From Dillenia suffruticosa (lineage: Eukaryota > Streptophyta > Magnoliopsida > Dilleniales > Dilleniaceae), in assembly GCA_033439265.1 (NCBI GenBank), contig JAVTVX010000012.1:12683501-12747500 (forward strand): 64,000 nucleotides of DNA, written 5' to 3'. Of the stretch, positions 1 through 64,000 are shown piece after piece. The notes beneath the pieces were generated by a model. The model did no database searches, was not told the DNA's origin, and was given only the letters and a program-made list of their open reading frames with translations. Each line of letters starts with the position of its first letter. Positions within the stretch are counted from its first letter, which is position 1. A program made the translations under genes and the position numbers.

Positions 1-269
1 TTTTATTTCGGAATCAATGTACCCGCAAAAAACTTTTTATTTTTTTGCCCATTTTCCATGAATATTTTTCATTTTACAAATCATGACTATTAATATTAAT
101 TTAAATTATAATATATTAAAAATTTAAAAATTTTATATATTTAATTACAAATATTTGCCAAAATATATAATATTAATAAAGATAAAAAAAAGAAAAAAGT
201 GTCATGATTTGCATTTTGCATTTTACATTATATATTTACAAAAAAAAAAAAAAGAGAAAATATTGTTTT

Positions 270-440
270 ATCATGATAACAAATAATATCAACATGTAAG
301 ATAGTATATTAATGCATGGTAATAAGTGGTAACAAATAATAACAATCGGTAACAAATGATAATATATCATAATATAATGCATGATAACAAGAGGTAACAA
401 ATAGTAACAACCGGTAACAAATGATATTCTTATAATAAGT
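270..440. repeat. AT-rich minisatellite, GGTAACAAATGATAA-type
   Basis: Degenerate tandem copies of roughly 12-16 bp, such as 'ggtaacaaataataacaatc' and variants. The same repeat type recurs at 4560-4740 and 54640-54870, always inside CACTA-related sequence, so it appears to be an internal part of this family. It contains no credible coding sequence. Confidence 0.7.
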
Positions 441-592
441 GATACAATTGGTATAAGTGTAGTAAACAATGTTAATAGAAATGAAAATATAAAGAAAATC
501 AAATACAAAAATTATAAAATAAAATTCATGATATAATAATAATAAATACAGGTAAAACAAGATAAAATTAAACTCACAAAAATAAAGATACA

Positions 593-620
593 CTATACAC
601 CAGTGGGGATAAGTATATTC
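593..620 (+). repeat. Conserved CACTA subterminal motif, forward copy in copy I
   Basis: The sequence reads CTATACACCAGTGGGGATAA and continues to TATTC. It is a slightly mutated form of a motif that recurs at 4846-4873 and 17538-17565 in the same orientation, and at 2837-2859, 7401-7423 and 61881-61905 in reverse. Such inverted subterminal motifs are where TnpA-type proteins bind in En/Spm elements. That role is inferred here. Confidence 0.6.
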
Positions 621-686
621 ATGAAGAAGAGAGTAATAAAAATTTATATGGATCTAATATATCCAATTACATGATAAGTTTTTGAA

Positions 687-860
687 CATGATATGTTTGG
701 CATGTATGATTCATTCACAGATTTACATGATCATTTACAAATTTACAAATAAACCAACTTCTCATGCATTTAATGTGGATGAAAATAAATTTCATGAATT
801 ATTTTTAGAATGTCAAAAAACCAATATATCCAAATTTAAGTTCATTATACTAATTTTAAA
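687..860 (+). pseudogene. Remnant of CACTA TNP2 N-terminal region
   Basis: DNA here aligns by eye with 53029-53180 in the larger element. Shared landmarks are the 'catgtatg..' start, 'gcatt.acagatttacat', 'catgaatta' and 'aatgtcaaaaaaccaatatatccaaatt'. In the larger element this encodes the segment after the transposase-associated domain, including LHFHELLKNVKKPVYPNSKY. Here the frame survives only in pieces, and upstream and downstream exons are missing. Copy II has the same remnant at about 4955-5095. Confidence 0.62.
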
Positions 861-1384
861 TAATATTACATGTGACATATTAGTGGTTGAAATTAGTGGT
901 ATGTGTATGTGTGTAATATGTAAAAGTTGTGTATATGAAAATTGTGGAGTGTCTATATAAAAGATTAAATTTTTATTTATTGCAAATTATATTTTGTAAT
1001 TATAAATTGTAATTGAATTTGAAATTCAATTTCTACCGATACAATAGACGCAAAATTTAGTGTTGTTCATTAATTATACCAATATAATTAATTACATCAT
1101 TACATATAATTAAATTATATTATCATATTTTCAAATTATATTCAATAAATGTTCAAAACTATAACACTATATTATATAAATTATTAATTTCATATCATTG
1201 CATTATTTAAATTAATAATATTAATAAGTTTATTATCATCGAATAGAATATATATTATTTTTTATTAATCAAATATAGTAACTAGTTAGTAAGTATTTAT
1301 TAATAAATAGTAAAAATTATAAGTGATTCTTTCAAAATACATATGAAAGACACATGTGAAAAATTAAGAAACACGGTAATGAAA

Positions 1385-2030
1385 AAAGAGGCGGGAGAAA
1401 AAGCGCGAAAGCTGAGTTTTAAAATTTTATTTGTAAAAATTATATATTATAAATCATACGTAGGCGAAAGTTCCACAATCAAAATTTTTCTATCCTTTCC
1501 TTGAAAGTTCTTCTCTCATAACCCATTTAAACCTCTCACTCATACTTTGTAAAGTTTTATCAAAAGTTAATCATGTTTGGTATTTGAAAGGTTTGACGAA
1601 TGACGGATAAGTATTGTATGAACAATCACAAAAATTCCAAGAAAGAATAAGTTCAGTCGAACAATCTCAATCATCCAAGATGTTATTCAGGTTTTAAAAA
1701 TAAACATCTTATTTTTATTTTTATTTGAGATTTAATATTAAAATATCATTTTTAATTTATTATTTTGGACAGTTGTGAAGAAATATAAATATCAATGCTA
1801 TCAAGATATTTTGCATTTAGAAAAAGGAAACGCTCTCTGCTTACTTCTCAGGTAATATTTTCATTTACATTCATTATTTATTATTTATAATGATTTCATT
1901 ATTTTACTATTGAGTTTTAATGAACAGATTGTCAAGAAAGATTGTGGATAAAGATGTCTTCAAAAATTGTGATTGTGAATAAAGATATCTTCAGAAACTG
2001 TAACGAATATTTTTTGTTTGGACCATCTCA
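1385..2030 (+). pseudogene. Remnant of CACTA TnpA-like gene, 5' part
   Basis: It begins with a 'gaaaaaagaggcgggagaaaaagcgcg' region that matches the 5' leader of the TnpA-like gene near 57770. Around 1771-1835 it carries 'gttgtgaagaaat...tatcaagatattttgcatttagaaaaaggaaacg'. This aligns with the start of the transposase_24-type exon at 58120, which encodes CQDVWDLEKGQR. Stops and indels interrupt every frame, so it is non-coding. Copy II carries the parallel remnant at 5728-6300. Confidence 0.55.
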
Positions 2031-2209
2031 GAAGACATGTAATTGTGAGATATGTAATCTTTTTTCTATTTTTTTGTCTTATATGTATCAATCATTTTAG
2101 TTTGTATCAATTACAATTCTTATAATATTTATATTATTTTTATAATTTCTTTATTTTTCAGTATTTTAATTTACCTATCATCTTAAAAAAAAAAAAAAGA
2201 AACCGTCAA

Positions 2210-2959
2210 TGTGATAATCATATGGTAATATTGGTAACGAGCAGTAATTTAGTGATAACAGAAATAATAAATTTTTTTAACATTTATAATAACTGAGAAA
2301 AAAAAAGAATAACATTTCTAACTAATATAATAATAAAAGAGAGAGAGTAACTTTCTGACGCTTATGTAACCGACAGTACAAAATAGTAACCATGACGATT
2401 AGTAACCATGTGGTAATCGACAGTAATATGATAATTGACAGTAACATGTAGCAATTTATAGTAATCTTGTAGTAATCTACAGTAACTTATACTAATATTT
2501 TCCAACCGATAAAAATAGAAATTTTTTCTCGCTTGTGGTAACCGATAGTACAAACAGTAATTTATACTAACGTGTAATCGATGATAAAAGATAGTAACAT
2601 TTTCTAACATATATGGTAACCGATGATAAATGATAGTAACATTTTTTAACAGTTGTGATAACTGACGATAAAAGATAATAACATTTCCTAACACATGTGA
2701 TAACCGACAATAAAACCTAATAATTTTTACTGATATTTTGAAACCGATGATAAAAAATAATATTTTTACTAATACTTTTCTAACCGTCATTATAAATCAA
2801 TCACATGCTCCAACGGTCATCAAAACCGTCAAGATAGATCTATCCCGACTGGTGTATAGCCAATTGAAAGCGTATCCATTGGAGAAAGTTTTGCTGACGG
2901 TTTTAGTATGTTTAGCAAACGGTTTTTATCTGTCTGAATAATGCATTTGTTTTGTAGTG
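2210..2959 (-). repeat. CACTA right subterminal repeat array and terminus, copy I
   Basis: About 620 bp of degenerate direct repeats of the form GTAACCGATGATAAAAGATA-GTAACATTTTCTAAC, followed by a single-copy subterminal segment and the terminus TTTTGTAGTG at 2950-2959. The single-copy segment contains CCAACGGTCATCAAAACCGT and the reverse-oriented ACTGGTGTATAG motif at 2837-2859. The reverse complement of this segment aligns with 17439-17640, the left end of another family member. This supports calling it a terminal region. Confidence 0.72.
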
Positions 2960-3536
2960 TACGTACATTTAATTTGAATAATATTATTACAGTCATTGGA
3001 TTAATTAATGACAATGGAAGTGCAAAAAAATTACAAAAAATTTAGAATTATTTTCGGATATAAATGTACTATTTTCTAATAATATTAGTAAATTATTACA
3101 TAATACATACATATTACTATATATATTACTATAAATTATAAATTATATTATTGTTGAATGGAGAATATAGATTAATAATAATAAAAAATCATGATTATTA
3201 ATATTAATTTATCAACCGTCCCATGCGCCAAAATGATGAAACATATTGGTGGAGCGAATTTGGAATAAATATATTGGTGGAATTATCAACATTATATAAT
3301 TTTATATAAATTTAAAAAATAAAAATTATTTAATATACAAATTTAGTTTTTTTAAATTTTTCGGTGATAACTTCAAAAATTCACTCCAAAATCAAAGACA
3401 ATTCAAACAATGATTTTTGGCGCCATATCACAAATTGACGGTTAAATTTGATAAAACTTTAAAATATTTTATCATTTTATTTCAAAATCAAGCAACTCGC
3501 GGAAAATTTTGTGAAAATTTCAAAAATATTTTATCA
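2960..3536. other. AT-rich spacer between CACTA copies I and II
   Basis: No gene is visible. A 23-bp direct repeat (aaaatattttatcatttta plus tttc) occurs at 3461-3483 and 3523-3545. The left terminus of copy II should lie in or near this interval, but I find no CACTACAAAA-type end, so it is either decayed or lost. Confidence 0.5.
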
Positions 3537-4559
3537 TTTTATTTCGGAATCAATGTACCCGCAAAAAACTTTTTATTTATTTTTTGTTTTGATCCGGAAT
3601 TTAATTTTGGCGCCAATTATATTTCTCTTTTTTTTTCTTTTTTACTCTTATTACTTGTTTCTATTTAAACGAAAACAATATAAAATCGTAAAATTAAATT
3701 TAACCTATCTATATTTATTTATATTAGCGAAATCAACTTACCATAATATAAATATAAAATTTAATGTCTCATGATTACAACATAAGGTGGTTTTGGCAAA
3801 ATTAATTAAACCACCCTGTCATTGAAAGTGTGCTGCCTTTCAAAAAATTGAAACGAAAAGTTTGGATTATTTAGATAAAACAAGATTACTTTATGCTACT
3901 TCACATTAGTGAAATTAGCATGATAAACCAAGAAATATTAAATTTAAATATGTGATATGATAACAAATGTATTTTTTTAAAATTGGCTACTTTAATAATC
4001 ATCTAATTAGATTAATATATTTATTCAATATATCTATCTAAAAATAATATTATTAATGCAATATAAATTTTATCTTGATCCCTAGCAATATTAATTTTGT
4101 CTTAATGTCTAAGAATAGCAATGGTAATTGAGCAAAATAAGAGTGACATCTCTTCTATTATTTCTATCATATCACATCACTTATGCACATAAAAGAATAA
4201 TGATATTGTTAGTGAGTGAGAAGAATACTACTAATCTACAATACAACTAATGCACACGAGAAAAGGATATTGTTAGTGGACATTACAGGTAGTTAGTGTT
4301 ACACAATTTGATATTCTCTTAAACATTATTGTTAATTGATATTATTAGTGTTGTTTATTGTCTAATTTTATACATAATTTTGATATTATTCTCTTACAAT
4401 CTTTTGATTCGTAACAAGTATAAATTTTAAAATATTTTTTTACGATTTAAAATGCTAAATTTTTTATTTTAACATAGGAAATGGAATTTTATTTACATAT
4501 TATTTAATCATTCTACATTTTTATATTTTTTGTCTATTTTATTCAATGTATCATGGTAT

Positions 4560-4740
4560 AATATATGGTAACAAATGGTAACAAATAATAATAATCAGTA
4601 ACAAATGATATTCTTATAACAAGTGGTAAATGGTAACAAGTACAGTAACAATATAAACAAATGATAACAAATAGTAACAAGCGGTAACAAGTGGTAAGTG
4701 ATAACAAGTGCAGCAATAATACAATAAAAATGTTAATAAA
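4560..4740. repeat. AT-rich minisatellite in CACTA copy II
   Basis: Degenerate repeats such as 'ggtaacaaatggtaacaaat' and 'gataacaagtgcagcaat'. Same type and relative position as 270-440 in copy I. Confidence 0.65.
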
Positions 4741-4845
4741 AACAAAAATACAAAAAAAAAAAAAATCAGATACAAAATTAAAAAAAAATAAAATTGATGA
4801 TATAATAATAAAAAAAATAGTAAAATAAGATAAAATTAAAATACA

Positions 4846-4873
4846 CTATGCACCAGTCGGGATAGGTGTATTC
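4846..4873 (+). repeat. Conserved CACTA subterminal motif, forward copy in copy II
   Basis: Reads CACTATGCACCAGTCGGGAT then AGGTGTATTC, the best-preserved forward copy along with 17538-17565. Its inverted partner lies at 7401-7423, about 100 bp inside the right terminus. Confidence 0.65.
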
Positions 4874-4954
4874 ATGTATTCATAGAAAGTAATGAAAATA
4901 TACATAGATCTAATGTATCCAATAACATGATAATTTTTTTACCATAATAAGTTT

Positions 4955-5095
4955 GACATGTATGATTCATTCAATCATTCACAATTTTGCATTAATGTAA
5001 ATGAACCAACTATGTGGATGAGGATAAATTTTATGAATTATTTTAGAATATAAAAAAACCAATATATCCAAATTGTGCACTATACTAATTTTAAA
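4955..5095 (+). pseudogene. Remnant of CACTA TNP2 N-terminal region, copy II
   Basis: Matches the copy-I remnant at 687-860 and the TNP2 segment at 53029-53180: 'catgtatgattcattc', 'atgaattattttagaat', 'aaaaaaccaatatatccaaatt'. No open frame of useful length remains. Confidence 0.55.
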
Positions 5096-5727
5096 TAATA
5101 TTATATATGACGTATTAGTGGTTGAGATATGGTTGGAGTTGGTGGAATATGTACGTGTGTGATATGTGGAAGTTGTGTGTGAAAATTGTGTGGAGTGTGA
5201 AAATAAAAAAAAAAATTAAATTTTTATTCATTGCGAATCATGTTTTGTAATTATAAATTGTGATTGAATTTGAAACTCAAAATATAATAGATACAACATT
5301 TAGTATTTTTCGTTAATTATACCAATATAATTAATTATACCATTATATACAATTACATTATATTGTCATATTTTTAAATTATACTCAATAAATTTTCAAA
5401 ACTATAACACTATATTATATAAATTATTAATTTCATATTATTATATTATTTAAATTAATAATATTAATAATTTTATTGTCATCAAACATAGAATATACGT
5501 TATTTTTAATTAAGCAAATAGATATAATTAATATAGCACAAAAGTTATGGCAAGGGACCGTGCAAGCGCTTGCATGAAATGTAGTAACTAGTTAGTAATT
5601 AGTTAGTAAATAGTTTGTTAATAAATAGTAAAAATTATAAGTGATTTTTTTAAGAGGTATATAAAAGACACATGATGATATTCATTAAAAGTATAAAAAA
5701 AAAATTGTGAAAATTAAGAAACGCGGT

Positions 5728-6300
5728 AATGAAAAAAGAGGCGGGAGAAAAAGTGCGAAGACAAAATTTTAAAACTTTGTTTGTGAAAATCATATATTAT
5801 AAATCATACACGGGCGAAAAACTCCACCATCAAAGTTTCTTTATCTTTCTCTTGAAACTCTTCTCCTCTAACCCATTTAAATCTCTTACTTACACTTTAC
5901 AAAATTTTATCAAAAGTTAATCACATTGGGTATTTGAAATATTTGACGAATGACGGATAAGTATTGTATGAAGAATCATAACCATCATCATCATCACCTC
6001 ACTCTATCCCAAAAGGTAATATTTTCATTTACAACTATTTTTTACAATGTACCAATACTCATTTCACTGTTTCACTGATTACTGATTTTTATGAATTGAT
6101 TGAAGGAATATGCAACAAGTTGATTTTATGAATAGATTGTGTTGGATATTGGAATTCAGTTTTTAGATTGTGTGATGGTAATATTTTTGGCGATACAAGT
6201 TCGTGACATACATCTGCTGTTGGTGATGCTGGTGGATTCTGTTTTCAAATTATGATGATGACATTTTTTACGAGAATAATATCTTAGAAAAGGACGTGTG
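5728..6300 (+). pseudogene. Remnant of CACTA TnpA-like gene, copy II
   Basis: Starts with the same purine-rich 'gaaaaaagaggcgggagaaaaag' leader as copy I and shares 'gacgaatgacggataagtat' at about 5943. A 63-codon frame at 5729-5920 is open but encodes a low-complexity product and is probably chance. The region downstream has diverged beyond clear translation. Confidence 0.5.
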
Positions 6301-6459
6301 ATTTTTTTTATTATATATATCCATCATTCTCATATGTTTTATATTATTTTTGTGCTCAGTGCTATTTGTTGTGATAATCACAATGTTAATTTTCTTAAAA
6401 AAATATTTGTCTAAGTTATGATGACGATGATACAGTTACAACCAAATAACTTTTCTACC

Positions 6460-7523
6460 TTTTGGTAACCAAATAATATTTTTTCACATTTGTACTAATT
6501 GATGATAGTAAGTTATAATAAGATGTATGGAAATAGTAATTTATAGTAACTTATAGTAACTTATAGTAAGAAATGGTAACTGATAATAAAGAAAGTAGTA
6601 ACATTTCCTAACGATATAGTAACTGATGATACATATGATAACTGATTTAAATACTTTTTTTTTCTTAACCGACAATATTAATAATAAAAATAGTAATTTT
6701 TCTTAACATTTCGTAATGACGATAAATCCGTTAACATTTTCTAATACTTGTATATAACCAACAATAAAAACTTAATTCGTAACATCTACGTATCTGATGA
6801 TAAGTAATAACATTTACGAACACTTATGATAACCAACGATAAATAACAATAACAATTTTTGACATATGGTGACTAATGATAAATATAGTAACATTTTCTA
6901 ACATATGATAACCAACGATAATAGTTAGTAACTTTTACCAATATTTTTAAATCGATACAAAAAATAATAATTCTTAACATTTATGTGATCAACGATAAAT
7001 CTGGTAACATTTTTTAATATATGTGATAACTGATGATAATAGATAATAACTTTTGTCGACATTTTTTAAACCGATACAAGATAATAACAATTTTTTATAT
7101 TTATGTGATCGGCGATAAATGTAGTAATATTTTCTAACTTATGTGATAACCGATAATAATAGCTATAATTTTTACTAACGTTTTTTTAAACAGATACAAG
7201 ATAATAATAATTCTTAACATTTATGTGATCGATGATAAATCTAGTATTATTTCCTAATACATGTGATAAACGACGATAACAAGTAATAACATTTACCAAC
7301 GTTTTTTAAACCAATACAAGTTAAGACAATTTCCCAATACTTTTCTAACTGTCTGTATAGGTCAGAACATACTCCAACGGTGACTAGAACCGTCGGGAGA
7401 GATCAATTCCGACTGGTATATAGTCCACCAAAGGTATATCCATTGAAGAAAATTCTCTCAATGGTTTTATTAAGTTTATCATATAGTTTTTTATCGTCTA
7501 CATAAAGTATTTATTTTGTAGTG
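6460..7523 (-). repeat. CACTA right subterminal repeat array and terminus, copy II
   Basis: Long degenerate array of 'gtgataaccgatgataatag..taacttttaccaac' type repeats, roughly 60-120 bp apart. It is followed by 'ctccaacggtgactagaaccgt', the inverted motif at 7401-7423 and TTTTGTAGTG at 7514-7523. The reverse complement aligns with the left end at 17439 and the right end of copy I. Confidence 0.7.
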
Positions 7524-7760
7524 ATTTAACCCTCCTTATGGTCTTGCAGCTTCGGCTCAACGGAGCTTCGGGTACAAGGTTTCAACAGCTTTAGTGCCTT
7601 GTGACCTCATCATAGTTGCCACATAGTGAACGTTCATAAATGTTCCTGGAATTTGTCCAAACAATGTTGGGTTTTGGATAAATGAGCTGTCATTAGTTGA
7701 TCTACTTTCTTTTTCCTTTTTTTTTCTGACCCAAAATGAGCTATTTGTGTTTTAATCAAG
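7524..7760. other. Spacer between CACTA copy II and the LTR element
   Basis: About 240 bp of less AT-rich sequence with no recognisable gene or repeat. It forms the immediate left flank of the LTR retrotransposon array. Confidence 0.5.
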
Positions 7761-7765
7761 CAGAG
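7761..7765. repeat. Left target-site duplication of LTR array
   Basis: CAGAG immediately precedes the first LTR, which starts TGATAGGG. The matching bases after the third LTR (14073-14077) are CAGAT, giving 4 of 5 identical. Confidence 0.5.
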
Positions 7766-9277
7766 TGATAGGGTTTAAAAGTGTAATATTTGCGATTGAT
7801 TTTGTATTATTTTTGAATAAATATTACTCTAATATTTATGTTTTGTGACATTTGATTTAGAAGTAGACTTATTTTGGAAAATGAAGAAAAAGGAATTAAA
7901 TTGGAGCAATTTTGTAAAGTATGGAAAATTGGACAGCAATGCTCTTTCATTAGCACGTGGGCACGTGAATTTTAAGAGGCAAGCAAGAGATTTTGAAGAT
8001 TTACTACAATAAAAATTTCCTTTCCCAGTTACACATTCAAGAGAAAATTGGAGTGGACTTAGAATATTGAAAATTTTGAAGAATTTTATTCCATTCCTAA
8101 TATTTAGGAAAAAAAATTTTTAAATATGTAAATTTGTTAGATATTATGTTTTAGGAATTTTATTTTTTACTTTTTACTTTTTTTTTATTTATTTAGTAGT
8201 TATTAGGGTTAGAAATATTTACTTTTTACAAATAGAAAAAATCATATATTCTTTAGGGTTTCTACTCCTATATATATAGAAGTATTCCATACCATGGAAG
8301 AGAACTTCTTGGAGGAGAACTTTTTCGAAGAGAACTTTTTGGAGGAGGCAGCTGGGCAGCCCCCTTGGGGGCAGCACTATTCACGTCTACAGTAGCAGCC
8401 GACAACCATTGTCCATGTAGTCCAACATCTTCTTTTCATTTTTATTTTAATTTGTGAGTTTTTCTTTTTAGATGATTTTGTTTTAATTTATTTTCTAGTC
8501 AAAGAATTATTGAAACCTTGATGAATAATGATTGTGAGATCTAAATGATCTTATTTGCTTGATATTTGGGGGTATTTATTTAATCTTTATACTTAGTGTT
8601 TATGATTATTTTGGGATTGTTAAATAGAGATCTATGTTTAATAACCCTAGAATAGTCTACTACCATTTAAAAATAACAAAGTTTGTGTGTTTTTAATGGA
8701 GTGGTAATTGACATAAATTTATGGCATTGGAAGCGGCAGGATTTATGTCAAAAGATTAGGTAATCTAATTTAAATAAAACCAGGTTGGAATTTACTGATT
8801 AGAATTGGGTCTCTCTAGATCTTAATGCTGTCGGAACATTAAATCCAACGAGGGTCTCTTGGGTTGTCTTTCGATTAGGGAAGTAATTAACGATGATATC
8901 TTAATTACCGAATAAATATGGAGAGATTGGTCGCTTCGTGGTACTTAGCGGTTATAACCAATTTATTCGCATAATATCGAGTAATTTTTGTATCGATGAT
9001 CAATCAAACACATCAAGGCGGAAATAACTCTTTTGGCTAGGTTTTATCTTAATTGACATCTTTTCCTTTAATTGATATTTTCTCATTATTTTATTGTAGT
9101 TAATTTTCATTAATTTGTTTGCTTAGTTATTTTAGATTATTTCATCAAAACCCCCAATATCTTCATTTTCCTTGAAAGAGATAAATCTACCGTTCCCTGT
9201 GAATTCGACTCTGCTCACCCTAGACTCGTCTTTAGTGAAGTAGGTAATTTTATTTTTGGTTGTTTGACGACACACCA
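7766..9277 (+). repeat. LTR 1
   Basis: Begins TGATAGGGTTTAAAAGTG and ends GACGACACACCA, five bases before the primer site. It differs from LTR2 and LTR3 at scattered positions and small indels, so the LTRs are not recent. It carries a TATA-containing near-palindrome at 8264-8283 and purine-rich 'gagaactt' repeats just downstream. Confidence 0.88.
8264..8283. promoter_or_regulatory. TATA-box near-palindrome in LTR1
   Basis: ACTCCTATATATATAGAAGT, one base off the perfect 20-bp palindrome present in LTR2 and LTR3. Its position in mid-LTR, upstream of a conserved leader, fits a core promoter at the U3/R boundary. That role is inferred. Confidence 0.5.
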
Positions 9278-9282
9278 AATTT

Positions 9283-9302
9283 TGGCGCCGTTGCCGGGGA
9301 AC
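9283..9302 (+). other. Primer-binding site (tRNA-Asp), first internal region
   Basis: TGGCGCCGTTGCCGGGGAAC, complementary to the 3' end of plant tRNA-Asp including its CCA. It lies five bases after the LTR end, the normal position for minus-strand priming. Confidence 0.92.
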
Positions 9303-9425
9303 GGTGTTAAGTGATTCATTTCTTTTAAGTTTTGTTTCTTTTTTTATTTTTGGAACTAATATTTGCAGTGAACTTACTGGAAGTTTGTTAACAACATTGA
9401 AGAGAAGGATTTTAAACATTCGGAT

Positions 9426-9968
9426 ATGGCCAGTCAAAGGACTTTAAGGGAGTTGTTATTTCCTGATTTTAATGAATATGCTTTTTGCAGTGATTTTTCT
9501 AATATTGAGACTCCCAATCAATTTAGAATATAGCAAGATGTTCCAACAAGGGTCAATGAGATGAGTAGTTCTTCTCTTGAATATAAAATAGATTCCCTAA
9601 TTTCTATTGTGGAAAGATTTGTTATAGGACAAATCCAACAAGTGAAAGCATGTGGTATTTGCTCGAACATGGGACATCCAACCGATAAGTGTCTTATTCT
9701 TTATGATGATCCATGTTCGAACCCCTACAACCAAGGATGGTTGGATCAACCAAACTTCAGTTATGGAAATTGGCCACAAGAGTTCCAACAATAACCACAA
9801 TGTCGACCACAATTTCAATCTCAACAACCTTCTTCAAATCAAGGTATGTTTATAGAAGAGATTGTTAAAAGTTTGATAAACAGCACTCAATTGTTTCAAT
9901 AGAAAACCCAACGGTTAAAAATATTACAGCACTCAATGTCGACCACAATTGCTGTTTTGATTTCATAA
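9426..9968 (+). pseudogene. Gag-like polyprotein fragment, first internal region
   Basis: A 181-codon frame from an ATG (MASQRTLRELLFPDF) to a TAA. It is interrupted by in-frame stops at 9531 (TAG), 9792 (TAA) and 9900 (TAG). A CCHC zinc knuckle, CGICSNMGHPTDKC, is followed by a proline/asparagine-rich stretch (NPYNQGWLDQPNFSYGN), as in plant Ty3/gypsy Gag. Gag normally packages retrotransposon RNA. The product is far shorter than a full Gag, because the large matrix/capsid region between the N-terminal piece and the zinc knuckle is missing. The first stop is shared with the second copy; the other two are private. Not functional as an intact protein. Confidence 0.85.
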
Positions 9969-10150
9969 GTGACTGTTGGGATATGTGTAGGTTGTTTTAG
10001 TACAGAATGCTGTGAAATATTTATTGTTTCGATTGTGTTTTTTGTTTGACTCTTATAGTAATTGTTAACTTAGACGCTTGGAAGAAAAAAATAGGTTTGA
10101 TAGTTTTAATTTTATTTTAGTCAGAGATACTTGAGGACAAGCATCATATA

Positions 10151-10162
10151 AGTGTGGGGGAA
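10151..10162 (+). other. Polypurine tract before LTR2
   Basis: AGTGTGGGGGAA lies immediately upstream of the LTR2 start at 10165 (TGAAACGG). It is the expected primer for plus-strand synthesis. Confidence 0.75.
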
Positions 10163-10164
10163 TT

Positions 10165-11678
10165 TGAAACGGTTTAAATAAGTGTAATATTTGCAATTGA
10201 TTTTGTATTATTTTTGAATAAATATTACACTAATATTTATATTTTGTGATATTTGATTTAGGAGGAGACTTATTTTGGAAAATGAAGAAAAAGGAATTAA
10301 ATTGGAGTAATTTTGTAAAGTATGGAAAATTGGACAGCAATGATCTTTCATTAGCACATGAACACGTGGATTTCAAGAAGCAAGCAAGAGGTTTTGAAGA
10401 TTTACTGCAGTAAAAATTTTCTTTCCCAGTTACACATTCAAGAGGAAATTGGAGTGCATTTGGAATATTGAAGATTTTGAAGAATTTTATTTCATTCCTA
10501 ATATTTAGGAAAAGAAATTTTTAAATATGTAAATTTGTTAGATATTATGTTTTAGGAATTTTATTTTTTATTTTTTACTTTCTTTTTATTTATTTAGTAG
10601 TTATTAGGGTTAGAAATATTTACTTTTTACAAATAGGAAAAATCCTATGTTCTTTAGGGTTTCTACTCCTATATATATAGGAGTATTCCATACCATGGAA
10701 GAGAACTTCTTGGAGGAGAACTTTTTGAAAGAGAACTTTTTGGAGGAGGCAGCCGGGCAGCCCCCTTGGGGGTAGCACTATTCACGTCTACAGTAGCAGC
10801 CGATAACCATTGTCCATGTAGCCCAACATCTTCTTTTCATTTTTAATTTAATTTGTGAGTTTTTCTTTTTAGATGATTTTGTTTTAATTTATTTTCTAGT
10901 CAAATGATTATTGAAACCTTGATGAATAATGATTGTGAGATCTAAATGATCTTATTTGCTTGATATTTGGGGGTATTTATTTAATCTCTATACTTAGTGT
11001 TTACAATTGGTTTGGAATTGTTAAATAGAGGTTTATGTTTAATAACCCTAGAATAGTCTACTACCATTTAAAAATAGCACGGTTTGTATGTTTTTAATGG
11101 AGTGGTAATTGACATAATTTTATGACCTCGCAAGCGGTAGAATTTATATCAAGAGATTAGTTAATCTAATTTAAATAAATGCAGATTAGAATTTACTGAT
11201 TAGAATTGGGTCTCTCTAGATCTTAATGTTATCGGAACATTAAATCCAACGAGGGTCTCTTGGGGTGTCTTTCGATTAGAGAAATAATTAACGATGGTAT
11301 CTTGATTACAAAAAAAGTACGGAGAGATTGGTCGCTTCGTGGTACTTAGCGGCTATAACCAATTTATTCGCATAATATCGAGTAATTTTTGTATCGATAA
11401 TCAATCAAATACATCAAGATGGAAATAACTCCTTTGGCTAGATTTTATCTTAATTGACATCTTTTCCTTTAATTAATATTTTCTCATCATTTTATTATAG
11501 TTAATTTTCATTAATTTGTTTGCTTAGTTATTTTAGATTATTTTATCAAAATCCCCCATATCTTCATTTTCCTTGAAAGAGATAAATCTACCGTTCCTTG
11601 TGGATTCGACCCCGCTCACCCTAGACTCGTCTTTAGTGAAGTAAGTAATTTTATTTTTGGTTGTTTGACGACACACCA
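10165..11678 (+). repeat. LTR 2
   Basis: Starts TGAAACGGTTTAAATAAGTG and ends GACGACACACCA. It serves as the 3' LTR of the first internal region and the 5' LTR of the second. This shared LTR is the hallmark of an array formed by LTR recombination. Confidence 0.88.
10665..10684. promoter_or_regulatory. TATA-box perfect palindrome in LTR2
   Basis: ACTCCTATATATATAGGAGT, a perfect 20-bp palindrome centred on a TATA sequence. Identical in LTR3. Core-promoter role is inferred from position. Confidence 0.55.
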
Positions 11679-11683
11679 AATTT

Positions 11684-11703
11684 TGGCGCCGTTGCCGGGG
11701 AAC
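11684..11703 (+). other. Primer-binding site (tRNA-Asp), second internal region
   Basis: TGGCGCCGTTGCCGGGGAAC, identical to the first copy and again five bases after the LTR end. LTR3 lacks this site because the array ends there. Confidence 0.92.
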
Positions 11704-11826
11704 GGTGTTAAGTGATTTATTTCTTTTAAGTTTTGTTTCTTTTTTTATTTTTGGAACTAATATTTGCAGTGAACTTACTGGAAGTTTGTTAACAACATTG
11801 AAGAGAAGGATTTTAAACGTTTGGAT

Positions 11827-12369
11827 ATGGCCAGTCAAAAGACTTTAAGGGAGTTGTTATTTCCTGATTTTAATGAATATACTTTTTGCAGTGATTTTTC
11901 TAATATTGAGACTCCCAATCAATTTGGAATATAGCAAGATGTTCCAACAAGGGTCAATGAGATGAGTAGTTCTTTTCTTGAACATAAAATAGATTCTCTA
12001 ATTTCTATTGTGGAAAGATTTGTTGTAGGACAAATCCAACAAGTGAAAGCATGTGGTATTTGCTCGAACATGGGACATCCAACCGATAAGTGTCTCATTT
12101 TTTTTGATGATCCATATTCGAACCCCTACAACCAAGGATGGTTGGATCAACCAAACTTCAGTTATGGAAATTGGTCACAAGAGTTCCAACAACAACCACA
12201 ATGTCGACCACAATTTCAATTTCAACAACCTTCTTCAAATCAAGGTATGTTTATAGAAGATATTGTTAAAAGTTTGGCTAACAACACTCAATTGTTTCAA
12301 CAGAAAACCCAACATTTAAAAATATTACAGCCCTTAATGTCGACCACAATTGCTGTTTTGATTTCATAA
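11827..12369 (+). pseudogene. Gag-like polyprotein fragment, second internal region
   Basis: Same 181-codon frame as the first copy, but with a single in-frame stop, a TAG at 11932. The frame is otherwise open through the CCHC knuckle (CGICSNMGHPTDKC), the NPYNQGWLDQPNFSYGNW stretch and a glutamine-rich tail to the TAA at 12367. Downstream of the stop, an ATG at 11962 opens a 135-codon frame containing the knuckle. That frame could in principle be translated, but nothing shows that it is. The stop shared with the first copy means it was present in the common template. Confidence 0.85.
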
Positions 12370-12551
12370 GTGACTGTTGGGATATGTGGAGATTGTTTTA
12401 GTGCAAAATGCTATGAAATACTTGTTGTTTCGATTGTGTTTTTGGTTTGACTCTTATAGTAATTGTTAACTTAGATGCTTGGAAGAAAAAAATAGGTTTG
12501 ATAGTTTTAATTTTATTTTAGTTAGAGATACTTGAGGACAAACATCATATA

Positions 12552-12563
12552 AGTGTGGGGGAA
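12552..12563 (+). other. Polypurine tract before LTR3
   Basis: AGTGTGGGGGAA directly upstream of the LTR3 start at 12566 (TGATACGG), identical to the tract before LTR2. Confidence 0.75.
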
Positions 12564-12565
12564 TT

Positions 12566-14072
12566 TGATACGGTTTAAATAAGTGTAATATTTGCGATTG
12601 ATTTTGTATTATTTTTGAATAAATATTACATTAATATTTATGTTTTGTGACATTTGATTTAGGAGGAGATTTATTTTAGAAAATGAAGAAAAATGAATTA
12701 AATTGGAGCAATTTTGTAAAGTATGGAAAATTGGACAGCAATACTCTTTTATTAGCACGTGGGCACGTGGATTTCAAGAGGTAAGCAAGAGATTTTGAAG
12801 ATTTACTGCAGTAAAAATTTCCTTTCTCAGTTACACATTCAAGAGGAAATTTGAGTGGACTTGGAATATTGAAGATTTTGAAGAATTTTATTTCATTCCT
12901 AATATTTAGGAAAAGAAATTTTTAAATATGTAAATTTATTAGATATTATGTTTTAGGAATTTTATTTTTTACTTTTTACTTTCTTTTTATTTATTAAGTA
13001 GTTATTAGGGTTAAAAATATTTACTTTTTACAAATAGGAAAAATCCTATATTCTTTAGGGTTTCTACTCCTATATATATAGGAGTATTCCATACCATGGA
13101 AGAGAACTTCTTGGAGGAGAACTTTTTGGAAGAGAACTTTTTGGAGGAGGCAGCCGGGCAGCCCCCTTGGAGGCAGCACTATTCACGTCTACAGTAGCAG
13201 CCGGCAGCTATTGTCCATGTAGCCCAATATTTTCTTTTCATTTTTAATTTAATTTGTGAATTTTTCTTTTTAGATGATTTTGTTTTAATTTATTTTCTAG
13301 TCAAATGATTATTGAAACCTTGATTAATAATGATTGTGAGATCTAAATGATCTTATTTGTTTGATATTTGGGGGTATTTATTTAATCTCTATACTTAGTG
13401 TTTATGATTGGTTTGGAATTGTTAAATAGAGATTTATGTTTAATAACCCTAGAATAGTCTACTACCATTTAAAAATAGCAAGGTTTGTATGTTTTTAATG
13501 GAGTGGTAATTGACATAATTTTATGGTCTCGCAAGCGGTAGAATTTATGTCAAGAGATTAGTTAATCTAATTTAAATAAATCCAGATTAGAATTTACTGA
13601 TTAGAATTGAGTTTTCTTAATGCTGTCGGAACATTAAATCCAACGAGGGTCTCTTGGGTTATCTTTCGATTAGAGAAATAATTAACGATGGTATCTTGAT
13701 TACCGAAAAAGTACGGAGAGATTGGTCGTTTCGTGGTATTTAGCGGCTATAACCAATTTATTCGTATAATATCGAGTAATTTTTGTATCGATAATCAATC
13801 AAATACATCAAGACGGAAATAACTCTTTTGGCTAGATTTTATCTTAATTGACATCTTTTCCTTTAATTGATATTTTCTCATCATTTTATTATAGTTAATT
13901 TTCATTAATTTATTTGTTTAGTTATTTTAGATTATTTCATCAAAATTCCTCATATCTTCATTTTCCTTGAAAGAGATAAATCTACCGTTCCTTATGGATT
14001 CGATCCTATTCACCCTAAACTCATCTTTAGTGAAGTAGGTAATTTTATTTTTGATTGTTTGACAACACACTA
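12566..14072 (+). repeat. LTR 3
   Basis: Starts TGATACGGTTTAAATAAGTG. The end reads GACAACACACTA where the others read GACGACACACCA, so its terminal bases carry substitutions. It is followed by CAGAT instead of a primer site, which marks the right border of the array. Its last 10 bases (14063-14072) are included in each 8.3-kb tandem unit. Confidence 0.85.
13066..13085. promoter_or_regulatory. TATA-box perfect palindrome in LTR3
   Basis: ACTCCTATATATATAGGAGT, identical to the LTR2 copy. Confidence 0.55.
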
Positions 14073-16490
14073 CAGATATGAATAAAAGTCGGTTGATTAA
14101 TAAATCGAATGTGTTGGTAATGTGAGTCATGGATTTTGTGTATTTTAAACTAAAAGTGTGACACATGGTCAAGTGTGGCCCCTAGTTTTAGCGTAGTTGA
14201 CAGGGGAAGTGTCACCTGAAGCCTACAAATATTAGCTAGATCATTGCTTTCCATTGCAGCACGACATATAAGCAGAGGAAGACGAAGTCAGTGTGCACAT
14301 ATAAGAAAACGCCAAGGACTTTCCTAGACCCAAGGAAAACAGCGTCATGCGCAGTTGTCACTCTTGTCCAGCGAGCTATGCAAGTCTCCAAGCCCAACAC
14401 GTGTATTTGTGGTTAAATACTTTACTTATTCGACAAAAGTACATGTAAATATTTTTTTTTGGTATATATATAAATCGAATATATAAGAGAGAGGGAATAA
14501 GTCATTTGAGTTAAATATGAGTTAAGGCACACATATGCGCATTTACTTATCCCTCGTGAGAGCTCATGCGATAGAAAATTTCTACTATTATTCCTTTTCA
14601 GTTCTAGGTTGATTGCATCTCGTTATATTATTAAAAAAATAAATAAATACCTTTAATGAGTCCTATATAATATATAGATTGATACCTGCTGCTCCGGTTC
14701 TACGCACAAATTTATAGAAATCACCAACCCTTTTCTGTACCAAAAAAAAAAAAAAACCAACCATTTCTGTTTCATGCCCAATTGCCTTCGGCCCAAATAG
14801 GAAACTGGCTGATCCACTCATTTAAGGATATGTCTTGAATCTTGGCCCTCTTTCTTCCAACTTGTAAAATTAATTTTTAATAACAAAGGAACTATCTTCC
14901 ATGAAAAATCCCAAGTATGTTATTAAGAGTATAAATAATTTTTTTTAATTATTTCCAAACTAACCCTAATCAAATCGGTTTGACCAATCAAATCAATTCT
15001 ACGTCAACACCACATCAATTTACTTCTAAATTATTTCCGGTCAAAACATTTTTATTAACCTACATGGCTAACGTTGCCTATCAAAACCTCTTGATCAAAA
15101 ATAATTTAGAAGTTACTGCAAAAATAATGATTATTTATATTTTTAACATTGTAATTCTATACTTGTGATATATCCTAAGGACATCAAAATGTTATCAGTT
15201 GCATATAAGTGGCAGGAAAATATTAACCAATAAATAATGTTGAGTTCTTCTGATAAAAAAATAACTAATGAGGTCCAATATATCCTATATATATTGTATA
15301 AAATCAAAGCAAAAGCAGATAATCTTTTATTTTTTTTTACTTGACTACCATTATTCGAGTTATTTGATTAATTCGACTCAAATATCGTGAGACTCAATTT
15401 ATAGACAGACTCTTTCGATAATTGTTTTTTTATTTTTAAAACTTAAATTCAAAATTTTACTTAAATAAATCTAATACCTTGGTACTAGATCTATCAAACG
15501 TTGGTATGAGATCAATGTCATTCTTTGACATTCTTTTATCAGGAAGATTCGTATGAAATATTGTTTAATACTAATCCTTACCTAATTCCCTAGTGGTGCC
15601 CTTCGACGTGGAGATTACCTATGTGGCCATTTAACCATTCTGCCTCTTAGCCACCAAAAAAAAAAATGTATATTACATCTAGTGGTTAATCAATTCTGGT
15701 AATTGTGTACAAACATCCTTCTTGCGTTTGAGAGGTTTTCATGGATAGGGAACAAACATCCCTATTGTGTACAATCAGTACTATACCATTGTGTAGATAC
15801 AAGCACGAAACTAAGAAAGTTGCATCTCTAAAACTTTGAAGAAAGTATATCTATGAAAACAACATCGATATTTAATCTCAAATTTTGAAATTAACGAAAA
15901 AAATATATTTGTAAGTTTTATAACATTATTAAAAATCTTTAAAATAATATTAAAAATTTTAAAAAGATCACTGAAATCTTTTAAAATCCATCTGTTCTCT
16001 AAAAATTATAATATCAGCTCTGCTCTTACCCGGCTCTACATATATAATAATTCATACCCTAACATAAACTTTCAGTCTTGTGGGTGTGCGGTGGAACTTT
16101 CTTAACAACGAATAGTTTAGAAAATACAACTTTTAATATTGTTGGTTTGCTTTATTAATTTGGCAGTGAGTAGGTCGGCTGATGGAGAGCAAATCTTGTG
16201 ATACACATTATCTTGTAATAATATGATACTTCCTATGAGTGGGTTCAAAAGTAAGAAACACTCAAATGGTTATTAAATTCATATGCTTGTGCTTTACGGG
16301 ATATGTGGTGAAAATGGGACCATGAAAGACACCATCCCAACCAAATTAATTAGATTTTTCTACCACTAATATAACAAACCCAATTGCATTGAAATTTCGT
16401 CCTAGGAAAATATCGGTAACGTATTCTGTTAATAAAGGTCACCGAGGAGGCGCCATGAATTTTCTCAATATCAGAATATTAGAGCTTTCA
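14073..16490. other. Non-genic AT-rich DNA in tandem unit 1
   Basis: About 2.4 kb with no convincing gene. The longest methionine-started frame (14980-15168, 62 codons) has low-complexity composition and no recognisable domain. The stretch recurs at 22400-24817 and 30728-33145. Confidence 0.5.
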
Positions 16491-16513
16491 TCTCTCTCTC
16501 TCTCTCTCTCTCT
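16491..16513. repeat. TC dinucleotide microsatellite, unit 1
   Basis: Eleven and a half uninterrupted TC repeats. The same length is present at 24818-24840 and 33146-33168. Equal lengths at a normally unstable locus suggest the triplication is recent. Confidence 0.9.
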
Positions 16514-17029
16514 AGCACGCCACAATGACATGAGTACGTAAACAAATGCTTTGGCAAGCTAATCAGATTCTCACGTATGTGCCATAGCAAGAGCATTTTT
16601 AAGTTTGTGAAATTTTTGCAAAGTTAGATTTGGTCTTGATTGGCCAACTTTTGACTCCCTTCAAGCCACTTGTTGGCTGCATTGTATGATCTAGTTCACT
16701 CTGGTGTTTAAGTCAGTCAAATTATGCGGACTTTCTATTTTTTTAAAAATATTTGTTTAATAATAATGGTGGGAGTACTTCTATTTCTTTTTTGGATATA
16801 ATATGAACGCAGTAGTTTGCAAATCATCCACATCTTACGCTTTCCATGCTTTGCTTTAATTTCGGTAAATTTGGAAATTAACAAAACTCGTAACAATTAG
16901 GTCAACTTAGATAATTTGAATTATTTATATTTATTAATCATATTAGTTAGTCTAATTAGTAAAAAAAAAAAAAAATTGAATAGTGAAAAGAAAAAAAAAG
17001 GGTGGAGTGATTTATAAATAACAAAGAAG

Positions 17030-17290
17030 CTAAATTCCGTTATTTCTTTTTAGTGATGAAAGTGAAAAAGAATGTGGAATATGTATCCCAGAAGGCTGAA
17101 GAATAGTGGCAATGCTTTTGCGGGCGTTGCCCAAGTTTTCGACGCCATTAGGGATGCCAAGTCGCGGAAGCCAATAGCGACACGTTTTTGTGACTACACG
17201 GCAACGTAGAGCCATTGTTTATTGCACTCTGCCGAGATTGAGCCGATGCAATGCCGGGTGCATCTCAATGTGCGTCGCTACAGGACTTAA
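17030..17290. other. GC-rich patch of unknown origin, unit 1
   Basis: A clear base-composition island inside very AT-rich DNA. The minus strand has a 61-codon frame (17030-17215, starting MALRCRVVTKTCRYW) that I cannot link to a family and suspect is chance. Words such as 'gtagcgacgcac' and 'cggcattgcatcggctc' resemble degenerate subterminal DNA of cut-and-paste elements. Copies lie at 25358-25618 and 33685-33945. Confidence 0.35.
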
Positions 17291-17438
17291 TTCTTTTTTT
17301 AAAAAACATTATTATTCTTAAGTTTTTTAACATACATTTATGAAAATAGATTTCTAAATTAAAATTAAATATTCTAAAATAAAGAAAAGGAAAAAATATG
17401 TATACATATTTATTTTTAGTTATATATACTTAAATTGT

Positions 17439-18064
17439 CTTTACAAACACGTGACTTATTCTGATAGATTAAAACCGTCTCCTAAATCTAATAAAATCAT
17501 TGACAGAACATTTTCCGACGGATAGGTTTTTAGTTGACTATACAACAGTCGGGATAGGTGTATTCTGACACTCTCGGTCACCGTTGGAACATGTCATATA
17601 TTTATAGTGACGGTTAAAAAGTGTTAGTAAAATTTGGTCTTTTATCATCAATTTAAAACCATCGGTAAAAATTACTATTTTTATCGTCCGTTATAACTGT
17701 TGGAAAATCTTTATACTTTTATCGTCGGTTACCATATTGTTACTATCATGTCGGTTATGTTACTATCATTTTACGACTTATGACATGTTTGAAAAGTATC
17801 AATAAAAATTGTTATTTTTATCGTCAGTTACAACTGTTAGAAAATCTTATTATTTTTATCATCGGTTACCATATTGTTACTACCATGTTACGATATATGA
17901 ATGAATGTTTGGAAATGTTATTAGTTTTATCTTCGGTTATACAACTGTTAAGAAATTATGGTCGGTTACCGGATATCAATATGTTAGGAAATATTATAAG
18001 TTTTTATCGTCAATACTACACACAAGTGTTAAAAAATGTTATTATTTTTATCATCATTTACTAA
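17439..18064 (+). mobile_element. CACTA left end with subterminal repeats (element IV), unit 1
   Basis: A degenerate terminus (CTTTACAAAC, from CACTACAAAA) is followed by the same single-copy segment seen in reverse at the right ends of copies I and II. This includes ACAGTCGGGATAGGTGTATT and CGGTCACCGTTGGAACATG. An array of 'atcgtcggttaccatattgttactatcatg' repeats then runs to 18064, where another terminus interrupts it. Only the left end is here. A 94-codon frame (17780-18064) crosses the repeats but is a by-product of their periodicity. Confidence 0.7.
17538..17565 (+). repeat. Conserved CACTA subterminal motif, unit 1
   Basis: Reads CTATACAACAGTCGGGATAG then GTGTATTC. Forward copy of the family-wide motif, about 100 bp inside the terminus at 17439. 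Repeated at 25866-25893 and 34193-34220. Confidence 0.65.
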
Positions 18065-18094
18065 TACTACAAAATTAGAGCATTGAGGTGATGG
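18065..18094 (+). repeat. CACTA-type terminal inverted repeat, left orientation, unit 1
   Basis: Thirty bases starting TACTACAAAATTAGAGCATT match the reverse complement of 61972-62001 at 27 of 30 positions. The first base is T instead of C. It lies abruptly inside the subterminal array of element IV, as if a second CACTA inserted there. No matching right end was found within the tandem unit. Copies lie at 26393-26422 and 34720-34749. Confidence 0.68.
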
Positions 18095-18289
18095 TAACAT
18101 TTATAGGCGGTGACATGTAGCGACCATTTTTTATGACGTATAGCAACACTTGTGACGAAACCGTTAGAAAATATATATATTTTACGACGGTATAATATTA
18201 TTCGTTAGAAAAAGTTTAGAAAAGGTTAGATAACCATTTGTAAAAAGCGATATTAAATTTTCACTATTATTGTTTGTAGTCAGTAAATA

Positions 18290-20540
18290 TAACACTTTTA
18301 GGGATAGTTTGAAAACAGTCAGTATATGACCGTTTTACTATCTATCTAACTATACCGTCTGTATAAATTCTACATTTATGCTAACTCATATATTATATAG
18401 TCTTTAAAAACTATGTTCAATTCAAACGTTTATTTTTTGTGGTCAGTAAATACGGTATAGTTTTAGAAACGGTTTGAAAACAATCTCGATATGAATGCTT
18501 CTACTCACTAGTGAAGCATATTGTCTTCATAAGTTTCACACAAATTTGATGATTATTATTTGTGGTTAGTAAAATGACAAGCTTTTAGAGACGGTTTGAA
18601 AAATATCTCTAAATAACTCTTCTTTACTATCTAGTTAACCATATCGTGGATATAAGTTGTATATTTATGTTAACTTATTCATTGTACAATTTTTAAAACT
18701 TATGTTCAATTCTGACGATTATTATTTGTGATTACTAAATATGGCAAAGTGTTAGGAACAGTTTGAAAACAGTCTCGATTTGACTTTTTTTTATAGTTTA
18801 GTTAAGTATACCAGTTTCGTAAATTCTATTCAATTCTGACAATTATTATTTATGATCGGTAGATATGATAGAGTTTTAGGGACTGTTATTTAACTATCTC
18901 TATATGTCTATTCTTTACTATCTACTTAACCATACCGTCTGCATACGTTCTTTATCTATCGTAACCCATATTTTTTCCAGTCGCTAAAAGTTATGTTCAA
19001 TTGAAACGTTCATTTTTTGTTGTCAGTAAATATTGTAGAGTTTTTGAAAAGATTTGAAAACAGTCTCGATATGACTACTTTTACTTACTATTTAATCATA
19101 TCGTCTTCATAAGTTTCACTCAAATCTGACGATTATTATTTGTGGTTAGTTAAAATAGTAGAGTTTTAGAGATAGTTTGAAAAATGTCTGTAAATAACTC
19201 TTTTTTACTATAGTTAACCATACTGTGGATATAAGTTGTATATCTATGCTAACTTATACATTGTATAGTTTTTAAGACACATGTTCAATTCTGACGCTTA
19301 TCATTTGTGGTTAGTAAATAAGGCAGAGTTTTAGGGATGATTTGAAAATAGTCTCGATATGACTCTATTTACAATCTACGTAAGTATACCAGTTTTGTAA
19401 GTTCTATTCAATTCTGACAATTGTTATTTATGGTTGGAAGATATAGTAGAGTTTTAGGAACTATTATTTAACTGTCTTTATATGTCTATTCTTTACTATT
19501 TACTTAACCATACCGTCTACATAAGTTCTTCATATTTCCTAACTCATATATTACGCGGTCGTTAAAAGTTATATTCAATTGAAATACTAATCTTTTATGG
19601 TTAGTAAATACGTCAGAGTATCTCGATAAGACTATTTTTTATTGCTATTTAAGCATATTATCTTCATAAGTTGTACTCAATTCTAACTGTCATTATTTGT
19701 GATAAGTAAATATGATAGAGTTGTAGAGAGGGGTTGAAAAATGTCTCTATATGACTCATCTTTTACAATCTAGTTAAACATACCGTGAGATAAATTTTAT
19801 ATCTATGCTAACTTATATATTGTGCAATATTTAATACCTATATTCAATTTTGACGCATATCATTTGTAGTTAGTAAAAATGACAGAGTTTTAAGAACGGT
19901 TTGAAAAATAGTCTCGATATTTTTCTTTTTTCTGTCTATTTAAGCATACAAATTTTATAAGTTCTATTCAACTGTAAGAGTTATTATATGGAGTTTGAGG
20001 GATGGTTTGAAAACGGTCACTATATGACTATTTTTATTGTCAACCTAACCAAACTGTCTGTATAAATTCTATATCGATACGAACTCAAATATTATATAGT
20101 CTTTAAAACTATACCCAATTCAGACGTTTATCTTTTGTAATAAGTAAGTATGTAGAGTTTTAGAGACGCTTTGAGAACATTTTCATTATGACTATTTTAA
20201 CTCACTACTTAAATATATCGTTTTCATAAGTTCTATTCAATTTTGATAATTATTTTTTTTTATCAGAAAATATGACAGAGTTTTAGAGATGTTTTGAACA
20301 ATATCTCTATATGACTCTTCTTTACTATCTAGTTAAACAAACCTTGGCATAAGCTCTATATATATGCTAACTTATATATTGTACAGTCTTTAAAACCTAC
20401 ATTAAATTCTGACGCAAAATCATTTGTGATTAGTAAATATAACAGAGTTTTAGGAACGGTTTGAAAACAGTCTTGATATGATTCTTTTTTCTCTCTACTT
20501 AAGCATTCCAGTTTCATAAGTTCTATTCACTCTGATGTAC
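18290..20540. repeat. Higher-order tandem array with alternating ~166/123-bp monomers, unit 1
   Basis: About 16 degenerate monomers marked by 'gagttttagggacggtttgaaaacagtctcgatatgac'-like cores. The element 'tttgaaaa' or its equivalent starts near 18308, 18473, 18595, 18762, 18886, 19053, 19176, 19341, 19464, 19733, 19900, 20006, 20170, 20293 and 20460. Spacing alternates near 166 and 123 bp, and a four-monomer period of about 578 bp is visible as well. One monomer is largely deleted near 19614 and another shortened near 19950. The array is non-coding. It could be subterminal DNA of the element starting at 18065, or a captured satellite. Copies lie at 26618-28868 and 34945-37195. Confidence 0.8.
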
Positions 20541-20633
20541 TTATAAAATTGGTAGTTGTACAAGGTTGTCTGTATGCGTAAAATATTTGAAAGCCCTTAA
20601 TTATCAAGTGATCAGCAGAGGAATTGTTGAAAC

Positions 20634-20768
20634 CTATAAATTTGTCAAAGGCCCTCTTGCTCTTGGTATAACTATGACACCATTCAGCACACTGCAGACA
20701 AATCCACCACCAATAAGAGATAATGTACAGAAGATGTAATCAACTAAAACTTGGCCTCCACCATTGTG
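20634..20768 (-). pseudogene. Exon-like fragment of an unrecognised membrane protein gene, unit 1
   Basis: An open stretch without its own ATG reads HNGGGQVLVDYIFCTLSL, then IGGGFVCSVLNGVIVIPRAR, and ends GPLTNL and a stop. Composition is protein-like, with a hydrophobic segment that could span a membrane, unlike the low-complexity frames nearby. It lies downstream, on the minus strand, of the other exon-like pieces at 20870-21500, so all may belong to one decayed gene. I do not recognise the family. Repeated at 28962-29096 and 37289-37423. Confidence 0.4.
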
Positions 20769-20869
20769 AAAGTAAATTTCTTAAGCTATTTTATTGAAGT
20801 AATTGGTTCTTAATTAGTGATTTTGACCTGCTAAAGTTTTGTAATCACTTAGAGCCACTATGGCTTGAT

Positions 20870-21500
20870 CTCTACCTTTTATCCATCTTCCATGTTAAGA
20901 AATCCCCATTCAAATCATCTCCTCCAACACTTTCATATTCAGGTTTCTCAGGCTTAACTTCAGTCTTGAAATCCTTTGGGTAAAAACATTAGGTTCTTCA
21001 CTTACAGTTGGGATGGGAATACTTTTATCCTTTACATTTGTCAGGCTTTTCTCCTCTGCTCCTTTATTAATAGTGAAATACCTGTCCTCTGAGATAAGTT
21101 GTTGGTTTCCCTTTCCTTTTACCAAAAGCCTTGATATGTCCTCACCATTTTGTATAGCCTTTGTCCACTACAAATCACCAAGGGAATTAGCATAAACCAC
21201 CTCTTTTCTCCCCTTCGCTTTCCAATGATGCTACCACTTTCATATCCAAGGGCTATGCCCCTTTTCCTGATCTGCCAGTACGGGATATCCCCATTCTGGT
21301 ACTCATGTTGTTCCATAAGTGGAGACCTATAATTTTCTTTCTGCCTTCTCTCTTTGTCCATTTTCGTGAAAGACCAAAATTCGTCATCTGATCTTGCTGT
21401 GACGTGATTAATTTCCCTCTCACTATGGACATCTATTCCAAGTGAGTTTGCCCTCTACGCATGATTTCCTCCAACATTTTCGGTCTGTCTTTAGCTACAA
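20870..21500 (-). pseudogene. Decayed gene remnant, unrecognised, unit 1
   Basis: Several overlapping minus-strand frames of ordinary amino-acid composition: 21119-21361 (starts [20 protein letters not shown]), 20910-21125 (starts [17 protein letters not shown]) and a frame near 20870-20979 containing YESVGGDDLNGDFLTWKMDK. A TTTTTGTAG acceptor-like site near 21498 precedes [19 protein letters not shown]. Frame changes between pieces indicate indels or unrecognised introns. The base at 20874 creates TAG after KMDKR in this copy, while copies 2 and 3 read AAG there and continue 10 more codons. No family identified. Confidence 0.4.
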
Positions 21501-21521
21501 AAATAAATAGAAACTGTTAGA

Positions 21522-22389
21522 ATGGTTTCTTCTACTCAGAGTAATAATCAAAGCCATAATAGGGAAACTCCTCATTCATTACCATACATATTCACTGTAG
21601 TCCCACCGAAAGGGGTTTTAGATCTTAGGCTTTTGTATTTTCCATCTGATCTTCAAAGTACACCATATGTTCAGACCTCTATGTTCGATAAAGTTCATAA
21701 ATCCTCAGTTTCTCCTATATATGTATTTTAACATAAAAGGGCTGGATTGTAATAGGTTCAGTATCCTAGTGCAGAAAGTAGGTTCTTTCTTTGGCAAAAC
21801 GCAACAAGGCTCTAACTAAAGCCAAGCACTGAGATGATTTCGATCATTGTTAATCTGACCTTGTCTAGTTGTTGGATAATAAAAAGATCTGAACTGAAGA
21901 TTTCTCCATAGTAAGCACAAAAAAATACTGTCAGACACTTGTGGGGGCATATACTACGTAATGATAAACCTGCTGGTCCATTTGAATAGTCCAGCCTTTC
22001 TAATTGGATGACCTTGTCTAGCATGTACTGCCATGTTTTATAGCTTATTTGTTCCAAAATTGGCAATTGAGTTATTTACAAAAATTTAAACAGTCTTCGA
22101 ACTAGTTAAGCAATATCATAGCCTTAGGAGAAGCAAACTAGGCATGATGAATTTGAAGCAGCAATGAGACTAAAATGGTTTCTCAAAAGGTTGAGAAAAG
22201 GAGAGAAACAATTTGAAAACAAGAACAAAGAAAAGAAGAGTGGCTGCAAAGAGCATTACGATGTAAAAATAATCAACAAAAAGCGTGATGTACAAACTCT
22301 TTGAATTGAATAAATAATATTTGCTCAATTGTTAAAAACTTTGTAGGGTAAGATCATGGAAAACTACAATGCATCTATCACTAAGTTGA
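21522..22389. other. Moderately complex DNA of unknown origin, unit 1
   Basis: Two frames of 69 codons (21522-21731, plus) and 84 codons (21812-22066, minus) have fairly normal amino-acid composition but no domain I recognise. The segment may continue the decayed gene on the minus strand. Its right edge runs into a small plus-strand ORF that the tandem junction truncates (see 39011-39085). Confidence 0.35.
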
Positions 22390-24817
22390 CAACACACTAC
22401 AGATATGAATAAAAGTCGGTTGATTAATAAATCGAATGTGTTGGTAATGTGAGTCATGGATTTTGTGTATTTTAAACTAAAAGTGTGACACATGGTCAAG
22501 TGTGGCCCCTAGTTTTAGCGTAGTTGACAGGGGAAGTGTCACCTGAAGCCTACAAATATTAGCTAGATCATTGCTTTCCATTGCAGCACGACATATAAGC
22601 AGAGGAAGACGAAGTCAGTGTGCACATATAAGAAAACGCCAAGGACTTTCCTAGACCCAAGGAAAACAGCGTCATGCGCAGTTGTCACTCTTGTCCAGCG
22701 AGCTATGCAAGTCTCCAAGCCCAACACGTGTATTTGTGGTTAAATACTTTACTTATTCGACAAAAGTACATGTAAATATTTTTTTTTGGTATATATATAA
22801 ATCGAATATATAAGAGAGAGGGAATAAGTCATTTGAGTTAAATATGAGTTAAGGCACACATATGCGCATTTACTTATCCCTCGTGAGAGCTCATGCGATA
22901 GAAAATTTCTACTATTATTCCTTTTCAGTTCTAGGTTGATTGCATCTCGTTATATTATTAAAAAAATAAATAAATACCTTTAATGAGTCCTATATAATAT
23001 ATAGATTGATACCTGCTGCTCCGGTTCTACGCACAAATTTATAGAAATCACCAACCCTTTTCTGTACCAAAAAAAAAAAAAAACCAACCATTTCTGTTTC
23101 ATGCCCAATTGCCTTCGGCCCAAATAGGAAACTGGCTGATCCACTCATTTAAGGATATGTCTTGAATCTTGGCCCTCTTTCTTCCAACTTGTAAAATTAA
23201 TTTTTAATAACAAAGGAACTATCTTCCATGAAAAATCCCAAGTATGTTATTAAGAGTATAAATAATTTTTTTTAATTATTTCCAAACTAACCCTAATCAA
23301 ATCGGTTTGACCAATCAAATCAATTCTACGTCAACACCACATCAATTTACTTCTAAATTATTTCCGGTCAAAACATTTTTATTAACCTACATGGCTAACG
23401 TTGCCTATCAAAACCTCTTGATCAAAAATAATTTAGAAGTTACTGCAAAAATAATGATTATTTATATTTTTAACATTGTAATTCTATACTTGTGATATAT
23501 CCTAAGGACATCAAAATGTTATCAGTTGCATATAAGTGGCAGGAAAATATTAACCAATAAATAATGTTGAGTTCTTCTGATAAAAAAATAACTAATGAGG
23601 TCCAATATATCCTATATATATTGTATAAAATCAAAGCAAAAGCAGATAATCTTTTATTTTTTTTTACTTGACTACCATTATTCGAGTTATTTGATTAATT
23701 CGACTCAAATATCGTGAGACTCAATTTATAGACAGACTCTTTCGATAATTGTTTTTTTATTTTTAAAACTTAAATTCAAAATTTTACTTAAATAAATCTA
23801 ATACCTTGGTACTAGATCTATCAAACGTTGGTATGAGATCAATGTCATTCTTTGACATTCTTTTATCAGGAAGATTCGTATGAAATATTGTTTAATACTA
23901 ATCCTTACCTAATTCCCTAGTGGTGCCCTTCGACGTGGAGATTACCTATGTGGCCATTTAACCATTCTGCCTCTTAGCCACCAAAAAAAAAAATGTATAT
24001 TACATCTAGTGGTTAATCAATTCTGGTAATTGTGTACAAACATCCTTCTTGCGTTTGAGAGGTTTTCATGGATAGGGAACAAACATCCCTATTGTGTACA
24101 ATCAGTACTATACCATTGTGTAGATACAAGCACGAAACTAAGAAAGTTGCATCTCTAAAACTTTGAAGAAAGTATATCTATGAAAACAACATCGATATTT
24201 AATCTCAAATTTTGAAATTAACGAAAAAAATATATTTGTAAGTTTTATAACATTATTAAAAATCTTTAAAATAATATTAAAAATTTTAAAAAGATCACTG
24301 AAATCTTTTAAAATCCATCTGTTCTCTAAAAATTATAATATCAGCTCTGCTCTTACCCGGCTCTACATATATAATAATTCATACCCTAACATAAACTTTC
24401 AGTCTTGTGGGTGTGCGGTGGAACTTTCTTAACAACGAATAGTTTAGAAAATACAACTTTTAATATTGTTGGTTTGCTTTATTAATTTGGCAGTGAGTAG
24501 GTCGGCTGATGGAGAGCAAATCTTGTGATACACATTATCTTGTAATAATATGATACTTCCTATGAGTGGGTTCAAAAGTAAGAAACACTCAAATGGTTAT
24601 TAAATTCATATGCTTGTGCTTTACGGGATATGTGGTGAAAATGGGACCATGAAAGACACCATCCCAACCAAATTAATTAGATTTTTCTACCACTAATATA
24701 ACAAACCCAATTGCATTGAAATTTCGTCCTAGGAAAATATCGGTAACGTATTCTGTTAATAAAGGTCACCGAGGAGGCGCCATGAATTTTCTCAATATCA
24801 GAATATTAGAGCTTTCA

Positions 24818-24840
24818 TCTCTCTCTCTCTCTCTCTCTCT
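24818..24840. repeat. TC microsatellite, unit 2
   Basis: Same eleven and a half repeats as units 1 and 3. Confidence 0.9.
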
Positions 24841-25766
24841 AGCACGCCACAATGACATGAGTACGTAAACAAATGCTTTGGCAAGCTAATCAGATTCTCA
24901 CGTATGTGCCATAGCAAGAGCATTTTTAAGTTTGTGAAATTTTTGCAAAGTTAGATTTGGTCTTGATTGGCCAACTTTTGACTCCCTTCAAGCCACTTGT
25001 TGGCTGCATTGTATGATCTAGTTCACTCTGGTGTTTAAGTCAGTCAAATTATGCGGACTTTCTATTTTTTTAAAAATATTTGTTTAATAATAATGGTGGG
25101 AGTACTTCTATTTCTTTTTTGGATATAATATGAACGCAGTAGTTTGCAAATCATCCACATCTTACGCTTTCCATGCTTTGCTTTAATTTCGGTAAATTTG
25201 GAAATTAACAAAACTCGTAACAATTAGGTCAACTTAGATAATTTGAATTATTTATATTTATTAATCATATTAGTTAGTCTAATTAGTAAAAAAAAAAAAA
25301 AAATTGAATAGTGAAAAGAAAAAAAAAGGGTGGAGTGATTTATAAATAACAAAGAAGCTAAATTCCGTTATTTCTTTTTAGTGATGAAAGTGAAAAAGAA
25401 TGTGGAATATGTATCCCAGAAGGCTGAAGAATAGTGGCAATGCTTTTGCGGGCGTTGCCCAAGTTTTCGACGCCATTAGGGATGCCAAGTCGCGGAAGCC
25501 AATAGCGACACGTTTTTGTGACTACACGGCAACGTAGAGCCATTGTTTATTGCACTCTGCCGAGATTGAGCCGATGCAATGCCGGGTGCATCTCAATGTG
25601 CGTCGCTACAGGACTTAATTCTTTTTTTAAAAAACATTATTATTCTTAAGTTTTTTAACATACATTTATGAAAATAGATTTCTAAATTAAAATTAAATAT
25701 TCTAAAATAAAGAAAAGGAAAAAATATGTATACATATTTATTTTTAGTTATATATACTTAAATTGT

Positions 25767-26392
25767 CTTTACAAACACGTGACTTATTCTGATAGATTAA
25801 AACCGTCTCCTAAATCTAATAAAATCATTGACAGAACATTTTCCGACGGATAGGTTTTTAGTTGACTATACAACAGTCGGGATAGGTGTATTCTGACACT
25901 CTCGGTCACCGTTGGAACATGTCATATATTTATAGTGACGGTTAAAAAGTGTTAGTAAAATTTGGTCTTTTATCATCAATTTAAAACCATCGGTAAAAAT
26001 TACTATTTTTATCGTCCGTTATAACTGTTGGAAAATCTTTATACTTTTATCGTCGGTTACCATATTGTTACTATCATGTCGGTTATGTTACTATCATTTT
26101 ACGACTTATGACATGTTTGAAAAGTATCAATAAAAATTGTTATTTTTATCGTCAGTTACAACTGTTAGAAAATCTTATTATTTTTATCATCGGTTACCAT
26201 ATTGTTACTACCATGTTACGATATATGAATGAATGTTTGGAAATGTTATTAGTTTTATCTTCGGTTATACAACTGTTAAGAAATTATGGTCGGTTACCGG
26301 ATATCAATATGTTAGGAAATATTATAAGTTTTTATCGTCAATACTACACACAAGTGTTAAAAAATGTTATTATTTTTATCATCATTTACTAA
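25767..26392 (+). mobile_element. CACTA left end with subterminal repeats, unit 2
   Basis: Counterpart of 17439-18064; no difference noticed by eye. Interrupted at 26393 by the ATTAGAGCATTGAGG-type terminus. Confidence 0.7.
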
Positions 26393-26422
26393 TACTACAA
26401 AATTAGAGCATTGAGGTGATGG
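26393..26422 (+). repeat. CACTA-type terminal inverted repeat, unit 2
   Basis: Counterpart of 18065-18094; same sequence. Confidence 0.65.
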
Positions 26423-26617
26423 TAACATTTATAGGCGGTGACATGTAGCGACCATTTTTTATGACGTATAGCAACACTTGTGACGAAACCGTTAGAAAAT
26501 ATATATATTTTACGACGGTATAATATTATTCGTTAGAAAAAGTTTAGAAAAGGTTAGATAACCATTTGTAAAAAGCGATATTAAATTTTCACTATTATTG
26601 TTTGTAGTCAGTAAATA

Positions 26618-28868
26618 TAACACTTTTAGGGATAGTTTGAAAACAGTCAGTATATGACCGTTTTACTATCTATCTAACTATACCGTCTGTATAAATTCTA
26701 CATTTATGCTAACTCATATATTATATAGTCTTTAAAAACTATGTTCAATTCAAACGTTTATTTTTTGTGGTCAGTAAATACGGTATAGTTTTAGAAACGG
26801 TTTGAAAACAATCTCGATATGAATGCTTCTACTCACTAGTGAAGCATATTGTCTTCATAAGTTTCACACAAATTTGATGATTATTATTTGTGGTTAGTAA
26901 AATGACAAGCTTTTAGAGACGGTTTGAAAAATATCTCTAAATAACTCTTCTTTACTATCTAGTTAACCATATCGTGGATATAAGTTGTATATTTATGTTA
27001 ACTTATTCATTGTACAATTTTTAAAACTTATGTTCAATTCTGACGATTATTATTTGTGATTACTAAATATGGCAAAGTGTTAGGAACAGTTTGAAAACAG
27101 TCTCGATTTGACTTTTTTTTATAGTTTAGTTAAGTATACCAGTTTCGTAAATTCTATTCAATTCTGACAATTATTATTTATGATCGGTAGATATGATAGA
27201 GTTTTAGGGACTGTTATTTAACTATCTCTATATGTCTATTCTTTACTATCTACTTAACCATACCGTCTGCATACGTTCTTTATCTATCGTAACCCATATT
27301 TTTTCCAGTCGCTAAAAGTTATGTTCAATTGAAACGTTCATTTTTTGTTGTCAGTAAATATTGTAGAGTTTTTGAAAAGATTTGAAAACAGTCTCGATAT
27401 GACTACTTTTACTTACTATTTAATCATATCGTCTTCATAAGTTTCACTCAAATCTGACGATTATTATTTGTGGTTAGTTAAAATAGTAGAGTTTTAGAGA
27501 TAGTTTGAAAAATGTCTGTAAATAACTCTTTTTTACTATAGTTAACCATACTGTGGATATAAGTTGTATATCTATGCTAACTTATACATTGTATAGTTTT
27601 TAAGACACATGTTCAATTCTGACGCTTATCATTTGTGGTTAGTAAATAAGGCAGAGTTTTAGGGATGATTTGAAAATAGTCTCGATATGACTCTATTTAC
27701 AATCTACGTAAGTATACCAGTTTTGTAAGTTCTATTCAATTCTGACAATTGTTATTTATGGTTGGAAGATATAGTAGAGTTTTAGGAACTATTATTTAAC
27801 TGTCTTTATATGTCTATTCTTTACTATTTACTTAACCATACCGTCTACATAAGTTCTTCGTATTTCCTAACTCATATATTACGCGGTCGTTAAAAGTTAT
27901 ATTCAATTGAAATACTAATCTTTTATGGTTAGTAAATACGTCAGAGTATCTCGATAAGACTATTTTTTATTGCTATTTAAGCATATTATCTTCATAAGTT
28001 GTACTCAATTCTAACTGTCATTATTTGTGATAAGTAAATATGATAGAGTTGTAGAGAGGGGTTGAAAAATGTCTCTATATGACTCATCTTTTACAATCTA
28101 GTTAAACATACCGTGAGATAAATTTTATATCTATGCTAACTTATATATTGTGCAATATTTAATACCTATATTCAATTTTGACGCATATCATTTGTAGTTA
28201 GTAAAAATGACAGAGTTTTAAGAACGGTTTGAAAAATAGTCTCGATATTTTTCTTTTTTCTGTCTATTTAAGCATACAAATTTTATAAGTTCTATTCAAC
28301 TGTAAGAGTTATTATATGGAGTTTGAGGGATGGTTTGAAAACGGTCACTATATGACTATTTTTATTGTCAACCTAACCAAACTGTCTGTATAAATTCTAT
28401 ATCGATACGAACTCAAATATTATATAGTCTTTAAAACTATACCCAATTCAGACGTTTATCTTTTGTAATAAGTAAGTATGTAGAGTTTTAGAGACGCTTT
28501 GAGAACATTTTCATTATGACTATTTTAACTCACTACTTAAATATATCGTTTTCATAAGTTCTATTCAATTTTGATAATTATTTTTTTTTATCAGAAAATA
28601 TGACAGAGTTTTAGAGATGTTTTGAACAATATCTCTATATGACTCTTCTTTACTATCTAGTTAAACAAACCTTGGCATAAGCTCTATATATATGCTAACT
28701 TATATATTGTACAGTCTTTAAAACCTACATTAAATTCTGACGCAAAATCATTTGTGATTAGTAAATATAACAGAGTTTTAGGAACGGTTTGAAAACAGTC
28801 TTGATATGATTCTTTTTTCTCTCTACTTAAGCATTCCAGTTTCATAAGTTCTATTCACTCTGATGTAC
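26618..28868. repeat. Higher-order tandem array, unit 2
   Basis: Counterpart of 18290-20540 with the same alternating periods. It carries the private substitution at 27860. Confidence 0.8.
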
Positions 28869-28961
28869 TTATAAAATTGGTAGTTGTACAAGGTTGTCTG
28901 TATGCGTAAAATATTTGAAAGCCCTTAATTATCAAGTGATCAGCAGAGGAATTGTTGAAAC

Positions 28962-29828
28962 CTATAAATTTGTCAAAGGCCCTCTTGCTCTTGGTATAAC
29001 TATGACACCATTCAGCACACTGCAGACAAATCCACCACCAATAAGAGATAATGTACAGAAGATGTAATCAACTAAAACTTGGCCTCCACCATTGTGAAAG
29101 TAAATTTCTTAAGCTATTTTATTGAAGTAATTGGTTCTTAATTAGTGATTTTGACCTGCTAAAGTTTTGTAATCACTTAGAGCCACTATGGCTTGATCTC
29201 TTCCTTTTATCCATCTTCCATGTTAAGAAATCCCCATTCAAATCATCTCCTCCAACACTTTCATATTCAGGTTTCTCAGGCTTAACTTCAGTCTTGAAAT
29301 CCTTTGGGTAAAAACATTAGGTTCTTCACTTACAGTTGGGATGGGAATACTTTTATCCTTTACATTTGTCAGGCTTTTCTCCTCTGCTCCTTTATTAATA
29401 GTGAAATACCTGTCCTCTGAGATAAGTTGTTGGTTTCCCTTTCCTTTTACCAAAAGCCTTGATATGTCCTCACCATTTTGTATAGCCTTTGTCCACTACA
29501 AATCACCAAGGGAATTAGCATAAACCACCTCTTTTCTCCCCTTCGCTTTCCAATGATGCTACCACTTTCATATCCAAGGGCTATGCCCCTTTTCCTGATC
29601 TGCCAGTACGGGATATCCCCATTCTGGTACTCATGTTGTTCCATAAGTGGAGACCTATAATTTTCTTTCTGCCTTCTCTCTTTGTCCATTTTCGTGAAAG
29701 ACCAAAATTCGTCATCTGATCTTGCTGTGACGTGATTAATTTCCCTCTCACTATGGACATCTATTCCAAGTGAGTTTGCCCTCTACGCATGATTTCCTCC
29801 AACATTTTCGGTCTGTCTTTAGCTACAA
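28962..29828 (-). pseudogene. Decayed gene remnant, unit 2
   Basis: Counterpart of 20634-21500. The base at 29202 is T, so the minus strand reads AGGAAGAG after KMDKR instead of AGGTAGAG, removing the stop seen in unit 1. Confidence 0.4.
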
Positions 29829-32800
29829 AAATAAATAGAAACTGTTAGAATGGTTTCTTCTACTCAGAGTAATAATCAAAGCCATAATAGGGAAACTCCT
29901 CATTCATTACCATACATATTCACTGTAGTCCCACCGAAAGGGGTTTTAGATCTTAGGCTTTTGTATTTTCCATCTGATCTTCAAAGTACACCATATGTTC
30001 AGACCTCTATGTTCGATAAAGTTCATAAATCCTCAGTTTCTCCTATATATGTATTTTAACATAAAAGGGCTGGATTGTAATAGGTTCAGTATCCTAGTGC
30101 AGAAAGTAGGTTCTTTCTTTGGCAAAACGCAACAAGGCTCTAACTAAAGCCAAGCACTGAGATGATTTCGATCATTGTTAATCTGACCTTGTCTAGTTGT
30201 TGGATAATAAAAAGATCTGAACTGAAGATTTCTCCATAGTAAGCACAAAAAAATACTGTCAGACACTTGTGGGGGCATATACTACGTAATGATAAACCTG
30301 CTGGTCCATTTGAATAGTCCAGCCTTTCTAATTGGATGACCTTGTCTAGCATGTACTGCCATGTTTTATAGCTTATTTGTTCCAAAATTGGCAATTGAGT
30401 TATTTACAAAAATTTAAACAGTCTTCGAACTAGTTAAGCAATATCATAGCCTTAGGAGAAGCAAACTAGGCATGATGAATTTGAAGCAGCAATGAGACTA
30501 AAATGGTTTCTCAAAAGGTTGAGAAAAGGAGAGAAACAATTTGAAAACAAGAACAAAGAAAAGAAGAGTGGCTGCAAAGAGCATTACGATGTAAAAATAA
30601 TCAACAAAAAGCGTGATGTACAAACTCTTTGAATTGAATAAATAATATTTGCTCAATTGTTAAAAACTTTGTAGGGTAAGATCATGGAAAACTACAATGC
30701 ATCTATCACTAAGTTGACAACACACTACAGATATGAATAAAAGTCGGTTGATTAATAAATCGAATGTGTTGGTAATGTGAGTCATGGATTTTGTGTATTT
30801 TAAACTAAAAGTGTGACACATGGTCAAGTGTGGCCCCTAGTTTTAGCGTAGTTGACAGGGGAAGTGTCACCTGAAGCCTACAAATATTAGCTAGATCATT
30901 GCTTTCCATTGCAGCACGACATATAAGCAGAGGAAGACGAAGTCAGTGTGCACATATAAGAAAACGCCAAGGACTTTCCTAGACCCAAGGAAAACAGCGT
31001 CATGCGCAGTTGTCACTCTTGTCCAGCGAGCTATGCAAGTCTCCAAGCCCAACACGTGTATTTGTGGTTAAATACTTTACTTATTCGACAAAAGTACATG
31101 TAAATATTTTTTTTTGGTATATATATAAATCGAATATATAAGAGAGAGGGAATAAGTCATTTGAGTTAAATATGAGTTAAGGCACACATATGCGCATTTA
31201 CTTATCCCTCGTGAGAGCTCATGCGATAGAAAATTTCTACTATTATTCCTTTTCAGTTCTAGGTTGATTGCATCTCGTTATATTATTAAAAAAATAAATA
31301 AATACCTTTAATGAGTCCTATATAATATATAGATTGATACCTGCTGCTCCGGTTCTACGCACAAATTTATAGAAATCACCAACCCTTTTCTGTACCAAAA
31401 AAAAAAAAAAACCAACCATTTCTGTTTCATGCCCAATTGCCTTCGGCCCAAATAGGAAACTGGCTGATCCACTCATTTAAGGATATGTCTTGAATCTTGG
31501 CCCTCTTTCTTCCAACTTGTAAAATTAATTTTTAATAACAAAGGAACTATCTTCCATGAAAAATCCCAAGTATGTTATTAAGAGTATAAATAATTTTTTT
31601 TAATTATTTCCAAACTAACCCTAATCAAATCGGTTTGACCAATCAAATCAATTCTACGTCAACACCACATCAATTTACTTCTAAATTATTTCCGGTCAAA
31701 ACATTTTTATTAACCTACATGGCTAACGTTGCCTATCAAAACCTCTTGATCAAAAATAATTTAGAAGTTACTGCAAAAATAATGATTATTTATATTTTTA
31801 ACATTGTAATTCTATACTTGTGATATATCCTAAGGACATCAAAATGTTATCAGTTGCATATAAGTGGCAGGAAAATATTAACCAATAAATAATGTTGAGT
31901 TCTTCTGATAAAAAAATAACTAATGAGGTCCAATATATCCTATATATATTGTATAAAATCAAAGCAAAAGCAGATAATCTTTTATTTTTTTTTACTTGAC
32001 TACCATTATTCGAGTTATTTGATTAATTCGACTCAAATATCGTGAGACTCAATTTATAGACAGACTCTTTCGATAATTGTTTTTTTATTTTTAAAACTTA
32101 AATTCAAAATTTTACTTAAATAAATCTAATACCTTGGTACTAGATCTATCAAACGTTGGTATGAGATCAATGTCATTCTTTGACATTCTTTTATCAGGAA
32201 GATTCGTATGAAATATTGTTTAATACTAATCCTTACCTAATTCCCTAGTGGTGCCCTTCGACGTGGAGATTACCTATGTGGCCATTTAACCATTCTGCCT
32301 CTTAGCCACCAAAAAAAAAAATGTATATTACATCTAGTGGTTAATCAATTCTGGTAATTGTGTACAAACATCCTTCTTGCGTTTGAGAGGTTTTCATGGA
32401 TAGGGAACAAACATCCCTATTGTGTACAATCAGTACTATACCATTGTGTAGATACAAGCACGAAACTAAGAAAGTTGCATCTCTAAAACTTTGAAGAAAG
32501 TATATCTATGAAAACAACATCGATATTTAATCTCAAATTTTGAAATTAACGAAAAAAATATATTTGTAAGTTTTATAACATTATTAAAAATCTTTAAAAT
32601 AATATTAAAAATTTTAAAAAGATCACTGAAATCTTTTAAAATCCATCTGTTCTCTAAAAATTATAATATCAGCTCTGCTCTTACCCGGCTCTACATATAT
32701 AATAATTCATACCCTAACATAAACTTTCAGTCTTGTGGGTGTGCGGTGGAACTTTCTTAACAACGAATAGTTTAGAAAATACAACTTTTAATATTGTTGG

Positions 32801-33145
32801 TTTGCTTTATTAATTTGGCAGTGAGTAGGTCGGCTGATGGAGAGCAAATCTTGTGATACACATTATCTTGTAATAATATGATACTTCCTATGAGTGGGTT
32901 CAAAAGTAAGAAACACTCAAATGGTTATTAAATTCATATGCTTGTGCTTTACGGGATATGTGGTGAAAATGGGACCATGAAAGACACCATCCCAACCAAA
33001 TTAATTAGATTTTTCTACCACTAATATAACAAACCCAATTGCATTGAAATTTCGTCCTAGGAAAATATCGGTAACGTATTCTGTTAATAAAGGTCACCGA
33101 GGAGGCGCCATGAATTTTCTCAATATCAGAATATTAGAGCTTTCA

Positions 33146-33168
33146 TCTCTCTCTCTCTCTCTCTCTCT
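33146..33168. repeat. TC microsatellite, unit 3
   Basis: Same length as in units 1 and 2. Confidence 0.9.
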
Positions 33169-34093
33169 AGCACGCCACAATGACATGAGTACGTAAACAA
33201 ATGCTTTGGCAAGCTAATCAGATTCTCACGTATGTGCCATAGCAAGAGCATTTTTAAGTTTGTGAAATTTTTGCAAAGTTAGATTTGGTCTTGATTGGCC
33301 AACTTTTGACTCCCTTCAAGCCACTTGTTGGCTGCATTGTATGATCTAGTTCACTCTGGTGTTTAAGTCAGTCAAATTATGCGGACTTTCTATTTTTTTA
33401 AAAATATTTGTTTAATAATAATGGTGGGAGTACTTCTATTTCTTTTTTGGATATAATATGAACGCAGTAGTTTGCAAATCATCCACATCTTACGCTTTCC
33501 ATGCTTTGCTTTAATTTCGGTAAATTTGGAAATTAACAAAACTCGTAACAATTAGGTCAACTTAGATAATTTGAATTATTTATATTTATTAATCATATTA
33601 GTTAGTCTAATTAGTAAAAAAAAAAAAAAATTGAATAGTGAAAAGAAAAAAAAAGGGTGGAGTGATTTATAAATAACAAAGAAGCTAAATTCCGTTATTT
33701 CTTTTTAGTGATGAAAGTGAAAAAGAATGTGGAATATGTATCCCAGAAGGCTGAAGAATAGTGGCAATGCTTTTGCGGGCGTTGCCCAAGTTTTCGACGC
33801 CATTAGGGATGCCAAGTCGCGGAAGCCAATAGCGACACGTTTTTGTGACTACACGGCAACGTAGAGCCATTGTTTATTGCACTCTGCCGAGATTGAGCCG
33901 ATGCAATGCCGGGTGCATCTCAATGTGCGTCGCTACAGGACTTAATTCTTTTTTTAAAAAACATTATTATTCTTAAGTTTTTTAACATACATTTATGAAA
34001 ATAGATTTCTAAATTAAAATTAAATATTCTAAAATAAAGAAAAGGAAAAAATATGTATACATATTTATTTTTAGTTATATATACTTAAATTGT

Positions 34094-34719
34094 CTTTACA
34101 AACACGTGACTTATTCTGATAGATTAAAACCGTCTCCTAAATCTAATAAAATCATTGACAGAACATTTTCCGACGGATAGGTTTTTAGTTGACTATACAA
34201 CAGTCGGGATAGGTGTATTCTGACACTCTCGGTCACCGTTGGAACATGTCATATATTTATAGTGACGGTTAAAAAGTGTTAGTAAAATTTGGTCTTTTAT
34301 CATCAATTTAAAACCATCGGTAAAAATTACTATTTTTATCGTCCGTTATAACTGTTGGAAAATCTTTATACTTTTATCGTCGGTTACCATATTGTTACTA
34401 TCATGTCGGTTATGTTACTATCATTTTACGACTTATGACATGTTTGAAAAGTATCAATAAAAATTGTTATTTTTATCGTCAGTTACAACTGTTAGAAAAT
34501 CTTATTATTTTTATCATCGGTTACCATATTGTTACTACCATGTTACGATATATGAATGAATGTTTGGAAATGTTATTAGTTTTATCTTCGGTTATACAAC
34601 TGTTAAGAAATTATGGTCGGTTACCGGATATCAATATGTTAGGAAATATTATAAGTTTTTATCGTCAATACTACACACAAGTGTTAAAAAATGTTATTAT
34701 TTTTATCATCATTTACTAA
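34094..34719 (+). mobile_element. CACTA left end with subterminal repeats, unit 3
   Basis: Counterpart of 17439-18064, interrupted at 34720 by the second terminus. If the terminus at 62001 is the other end of that second element, the array of 62030-62330 could be the far side of this interrupted element. Confidence 0.7.
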
Positions 34720-34749
34720 TACTACAAAATTAGAGCATTGAGGTGATGG
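34720..34749 (+). repeat. CACTA-type terminal inverted repeat, unit 3
   Basis: Counterpart of 18065-18094, and the nearest left-oriented partner for the right terminus at 61972-62001. The three bases before it are TAA; those after 62001 are TAG. Confidence 0.65.
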
Positions 34750-34944
34750 TAACATTTATAGGCGGTGACATGTAGCGACCATTTTTTATGACGTATAGCA
34801 ACACTTGTGACGAAACCGTTAGAAAATATATATATTTTACGACGGTATAATATTATTCGTTAGAAAAAGTTTAGAAAAGGTTAGATAACCATTTGTAAAA
34901 AGCGATATTAAATTTTCACTATTATTGTTTGTAGTCAGTAAATA

Positions 34945-37195
34945 TAACACTTTTAGGGATAGTTTGAAAACAGTCAGTATATGACCGTTTTACTATCTAT
35001 CTAACTATACCGTCTGTATAAATTCTACATTTATGCTAACTCATATATTATATAGTCTTTAAAAACTATGTTCAATTCAAACGTTTATTTTTTGTGGTCA
35101 GTAAATACGGTATAGTTTTAGAAACGGTTTGAAAACAATCTCGATATGAATGCTTCTACTCACTAGTGAAGCATATTGTCTTCATAAGTTTCACACAAAT
35201 TTGATGATTATTATTTGTGGTTAGTAAAATGACAAGCTTTTAGAGACGGTTTGAAAAATATCTCTAAATAACTCTTCTTTACTATCTAGTTAACCATATC
35301 GTGGATATAAGTTGTATATTTATGTTAACTTATTCATTGTACAATTTTTAAAACTTATGTTCAATTCTGACGATTATTATTTGTGATTACTAAATATGGC
35401 AAAGTGTTAGGAACAGTTTGAAAACAGTCTCGATTTGACTTTTTTTTATAGTTTAGTTAAGTATACCAGTTTCGTAAATTCTATTCAATTCTGACAATTA
35501 TTATTTATGATCGGTAGATATGATAGAGTTTTAGGGACTGTTATTTAACTATCTCTATATGTCTATTCTTTACTATCTACTTAACCATACCGTCTGCATA
35601 CGTTCTTTATCTATCGTAACCCATATTTTTTCCAGTCGCTAAAAGTTATGTTCAATTGAAACGTTCATTTTTTGTTGTCAGTAAATATTGTAGAGTTTTT
35701 GAAAAGATTTGAAAACAGTCTCGATATGACTACTTTTACTTACTATTTAATCATATCGTCTTCATAAGTTTCACTCAAATCTGACGATTATTATTTGTGG
35801 TTAGTTAAAATAGTAGAGTTTTAGAGATAGTTTGAAAAATGTCTGTAAATAACTCTTTTTTACTATAGTTAACCATACTGTGGATATAAGTTGTATATCT
35901 ATGCTAACTTATACATTGTATAGTTTTTAAGACACATGTTCAATTCTGACGCTTATCATTTGTGGTTAGTAAATAAGGCAGAGTTTTAGGGATGATTTGA
36001 AAATAGTCTCGATATGACTCTATTTACAATCTACGTAAGTATACCAGTTTTGTAAGTTCTATTCAATTCTGACAATTGTTATTTATGGTTGGAAGATATA
36101 GTAGAGTTTTAGGAACTATTATTTAACTGTCTTTATATGTCTATTCTTTACTATTTACTTAACCATACCGTCTACATAAGTTCTTCATATTTCCTAACTC
36201 ATATATTACGCGGTCGTTAAAAGTTATATTCAATTGAAATACTAATCTTTTATGGTTAGTAAATACGTCAGAGTATCTCGATAAGACTATTTTTTATTGC
36301 TATTTAAGCATATTATCTTCATAAGTTGTACTCAATTCTAACTGTCATTATTTGTGATAAGTAAATATGATAGAGTTGTAGAGAGGGGTTGAAAAATGTC
36401 TCTATATGACTCATCTTTTACAATCTAGTTAAACATACCGTGAGATAAATTTTATATCTATGCTAACTTATATATTGTGCAATATTTAATACCTATATTC
36501 AATTTTGACGCATATCATTTGTAGTTAGTAAAAATGACAGAGTTTTAAGAACGGTTTGAAAAATAGTCTCGATATTTTTCTTTTTTCTGTCTATTTAAGC
36601 ATACAAATTTTATAAGTTCTATTCAACTGTAAGAGTTATTATATGGAGTTTGAGGGATGGTTTGAAAACGGTCACTATATGACTATTTTTATTGTCAACC
36701 TAACCAAACTGTCTGTATAAATTCTATATCGATACGAACTCAAATATTATATAGTCTTTAAAACTATACCCAATTCAGACGTTTATCTTTTGTAATAAGT
36801 AAGTATGTAGAGTTTTAGAGACGCTTTGAGAACATTTTCATTATGACTATTTTAACTCACTACTTAAATATATCGTTTTCATAAGTTCTATTCAATTTTG
36901 ATAATTATTTTTTTTTATCAGAAAATATGACAGAGTTTTAGAGATGTTTTGAACAATATCTCTATATGACTCTTCTTTACTATCTAGTTAAACAAACCTT
37001 GGCATAAGCTCTATATATATGCTAACTTATATATTGTACAGTCTTTAAAACCTACATTAAATTCTGACGCAAAATCATTTGTGATTAGTAAATATAACAG
37101 AGTTTTAGGAACGGTTTGAAAACAGTCTTGATATGATTCTTTTTTCTCTCTACTTAAGCATTCCAGTTTCATAAGTTCTATTCACTCTGATGTAC
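34945..37195. repeat. Higher-order tandem array, unit 3
   Basis: Counterpart of 18290-20540, same periodicity. Confidence 0.8.
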
Positions 37196-37288
37196 TTATA
37201 AAATTGGTAGTTGTACAAGGTTGTCTGTATGCGTAAAATATTTGAAAGCCCTTAATTATCAAGTGATCAGCAGAGGAATTGTTGAAAC

Positions 37289-38155
37289 CTATAAATTTGT
37301 CAAAGGCCCTCTTGCTCTTGGTATAACTATGACACCATTCAGCACACTGCAGACAAATCCACCACCAATAAGAGATAATGTACAGAAGATGTAATCAACT
37401 AAAACTTGGCCTCCACCATTGTGAAAGTAAATTTCTTAAGCTATTTTATTGAAGTAATTGGTTCTTAATTAGTGATTTTGACCTGCTAAAGTTTTGTAAT
37501 CACTTAGAGCCACTATGGCTTGATCTCTTCCTTTTATCCATCTTCCATGTTAAGAAATCCCCATTCAAATCATCTCCTCCAACACTTTCATATTCAGGTT
37601 TCTCAGGCTTAACTTCAGTCTTGAAATCCTTTGGGTAAAAACATTAGGTTCTTCACTTACAGTTGGGATGGGAATACTTTTATCCTTTACATTTGTCAGG
37701 CTTTTCTCCTCTGCTCCTTTATTAATAGTGAAATACCTGTCCTCTGAGATAAGTTGTTGGTTTCCCTTTCCTTTTACCAAAAGCCTTGATATGTCCTCAC
37801 CATTTTGTATAGCCTTTGTCCACTACAAATCACCAAGGGAATTAGCATAAACCACCTCTTTTCTCCCCTTCGCTTTCCAATGATGCTACCACTTTCATAT
37901 CCAAGGGCTATGCCCCTTTTCCTGATCTGCCAGTACGGGATATCCCCATTCTGGTACTCATGTTGTTCCATAAGTGGAGACCTATAATTTTCTTTCTGCC
38001 TTCTCTCTTTGTCCATTTTCGTGAAAGACCAAAATTCGTCATCTGATCTTGCTGTGACGTGATTAATTTCCCTCTCACTATGGACATCTATTCCAAGTGA
38101 GTTTGCCCTCTACGCATGATTTCCTCCAACATTTTCGGTCTGTCTTTAGCTACAA
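37289..38155 (-). pseudogene. Decayed gene remnant, unit 3
   Basis: Counterpart of 20634-21500, with the copy-2 base at 37529. Confidence 0.4.
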
Positions 38156-39010
38156 AAATAAATAGAAACTGTTAGAATGGTTTCTTCTACTCAGAGTAAT
38201 AATCAAAGCCATAATAGGGAAACTCCTCATTCATTACCATACATATTCACTGTAGTCCCACCGAAAGGGGTTTTAGATCTTAGGCTTTTGTATTTTCCAT
38301 CTGATCTTCAAAGTACACCATATGTTCAGACCTCTATGTTCGATAAAGTTCATAAATCCTCAGTTTCTCCTATATATGTATTTTAACATAAAAGGGCTGG
38401 ATTGTAATAGGTTCAGTATCCTAGTGCAGAAAGTAGGTTCTTTCTTTGGCAAAACGCAACAAGGCTCTAACTAAAGCCAAGCACTGAGATGATTTCGATC
38501 ATTGTTAATCTGACCTTGTCTAGTTGTTGGATAATAAAAAGATCTGAACTGAAGATTTCTCCATAGTAAGCACAAAAAAATACTGTCAGACACTTGTGGG
38601 GGCATATACTACGTAATGATAAACCTGCTGGTCCATTTGAATAGTCCAGCCTTTCTAATTGGATGACCTTGTCTAGCATGTACTGCCATGTTTTATAGCT
38701 TATTTGTTCCAAAATTGGCAATTGAGTTATTTACAAAAATTTAAACAGTCTTCGAACTAGTTAAGCAATATCATAGCCTTAGGAGAAGCAAACTAGGCAT
38801 GATGAATTTGAAGCAGCAATGAGACTAAAATGGTTTCTCAAAAGGTTGAGAAAAGGAGAGAAACAATTTGAAAACAAGAACAAAGAAAAGAAGAGTGGCT
38901 GCAAAGAGCATTACGATGTAAAAATAATCAACAAAAAGCGTGATGTACAAACTCTTTGAATTGAATAAATAATATTTGCTCAATTGTTAAAAACTTTGTA
39001 GGGTAAGATC

Positions 39011-39085
39011 ATGGAAAACTACAATGCATCTATCACTAAGTTGAGCAAGACATTATTTCACACTCCTGATGTTTTAGACAACTAG
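39011..39085 (+). CDS. Small ORF crossing the right edge of the tandem array
   Basis: A 24-codon frame, starting MENYNASITKLSKTLF and ending DVLDN, crosses the 39044 boundary. In units 1 and 2 the junction replaces its second half, so the frame reads MENYNASITKLTTHYRYE and stops. The copy here is therefore the undisturbed arrangement. A further frame at 39103-39318 (starting MKKCIEYLNRIIQKEPVGSD) has protein-like composition and may be part of the same old gene. No family recognised. Confidence 0.3.
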   Translation: MENYNASITKLSKTLFHTPDVLDN

Positions 39086-39773
39086 AACAATTTGATAAAA
39101 TCTTGAAAAAATGTATAGAATACCTTAACAGAATTATACAGAAAGAACCAGTAGGAAGCGATAGACAAAAACTTCATCATATTCCCAATACTTCATCATA
39201 TACCCAAAAGTACAACACCAAAGTTGATAGTCCCGATAGTGTAGGACACATACCCTGTGACATTTCAACCGGTGTCCCTTATCAAAGATCATGTTGTGCG
39301 AATGAATTTTATACATAACACATGATTGTCAATCAATGATTTTCATTTTAAAAGCAATCAATTTGTCATCAGAGCTACATCATCACAAGGAGTACATCAG
39401 AATTGTTCTTCTCAATCTAGGCATAATGCAGAGGAAAACATGCACACAGTACAAATGTCTAGAATAGGAAGTGAAGGTGGTAGGACTCAAGGGAGAGAAT
39501 CAATTTATTCTTCATAAAATAAATCTATTTTTTCTTAAATCCAAATCAAGGAAAATCTTAAATCTATGGGACTCCTACCTGAACCACTTTCACCTCTTCG
39601 ATCGGCTCCCCCCTTTTGATCCCAATTCAACCACTTTTGGGACAAGCATTACAAGCGGTTAAGTAGACACGGAGTTAAATCTTACTCCAGCCACCGGACT
39701 TGCTACAGTAGAAAATTCTGAAGACTGTAGGACCGTATATCAAACGTATTCAAACTCCTTTTCACCATTACAG
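39086..39773. other. Unassigned sequence between the tandem array and Ulp1-like pseudogene A
   Basis: Moderate base composition. Plus-strand frames at 39103-39318 and 39326-39517 look protein-like, but I cannot assign them. Stops separate them, so this may be a decayed gene. Confidence 0.35.
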
Positions 39774-42700
39774 TCAAGTCCTTTTCACACTCCTTCTAAT
39801 CCTTCGTACTGGTGCGGTCTTAGCTTTTGCTTTTCTTAAGAGTGGCTGAAATGGTTTGGAGATTGGTTTGATTGATTTTTTCTTTGTTTCTATCTTTTGT
39901 TGCATCTTTTCCATGATCTCAGATCGAACCGTAATATGCTCTGACATTAAAAGTGTGAGAAATATTCTTTTCTCATGAAATTTAGGTCCTGCCATGAAAT
40001 AAAGTTATGAAATCAAATCATCACTCATTTGAATAACACAATAATATTATTAATATGAAGAAGAACATGAACATACTTCTTGAGTTGTAAGAGTCAGCAA
40101 CATCCCCGGTTCCCAAATCTCCAAAAAGCGCATAAGAAATACTCCACAATCATTCCTACACAATTTATGTTAGGTATGTATTTGTAGTGAAATTCGGATA
40201 ACCATAGGTATATTTATAGTAGTAGTACGCACGTGTTAGCCTGTTGAGGAACTTGAAGAGGTACTATTTCAAAGATAACAAGGGAGTTTTCAAAAATCCT
40301 CTCAATACAATTTTTCTATATAAGAAATATGAAAATTATCTACATAATAAATATGAAAATTATAGGTTTTAGTGAAAGAAAATTTGATGTTTCAATATAT
40401 TAAGCAATTACCATCAAAGTTTGCAATACTTGGTCATCATGCCTCCTAAAGCTAGAACCTGAGTCCAAAACATACATTATATGCTTGTCATGCTTGTCGA
40501 TGTGAAGAGCATAACAAAACCAGTGGTGTTTTAAAATGAAGGGAATAAAAACCTATTATGAAAACACAATAGTATGTTAAATGAAATATAAATATGTACT
40601 CGTAAGCCAACTCCATAAAGGTAAAGTAACTCACTAGATTGCACAATTTGAAATCGAATCAAAGTGTTGTTGCTGACAAACAGTTTTGAACCATTGAAAT
40701 GTCCCACCCGTTTTCATTGAATTTTTGTGTCTCATCCAAACCAGAAGCGCACACAATAGTCATCTACATTAGCATTAGTGCATAATTTGTAAAAGATGGT
40801 TAAAACTAGGTGATAGAAAAAGTAGCAGACAAAACTATAACAAGCTGAGAAAATACTGTAGAGATTTGTCTAACTAAAAACCAGTGAGAAACTTACAAAA
40901 AAAAATTACTAAGGAATAAGGTATGCAATTACAATAAACAGTGCATGCATTTCTAAAAAACACTGCATGTTTGTCAAAAGATAATTCACTACTATTTCCA
41001 TCATCAGCGTAGAGCACATATCCAAATCCAATTTGAAGTCCAAATCGATTCCAAATTGATAAAGTGGATCAGTGAAGAGTATTGATACAAGAAGAAGTAT
41101 AAGTATAGTGTTGATGAAAAAAAAAATTATGTACACAATGAATGAAAGAAAGAGTAATGAGATAAATAATACTTACCGAAAACCATAATGGTAAAACATA
41201 TCTCCAGAATATGGGAGAGGTGTTCTGGCAATAAGTATTGAGGAGCCCCATATAGCGTTCCATGGTCTGTGCATGTAGTACTACTCATTATATCATAAAG
41301 TAATATAATAAAAATAAAATAAATTTCTTACCAATGTGCCGATCCAATGAGGTGGCAACAACTCATGAGCATCAGTCCATGACATGTATTTTCCAGCAAT
41401 ATTACACAAGATTGTTCTATGCATTGTCAAAAAAAAATCATGAGGTTTTAGTAATGTATAAAAAACAAATTTGGGATGTATGAATACAAATTTGAAATGA
41501 CAAATAAGAAAGGTATCAGTAAGATTTAACTTGCCTAGCTTCCTTTTTTAGGGGTTTTCGTCCAAAAAATTTCCAAACACTCTCCTTTTCACTTGAAAAC
41601 GTTCTAATGTTAGCAAAGGTAGAAATTGTGTTTGGATGAACCTTCTTTACCTCCTTCATTTCGGTTAAAGCATTTACAATTTCATATAATTGAGGATCTG
41701 GCTCCTCCTCTTCATCCAATGCCTCCTCCAAGTCCTCATCCTCCTCCCATACCTCTTCCCCCTCAACAGAATCATGCTTTCGCTTCTGCTCATCCTCCTG
41801 TACATCAAACTCCTCTACATGATCAGAGTTGGACAATGTACGTAACAGATCGCAGTGCATTTGCAACAACTCTGACTGAATTTGAATTGAGCCCTTCAAC
41901 ATTCCGATTGACTTGTCCAAAAACATTTTAACTTTCTCATTGATCCCAATTCTCTACATAAGAAAATAGCTGGTTAAAAGATAGAGAGATATTATAATCA
42001 GTGGGTAAGTGCTATTGGTTTACCTTAGTTTCATCTCCACCAGTGTCAGCTTCAACATGTTTGTTCCATGTATTGATTTCTTTATTGTTATCGGTTTTCT
42101 TTGACAACAAACCCTACATAATATATATATATATGGCACAACATATTATCAAACAACTCACATTTAAGAGTTCAATCTTCAAAGAGAACTTACTTCAAAG
42201 TTGATACTTACTTGAAATAAATAATAGTTGACACAACAATGTTACTTCAATTAACAATGCAATGTATTATTCATTATACATTAATATTCACAGTTCTGAG
42301 AATAAGAGATCTTGCATCAAATAAATCACAGAGATCATACTAATACAACAATGTTGTTGCTTCCAACCATTGTTTTATCAAGAGTGCAGTTAACTTACGT
42401 TTACCTGCTCAAATCCAAGTCTCCGAATAACACGATCCGTAGTCCAATAGCGAATAGGTTCTTTCTATATTTCACCACCAAATCCACCAACTCTCACCTT
42501 CTCAAAATAAAAAAATCTATGCATGTAGATGACCAACAAAATTTGGTTAGTAAAAATCAAGATTTGCAATAGTTATAAACAATGAAATAATATTTATAAA
42601 CTTACCATAAGTAAAAATAAACAATCACCAATAGCTCTGATCTTCCTCTCCTCCTGTCCTCTTCTTCTCTTCAAAACACCTTTAAATTGCCAGACCTCAT

Positions 42701-44479
42701 CAGCTAGCCATTGTAAAACAAATTTGGCCCAGTTGTATTGCCCAGCATTGTCCACATCAATGGTAGCCGCAAGGTGTCTCATAGTAGGGAAGATATTTGT
42801 GGACGGACATAAAAAGCATTCGAGAACGAACAACAAGAAGCATCGTTTAAACCTCATGGACGAGGGATCTTCCAATTGCATTTGTTCTTTTAATTGGCTA
42901 TGCTTTAGTCTAGAAAACAACTTTGTCTCCACGGATTCAATGAAAGATGAAGAGCCTAAAGCATCGCGTATGGTGTAGGGGATTCCTAAGATTCGCCCTA
43001 CTTCTTTAAGTATTAGTTTAAATGTTTTATTTGGACCGATACAAAGAAGTTTTTCTATAGGTTGGAACCTCATTATCAATTCCTCACATAATTTTCTACT
43101 CAGAGTATTGCACGAAAGATTCAAAAGCTTTCCGAACCCCATACATTTTACTTGTTGTTTCATGTCTTCGATGAGGGTAACATTAACTCAATTAGTTGCT
43201 TTGGAGAACACCGAGTTTTAATCGGTAGCATTGCCTTAGATATGGCATGCATATCTTTTCTTTGCCTCGCAAAATTGTTGTACTTCTCCCTCTCAGCTTC
43301 ACTTAATTCCCTCCAACTTTTATTGCATTCACTAATGGTCACATTGTTTTTCGAAAAAAATTCTTTTATATAGTGGCCTATACATTCAAAGTTGGTGATA
43401 TTATAGATATGTTTATATTAATTAAAAATATCTAAAACAGAAATAAGATTTGAAACACTCAAAATCAAACAAAGTAACAATGTAATGATATGAATCAAAC
43501 AAAGTCATAAACAAAGTTACAATATAAACAACATAAACTAAGTAACAATATAATATAAACAAACTAACATAAAAATATCAACAAAGAATGAAAGAAACAA
43601 AGATAACTATATAACAACGTAACAGTCGAACAAACAGAGAAAGTAACTATATAAAACACTCACTCTTTTCACGCCTAAAGTAACAATATCAAAAAATAGA
43701 TAAAATCTCTGTACTCTCTTAGCTAATAATAATAGAAGAGAAATTTTAAGCCAAAACAAAGAAAATAATTTCCCATTCAAATACCCCTCAAGTAACCAAA
43801 GAAAGTATTCCATGGATATTTAGCAAATATTATATCACTATCGTAATTAGTACACAATTGGAAACAGAAACAAAATTTTCCCTTTGGAAGTATGTAAGCA
43901 AACAAGGGAGTTGGCAGAAATTGGCTCCCTGTACACCACTTCCTTGGGATTCATGTTGTTGCTACGCACAAGCATTCAATGTTAAGTATTCAGATTGAAC
44001 TAAGCTAGCAAAGTTGCAACAGTATTATGACAAAAAGATCAAAATTAGGTGTTGGACACTTATTCTTCCTTTGGATTGACAGCTTTTTTAGGATGAATGT
44101 CCATATGAAAACATATTTAAAGGATTCACCCAATATCTATGATTCCTGAAAGGGTCAGTGTGTTTTCGTCGAGGGAATGAAAAATATGGTTGAAACAGAT
44201 AATATCAATGAGATTGGACGAAATGCAACAAAATTTTAGAAGTGGACCACAAATTCAAAACACAGAAAGACATGAAAGCGAAAAGTTTACTTCTGTTGTC
44301 ACTTTCCTCCTATCGTCCAAAGCAGAATTATTGGCATGTAATAGGTAATATAAATAAATAATAAAGAAAAAAACACAAAACCCTAACCTAAAAAACTTAT
44401 ATCCGGAGAGATATTTCACCAATCTAGACGTAGAAGACTCGTTGGAAGGGCCACTTCTATCTACATCTGTGTTTCCCAT
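39774..44479 (-). pseudogene. Ulp1-like (C48) cysteine protease gene of transposon type, copy A
   Basis: Multi-exon minus-strand gene. Exon-like pieces in order: 44479 down (MGNTDVDRSGPSNESS), 43342-42606 (MGFGKLLNLSCNTLSRKLC, an N-terminal domain common in plant transposon proteins), about 42500-42405, 42115-42022, 41926-41530 (acidic middle, FFGRKP), 41425-41330 (WTDAHELLPPHWIG), 41265-41185, 40764-40640, 40545-40415 (HHWFCYALHID...VLDS), about 40330-40240 (VPQQ), 40163-40075 (NDCGVFLM) and 39995-39774 (basic tail). The His, Asp and Cys of the Ulp1 triad are all visible; this family cleaves SUMO or ubiquitin-like conjugates. Several GTAAG-type donors fit. Defects: a frameshift near 43163, a TAG in the 42500 exon (GEI*KEP) and a TGA near 40660 (ATTL*FDF). 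Related genes are known as cargo of plant MULE and CACTA elements. No MULE transposase is seen here. Confidence 0.75.
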
Positions 44480-45940
44480 TTGTGGTAAGAAATAAAAAAT
44501 CTACCCGTCTTTGCCCCCTTCCCTCTTCCCTCCCGCCCTTCTGCCTGCTTTATCTTCGTACGATATTCGCATTCGCCGTTCTTCCTTTAACTTCCTTCCC
44601 CGCACAACCCTTCAATCGGCGCACAACCCGTTCTGCAAAAGCGAAAAGCTACCTTCTTCAAAATATTCAAATTTGAAAAGACGGTTATTATTTCACAGCC
44701 GTCAGATGGTGGGGCATTAGAGATACATGCTTACAAATTAACCCTAACCATTGCATCAACAAACACTCGGTATATTATTATAAATATTATTTATATTTAA
44801 TCTTAATTTTTCATTATTTTTTAATGTTACAATTATTTTTATAACTATATATCATACATAATACATACATATACATATACGAATATTAATATATTAATAT
44901 ATAAAATATAAGTATTATATTTTACTATTGTATTAAGATTATATACTATATGTTAGAATAATATTAATTATGATTATATATTACTATTTATTACTATGTA
45001 TTACTATTTATTACTATATACTGTATGTTACTATATTTTAGTATTAAATTATATATTATTGTAATATATATTATTAAAAAATTATCAGACTTATTTTTAT
45101 GACTATATTAGTCTAACATATTATATATATTACTATGTAACATATATGTAAGATAAGTATTATATATTATGACTATATACTACCATCATATACTATATAT
45201 TCCTTTACAATTTTATATTATATTTTACTATTTATTACTATCTATTAGTTCTGCATACTAATATATAATTATAAAATATTCTATATTTTTGTATTTTATA
45301 TTAATATATCCATGATTACTTGCTATATCTAATATATATTAATATAAATTATATATGAATATATCGATGCAAATATTTACTACGATATACTATGATATAT
45401 TAATAATTTATTTTACTAGTATATCCTTTTTATTATTATATAGTATTATACATTACAATATATTACCATCTAGTACAATATTTTAGTATTATATTATATA
45501 TTATTCAATTATATATTATATTTTGTTTTATTATTTTACAACAAATTATATGGGTTATATTATAGTAAAGTATATTAATATTATATTCTACCATAAAATT
45601 TGTTCACCTACCTATTCTATTCCATTTACTTCCATTTTCAAGACAATTCAATGGCAAGGTTACTATTCTATGGACTTCCATGTACACTCTGCACAACGAG
45701 AACGATGACAGTTCACTTTCACAACACTCCACTCCACTCCACTCCATTGACACTCCACTCCACAAACACAGCAAACTTGACAAATACTACGCTACACTCC
45801 ATACACAAATGATACAATAATATCAAGAATACTAAAACAATCTACCTATTTAACTCAACAGTCTCACTATCTCACCACCATCTTTCTCTCTCTCACCCGT
45901 CCACTCTCTATCTCTCTCTCTGTCTCCCACTCTCTCACTT
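44480..45940. other. Pyrimidine-rich then extremely AT-rich non-coding DNA
   Basis: 44490-44640 is C/T-rich and lies just upstream of the first exon of copy A, possibly its promoter region. 44760-45590 is almost pure A/T with repeated ATTACTAT words, the same low-complexity type seen at 54950-57060. 45720-45760 has short 'ctccactcca' repeats and 45880-45940 is 'ctctctctc'-rich. No gene is visible. Confidence 0.5.
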
Positions 45941-46069
45941 GCTGTGTTCAAACCCTTCTTCAATCTTCACATCACTCGCTCTCCCACTCTCTGTCAGCAC
46001 ACCTTCCTCAATCCTTCGTCAAAATATCATTCCGCTCAATCGGACGCATGCACTCTCTTAGTCTTGCAA

Positions 46070-47393
46070 ATGGCGTCCAACTCTAGAAAAGGGAAGGAAA
46101 TTGTGGGAGCAGAAAAATTCAACAAGAGGGAATTTCACTCTATCGACAGAAGCAAATCATTTTATACCATATATTGTCGACGTAAGATTACACATGGTCG
46201 TTTAATCGACTGGCATTTTCTCAAAAGCATAGATTATAGGTATACTAGTTACTTAAAGGAAGTGTGTCCTTGTTGGCTTCTAAATCCGAGTAAAAAAAAA
46301 TCATGAAAATGCAGTTAGAATGTTTTATAATAATATGGACCCAATTGATAACACTTCGATGGAAGAAAGTGACGACGATGATGAGAACGTAGATAGGGAG
46401 TGTAATATAGTCATTGGTGATAAATATTGGTCAGCATCATTTCAAACTTACTTTAATCATGAAACAATCATAGTGAATCCTAGATTTATATGTAGATACG
46501 GTCGTTTGGAGTGGGTTGCCTGTGAGGATTGTAAGCCATATTTGGAATCAAATATATTGGATGATGCTAGAGTAGTATTTGATAATGATCATTTAGAGAC
46601 ATTTAGCAGGGATGCGACGGAGTTACCTTTATAGGAAAGAATTTTGCACTTCTTCATCGATCACATCATAATGCCAAGAGCCAGTAATTATCAACACATC
46701 ACATGCGAAGACTTTTGGCTCATGGCTTGTATCATGCAAAGAAGAAATCCAGATTTGCATTTTCTACTTCCTTACTTTATGATGACTACAAGAGTTTAGA
46801 AGTCTAATTTGACATTCTGTAGTGTGATCACTGGTATTTTAAAAAGTGTTGGGATAAGTTTAATAAGAGAAAATAGAATGGAACTAAGTTCGAAGGATAG
46901 AAGTATAAATCTGCGAATGCTACAAAGAGCACAATGGATTTTGCAAGATGATGTGTGGGTTCATCGGAAGCACAGATTTCTTAGGGAGGATAGGGAAGAA
47001 GAAACAAGGAATGAAGAAGAATTGAATGAAGGAGGAATTGGTAACGAAGCTGAAGAAGAAGAAGAAGAAGATCAATGGAATGAAGGAGGAGATGGGAATG
47101 AAAATAAAGGAAACGAGGGAGGAGATGGAGGATCGAATGACTACCATCGGAATGCCAATGACGAGGCAAGGTGGAAAGATTTGTTTCAATGTATTTATGG
47201 TTTGAAAACGGACATTGGCATGCTTAATGAGCAAGTTGGAGGACTTGGGACGGAAATGCAAGAACATAGGATAGAAATGGGAGAAACAAGGATAGATATG
47301 GGTCGACTGAATAGTGAAGTGGAATCAATTGAGAGACGACTGTTTGGAATACAACAATATACACATAAATTTGCAGATCAGAATGCAGAGTAG
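46070..47393 (+). pseudogene. 'Putative plant transposon protein' ORF, frameshifted
   Basis: The ATG at 46070 (MASNSRKGKEIVGAEKFNKR) opens a frame of 79 codons that ends after an A9 tract near 46294. Shifting frame there gives NHENAVRMFYNNM and continues in phase to 47393. Two more in-frame stops occur: TAG at 46632, before ERILHFFIDHIIMPRASNYQ, and TAG near 46797. The central part (ITCEDFWLMACIMQRRNPDL, LPYFMMTTR) matches the domain annotated as putative plant transposon protein, frequent in plant retroelement-derived ORFs. The C-terminal 120 residues are Glu/Asn/Gly-rich and then coiled-coil-like (IGMLNEQVGGLGTEMQEHR). Function is unknown in this family. The ORF lies between the two protease pseudogenes on the opposite strand. 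Confidence 0.7.
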
Positions 47394-47630
47394 CATCGCA
47401 AAATGATATGTCAAATGTTGAGCATCAGAGCAGACCTTGGGGCAAATTCCAAATCTATTGAATACATCAGAGATCATTTGTAGATAGGCAACCCAGCCTA
47501 ACTTCATGCTCTGCTACTCAACCTTCTTTATCTCCCAGTCCTGCCACTCAACCTTCTTCCTCTGCCACCCTACACCACCACGTCGCTCTGGCTTTGCCCA
47601 CCCATTTGTTTTACACCCACCTTCTACGAA

Positions 47631-47823
47631 CCCCTTTGCGGGCGCAGTCTTCTGCTCATGCTGCCTCTACCCATGTATGGGCATAAGCCCGGAAACCCCT
47701 TTGCGGGTGCAGCCTCCTGATCATGCGACCCTCGCTAGGCATGGGCATAAGCCCGGCAACCCCTACCGGGAGCAGCCTGGTGCTCATGCTGCCCCCGTGC
47801 AGTCATGGGCATAAACCCTGCAA
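47631..47823 (+). repeat. GC-rich minisatellite, three ~64-bp copies
   Basis: Monomers start at 47631, 47696 and 47760 (65, 64 and 64 bp). Each opens CCCCTTTGCGGG or CCCCTACCGGG, contains TGCTCATGCTGCC-like words and ends ATGGGCATAAGCCCGG. It is GC-rich against very AT-rich surroundings. A frame across it (47506-47814) encodes a Pro/Ala/His-rich repeat peptide but has no family resemblance. Confidence 0.85.
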
Positions 47824-48039
47824 TAATAATCAGCAATAGTGGTAAGTATGATAAGTAGTGATAAGTAATTATAAATAGTGGTAAGTAGTGGTAAGTAATT
47901 TCAATTTTCATCTGAATACTTCTCATCAATACAATCTGAATTCCATACATCTCAATTCTATCCATTCAAGGTTTATTTACGATTTTTTTGGTATTGCTTT
48001 GATTAGTTTGCTTTGCGGTGTTGATGGTCGTGAGATCTT

Positions 48040-51000
48040 CTCCATAATGTCACTTCAAACACTATTATGCTCAAACATTAAAAGTTTCAAAAAATATTCC
48101 TTTATCAAAAAATTTAACTCCTGAAACTATCCAATCATGAAAATTCATAAATTAATCATATCAGTCCATATCAGTCCAAATCAGTCCAATTAAAATAAAA
48201 ATGATGAAATGCAATAAGAAAATATATATACTTCCTGAGTTGGTGTAGTCATTATTATATCTGGTTCCCAACCCTCTAAAACCCACATAACAAATATTCC
48301 ACAATCATGCCTGTCAATGTAATTTATTTTATTTTAGTATGCATTTTAATTCCTTTTTTTTTGTTCATCTGTACTGAATTTTAGAAATAGACGACAATAT
48401 ACTTACGGATTAAGTTGCTGTGGAACTTTAACGTATACAATTTGGGAGATACCCGAGGAGTTTTAATAGACCCTCTCAATACAATTTCTTTATAAAAAAA
48501 GATAATTTTTCAAAAGCATGTATAAATAGTATGCAACTCTGTTCGATGATTAAGTATATTAAGAAAATACCATCAAACTGTGTATTTCCCGGTCTTCACG
48601 TGCCCGAAAGCTATAACTTGAGTCTAAAACATACATGATCCGCTTCTCCATGCAAATAGAGTAACAAAACCAGTGTTCTTTGAATATTACTGGTATGAAA
48701 ACCTATTATGACAATATAATAGTACGTCAATGGTTGATAGAAATAGAAATAGAGTGATAGAAATATTAAGCGAGCTAAAGTAAATACACACCAGATTGCA
48801 TGATTTAAAATCGAACCCAAGTGCATTTGGTGACAAGCAATGGTCAACCATCGAAACATCCCAATCGCTTTCATTGATTTTTTGTTTTGTATCCGATCTA
48901 TCCAATCCAGTTGCAAAAATCACAGTCATCTAATATTAGAGGTTAAAACAAGTTAGGAAAAAAATATGAAAATTAACAAGTTCTTCTTATTTACGAAATA
49001 ATAATACTATGTATAGATGACAAAATAAGGAGTGAATAAGAGACTGATAGTATGGCAATTAGTGTTCATTAGTGTTCAGTCAGCAAGATTCATGTGTGTG
49101 CACTCAGGAAGAGTAAATGCAAATGCATTTGTAAGGTGTAAAGTGATGTGTGTGCACTCAGGAAGAGTATATGCATATGCATTTGTAAGGTCTAAAGTGA
49201 CGACTATGGAGAAATCGAATATTGCTAATTTCTACGTGTATTGAAACACTAAATAACTCGAATTAAGAACAATATAAAGATTAAAGATTGTAAAGATTAA
49301 GAATGCTGACAAAAGTTAAAACAATAAAAATTTACCGAAAACCATAAGGGAAGAATACATCTCGAGAAAAATGGAGATGAGTTCCGATTGTAGGTATTAA
49401 GAAGCCTGATATAGCAAACTATCATCTACAAATATAACCAAAATCATTACAATCATTAAGTCAACTATCGCAAATATAACCAAAGTCATTATCATTATGT
49501 AAGCTATTGCAAATATAACCAAATTCATTAGTAATTCTGTTTGAAGGTAATAGTAAGAAAAAAAAATTCGTACGCTAGGTTAAATATTTCAAATAATTAA
49601 AGATAAGATCAAAATTTTTTAATTTAAAAATTTTGATACATACCAATGTCCCAACCCATTGAGGGGGCACAAACTCATGAGTATCAGTCCATGTGATGTA
49701 ATTTCCATTGATATTACACAAAATTGTTCTGTCATTCTCAATAATTTTATATATTAGTAATAATCAAAGTTAAGAATTTTCATGAAATTATATAACTTGT
49801 ATAGGTAAACCATAACTTGCTTGGCTTTATTTGGTATGGGTTTTCTTCCAAAAAAATTCCATACACTCTCCTCTTCAGTGGAAAAATTTCTAACCTTAGC
49901 AAAAGTTAAAATTGCATTTGTCTTCACATTCTCCACCTCCAACTCCTTACCCTCCTTCATTTCAATTAAAACATTAACGACTTCACACAATTCGCCCACC
50001 TCTGCCTCCAAACCTTTGTCCCCTTTCTCCTCCTCCTCTACTACCTGTTCCTCATCATCATTCCTTCGCTTCTTTTGAATGTTGTCTTCTTCATCCAATG
50101 ATGCCTCAACCTCATCACTAGAATTGTTGCAAAGTCTTGTTAACATAACAGAGTGCATTTGCAATAGATGAGACTGAATTTGAATTGACTCCTCCAACAT
50201 TCGACTTGACTTTTTTATAAACATTTTCATTTCTTGTTTGGTGCCAATTTTCTACACAAATATATATACATTGTAACATTCAAAAATTGCGGGATATGAT
50301 AATAACTAGTAAATTGTACATTCGTTTCTTCTTCGGTTCTATCAGGATAATACAATTGCATTTCCTTTACTTCTTTGTTTTTTTCATCTTTTGATGACAA
50401 CAAACCCTATGGAAGAATAATGCAATATATATGAATATGGAACAAAAATGCAACATATATGAATTATATACGGAGACAATGCAGTTAACTTAATTAACTT
50501 ACCTCTGCACGCTCAAAGACAAGCCTCCTATTTACATGCTCGCTAGTCCAATAGGCAATTGGTGGTTTGTTTTCTTCATCACCCAAATTGCCAACTCTCA
50601 CCTTCTCAAAGTAAAATATCTATATATACACATAATTCATATAAAACAAATTTCAATATTTAAAAACCTTGAATTCATATTAATAACATTAAATTAATTT
50701 TATTCAATATTGAAATTATAATTATGAACATACCATGAGCAAGAATATACATCCACCATTTGCCCTCTTCTTCCTCTTCTCGTCTTCGCTTCCTCCTGTC
50801 TGAAGAGTTTGAAATTAGCAAATCTCATCACATAACCATTTTAATACAAAATCAGCCAAGTTATATAGACCCGATTTATCCACATCAATGGTTGCCTTTA
50901 GGTGTCTAGAAGAAGGGAAGACACTTGTGGTAGGACATAAAAAGCATCCGAGAAGGAAGACCAAGAAGTAGCATTTAAATTTTGGGGAGGAGGCATCTTC

Positions 51001-51640
51001 CATGTGCATGTTCTATTTCAACTCCATATGTTTTAGTTTCAAAAAATTCTTTCTAATGCATGGAGACTCAACCAAAGATGAAGAGCCCAAAACTTCACGT
51101 CCAGTTGAAGTGATTCCTAGGATTCGTCCTACTTCCATAGGTGTTAGCTTAAAGTTTTGATTTGGACGAACACAAAGAAGTTTTTCCATCGGTTTGAATC
51201 TCATTATCAATTCTTCACACAATTTTCGGCTTAATGTATCACAGTTGAGCTTCAAGATATTGCCAAACCCCATATGTTTTACCTCTTCTTTCATCTCATG
51301 ACTAAGCGAAAGAATTACCTCCTTTAATTGCTTTGGAAAGCACCTTGTTTGAATCGGTGCCGGTGCAGGTGATGCCATTGCTCTACTTAGTGTAAGTAAT
51401 TTATTTGTTTCTTTCACTTTGTTGTAGTTGTCCCTCTCCCCTTCCTTTAATTCGGTCCATTATTCAATACTTTGACTCTATTCTTGCAATAATTTTTACA
51501 TTATTGTTAGTAATAATAATAAAATTATTAATATATGCAGACGAGATTAGATTTCATTACCTTACTCACACGCAAGGCACTCCTCTTCTTCTTGTTCTTA
51601 GCCACTCCTTTCTTCTTCTCTTCTGTATCTAGAAACATAA
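48040..51640 (-). pseudogene. Ulp1-like (C48) cysteine protease gene of transposon type, copy B
   Basis: Diverged paralogue of copy A in the same orientation, about 8.25 kb away. Pieces: 51630-51560 (MFLDTEEKKKGVAKNKKKRS), 51480-50750 (MGFGNILKLNCDTLSRKLC onward), about 50620-50510 (YFEKVRVGNLGDEENKPP), 50230-49815 (acidic middle, FFGRKP), 49735-49640 (WTDTHEFVPPQWVG), 49430-49335, 48930-48790, 48690-48545 (EHWFCYSICMEKRIMYVLDS), 48480-48415 (VPQQLN) and 48318-48230 (HDCGIFVMWVLEGWEPD). Triad residues His, Asp and Cys remain. At least four in-frame stops are visible: IE*WTE near 51465, ELK*NM near 51014, EIC* near 50816 and RVY*NSS near 48470. The 3' end near 48050 is also broken, so it is more decayed than copy A. 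Confidence 0.72.
49092..49199. repeat. Two-copy 54-bp tandem repeat in an intron of protease copy B
   Basis: ATGTGTGTGCACTCAGGAAG begins each copy, at 49092 and 49146. The copies differ at only three or four positions. The period is a multiple of three and a 70-codon frame (49032-49244) spans both, but the region is intronic by comparison with copy A. Confidence 0.8.
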
Positions 51641-52688
51641 ATAACGTATATTAAATTTTTATAATTTATAACATAAATCACTAAATCCCAAATCAATTAC
51701 TAAAAATCCCTAAATACTCTAATAACCAATAACCATAAATAAGCTCAAATAAAGGATAAATATATTGACGGACGAATCTACAAAAGCTTCATTATTGGAA
51801 TAAACTGCCATTTGTAGTTTTGGTTCGAAATTTTTGAAATATTCAAAAATAATATCTTCAAACCTCTGCTCTTGGCTTCTCTATTTTCAAAAATAGTTCT
51901 CGATTCTTCTTCTCTGCCCTATCCCTATCTTTAGTCTTTAGTCTTCACTCATTACTCCTCTTACTTTTTTCTTCTCCTCCTCCTCCTTCGTTCTCTCTTT
52001 CTCGTCCTCCTCCCTCGTTCGCTTCCTCTCTTTGATTCAGTTCTTGCAACAAGTATTCTTTTGCAAATCTAACTTCGATGAACCATCAAAGTGAGTAATT
52101 TCATGGAGCAATGGTAGGAAATGCTGAAAAAAACTGAAATTGTGACAACATGTTACCGAGAAATGCTAAGCAATGCGGAGACATTACCATTATTTCACCA
52201 CCATGGGATGAAAGAACTTTCACCGGATCAAATGGCTATCGTTGATGGGGTTCATATGGTGTTGTGCTCATGGGTGTTGTGAGCTGTGCGTGCTTTGGAA
52301 CTCTTTGTTGAAAAGACATGTAAGTGACATGTCTCATCTTCTGATGACTTTGAATCCCGACCATTGGATCAAGCAAGATAATCAACAACCAATCCTAACT
52401 GTTGATACTTTGCCCACTAACTTACAATCCGTTACTATGACTTACCATCAATTAATACCAACCATCGATTACTATCGATTACCACCATCCATCAATTGCT
52501 ATTGGACAAAGCTTCTTGGCGTGAATATCGGTGCCAACACCATATTTCCTTGTTTTTCTATTTCTTTTTTTTGGGCCAAAAATTCATATTAAAAATCACA
52601 ATTTATTTCATATGTCATTTCATTCATTTATTTGACATATTCAAATACTTCTCTAATATTTCTATCTTTACTTCTACAAAATAGAAAA
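51641..52688. other. Spacer between protease copy B and the CACTA TNP2 gene
   Basis: Contains a pyrimidine-rich tract (51960-52030), probably upstream of copy B, then complex sequence without a recognisable gene. 52390-52500 has short 'gttactatcgattacc' words like CACTA subterminal repeats, which may be what remains of a left end. 52560-52688 is the AT-rich leader of TNP2. No CACTACAAAA-type terminus is seen. Confidence 0.45.
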
Positions 52689-54512
52689 ATGGAGAGATCG
52701 TGGATGTATTCTAAATCAAGAGGTAGTTATGAATATATTGGCGAGATTAATGCATTTCTTAAATTTGCATCTGCAAATATTCAATCTATGGATGGTAAGA
52801 TATCACGTTCTTGTGTTAAATGCTTCAACACAAAGAGATTCCCTACACATACAGTGTTCAACCACTTATTACGCCATGGATTTCAACGTGGTTATCAAAA
52901 GTAGATATTTCATGGAGAGAGTGTTGCAACGTCGAAATCTCATCAATCTAAGGAGACCAACAACAATCCATCCTACGTAACCAACCATGATCCATTGATT
53001 AGTAAGACTAACATTTTGTTTGATCACAACATGTATGGCATGCTACATGATGCATTCACATATTTACATAATCCTCAACCAAATTCTCATGAAACTGAAC
53101 CAACTAAACAGTTGCATTTTCATGAATTACTAAAAAATGTCAAAAAACCAGTCTATCCAAATTCTAAATATACCATGCTTACAACTATTGTGCACTTATA
53201 CCATTAAAAGTGTTTGTTCGGGTGGAGTAATAAATACTTCTCTTTACTATTAGCGTTTTTAGGAGAATTGTTGCCTGATGGAAACATATTGCCAAAAAGT
53301 TACCCTCAAGTGAAGAAAGCAATTTTAGCTTTAGGGCTGGGATATGAGATTTAATCGTCCATTACGGAATGATGACAACCAAATTTCATTTCCAGAAGAA
53401 GAGTTCACTATTGGAAGACCTTTGGGAATAAGGACACGTAAAAAACATAAAAGAAAAAACGAATCTCGAATTCGTCTTGATGAGAAATCATTGGAGCAAT
53501 GTCATAGATACATACTATTCAATAGTGCATCAATTGCCTCATTTAGAGTGTAAGTATGTATTGTAACAATATTATAATAATAATGTATATCTATTTTAAA
53601 GTCTAATATTATCTATTATTTTATGTGAAGGGAATATTTGCAACATGTTTGAAGAACGAATCGTGGGAAGAAATTGAATACTTTCCAAATTGACAAACTT
53701 CTTGCCAAAGACTTTAGTAGTTGGTTCAGTCGTCGTGTAAGTATATCAATGTCAATAGCCAATCATTTGTATTATTCTGAATTTCAGTCTTTTCGTATTT
53801 GTAACTTTAAACATTTTCTTTTCCAAGTTCTGAAACCAAAATACCTTGGAGAGATTACAGATGAAATTAAATGGATTGCTCGTGGACCATATCTATTGGT
53901 TAGAAGTTACAATGGATATTTAATCAATGGATATCGATTTCATGTAAAAGATCACGAGAACTGCCTTCAAACTCAGAATTCATGTGTTGTTGTGGTAGTG
54001 GATGACATTAATTATACAAGTGCGAATGATAAAAAGCTCACCAAAGGTAAAGTTAATTATTATGAAATGTTACGGCAAATTATTCAAGTAAACTATAATG
54101 GGATATATACCTTTGTGTTATTTCGCTATGATTGGGTCGATCTTCAATGAGGATGCAAGAAGGATAGATTTGGCTCCACACTTTTGAATTTTTCCTATCT
54201 GAATCTTACGGGTGCGGATTTGCTAGACGATCCTTATGTGCTGGCATCCCAGGCAAAGAAGGTATTTTATATGGCTGATGAAAGAAATAAAGGATAACTT
54301 GTTGTAAAACATATCAAAATTAGAGATGAATTCGACATGGGTGATGCAAACCTGAATCAACATCTGAATTCGAAAAGCAACCCCTCAGCCAACCAGGTTT
54401 GGTTCGGACTAATCTTGAAGATGAAGATGGAGGAGATGAATTAACACACATGAATGACGATAATGATGAGGTTGATAGAGTAGGATGGGATGCCTATACG
54501 TATGAAATTTAA
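52689..54512 (+). pseudogene. CACTA TNP2 transposase with catalytic core deleted
   Basis: The ATG at 52689 opens the transposase-associated domain (MERSWMYSKSRGSYEY...SCVKCFN...HLLRHGFQRGYQ). It then breaks at a TAG (52902) where the family has Trp before IFHGE. The frame continues through LPKSYPQVKKAILALGLGYE to about 53348. There it joins directly to the C-terminal end of the DUF4218-like region (FTIGRPLG...LDEKSLEQCHRYILFN), so the whole catalytic transposase_21 region is missing. After a likely intron (donor near 53737, acceptor near 53828) comes DUF4216 (INGYRFHVKD...QNSCVVVV...FRYDWVDLQ, then FSYLNLTGADLLDDPYVLAS). Further stops: a TGA after DWVDLQ (54148) and a TAA after DERNKG. TNP2 normally cuts and joins element ends; this copy cannot. 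Confidence 0.88.
53737..53828 (+). other. Probable intron in TNP2 remnant
   Basis: FSSWFSRR is followed by GTAAGTATATC, and the next recognisable coding stretch starts after TTTTCCAAG with TLKPKYLGEI-like sequence. Both splice signals are good. The stretch happens to be open in frame, so the ORF alone would miss it. Confidence 0.6.
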
Positions 54513-54639
54513 TGTAATGTAACGACATTTTATTGATGTGATCATTTATTTTATTTTTCCTCTTTTCTTATTCTTATTCTGATTCATAATAAAAATAAGA
54601 AATATTAAGTCTAATATGAAACCATGATTTTTTTTATAT

Positions 54640-54870
54640 GATAATAATATATGCATGATAACAAGTGATAATAGTTGAATGATATGATAACAAATGATAC
54701 TAGGTAAATAAGTGGGCAATAATAATAGAGAGATCGTCTATAATTGATGGTAACAAGTGATAATAACGTGTAATTGATGGTAACAAGTGATAAAGCAAGG
54801 TAACAAGTGATAATAACAGGTAATTGATGATAATAAGTGATAAAGGAAGATAACAAGTGATAACAACTCC
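54640..54870. repeat. GGTAACAAGTGATAA minisatellite in the CACTA element
   Basis: Repeats of 'taattgatggtaacaagtga' type with periods near 30-50 bp. The same repeat family occurs in copies I (270-440) and II (4560-4740). Confidence 0.75.
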
Positions 54871-55858
54871 TAAAATTAAATATAGTAAAAGTTTACCTTA
54901 TGATATATTATTAATTACATGATTTCATATTAATAATTATGAATATTATATAAATCAATGTTAATTAATATTAACAATTGAAAAATTAAAAATAAAATGA
55001 TATGCCTATGTGCCCAAGCCCATTACTACATATTACTATATATTACAATCTATTATTATTTTATATTTTATATTATAATTTTAAATATTGTTATTAGTAT
55101 AGATATATTAGTATTATTTAACTATTAGCATATACATAACCTGACATATTTTATACTCATACAATTATATAATTAAGAATCAAATACTATTCACTATATG
55201 ACTATATGTTACTATACATTATTACTATGTACTATGCAATTCGCCCAATTTGAAATAACCACACAAGTGATATTTAAAATAAGCAATTTGGATAAGTAAA
55301 GTGATATTTTTATATGAATCAACAAAATTTCACAAAAATTGAAAGATTCTTATTCAGTATCAATTTTATATAATTATATATAAATTAATTTATACAAAAC
55401 CAAATAACAACATTATTATTATTTTGAATTTCAAAGTTCATATTTAAATTACACACACATTAATTAATTATTAAATTATTTAAAAACATTAGGTAATTAC
55501 GCTATCTCATAAAATTTTGGGTATATTAGCTTTTGGTGATAAAAATTTAAATGCAAATTAATCAAATCATAAATTTTAATTTAAATGTTTGATCCGGTAA
55601 AAATCCTAAAAATTCCATTAATTTACATGGTAACGAGTTATAAAAAATATATAAACTCAAGACATATGACCAACTAAAAAATTTAAAAGAATTTAATGAC
55701 TAAAAGTATGAAAATTATGAGCAAATATGATATACCGTCTCCACTTGAAAGAATTCTAATGTGAAAAAAATGCAGGTGAAAAAGTGTAAACAAATTATCA
55801 AATCTTAATTCCCCCTAAAAAAAGTTAATTTCTGCTAATGAAAAAAATGCAGTAAACT

Positions 55859-55950
55859 GATTGGCGGTAATGATTTCTAATGACAAAAAAAAGTGCGGTA
55901 AATTGATTGGCAGTAATGATTTCTAATGACAAAAAAAAGTACGGTCAAAC
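55859..55950. repeat. Two-copy 46-bp tandem repeat
   Basis: GATTGGCGGTAATGATTTCT opens the first copy and GATTGGCAGTAATGATTTCT the second (55905). Both contain 'aatgacaaaaaaaagt' and are nearly identical. Confidence 0.8.
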
Positions 55951-57853
55951 AATTGGTTTGGCGATTTAGTTTGGCGGTCTATCTGATTGTTAATATATTA
56001 TATTTATTTTAAAACTTTTCCTCAAATTGCATGACTTCAAATGTTGAAATTTTAAATGTAGTATTAGTTTAGATAATGATATTTATCTAAACTTACATAA
56101 TTATATTATATAATATATTATTAATTAATATTAATTTGCCATGAACATTTTTTCAAACTTAAAAAACTAATAATAATTATTAACAGTCAACCAATCATCA
56201 ACTCTATGTTACTATATATATTACTATCTATTAATATATGTTACTATATATTACTATATGTTACTACACATTACTACTATAAACTACACATTACTATTAT
56301 TATATAAAGTTAAGTGATATTTTATATGAATCAATGAAATTTTACAAAAATTGGTAGGATTCATAGTAATTATCAATATTATATAATTATATACAAATTA
56401 TTTATACAAAACCAAATTACAAGTGATAAAGTATTGTTATAACAAGTGATAAAATATAGCAATTATAGGTACCAAATCCCAAAATTACATTGTATCAAAT
56501 CTTAAAATTTTATATGTACTATTACTTTAGATAATGATATCTATTACATAATTTATTAAGAATATTATATAATATAATATTAATTAGTATTAATTTCTGT
56601 CAGAAATTTTTTCAAAATTAAAAAAAGAATCTTAATTATCAACTACAAACCAATCAACAATTCTATATACATACGTTACTAATATTACTACATGTTATTA
56701 TATATTACAATCTATTACAATTTATTACAATCTGTTACTATATACTACTATATATTACAACGTTACTATGTCTTACTATAAATTACTCTATATTACAATT
56801 TATGGTATATTTTTTAATTACAATTACTATATACTTAGTATTAAATAACTATCACTATTACATAGTAGTATTACATACTAATATATATTATTATATATTA
56901 ATTTACATTATCATATTAGGTTATATTTGTTGGAGTGTCAATGTATTATTGTCTATTACTATATATTACTCTTGCCCGTATATTACTATTTTATTACATA
57001 ATCTTGTTATAGTATATTAATACTTTTTTTAATTACAATTACTATTTTATTATAAATTAGTATTATATTATTAATATATACGATTATTATAGATACATTT
57101 AATCTAACATTGGTATGCCACTTCTATTACCAATTTTATATACTAAGTTACATAAATAAGAGTAATATTTATACAAAATATTTTATCATCAATATTATAT
57201 GAACCAATAAAATTTCAAAGAAAAAGGGATGAATTCTTATTATTTATTCACATTATATAATTTTATATAAATTTCAAATTAAACAAATGACGACATTAAT
57301 ATTAATTTCAATCTCGATATTCATTTTTATTTTAAAGATAGTGTATTAATTAATTAATTAATTAAATTATTTAACACCATTCAACTCGATATAAATATAT
57401 TCTATATATTTCTTTAATTTAATTTACATGTAATTTCATTTAATTTGGTTCATAAACATATATTTTGAATCAATAAAGAATTTTGAGATATGTGTTATCA
57501 GTTTTATTTAATTGTTATTTGCAATTATACATACTAACCAGTGGTAATAAAGTGGTAGCAATTAAATCATGATTAAATCTAATTTAAAAAGAATTTAATA
57601 ATAAATTTTAGATTGAGTGATTTTTTCACTATTCTAAGTTTTCGACATGAAATTGAAAATTATATAAAATCAATATGCAACAAATTTTACCGATTTAAAA
57701 ATATGAAAATAAGAAATATATAAAAAAAGAAAAAGGCAGTGGTAAGAATTTTAATTTAAAAAATGCGGAAAGAATGCAGGTGAAGAGAAAAAAGAGCGAT
57801 ACAAAATGGCGCGTTTTGTAATTAGATTCTAATCCAAAAATATTATATTAAGT

Positions 57854-59685
57854 ATGAAACATTTCTTTCCTCAAAATTCCTCAAAGCTCTTCAAAGCTTT
57901 TACTCTGAAAGCATCTGCTCTGCAAACCACCGTAGCTATGGGACGAACTAAATGCCAGATAAATATTGTTACTCAGCATGAAGAATCACAACAATCCCAA
58001 CAACAAGTTCCATATGAAGAAACCCAATCTTGCGAAAATATTACTCCCGGTATTATTTTAATTTAAGGTTTGACATTACCATGGTATCAACTGACAACTC
58101 ATGTTTATTTTTTCAATAGTTGTAAAGAAATGTAGAGGTCCAACACGCTGTCAAGATGTTTGGGACTTAGAAAAAGGACAACGTATGCTGGTTGAAATAA
58201 ACAAATTAAATCAACCAGTAGAAATTGATGGTGTAATTTTTACCAGATTTCTTGGCTCTATAGTTAGAGTCCATGCCATTGCTCCAATCAACTATAAAAC
58301 TTGGCGTGATATGCCAACGAACTATAAAGATGATATGTGGAACATTGTACAGGTCTCTATTTTTTTACTCAATGGCTAGATGGAAAAGCTTATCTATAAA
58401 ATTTTGTTTCAATTGAAATCAATGACCATAAAGATGATATATTTTCTTTATTTCGATTGTAGTCGAAGATTACCTTCACGCCACTCAGGGAAGAGACTAA
58501 GAAATGGGTTATAGGAAATTTGAGTGAAAAATAGAAGAGTTTTAAAAATTCTCTTAAATCAAAATGGTTCGATAATTCACTAGGAATAGATGAAAATATC
58601 AAGAGGATGGAAGATGAAAGAGTTGATCCACATCAATATAAGGAGCTTGTTACTTTTTGGTTGAGTGATAAAGGAAAGGTGCAAATGCAATCCACTATAC
58701 AACCTATTTTTTCTTTGTGCCATTCTTATTCATTTTTCCATGTTCCAAGAAATTAGTAAAAAAAATTCCGAATGTCATTCCAAGTTGACTGATCCACATT
58801 GCTTAGGATCGAAATCATTTGCAAAACTCATACATGAGCAGGTATAAATAATTCATCTCTCCTTTACTCTTAAACATTTCAAACACTTTTGTTTTATTTT
58901 TTTTTCATTATAGTTGACACAATCTGGGAGGAAACCTTCTAGAACTGAACTTTATATTACAAGCAAAACGCGATTACATGGCAGTTTGGTTTTTACAAAA
59001 GTATCAAAAGTTGTGGTATGGATGATTATCCTTTTATGTGTAATTGTAACTGTTTTATTTATGCAACTTCGACATTTTACTTTTTACTTTTTACAGGAAA
59101 TGATGAAGACTGGAATGGAGTTTACAAAAGATGTGCAAATGGAAAGTTTCGGTTTTTCTTGGGAAAGTGATATTGTATCTAAAGTTAAAGGGCCTGATTC
59201 TAGGGGAAGAATTTGATGCGTGGGAAAGGTTATAACTCCCAGCGTGCATTCAACGAAAGTTGAGAAGCAAGAAATGACTACTATGATGGAACGTTTAATG
59301 GAACATTTAATGGAACAAAATCACAATCTTAGTAATTTGGTCCGCAATGTTCTTATGCATGTTGCTATACACACCGGAAGTGGACAGTAAAATGAATTGA
59401 TAAATCTGATTAATGAAGCAAGACTTATTCCAGGTGTTTAGGTGTGAATGTGCGTAATCTTACTATTTTTATTTTTATCTTTTAATAATAATCCTAATCA
59501 TTTATATTATTAGATTCCTCCAATACCAGATGCTAGTAGTGCACCATCATCATCAACACTTAATTCCATCCCACGGGTAATCTTTTCTTTTGTACCCTTT
59601 ATATTCTTTATAATGTTACTACATGATTGTATTAACTTCACTTTTTTATTCATTTTTTTATTGACAGGAAAAAAGTTTGACATAA
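57854..59685 (+). pseudogene. CACTA TnpA-like gene (transposase_24 / Ptta-En-Spm type)
   Basis: Multi-exon gene. Exon 1 (57854 to about 58048) starts MKHFFPQNSSKLFKAFTLKA and is Gln/Glu-rich. Exon 2 (58120-58351) holds the plant En/Spm domain: RGPTRCQDVWDLEKGQRM, FTRFLGSIVRVHAIAPINYK, WRDMPTNYKDDMWNIVQ. Exon 3 (58462-58677) encodes FTPLREETKKWVIGNLSEK, a TAG, then KSFKNSLKSKWFDN. Later exons: 58750-58841, 58914 to about 59010, 59098-59390 (RGRI, then a TGA, then CVGKVITP), 59513-59575 and 59668-59685. Good splice sites include CAATAG before exon 2, TTGTAG before exon 3 and TTACAG before 59098. In En/Spm elements this partner binds subterminal repeats and assists TNP2. Only two nonsense codons (58531 and 59214) are clear, so it is far less decayed than in copies I and II. 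Confidence 0.82.
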
Positions 59686-60134
59686 ACTTGTTGCTCACTG
59701 CTTTACTTAGTTTTGGAAATATGGTGAGATTGTGACCTCCAAATTGTAATGGTAATATTTTTTGTGATAAAATGAACGTTTTTTGTTTCATTTTGGGTTT
59801 CACCAAGAGATGTTTTTTGTTTCATTTTTGTTTCACCCTCTTACTATTAGTACAAGACAGACATATTATTGTGGAACATGAATCTTTCTTTCCTCTTCGT
59901 CTTATAACTATTACTCAATGTAATGTACTGCTCAATCTTGGTATGTTAATACAATTCTGTTTAAATTTATAATATTTTTGTAATTCTTTTATACACACTT
60001 AAATCATGTGGTGGTGATGACTAATTTTATATTATTACATTATTTAATTTGATAATAATCAAGGTGTATTTATTTTAATAATAATATTTTTAAAATAAAA
60101 AATAATGAAGTAATCACTCTGGTATTTTCTAACG
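59686..60134. other. AT-rich sequence downstream of the TnpA-like gene
   Basis: No gene visible. T-rich stretches around 59750-59850 may be 3' untranslated sequence. Confidence 0.45.
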
Positions 60135-60460
60135 CCTGCATGCATGCATGGGCCCCTGTAAAGCATATGCTTACACCCGTCCATCATGCGAGGGCCCTTG
60201 TGAGGCGTATGCTTGTGCCCTTCTTGCGCCCGTCAGGCGTATGTTTACGCCCTTCTAGTGCTCGTCCGCCCCTGTGAGGCATATGCTTGCGCCCTTCTTG
60301 CTCCCGTCAGGCGTATGCTTGCGCCCGTCAAGCGTATGCTTGTGCCCTTCTTGCACCCGTCCACCCCTGTGAGGCATTTGCTTGCGCCCTTCTTACACCC
60401 GTCTGCCCCTGTGAGGCATATGCTTACGTCCTTCTTGCGCCCATCCATGAAGTAATTCCA
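60135..60460 (+). repeat. GC-rich compound minisatellite, ~21-bp base unit
   Basis: Repeats built from GGCGTATGCTTGCGCCCGTC and variants, grouped into longer blocks that start GTGAGGCATATGCTT (near 60200, 60274, 60369 and 60411). It is strongly GC-rich in AT-rich DNA, and sits between the TnpA-like gene and the subterminal array. Frames across it (60213-60455 and others, both strands) repeat seven-residue words and are by-products of the period. Confidence 0.82.
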
Positions 60461-60469
60461 GTAACCCAT

Positions 60470-62001
60470 TCTAACGCATAGTAAGACACGGTAAACGACG
60501 GTAACCGATGATGAAAGTATTAACATTTTATAACATATGGTAATTGATGATAGATCAATAACATTTCCCAACTCAATCGTAATCGACAATTAAAGTAACA
60601 ACATCCAATAACACATGGTAAGTGATATTAAAATCAGTAACTTATTCTAACCATAGCCTAACATAAAAGTAGTAACACATAGTAACACAAAGTAACACAT
60701 AGTAACACATAGTATGGTAACACAAAATAACACATAGTAACTGTATTTTGTCACTCAATGTTAACTACGTTTCGTAACACTTTTTACCCGTCAATATTTA
60801 GCATCATTTTGTAAATCAATAGTAACCGATCATAAAAAACTAATTTTACTAACACTTTTCTATCGTCAATATTTTAAAACATTTTGTAATTTAATAACAA
60901 TCGATGTTAAAATCAAAAATTTTACTAACACTATTCTACCGTCAACAACCATTTTGTAACTCAGTGGTAACCGATGATGAAGTAGTAAGATCTCCTAACA
61001 CATGATAAGTGACTATAAAATCACCAATTTGACTGACAATTTTTTACCATGGACATTTTGTACAATTTCATTACTGAATGGTAACCGTTAATATTTAGTA
61101 CAATTTTGTAACTCATGGGTAAGTGTCAATATTTTCTAACATTTTCTATCTCAATAACAATCGATGCAAATGCTAGTAACATATGGTAGCACATAGTAAC
61201 CGACCATAAAACCACAAATTTTGCTAACATTTTGCACCGTCAACATTTTGTATCATGTGATAACACATGGTGACTGTAATACAGGGTAACATATGGTAAC
61301 ACATAGTAACTGACGGTGAAGTCACTAATTTTACTAACATTTGTAATGTCAATATGTTGTGACATTTTATCACTCAACAGTAACCGTTAATTTTGTAACG
61401 TCTCGTAATACTTTTCTACTATTCACATATTATACAATTTTGTAATTCAATAGTAACCGATCATACAATACTAATTTTACTAACACTATTCTACCGTCAA
61501 CATTTTGTAACATTTTGTAATTCAATGGTAACTGATGATGGATTAGTAACATCTCCTAACGTATGATAAGTGACTATACAAACCATTAATTTTACTAATA
61601 CTTTCCTACCGTTGACAATTTGTATAATTTTGTAACTCAATAGTAACCGTCAATATTTGGTACAATTTTCTAACTCATTTCTAACCGTTAACATTTTCTA
61701 ATATTTTCTATCTCAATTGCAACCGAAAATAAAGGTAGTAACATATGGTAACACATGGTAATCATCACAAGTTTTACCATCTGACATGGTAACTGACGAT
61801 ACATCACTAGTTTTACCAACTCTATCATTCTGTCAGTATACATATGTGACATGCTCCAACAGTAGCCCATAGCGTCATGATATATCTATCTCAACTGGTG
61901 TATATCCAACTGAATGTGCTTCCGTTGGAGAAAGTATTGCTGATGGATTTAGTTATGCAGACGGTTTTTGACCATTACCTCAATGCTCTAATTTTATAGT
62001 G
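60470..62001 (-). repeat. CACTA right subterminal repeat array and terminus (element III)
   Basis: About 1.4 kb of short degenerate repeats (GTAACCGATGATAAAGTAGT, 'acattttgtaactcaatagtaaccg'). It is followed by the single-copy subterminal segment with the inverted motif at 61881-61905, a CCGTTGGAGAAAGTATTGCT stretch and the terminus ATTTTATAGTG ending at 62001. The downstream order (TNP2, TnpA-like gene, array, terminus) is that of a CACTA element read left to right. Confidence 0.78.
61972..62001 (-). repeat. CACTA terminal inverted repeat, right end
   Basis: The reverse complement reads CACTATAAAATTAGAGCATT then GAGGTAATGG. It matches the left-oriented termini at 18065, 26393 and 34720 at 27 of 30 positions. 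Flanking bases are TAG. Confidence 0.75.
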
Positions 62002-62029
62002 TAGTTATTTACTAGTCAGTTACTACTAA

Positions 62030-62330
62030 GAAGTATTATGACACAACACTATTAAAAAATGTTAGTAATGGTCGGTTATCGCATTATCATAGTATCACAT
62101 ATGTTCATATGTGAGGAAATGTCATAAGTTTTATGGACGGTTAGCACAAGTGTTAGAATCTCTTATCATCAGTTACTATCGATTGACTCATATTATTTTA
62201 ATTAGTTACTATCTTATATCTTTAAATGTCAAAAAAAAAGAAACTGGGTTGGGAAATGTACTGCGTATCAAAAAATTAGAAAATGTTGGGAAATGTTAGA
62301 AACTTTTGTAAAATATTATAACCGGACAAT
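62030..62330 (+). repeat. CACTA subterminal repeats in left-end orientation
   Basis: Immediately beyond the terminus at 62001, the short repeats appear in the opposite orientation ('atggtcggttatcgcattatcatagtatc', 'cttatcatcagttactatcgattg'). This is as in 17580-18064, not as in 60470-61830. It is therefore part of a different element, into which the element ending at 62001 may have inserted. Confidence 0.6.
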
Positions 62331-62487
62331 GATTACAATAGGATAACAAAAAAAAAGATTACATATCCCACGATCCAAATCCATATCTTCTAAGATATTC
62401 ATACATATGCTTCACTTCAAATATCACAAAGATTACCAGCACAGCCCCACCTTCATGTCAATCTATAAATTCATAAAAAGAAGCAGT

Positions 62488-62656
62488 GAGATGAATATAA
62501 TATAATGGTACATGTAAAAAATAGTTATAAATAAAAATATTATCTTTGATAGAGTACGTCAATCGATTGATAAAATAAAAATAAAATAAAAATAAATAAT
62601 GAGATGAATATAATATAATGGTACATGTTAAAAATAGTTATAAATAAAAATATTAT
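62488..62656. repeat. Direct repeat of 56 bp
   Basis: GAGATGAATATAATATAATG begins each copy, at 62488-62543 and 62601-62656, separated by 57 bp. The copies differ at about one position. No associated gene. Confidence 0.8.
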
Positions 62657-62707
62657 ATTTTGGTGAGGTGGGGATAATGATGATTGTTGATTTCTATGTA
62701 CACTTCC

Positions 62708-64000
62708 TGTCACGCTCCGAACCGGGATAATGAGTAGCCGCAAGTTGTCCTGGATGCCGGCTACATTTTTTTTCAGAAAATCGGACAGAATCTCCCCATA
62801 TTTTGGAGGTCCCCCATATACAATTTACCCTGTAATATTCACAACCATTCTGTTAATTTAATAAAAAGGCCACCCCAGCCTTACAACCATTAATCAAACC
62901 ACAGCCGACAATGAGGACAACGCAAGGTTATACAAATTTCTAGCAGTCCTAGCCACAAACATCTACTGTCATGCTAAACTAGAGCATGAGCAGCCGCCAC
63001 ACCGAGCGGATCTAAATGTTTATACACATGTACAATAAATTCTCAAGTTAACATTTTAAATACATATAGGTGCCTCAATGCAAGTGAACCGAGTCAATAT
63101 GAGAGTTTCTCGAATAAATATCCATAATTATACAGTCATCCCAGAAAATAAATAGATAAGTACATTGATCAAGTTAAAATCTCCGATAATTATAGTGGAA
63201 GATATGGTAACATCCAAACTCAAGTCCGGTGCTATCAAGTCCACGTCACAAGTATCAAATTATAAATTTTTTCTTCAGTTCAAGACTAATCTTGTGGGAA
63301 AGAAAGTGAGGGGTGAGTATTTATGGGAGGATATTCAGCAAGTGAGGGGATTGATATCGTGCTATCAATATCGAGGGTGAACTTGGAATGTCAAAGCATG
63401 TAACATAATATCAAGTGTGCAAAAATAACATGTTGTTTCAAAGTAAAACATATCTCAAGACACATATCAGAAAATGACATATGCATCCATCCGTGTATCA
63501 AGTCATATATGTAGAGCCGACCGAACAAACATCCCTGACAATAGCCTACCTCAATCAAGGATGGGCGCATTGGGGGTTTTCACTATGCAAATATCAAATA
63601 ATGGCTCTCTACCCCAATGTTGGTCACAGGCTACTCCAACTAACCTGTAAATAATAATAATAATATATATATATATAGTCAGCCGTGTATGGTATCTCGT
63701 CCAATGCTAGACAGAGGTAAGGTCAACCTAAGACACCCATACACATGACAATTTGGCGGATACCTCCGGCCGAAATGTATTCGAGCACAAGGGGTGCCTC
63801 TACCAAATGTCCTTCGTTGTTACGGAATACTATAGGAAGCATATCACCATATCACCAAATCAGCCGGGCACGTAACCCCATGCATCACATCATCATGTCG
63901 GCCGAGCACATAGCCCCATGCATCGTAACTTAACATCGGCCGGGCGTACAACCCAAATAGTACATGTAAATCCATTCAAAACTACGTGGCAATACAATGG
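62708..64000 (-). mobile_element. Possible LTR or related repeat, partial, running off the window
   Basis: At 62708 composition changes sharply and the sequence begins TGTCACGCTCCGAACCGGG. Its reverse complement, ending GGAGCGTGACA, resembles the 3' end of many plant gypsy LTRs. The following 1.3 kb is GC-richer, contains a 38-bp minisatellite (63861-63954) and no coding domain. No primer site or polypurine tract is in view, so orientation and class are uncertain. Confidence 0.4.
63861..63954. repeat. 38-bp minisatellite, two and a half copies
   Basis: Copies start CAGCCGGGCACGTAACCCCA (63861), CGGCCGAGCACATAGCCCCA (63899) and CGGCCGGGCGTACAACCC (63937), with a 38-bp period. Confidence 0.78.

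Follow-up and report, generated by a model that had tools for sequence, protein, structure and literature searches.

The window analysed here, a stretch of 64,000 nucleotides from the Dillenia suffruticosa assembly GCA_033439265.1 (contig JAVTVX010000012.1, positions 12,683,501-12,747,500 of the forward strand), contains, as assembled, three direct head-to-tail copies of an 8.3-kb unit of repeat-rich, plant-like DNA spanning 14063-39044. Comparison of the window with itself at offsets of 8327, 8328 and 16655 yields uninterrupted exact matches, the longest of 6815 bp, and the pairwise identity among the three copies is 99.96-99.99%, so that their similarity cannot be due to chance. Head-to-tail copies of more than 1 kb at high identity are the hallmark of a tandem segmental duplication, and the array has this form. 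The term macrosatellite, by comparison, is used for large, homogeneous arrays in which kilobase-scale units are repeated many times; the assembly contains three units here, further growth is not evident, and the earlier suggestion of an emerging macrosatellite is conjectural. The copies are as follows (positions in the window):

14063..22389, + strand: copy 1, 8327 bp, with A at 20874 (T at the corresponding site of copies 2 and 3)
22390..30717, + strand: copy 2, 8328 bp, with a derived G at 27860 and an A-tract of 16 at about 25288
30718..39044, + strand: copy 3, 8327 bp, without a private difference

Within each unit two decayed features can be discerned:

18251..20529, + strand: decayed tandem satellite array of about 290 bp in copy 1, also at 26579-28857 and 34906-37184
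20848..21516, - strand: broken SWI/SNF-ATPase-like fragment (SnAC region) in copy 1, extent judged by eye, also at about 29176-29844 and 37503-38171

The satellite monomers match better at a spacing of two units (576 bp, 76%) than of one (286 bp, 68%). The SWI/SNF-like fragment carries frameshifts and stops and has no Pfam match, and its assignment comes from a PDB search in which every one of the ten matches at E<=1 is a SWI/SNF ATPase (E down to 0.015, or 0.059 for the best single stretch). When two adjacent pieces of the fragment were searched separately, they matched no SWI/SNF protein in PDB (E<=10) and no Pfam family, which counts against this assignment; the best PDB matches were to deoxyguanosine kinase, at E 0.15, and to a "circular tendon repeat protein", at E 0.0025 but lacking any individually significant stretch. 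When all 51 reading-frame pieces of at least 45 amino acids in or touching copy 1 were scanned against Pfam, none reached the curated cut-off, and the sub-threshold matches (PF05744, E 0.0021; PF23133, 0.012; PF00308, 0.064; PF04947, 0.072; PF24631, 0.097) were judged to be due to chance. No Rfam family was found in the window at the gathering score or, at E values of at most 0.1, in the unit, and ARAGORN, run with the bacterial code, found no tRNA. No intact gene was recognised in the unit, and most likely the 8.3-kb block does nothing as a unit.

Differences among the copies

A full, base-by-base MAFFT alignment of all three units contains exactly three differing columns. The first, at unit column 2899, is an A-tract of 15, 16 and 15 nucleotides in copies 1, 2 and 3, respectively, with the additional A in copy 2 placed at 25288; the second is A/G/A at 19532/27860/36187; and the third is A/T/T at 20874/29202/37529. 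A preliminary description of this DNA thus proved both right and complete in its unit lengths, its coordinates, the two substitutions and the difference in the A-tract. At 27860, the G of copy 2 is the derived state, since all six of the other aligned array monomers that cover this site have A. Eight simple repeats are present per unit (thresholds of 9 mono-, 6 di- and 5 trinucleotide units), and seven of these, a (TC)11 tract included, are equal in length across all three copies.

Differences this few could be errors, two substitutions probably being close to the error rate expected even of a good assembly, and one may ask whether the array is an artefact made from a single genomic copy. The internal junction AAGTTGA-CAACAC (hyphens mark boundaries throughout) occurs in neither outer boundary of the array, and an assembler does not invent such an adjacency, so that some molecule would have to carry it. 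A pure artefact is therefore barely credible. That the array is real and its copy number wrong, through the expansion of two copies, the collapse of more than three, or the merging of alleles with different copy numbers, is unlikely but deserves some weight. Units of such identity are presumably hard for assemblers, and the two substitutions and one homopolymer are the only tags inside the array. Against a miscount, the two substitutions sit in different copies, and the distances from the left flank to 20874 (6.8 kb), from 20874 to 27860 (7.0 kb) and from 27860 to the right flank (11.2 kb) each fit one accurate long read; provided that reads of this kind went into the assembly, three copies would thus be resolvable. 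From the sequence, the array is most likely a real and recent chromosomal tandem triplication whose exact copy number depends on the assembly.

The array boundaries and the older LTR element

The left end of the array lies within an older retrotransposon, and the same four nucleotides, TTGA, precede every unit and close the last one:

7761..7765, + strand: CAGAG, probable target-site duplication; partner CAGAT at 14073-14077, four of five bases equal
7766..14072, + strand: Ty3/gypsy-like LTR-internal-LTR-internal-LTR element (LTR1 7766-9277, LTR2 10165-11678, LTR3 12566-14072)
14059..14062, + strand: TTGA microhomology of the left flank, inside LTR3; partner TTGA at 39041-39044
22386..22393, + strand: junction J1, TTGA-CAAC, from self-comparison and alignment
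30714..30721, + strand: junction J2, TTGA-CAAC, identical to J1, from self-comparison and alignment
39041..39048, + strand: right boundary, TTGA-GCAA

The left boundary also reads TTGA-CAAC, and the flank and junction sequences agree at all four points with those first reported. The surroundings of J1 and J2 are free of differences for 1.5 kb leftward and 2.8 kb rightward of either junction.

The LTR element possesses primer-site and purine-rich sequences, the former of which we take to correspond to tRNA-Asp. The triplicated unit opens with the last 10 bp of LTR3, placing the left breakpoint inside the LTR, and all three copies start with the LTR tail CAACACACTA followed by CAGAT. The order of events is thereby fixed: the triplication came after the insertion of the element. 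The relative ages agree with this order, as only 2 substitutions separate the copies over 24,981 bp, versus a divergence of 5.2-6.8% (78/1507 to 102/1505) between the LTRs. The array is therefore young, as had been proposed, and younger than its neighbour, and the view that the surrounding transposons are much older is correct as regards the left LTR element and further diverged repeats of the window (65-76% identical). The old heterochromatin suggested as its setting is conjectural. By the usual clock the LTRs are millions of years old, and the triplication probably took place some thousands of years ago.

Because the unit begins with the tail of a neighbouring LTR, the 8.3-kb block does not represent a transposon in its own right. 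Some mobile elements are known to insert in tandem, and an LTR-internal-LTR-internal-LTR array directly adjoins the unit, so that transposition of a tandem LTR element or a Helitron might be considered as the source of the array. Apart from the 10 bp that belong to the neighbouring LTR, this is opposed by the lack of long terminal repeats within one unit and by the Pfam scan, in which 0 of 51 copy-1 pieces reached the cut-off for a transposase or any other family. Helitrons start with TC and end with CTRR, and among the unit's equivalent phases neither the start (0 of 5) nor the end (0 of 5) was found. With neither LTR-retrotransposon nor Helitron termini at the unit ends, an origin by transposition is extremely improbable.

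The proximity of the breakpoint to an LTR end was also considered as a sign of mechanism and is retained only as a remote possibility. Of all positions, 0.37% fall no more than 14 bp from any of the six mapped LTR ends (0.73% for either of two breakpoints), figures from a post hoc test that unmapped element ends would raise, and LTRs millions of years old cannot involve an insertion intermediate. It is very improbable that leftover LTR ends are lasting weak points, such that an LTR terminus millions of years old started a new multi-kilobase array beside the earlier tandem array of the same element, a spot that would have launched arrays twice and would now be seeding a larger one.

Origin of the array

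The left flank and the end of the unit have only TTGA in common, which indicates that the array did not begin by long repeats recombining with each other. BLAST of the unit against its flanks (E up to 1e-3) gave no matches at the unit ends, the only matches (68-93%) lying at 17445-18095; non-allelic recombination between dispersed repeats thus fails as a first step. A shared sequence of 1-10 bp without long homology at the breakpoints is typical of a microhomology duplication, and the 4-bp TTGA has these properties. Since microhomology of at least 4 bp occurs in 2.67% of 200,000 random 8327-bp spans, TTGA supports such a mechanism and does not prove it. Two further candidate marks were discarded. 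One was an extended imperfect microhomology, for which a gapped comparison of the breakpoints gave a score that 7.2% of 20,000 random pairs also reach. The other was a pair of inverted repeats: an imperfect one of 24 nt, whose outer arms are CAACACA/TGTGTTG, begins exactly at 14063, and the inverted repeat TTGCTCAA/TTGAGCAA straddles the right boundary; hairpins with arms of at least 7 bp and at least 8 bp occur at 20.7% and 9.3%, respectively, of 20,000 random positions.

We consider it probable that the array arose by an end-joining or template-switch duplication at TTGA followed by homologous unequal exchange that raised the copy number to three. At the tail of the old LTR (TTGA, 14059-14062), a DNA end that had broken or stalled would have been joined to, or would have primed synthesis at, the TTGA 8.3 kb downstream on a sister or homologous chromatid, generating a direct duplication with a single TTGA kept at the junction. 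The two identical 8.3-kb copies may then have misaligned, and unequal exchange or gene conversion would have produced the third. That the two junctions agree speaks for a single joining event with homologous copying thereafter, and J1 and J2 would be identical because the second step was an exchange or conversion between copies. Microhomology-mediated duplication followed by unequal exchange had been suggested at the outset; an initial step in which the breakpoints shared no longer homology stands, whereas microhomology repair (4 bp, chance about 2.7%) and the exchange are what we infer from the pattern.

Identical junctions would also be expected if a single chromosomal copy coexisted with extrachromosomal 8.3-kb circles, closed at the same TTGA and unrolled by the assembler into three copies, and very small circles have been described as forming through end-joining at microhomology (PMC8599734). 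The private differences in copies 1 and 2 would require distinct molecules or alleles, and the Pfam and Rfam scans recognised in the unit no gene or element that could keep circles abundant; we regard circles as very improbable and favour chromosomal duplication followed by exchange.

Comparison with other plant tandem arrays

The triplication described here is a further case, at one locus, of a kind of event well known in plants from maize MATE1, the cucumber F locus and kochia EPSPS. If its copy number is confirmed, it would provide a clean and very young case of the two-step start of an array, by joining without long homology and then by homologous exchange, with a breakpoint whose place in time can be set relative to an LTR insertion that is itself datable. 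The sequence involved would be one without a recognised intact gene, making selection on dosage an unlikely driver.

Maize MATE1 is likewise a tandem triplication in a plant genome, with copies reported as 100% identical, but its unit contains a transporter gene with a phenotype, whereas no intact gene was recognised here (PMC4544587). The cucumber F locus, a 30.2-kb tandem copy-number variant whose number is altered by unequal crossing over, shares the direct tandem arrangement and differs in its larger unit and in carrying genes that set sex expression; the string "microhomolog" is absent from the main text of that paper (PMC7072070). For the tandem copies of kochia EPSPS, which also undergo unequal crossing over, the authors propose microhomology-mediated repair, with 7 bp of identity, at the boundary of a mobile element, and in this the array resembles the present one; in kochia, however, the element lies at both borders and between the repeats, whereas here one LTR end lies at the left border only, and the kochia array amplifies a herbicide target, unlike the 8.3-kb unit (PMC6808082). 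Finally, maize CRM1TR and CRM4TR are retrotransposon-derived tandem repeats of an LTR plus adjacent internal sequence, for which short homology has been proposed in the origin (PMC3648361). The neighbouring 2.4-kb LTR array resembles them in the sequences repeated, although CRM1TR and CRM4TR form larger arrays of LTR and UTR parts and the neighbour consists of three complete LTRs separated by two internal parts. Unlike these maize repeats, the 8.3-kb block is, as far as seen, not LTR-derived beyond its first 10 bp.

Three near-identical copies joined at TTGA

The block stands in three head-to-tail copies, and a complete alignment yielded three differing columns in total:

14063-22389, copy 1, 8327 bp
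22390-30717, copy 2, 8328 bp
30718-39044, copy 3, 8327 bp
Unit column 2899, A-tract of 15/16/15 in copies 1/2/3
19532/27860/36187, A/G/A
20874/29202/37529, A/T/T

The preliminary description had listed these differences by eye, and the full alignment shows that list to be complete. Self-comparison of the array gave a longest exact match of 6815 bp, at offset 16655. Of the eight simple repeats of the unit, seven do not vary in length among the copies, (TC)11 and a second A15 tract being among them; this is compatible with a very young event, or with copies that were homogenised recently. The G at 27860 is derived, because the aligned position is A in all six other internal-array monomers covering the site. 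Any of the three differences, or even all of them, could stem from assembly-level errors.

The left flank ends in TTGA (14059-14062), both internal junctions (J1, copy 1/copy 2, and J2, copy 2/copy 3) read TTGA/CAAC, and the right boundary reads TTGA/GCAA; these letters, first reported from inspection, were the same on re-examination. Because TTGA both precedes and ends the block, the true joining point may be any of five positions. With the window reduced to one block copy, the ends of 2.67% of 200,000 random 8327-bp spans shared at least 4 bp, so the microhomology is real yet modest as evidence. Extended imperfect microhomology was rejected, a gapped comparison of the breakpoints being ordinary (7.2% of 20,000 random pairs score as high), as was the idea that inverted repeats mark the two breakpoints, such repeats being ordinary too.

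The identity of J1 and J2 argues that joining happened once and that homologous copying followed, since two independent end-joinings would hardly strike the same base. The initial joining proceeded without long homology; sister-chromatid end joining and fork template switching are both candidates and would leave the same trace here. For further growth of the array, the present homology alone would suffice. The adjacency AAGTTGA/CAACAC is absent from both outer boundaries and must therefore be carried by some real molecule; the copy number of three is less secure. The tags at 20874 and 27860 split the array into steps of 6.8, 7.0 and 11.2 kb, each short enough to be crossed by one accurate long read.

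The neighbouring LTR element and the order of events

At the left edge of the block lies an older element:

7766-14072, three LTRs (LTR1, LTR2 and LTR3; 1512, 1514 and 1507 bp) and two internal stretches of 887 bp

Both internal stretches begin with AATTT followed by TGGCGCCGTTGCCGGGGA, which we take to be complementary to the 3' end of plant tRNA-Asp, and have a purine-rich 3' end, GTGTGGGGGAATT. Reading frame 11935-12366 of the second stretch contains, as read by eye, a CX2CX4HX4C zinc-knuckle pattern; Pfam gave nothing significant for this frame (best E 0.032, unrelated), so naming the element Ty3/gypsy-like is a judgement. The last LTR ends in ACACACTA, versus ACACACCA in the other two, and is directly followed by CAGAT; CAGAG precedes the first LTR, and the two are probably a target-site duplication in which one base differs. 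LTR1 differs from LTR2 and LTR3 by 6.5 and 6.8% (98/1512, 102/1505), above the 5.2% (78/1507) between LTR2 and LTR3 (K2P 0.054-0.072), and the internal parts are 4.3% apart. Because the internal parts, and LTR2 and LTR3, are closer than LTR1 is to either of those LTRs, these distances suggest that insertion came first and the copying of the second unit later.

The block begins 10 bp before the end of the last LTR, so its left end is no element terminus; six LTR ends were found, and only 0.37% of positions, a post-hoc figure, lie as near to any of them. The LTR tail with its CTA variant recurs in every block copy, as does CAGAT, so the triplication is later than both the insertion of the element and the CTA substitution in its last LTR. 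The two substitutions among the copies, over 24,981 bp, give an age of ~6,200 years (95% Poisson range about 750-22,200) at a rate of 1.3e-8 per site per year or generation, or ~11,400 (about 1,400-41,300) at 7e-9. At 1.3e-8 the LTR divergence corresponds to 2.1-2.8 million years, and at 7e-9 to 3.9-5.1 million.

Content and surroundings of the block

Within the block we distinguish:

17445-18061, minisatellite-like stretch, kin to parts of 2572-2952 and 6790-7478, mostly inverted
18251-20529 (also 26579-28857 and 34906-37184), decayed tandem array of ~290-bp units
~20848-21516, minus strand (also about 29176-29844 and 37503-38171), broken coding fragment

A dispersed minisatellite-like family with TAACCGAC/TAACATTTTCTAACA motifs (2556-2959, 6790-7523, 17445-18095 (inverted) and 60500-62000) has members both within and beyond the block. 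The decayed array has a two-unit higher-order pattern, with identity of 76% at 576 bp spacing versus 68% at 286 bp.

The longest open piece of the coding fragment, 111 aa, has PDB matches covering the post-helicase region of SWI/SNF ATPases (lowest whole-protein E 0.015, lowest single-stretch E 0.059), and all ten matches listed, with E up to 1, are BRG1, BRM or Snf2 entries. Pfam gave no match for the fragment and two neighbouring pieces, each searched alone, had no SWI/SNF match, so its SWI/SNF-ATPase-like nature is probable but unproven; it presumably most resembles the C-terminal end of the plant MINU1/MINU2 (CHR12/CHR23) proteins. CpG observed/expected is lowest in the two 1040-bp bins from 20303 (0.16 and 0.40), whereas the remaining six full bins range over 0.75-1.73. 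Just upstream of the fragment we read by eye a candidate splice acceptor, TTTTTGTAG, which, if it is one, suggests a genomic rather than cDNA-derived copy. None of the 51 reading-frame pieces of at least 45 aa in or touching copy 1 reached a Pfam cut-off, a search that many-short-exon genes and non-Pfam families would escape, and no Rfam RNA genes were found.

Elsewhere in the window, direct relatives at 39904-43226 and 48035-51358 are 65-70% identical in three blocks. Minus-strand frame 42597-43187 of the former has weak, below-cut-off matches to DUF1985 (E 0.018) and the plant mobile domain (E 0.02); frame 51016-51459 in the latter has no Pfam match to either. A PF13963 transposase-associated domain (52593-52901, plus strand, E 2e-15) is presumably typical of CACTA elements, and we take PF13963, PMD and DUF1985 to be plant-typical transposon families; they are, along with other features, the basis for regarding the DNA as that of a plant. 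The direct repeat 310-1631/4559-5981, 71% identical, is possibly a very old LTR pair. Tandem repeats at 60223-60447 and 47629-47818 (21/42/95-bp and 64-bp units) are GC-rich amid AT-rich sequence.

Comparison with described plant arrays

Maize MATE1 is a plant tandem triplication with identical copies (PMC4544587), the cucumber F locus a tandem variant with unequal crossing over (PMC7072070), and kochia EPSPS a tandem array with microhomology at a transposon edge (PMC6808082). In rice, 4,872 of 9,196 catalogued deletions (52.98%) were ascribed by inference to non-homologous recombination (PMC4812662); transposon-derived repeats are treated in PMC9659126, and circular intermediates in PMC7450558, where the cases are non-tandem. 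The triplication reported here is a fresh example of a type of event already described in plants.
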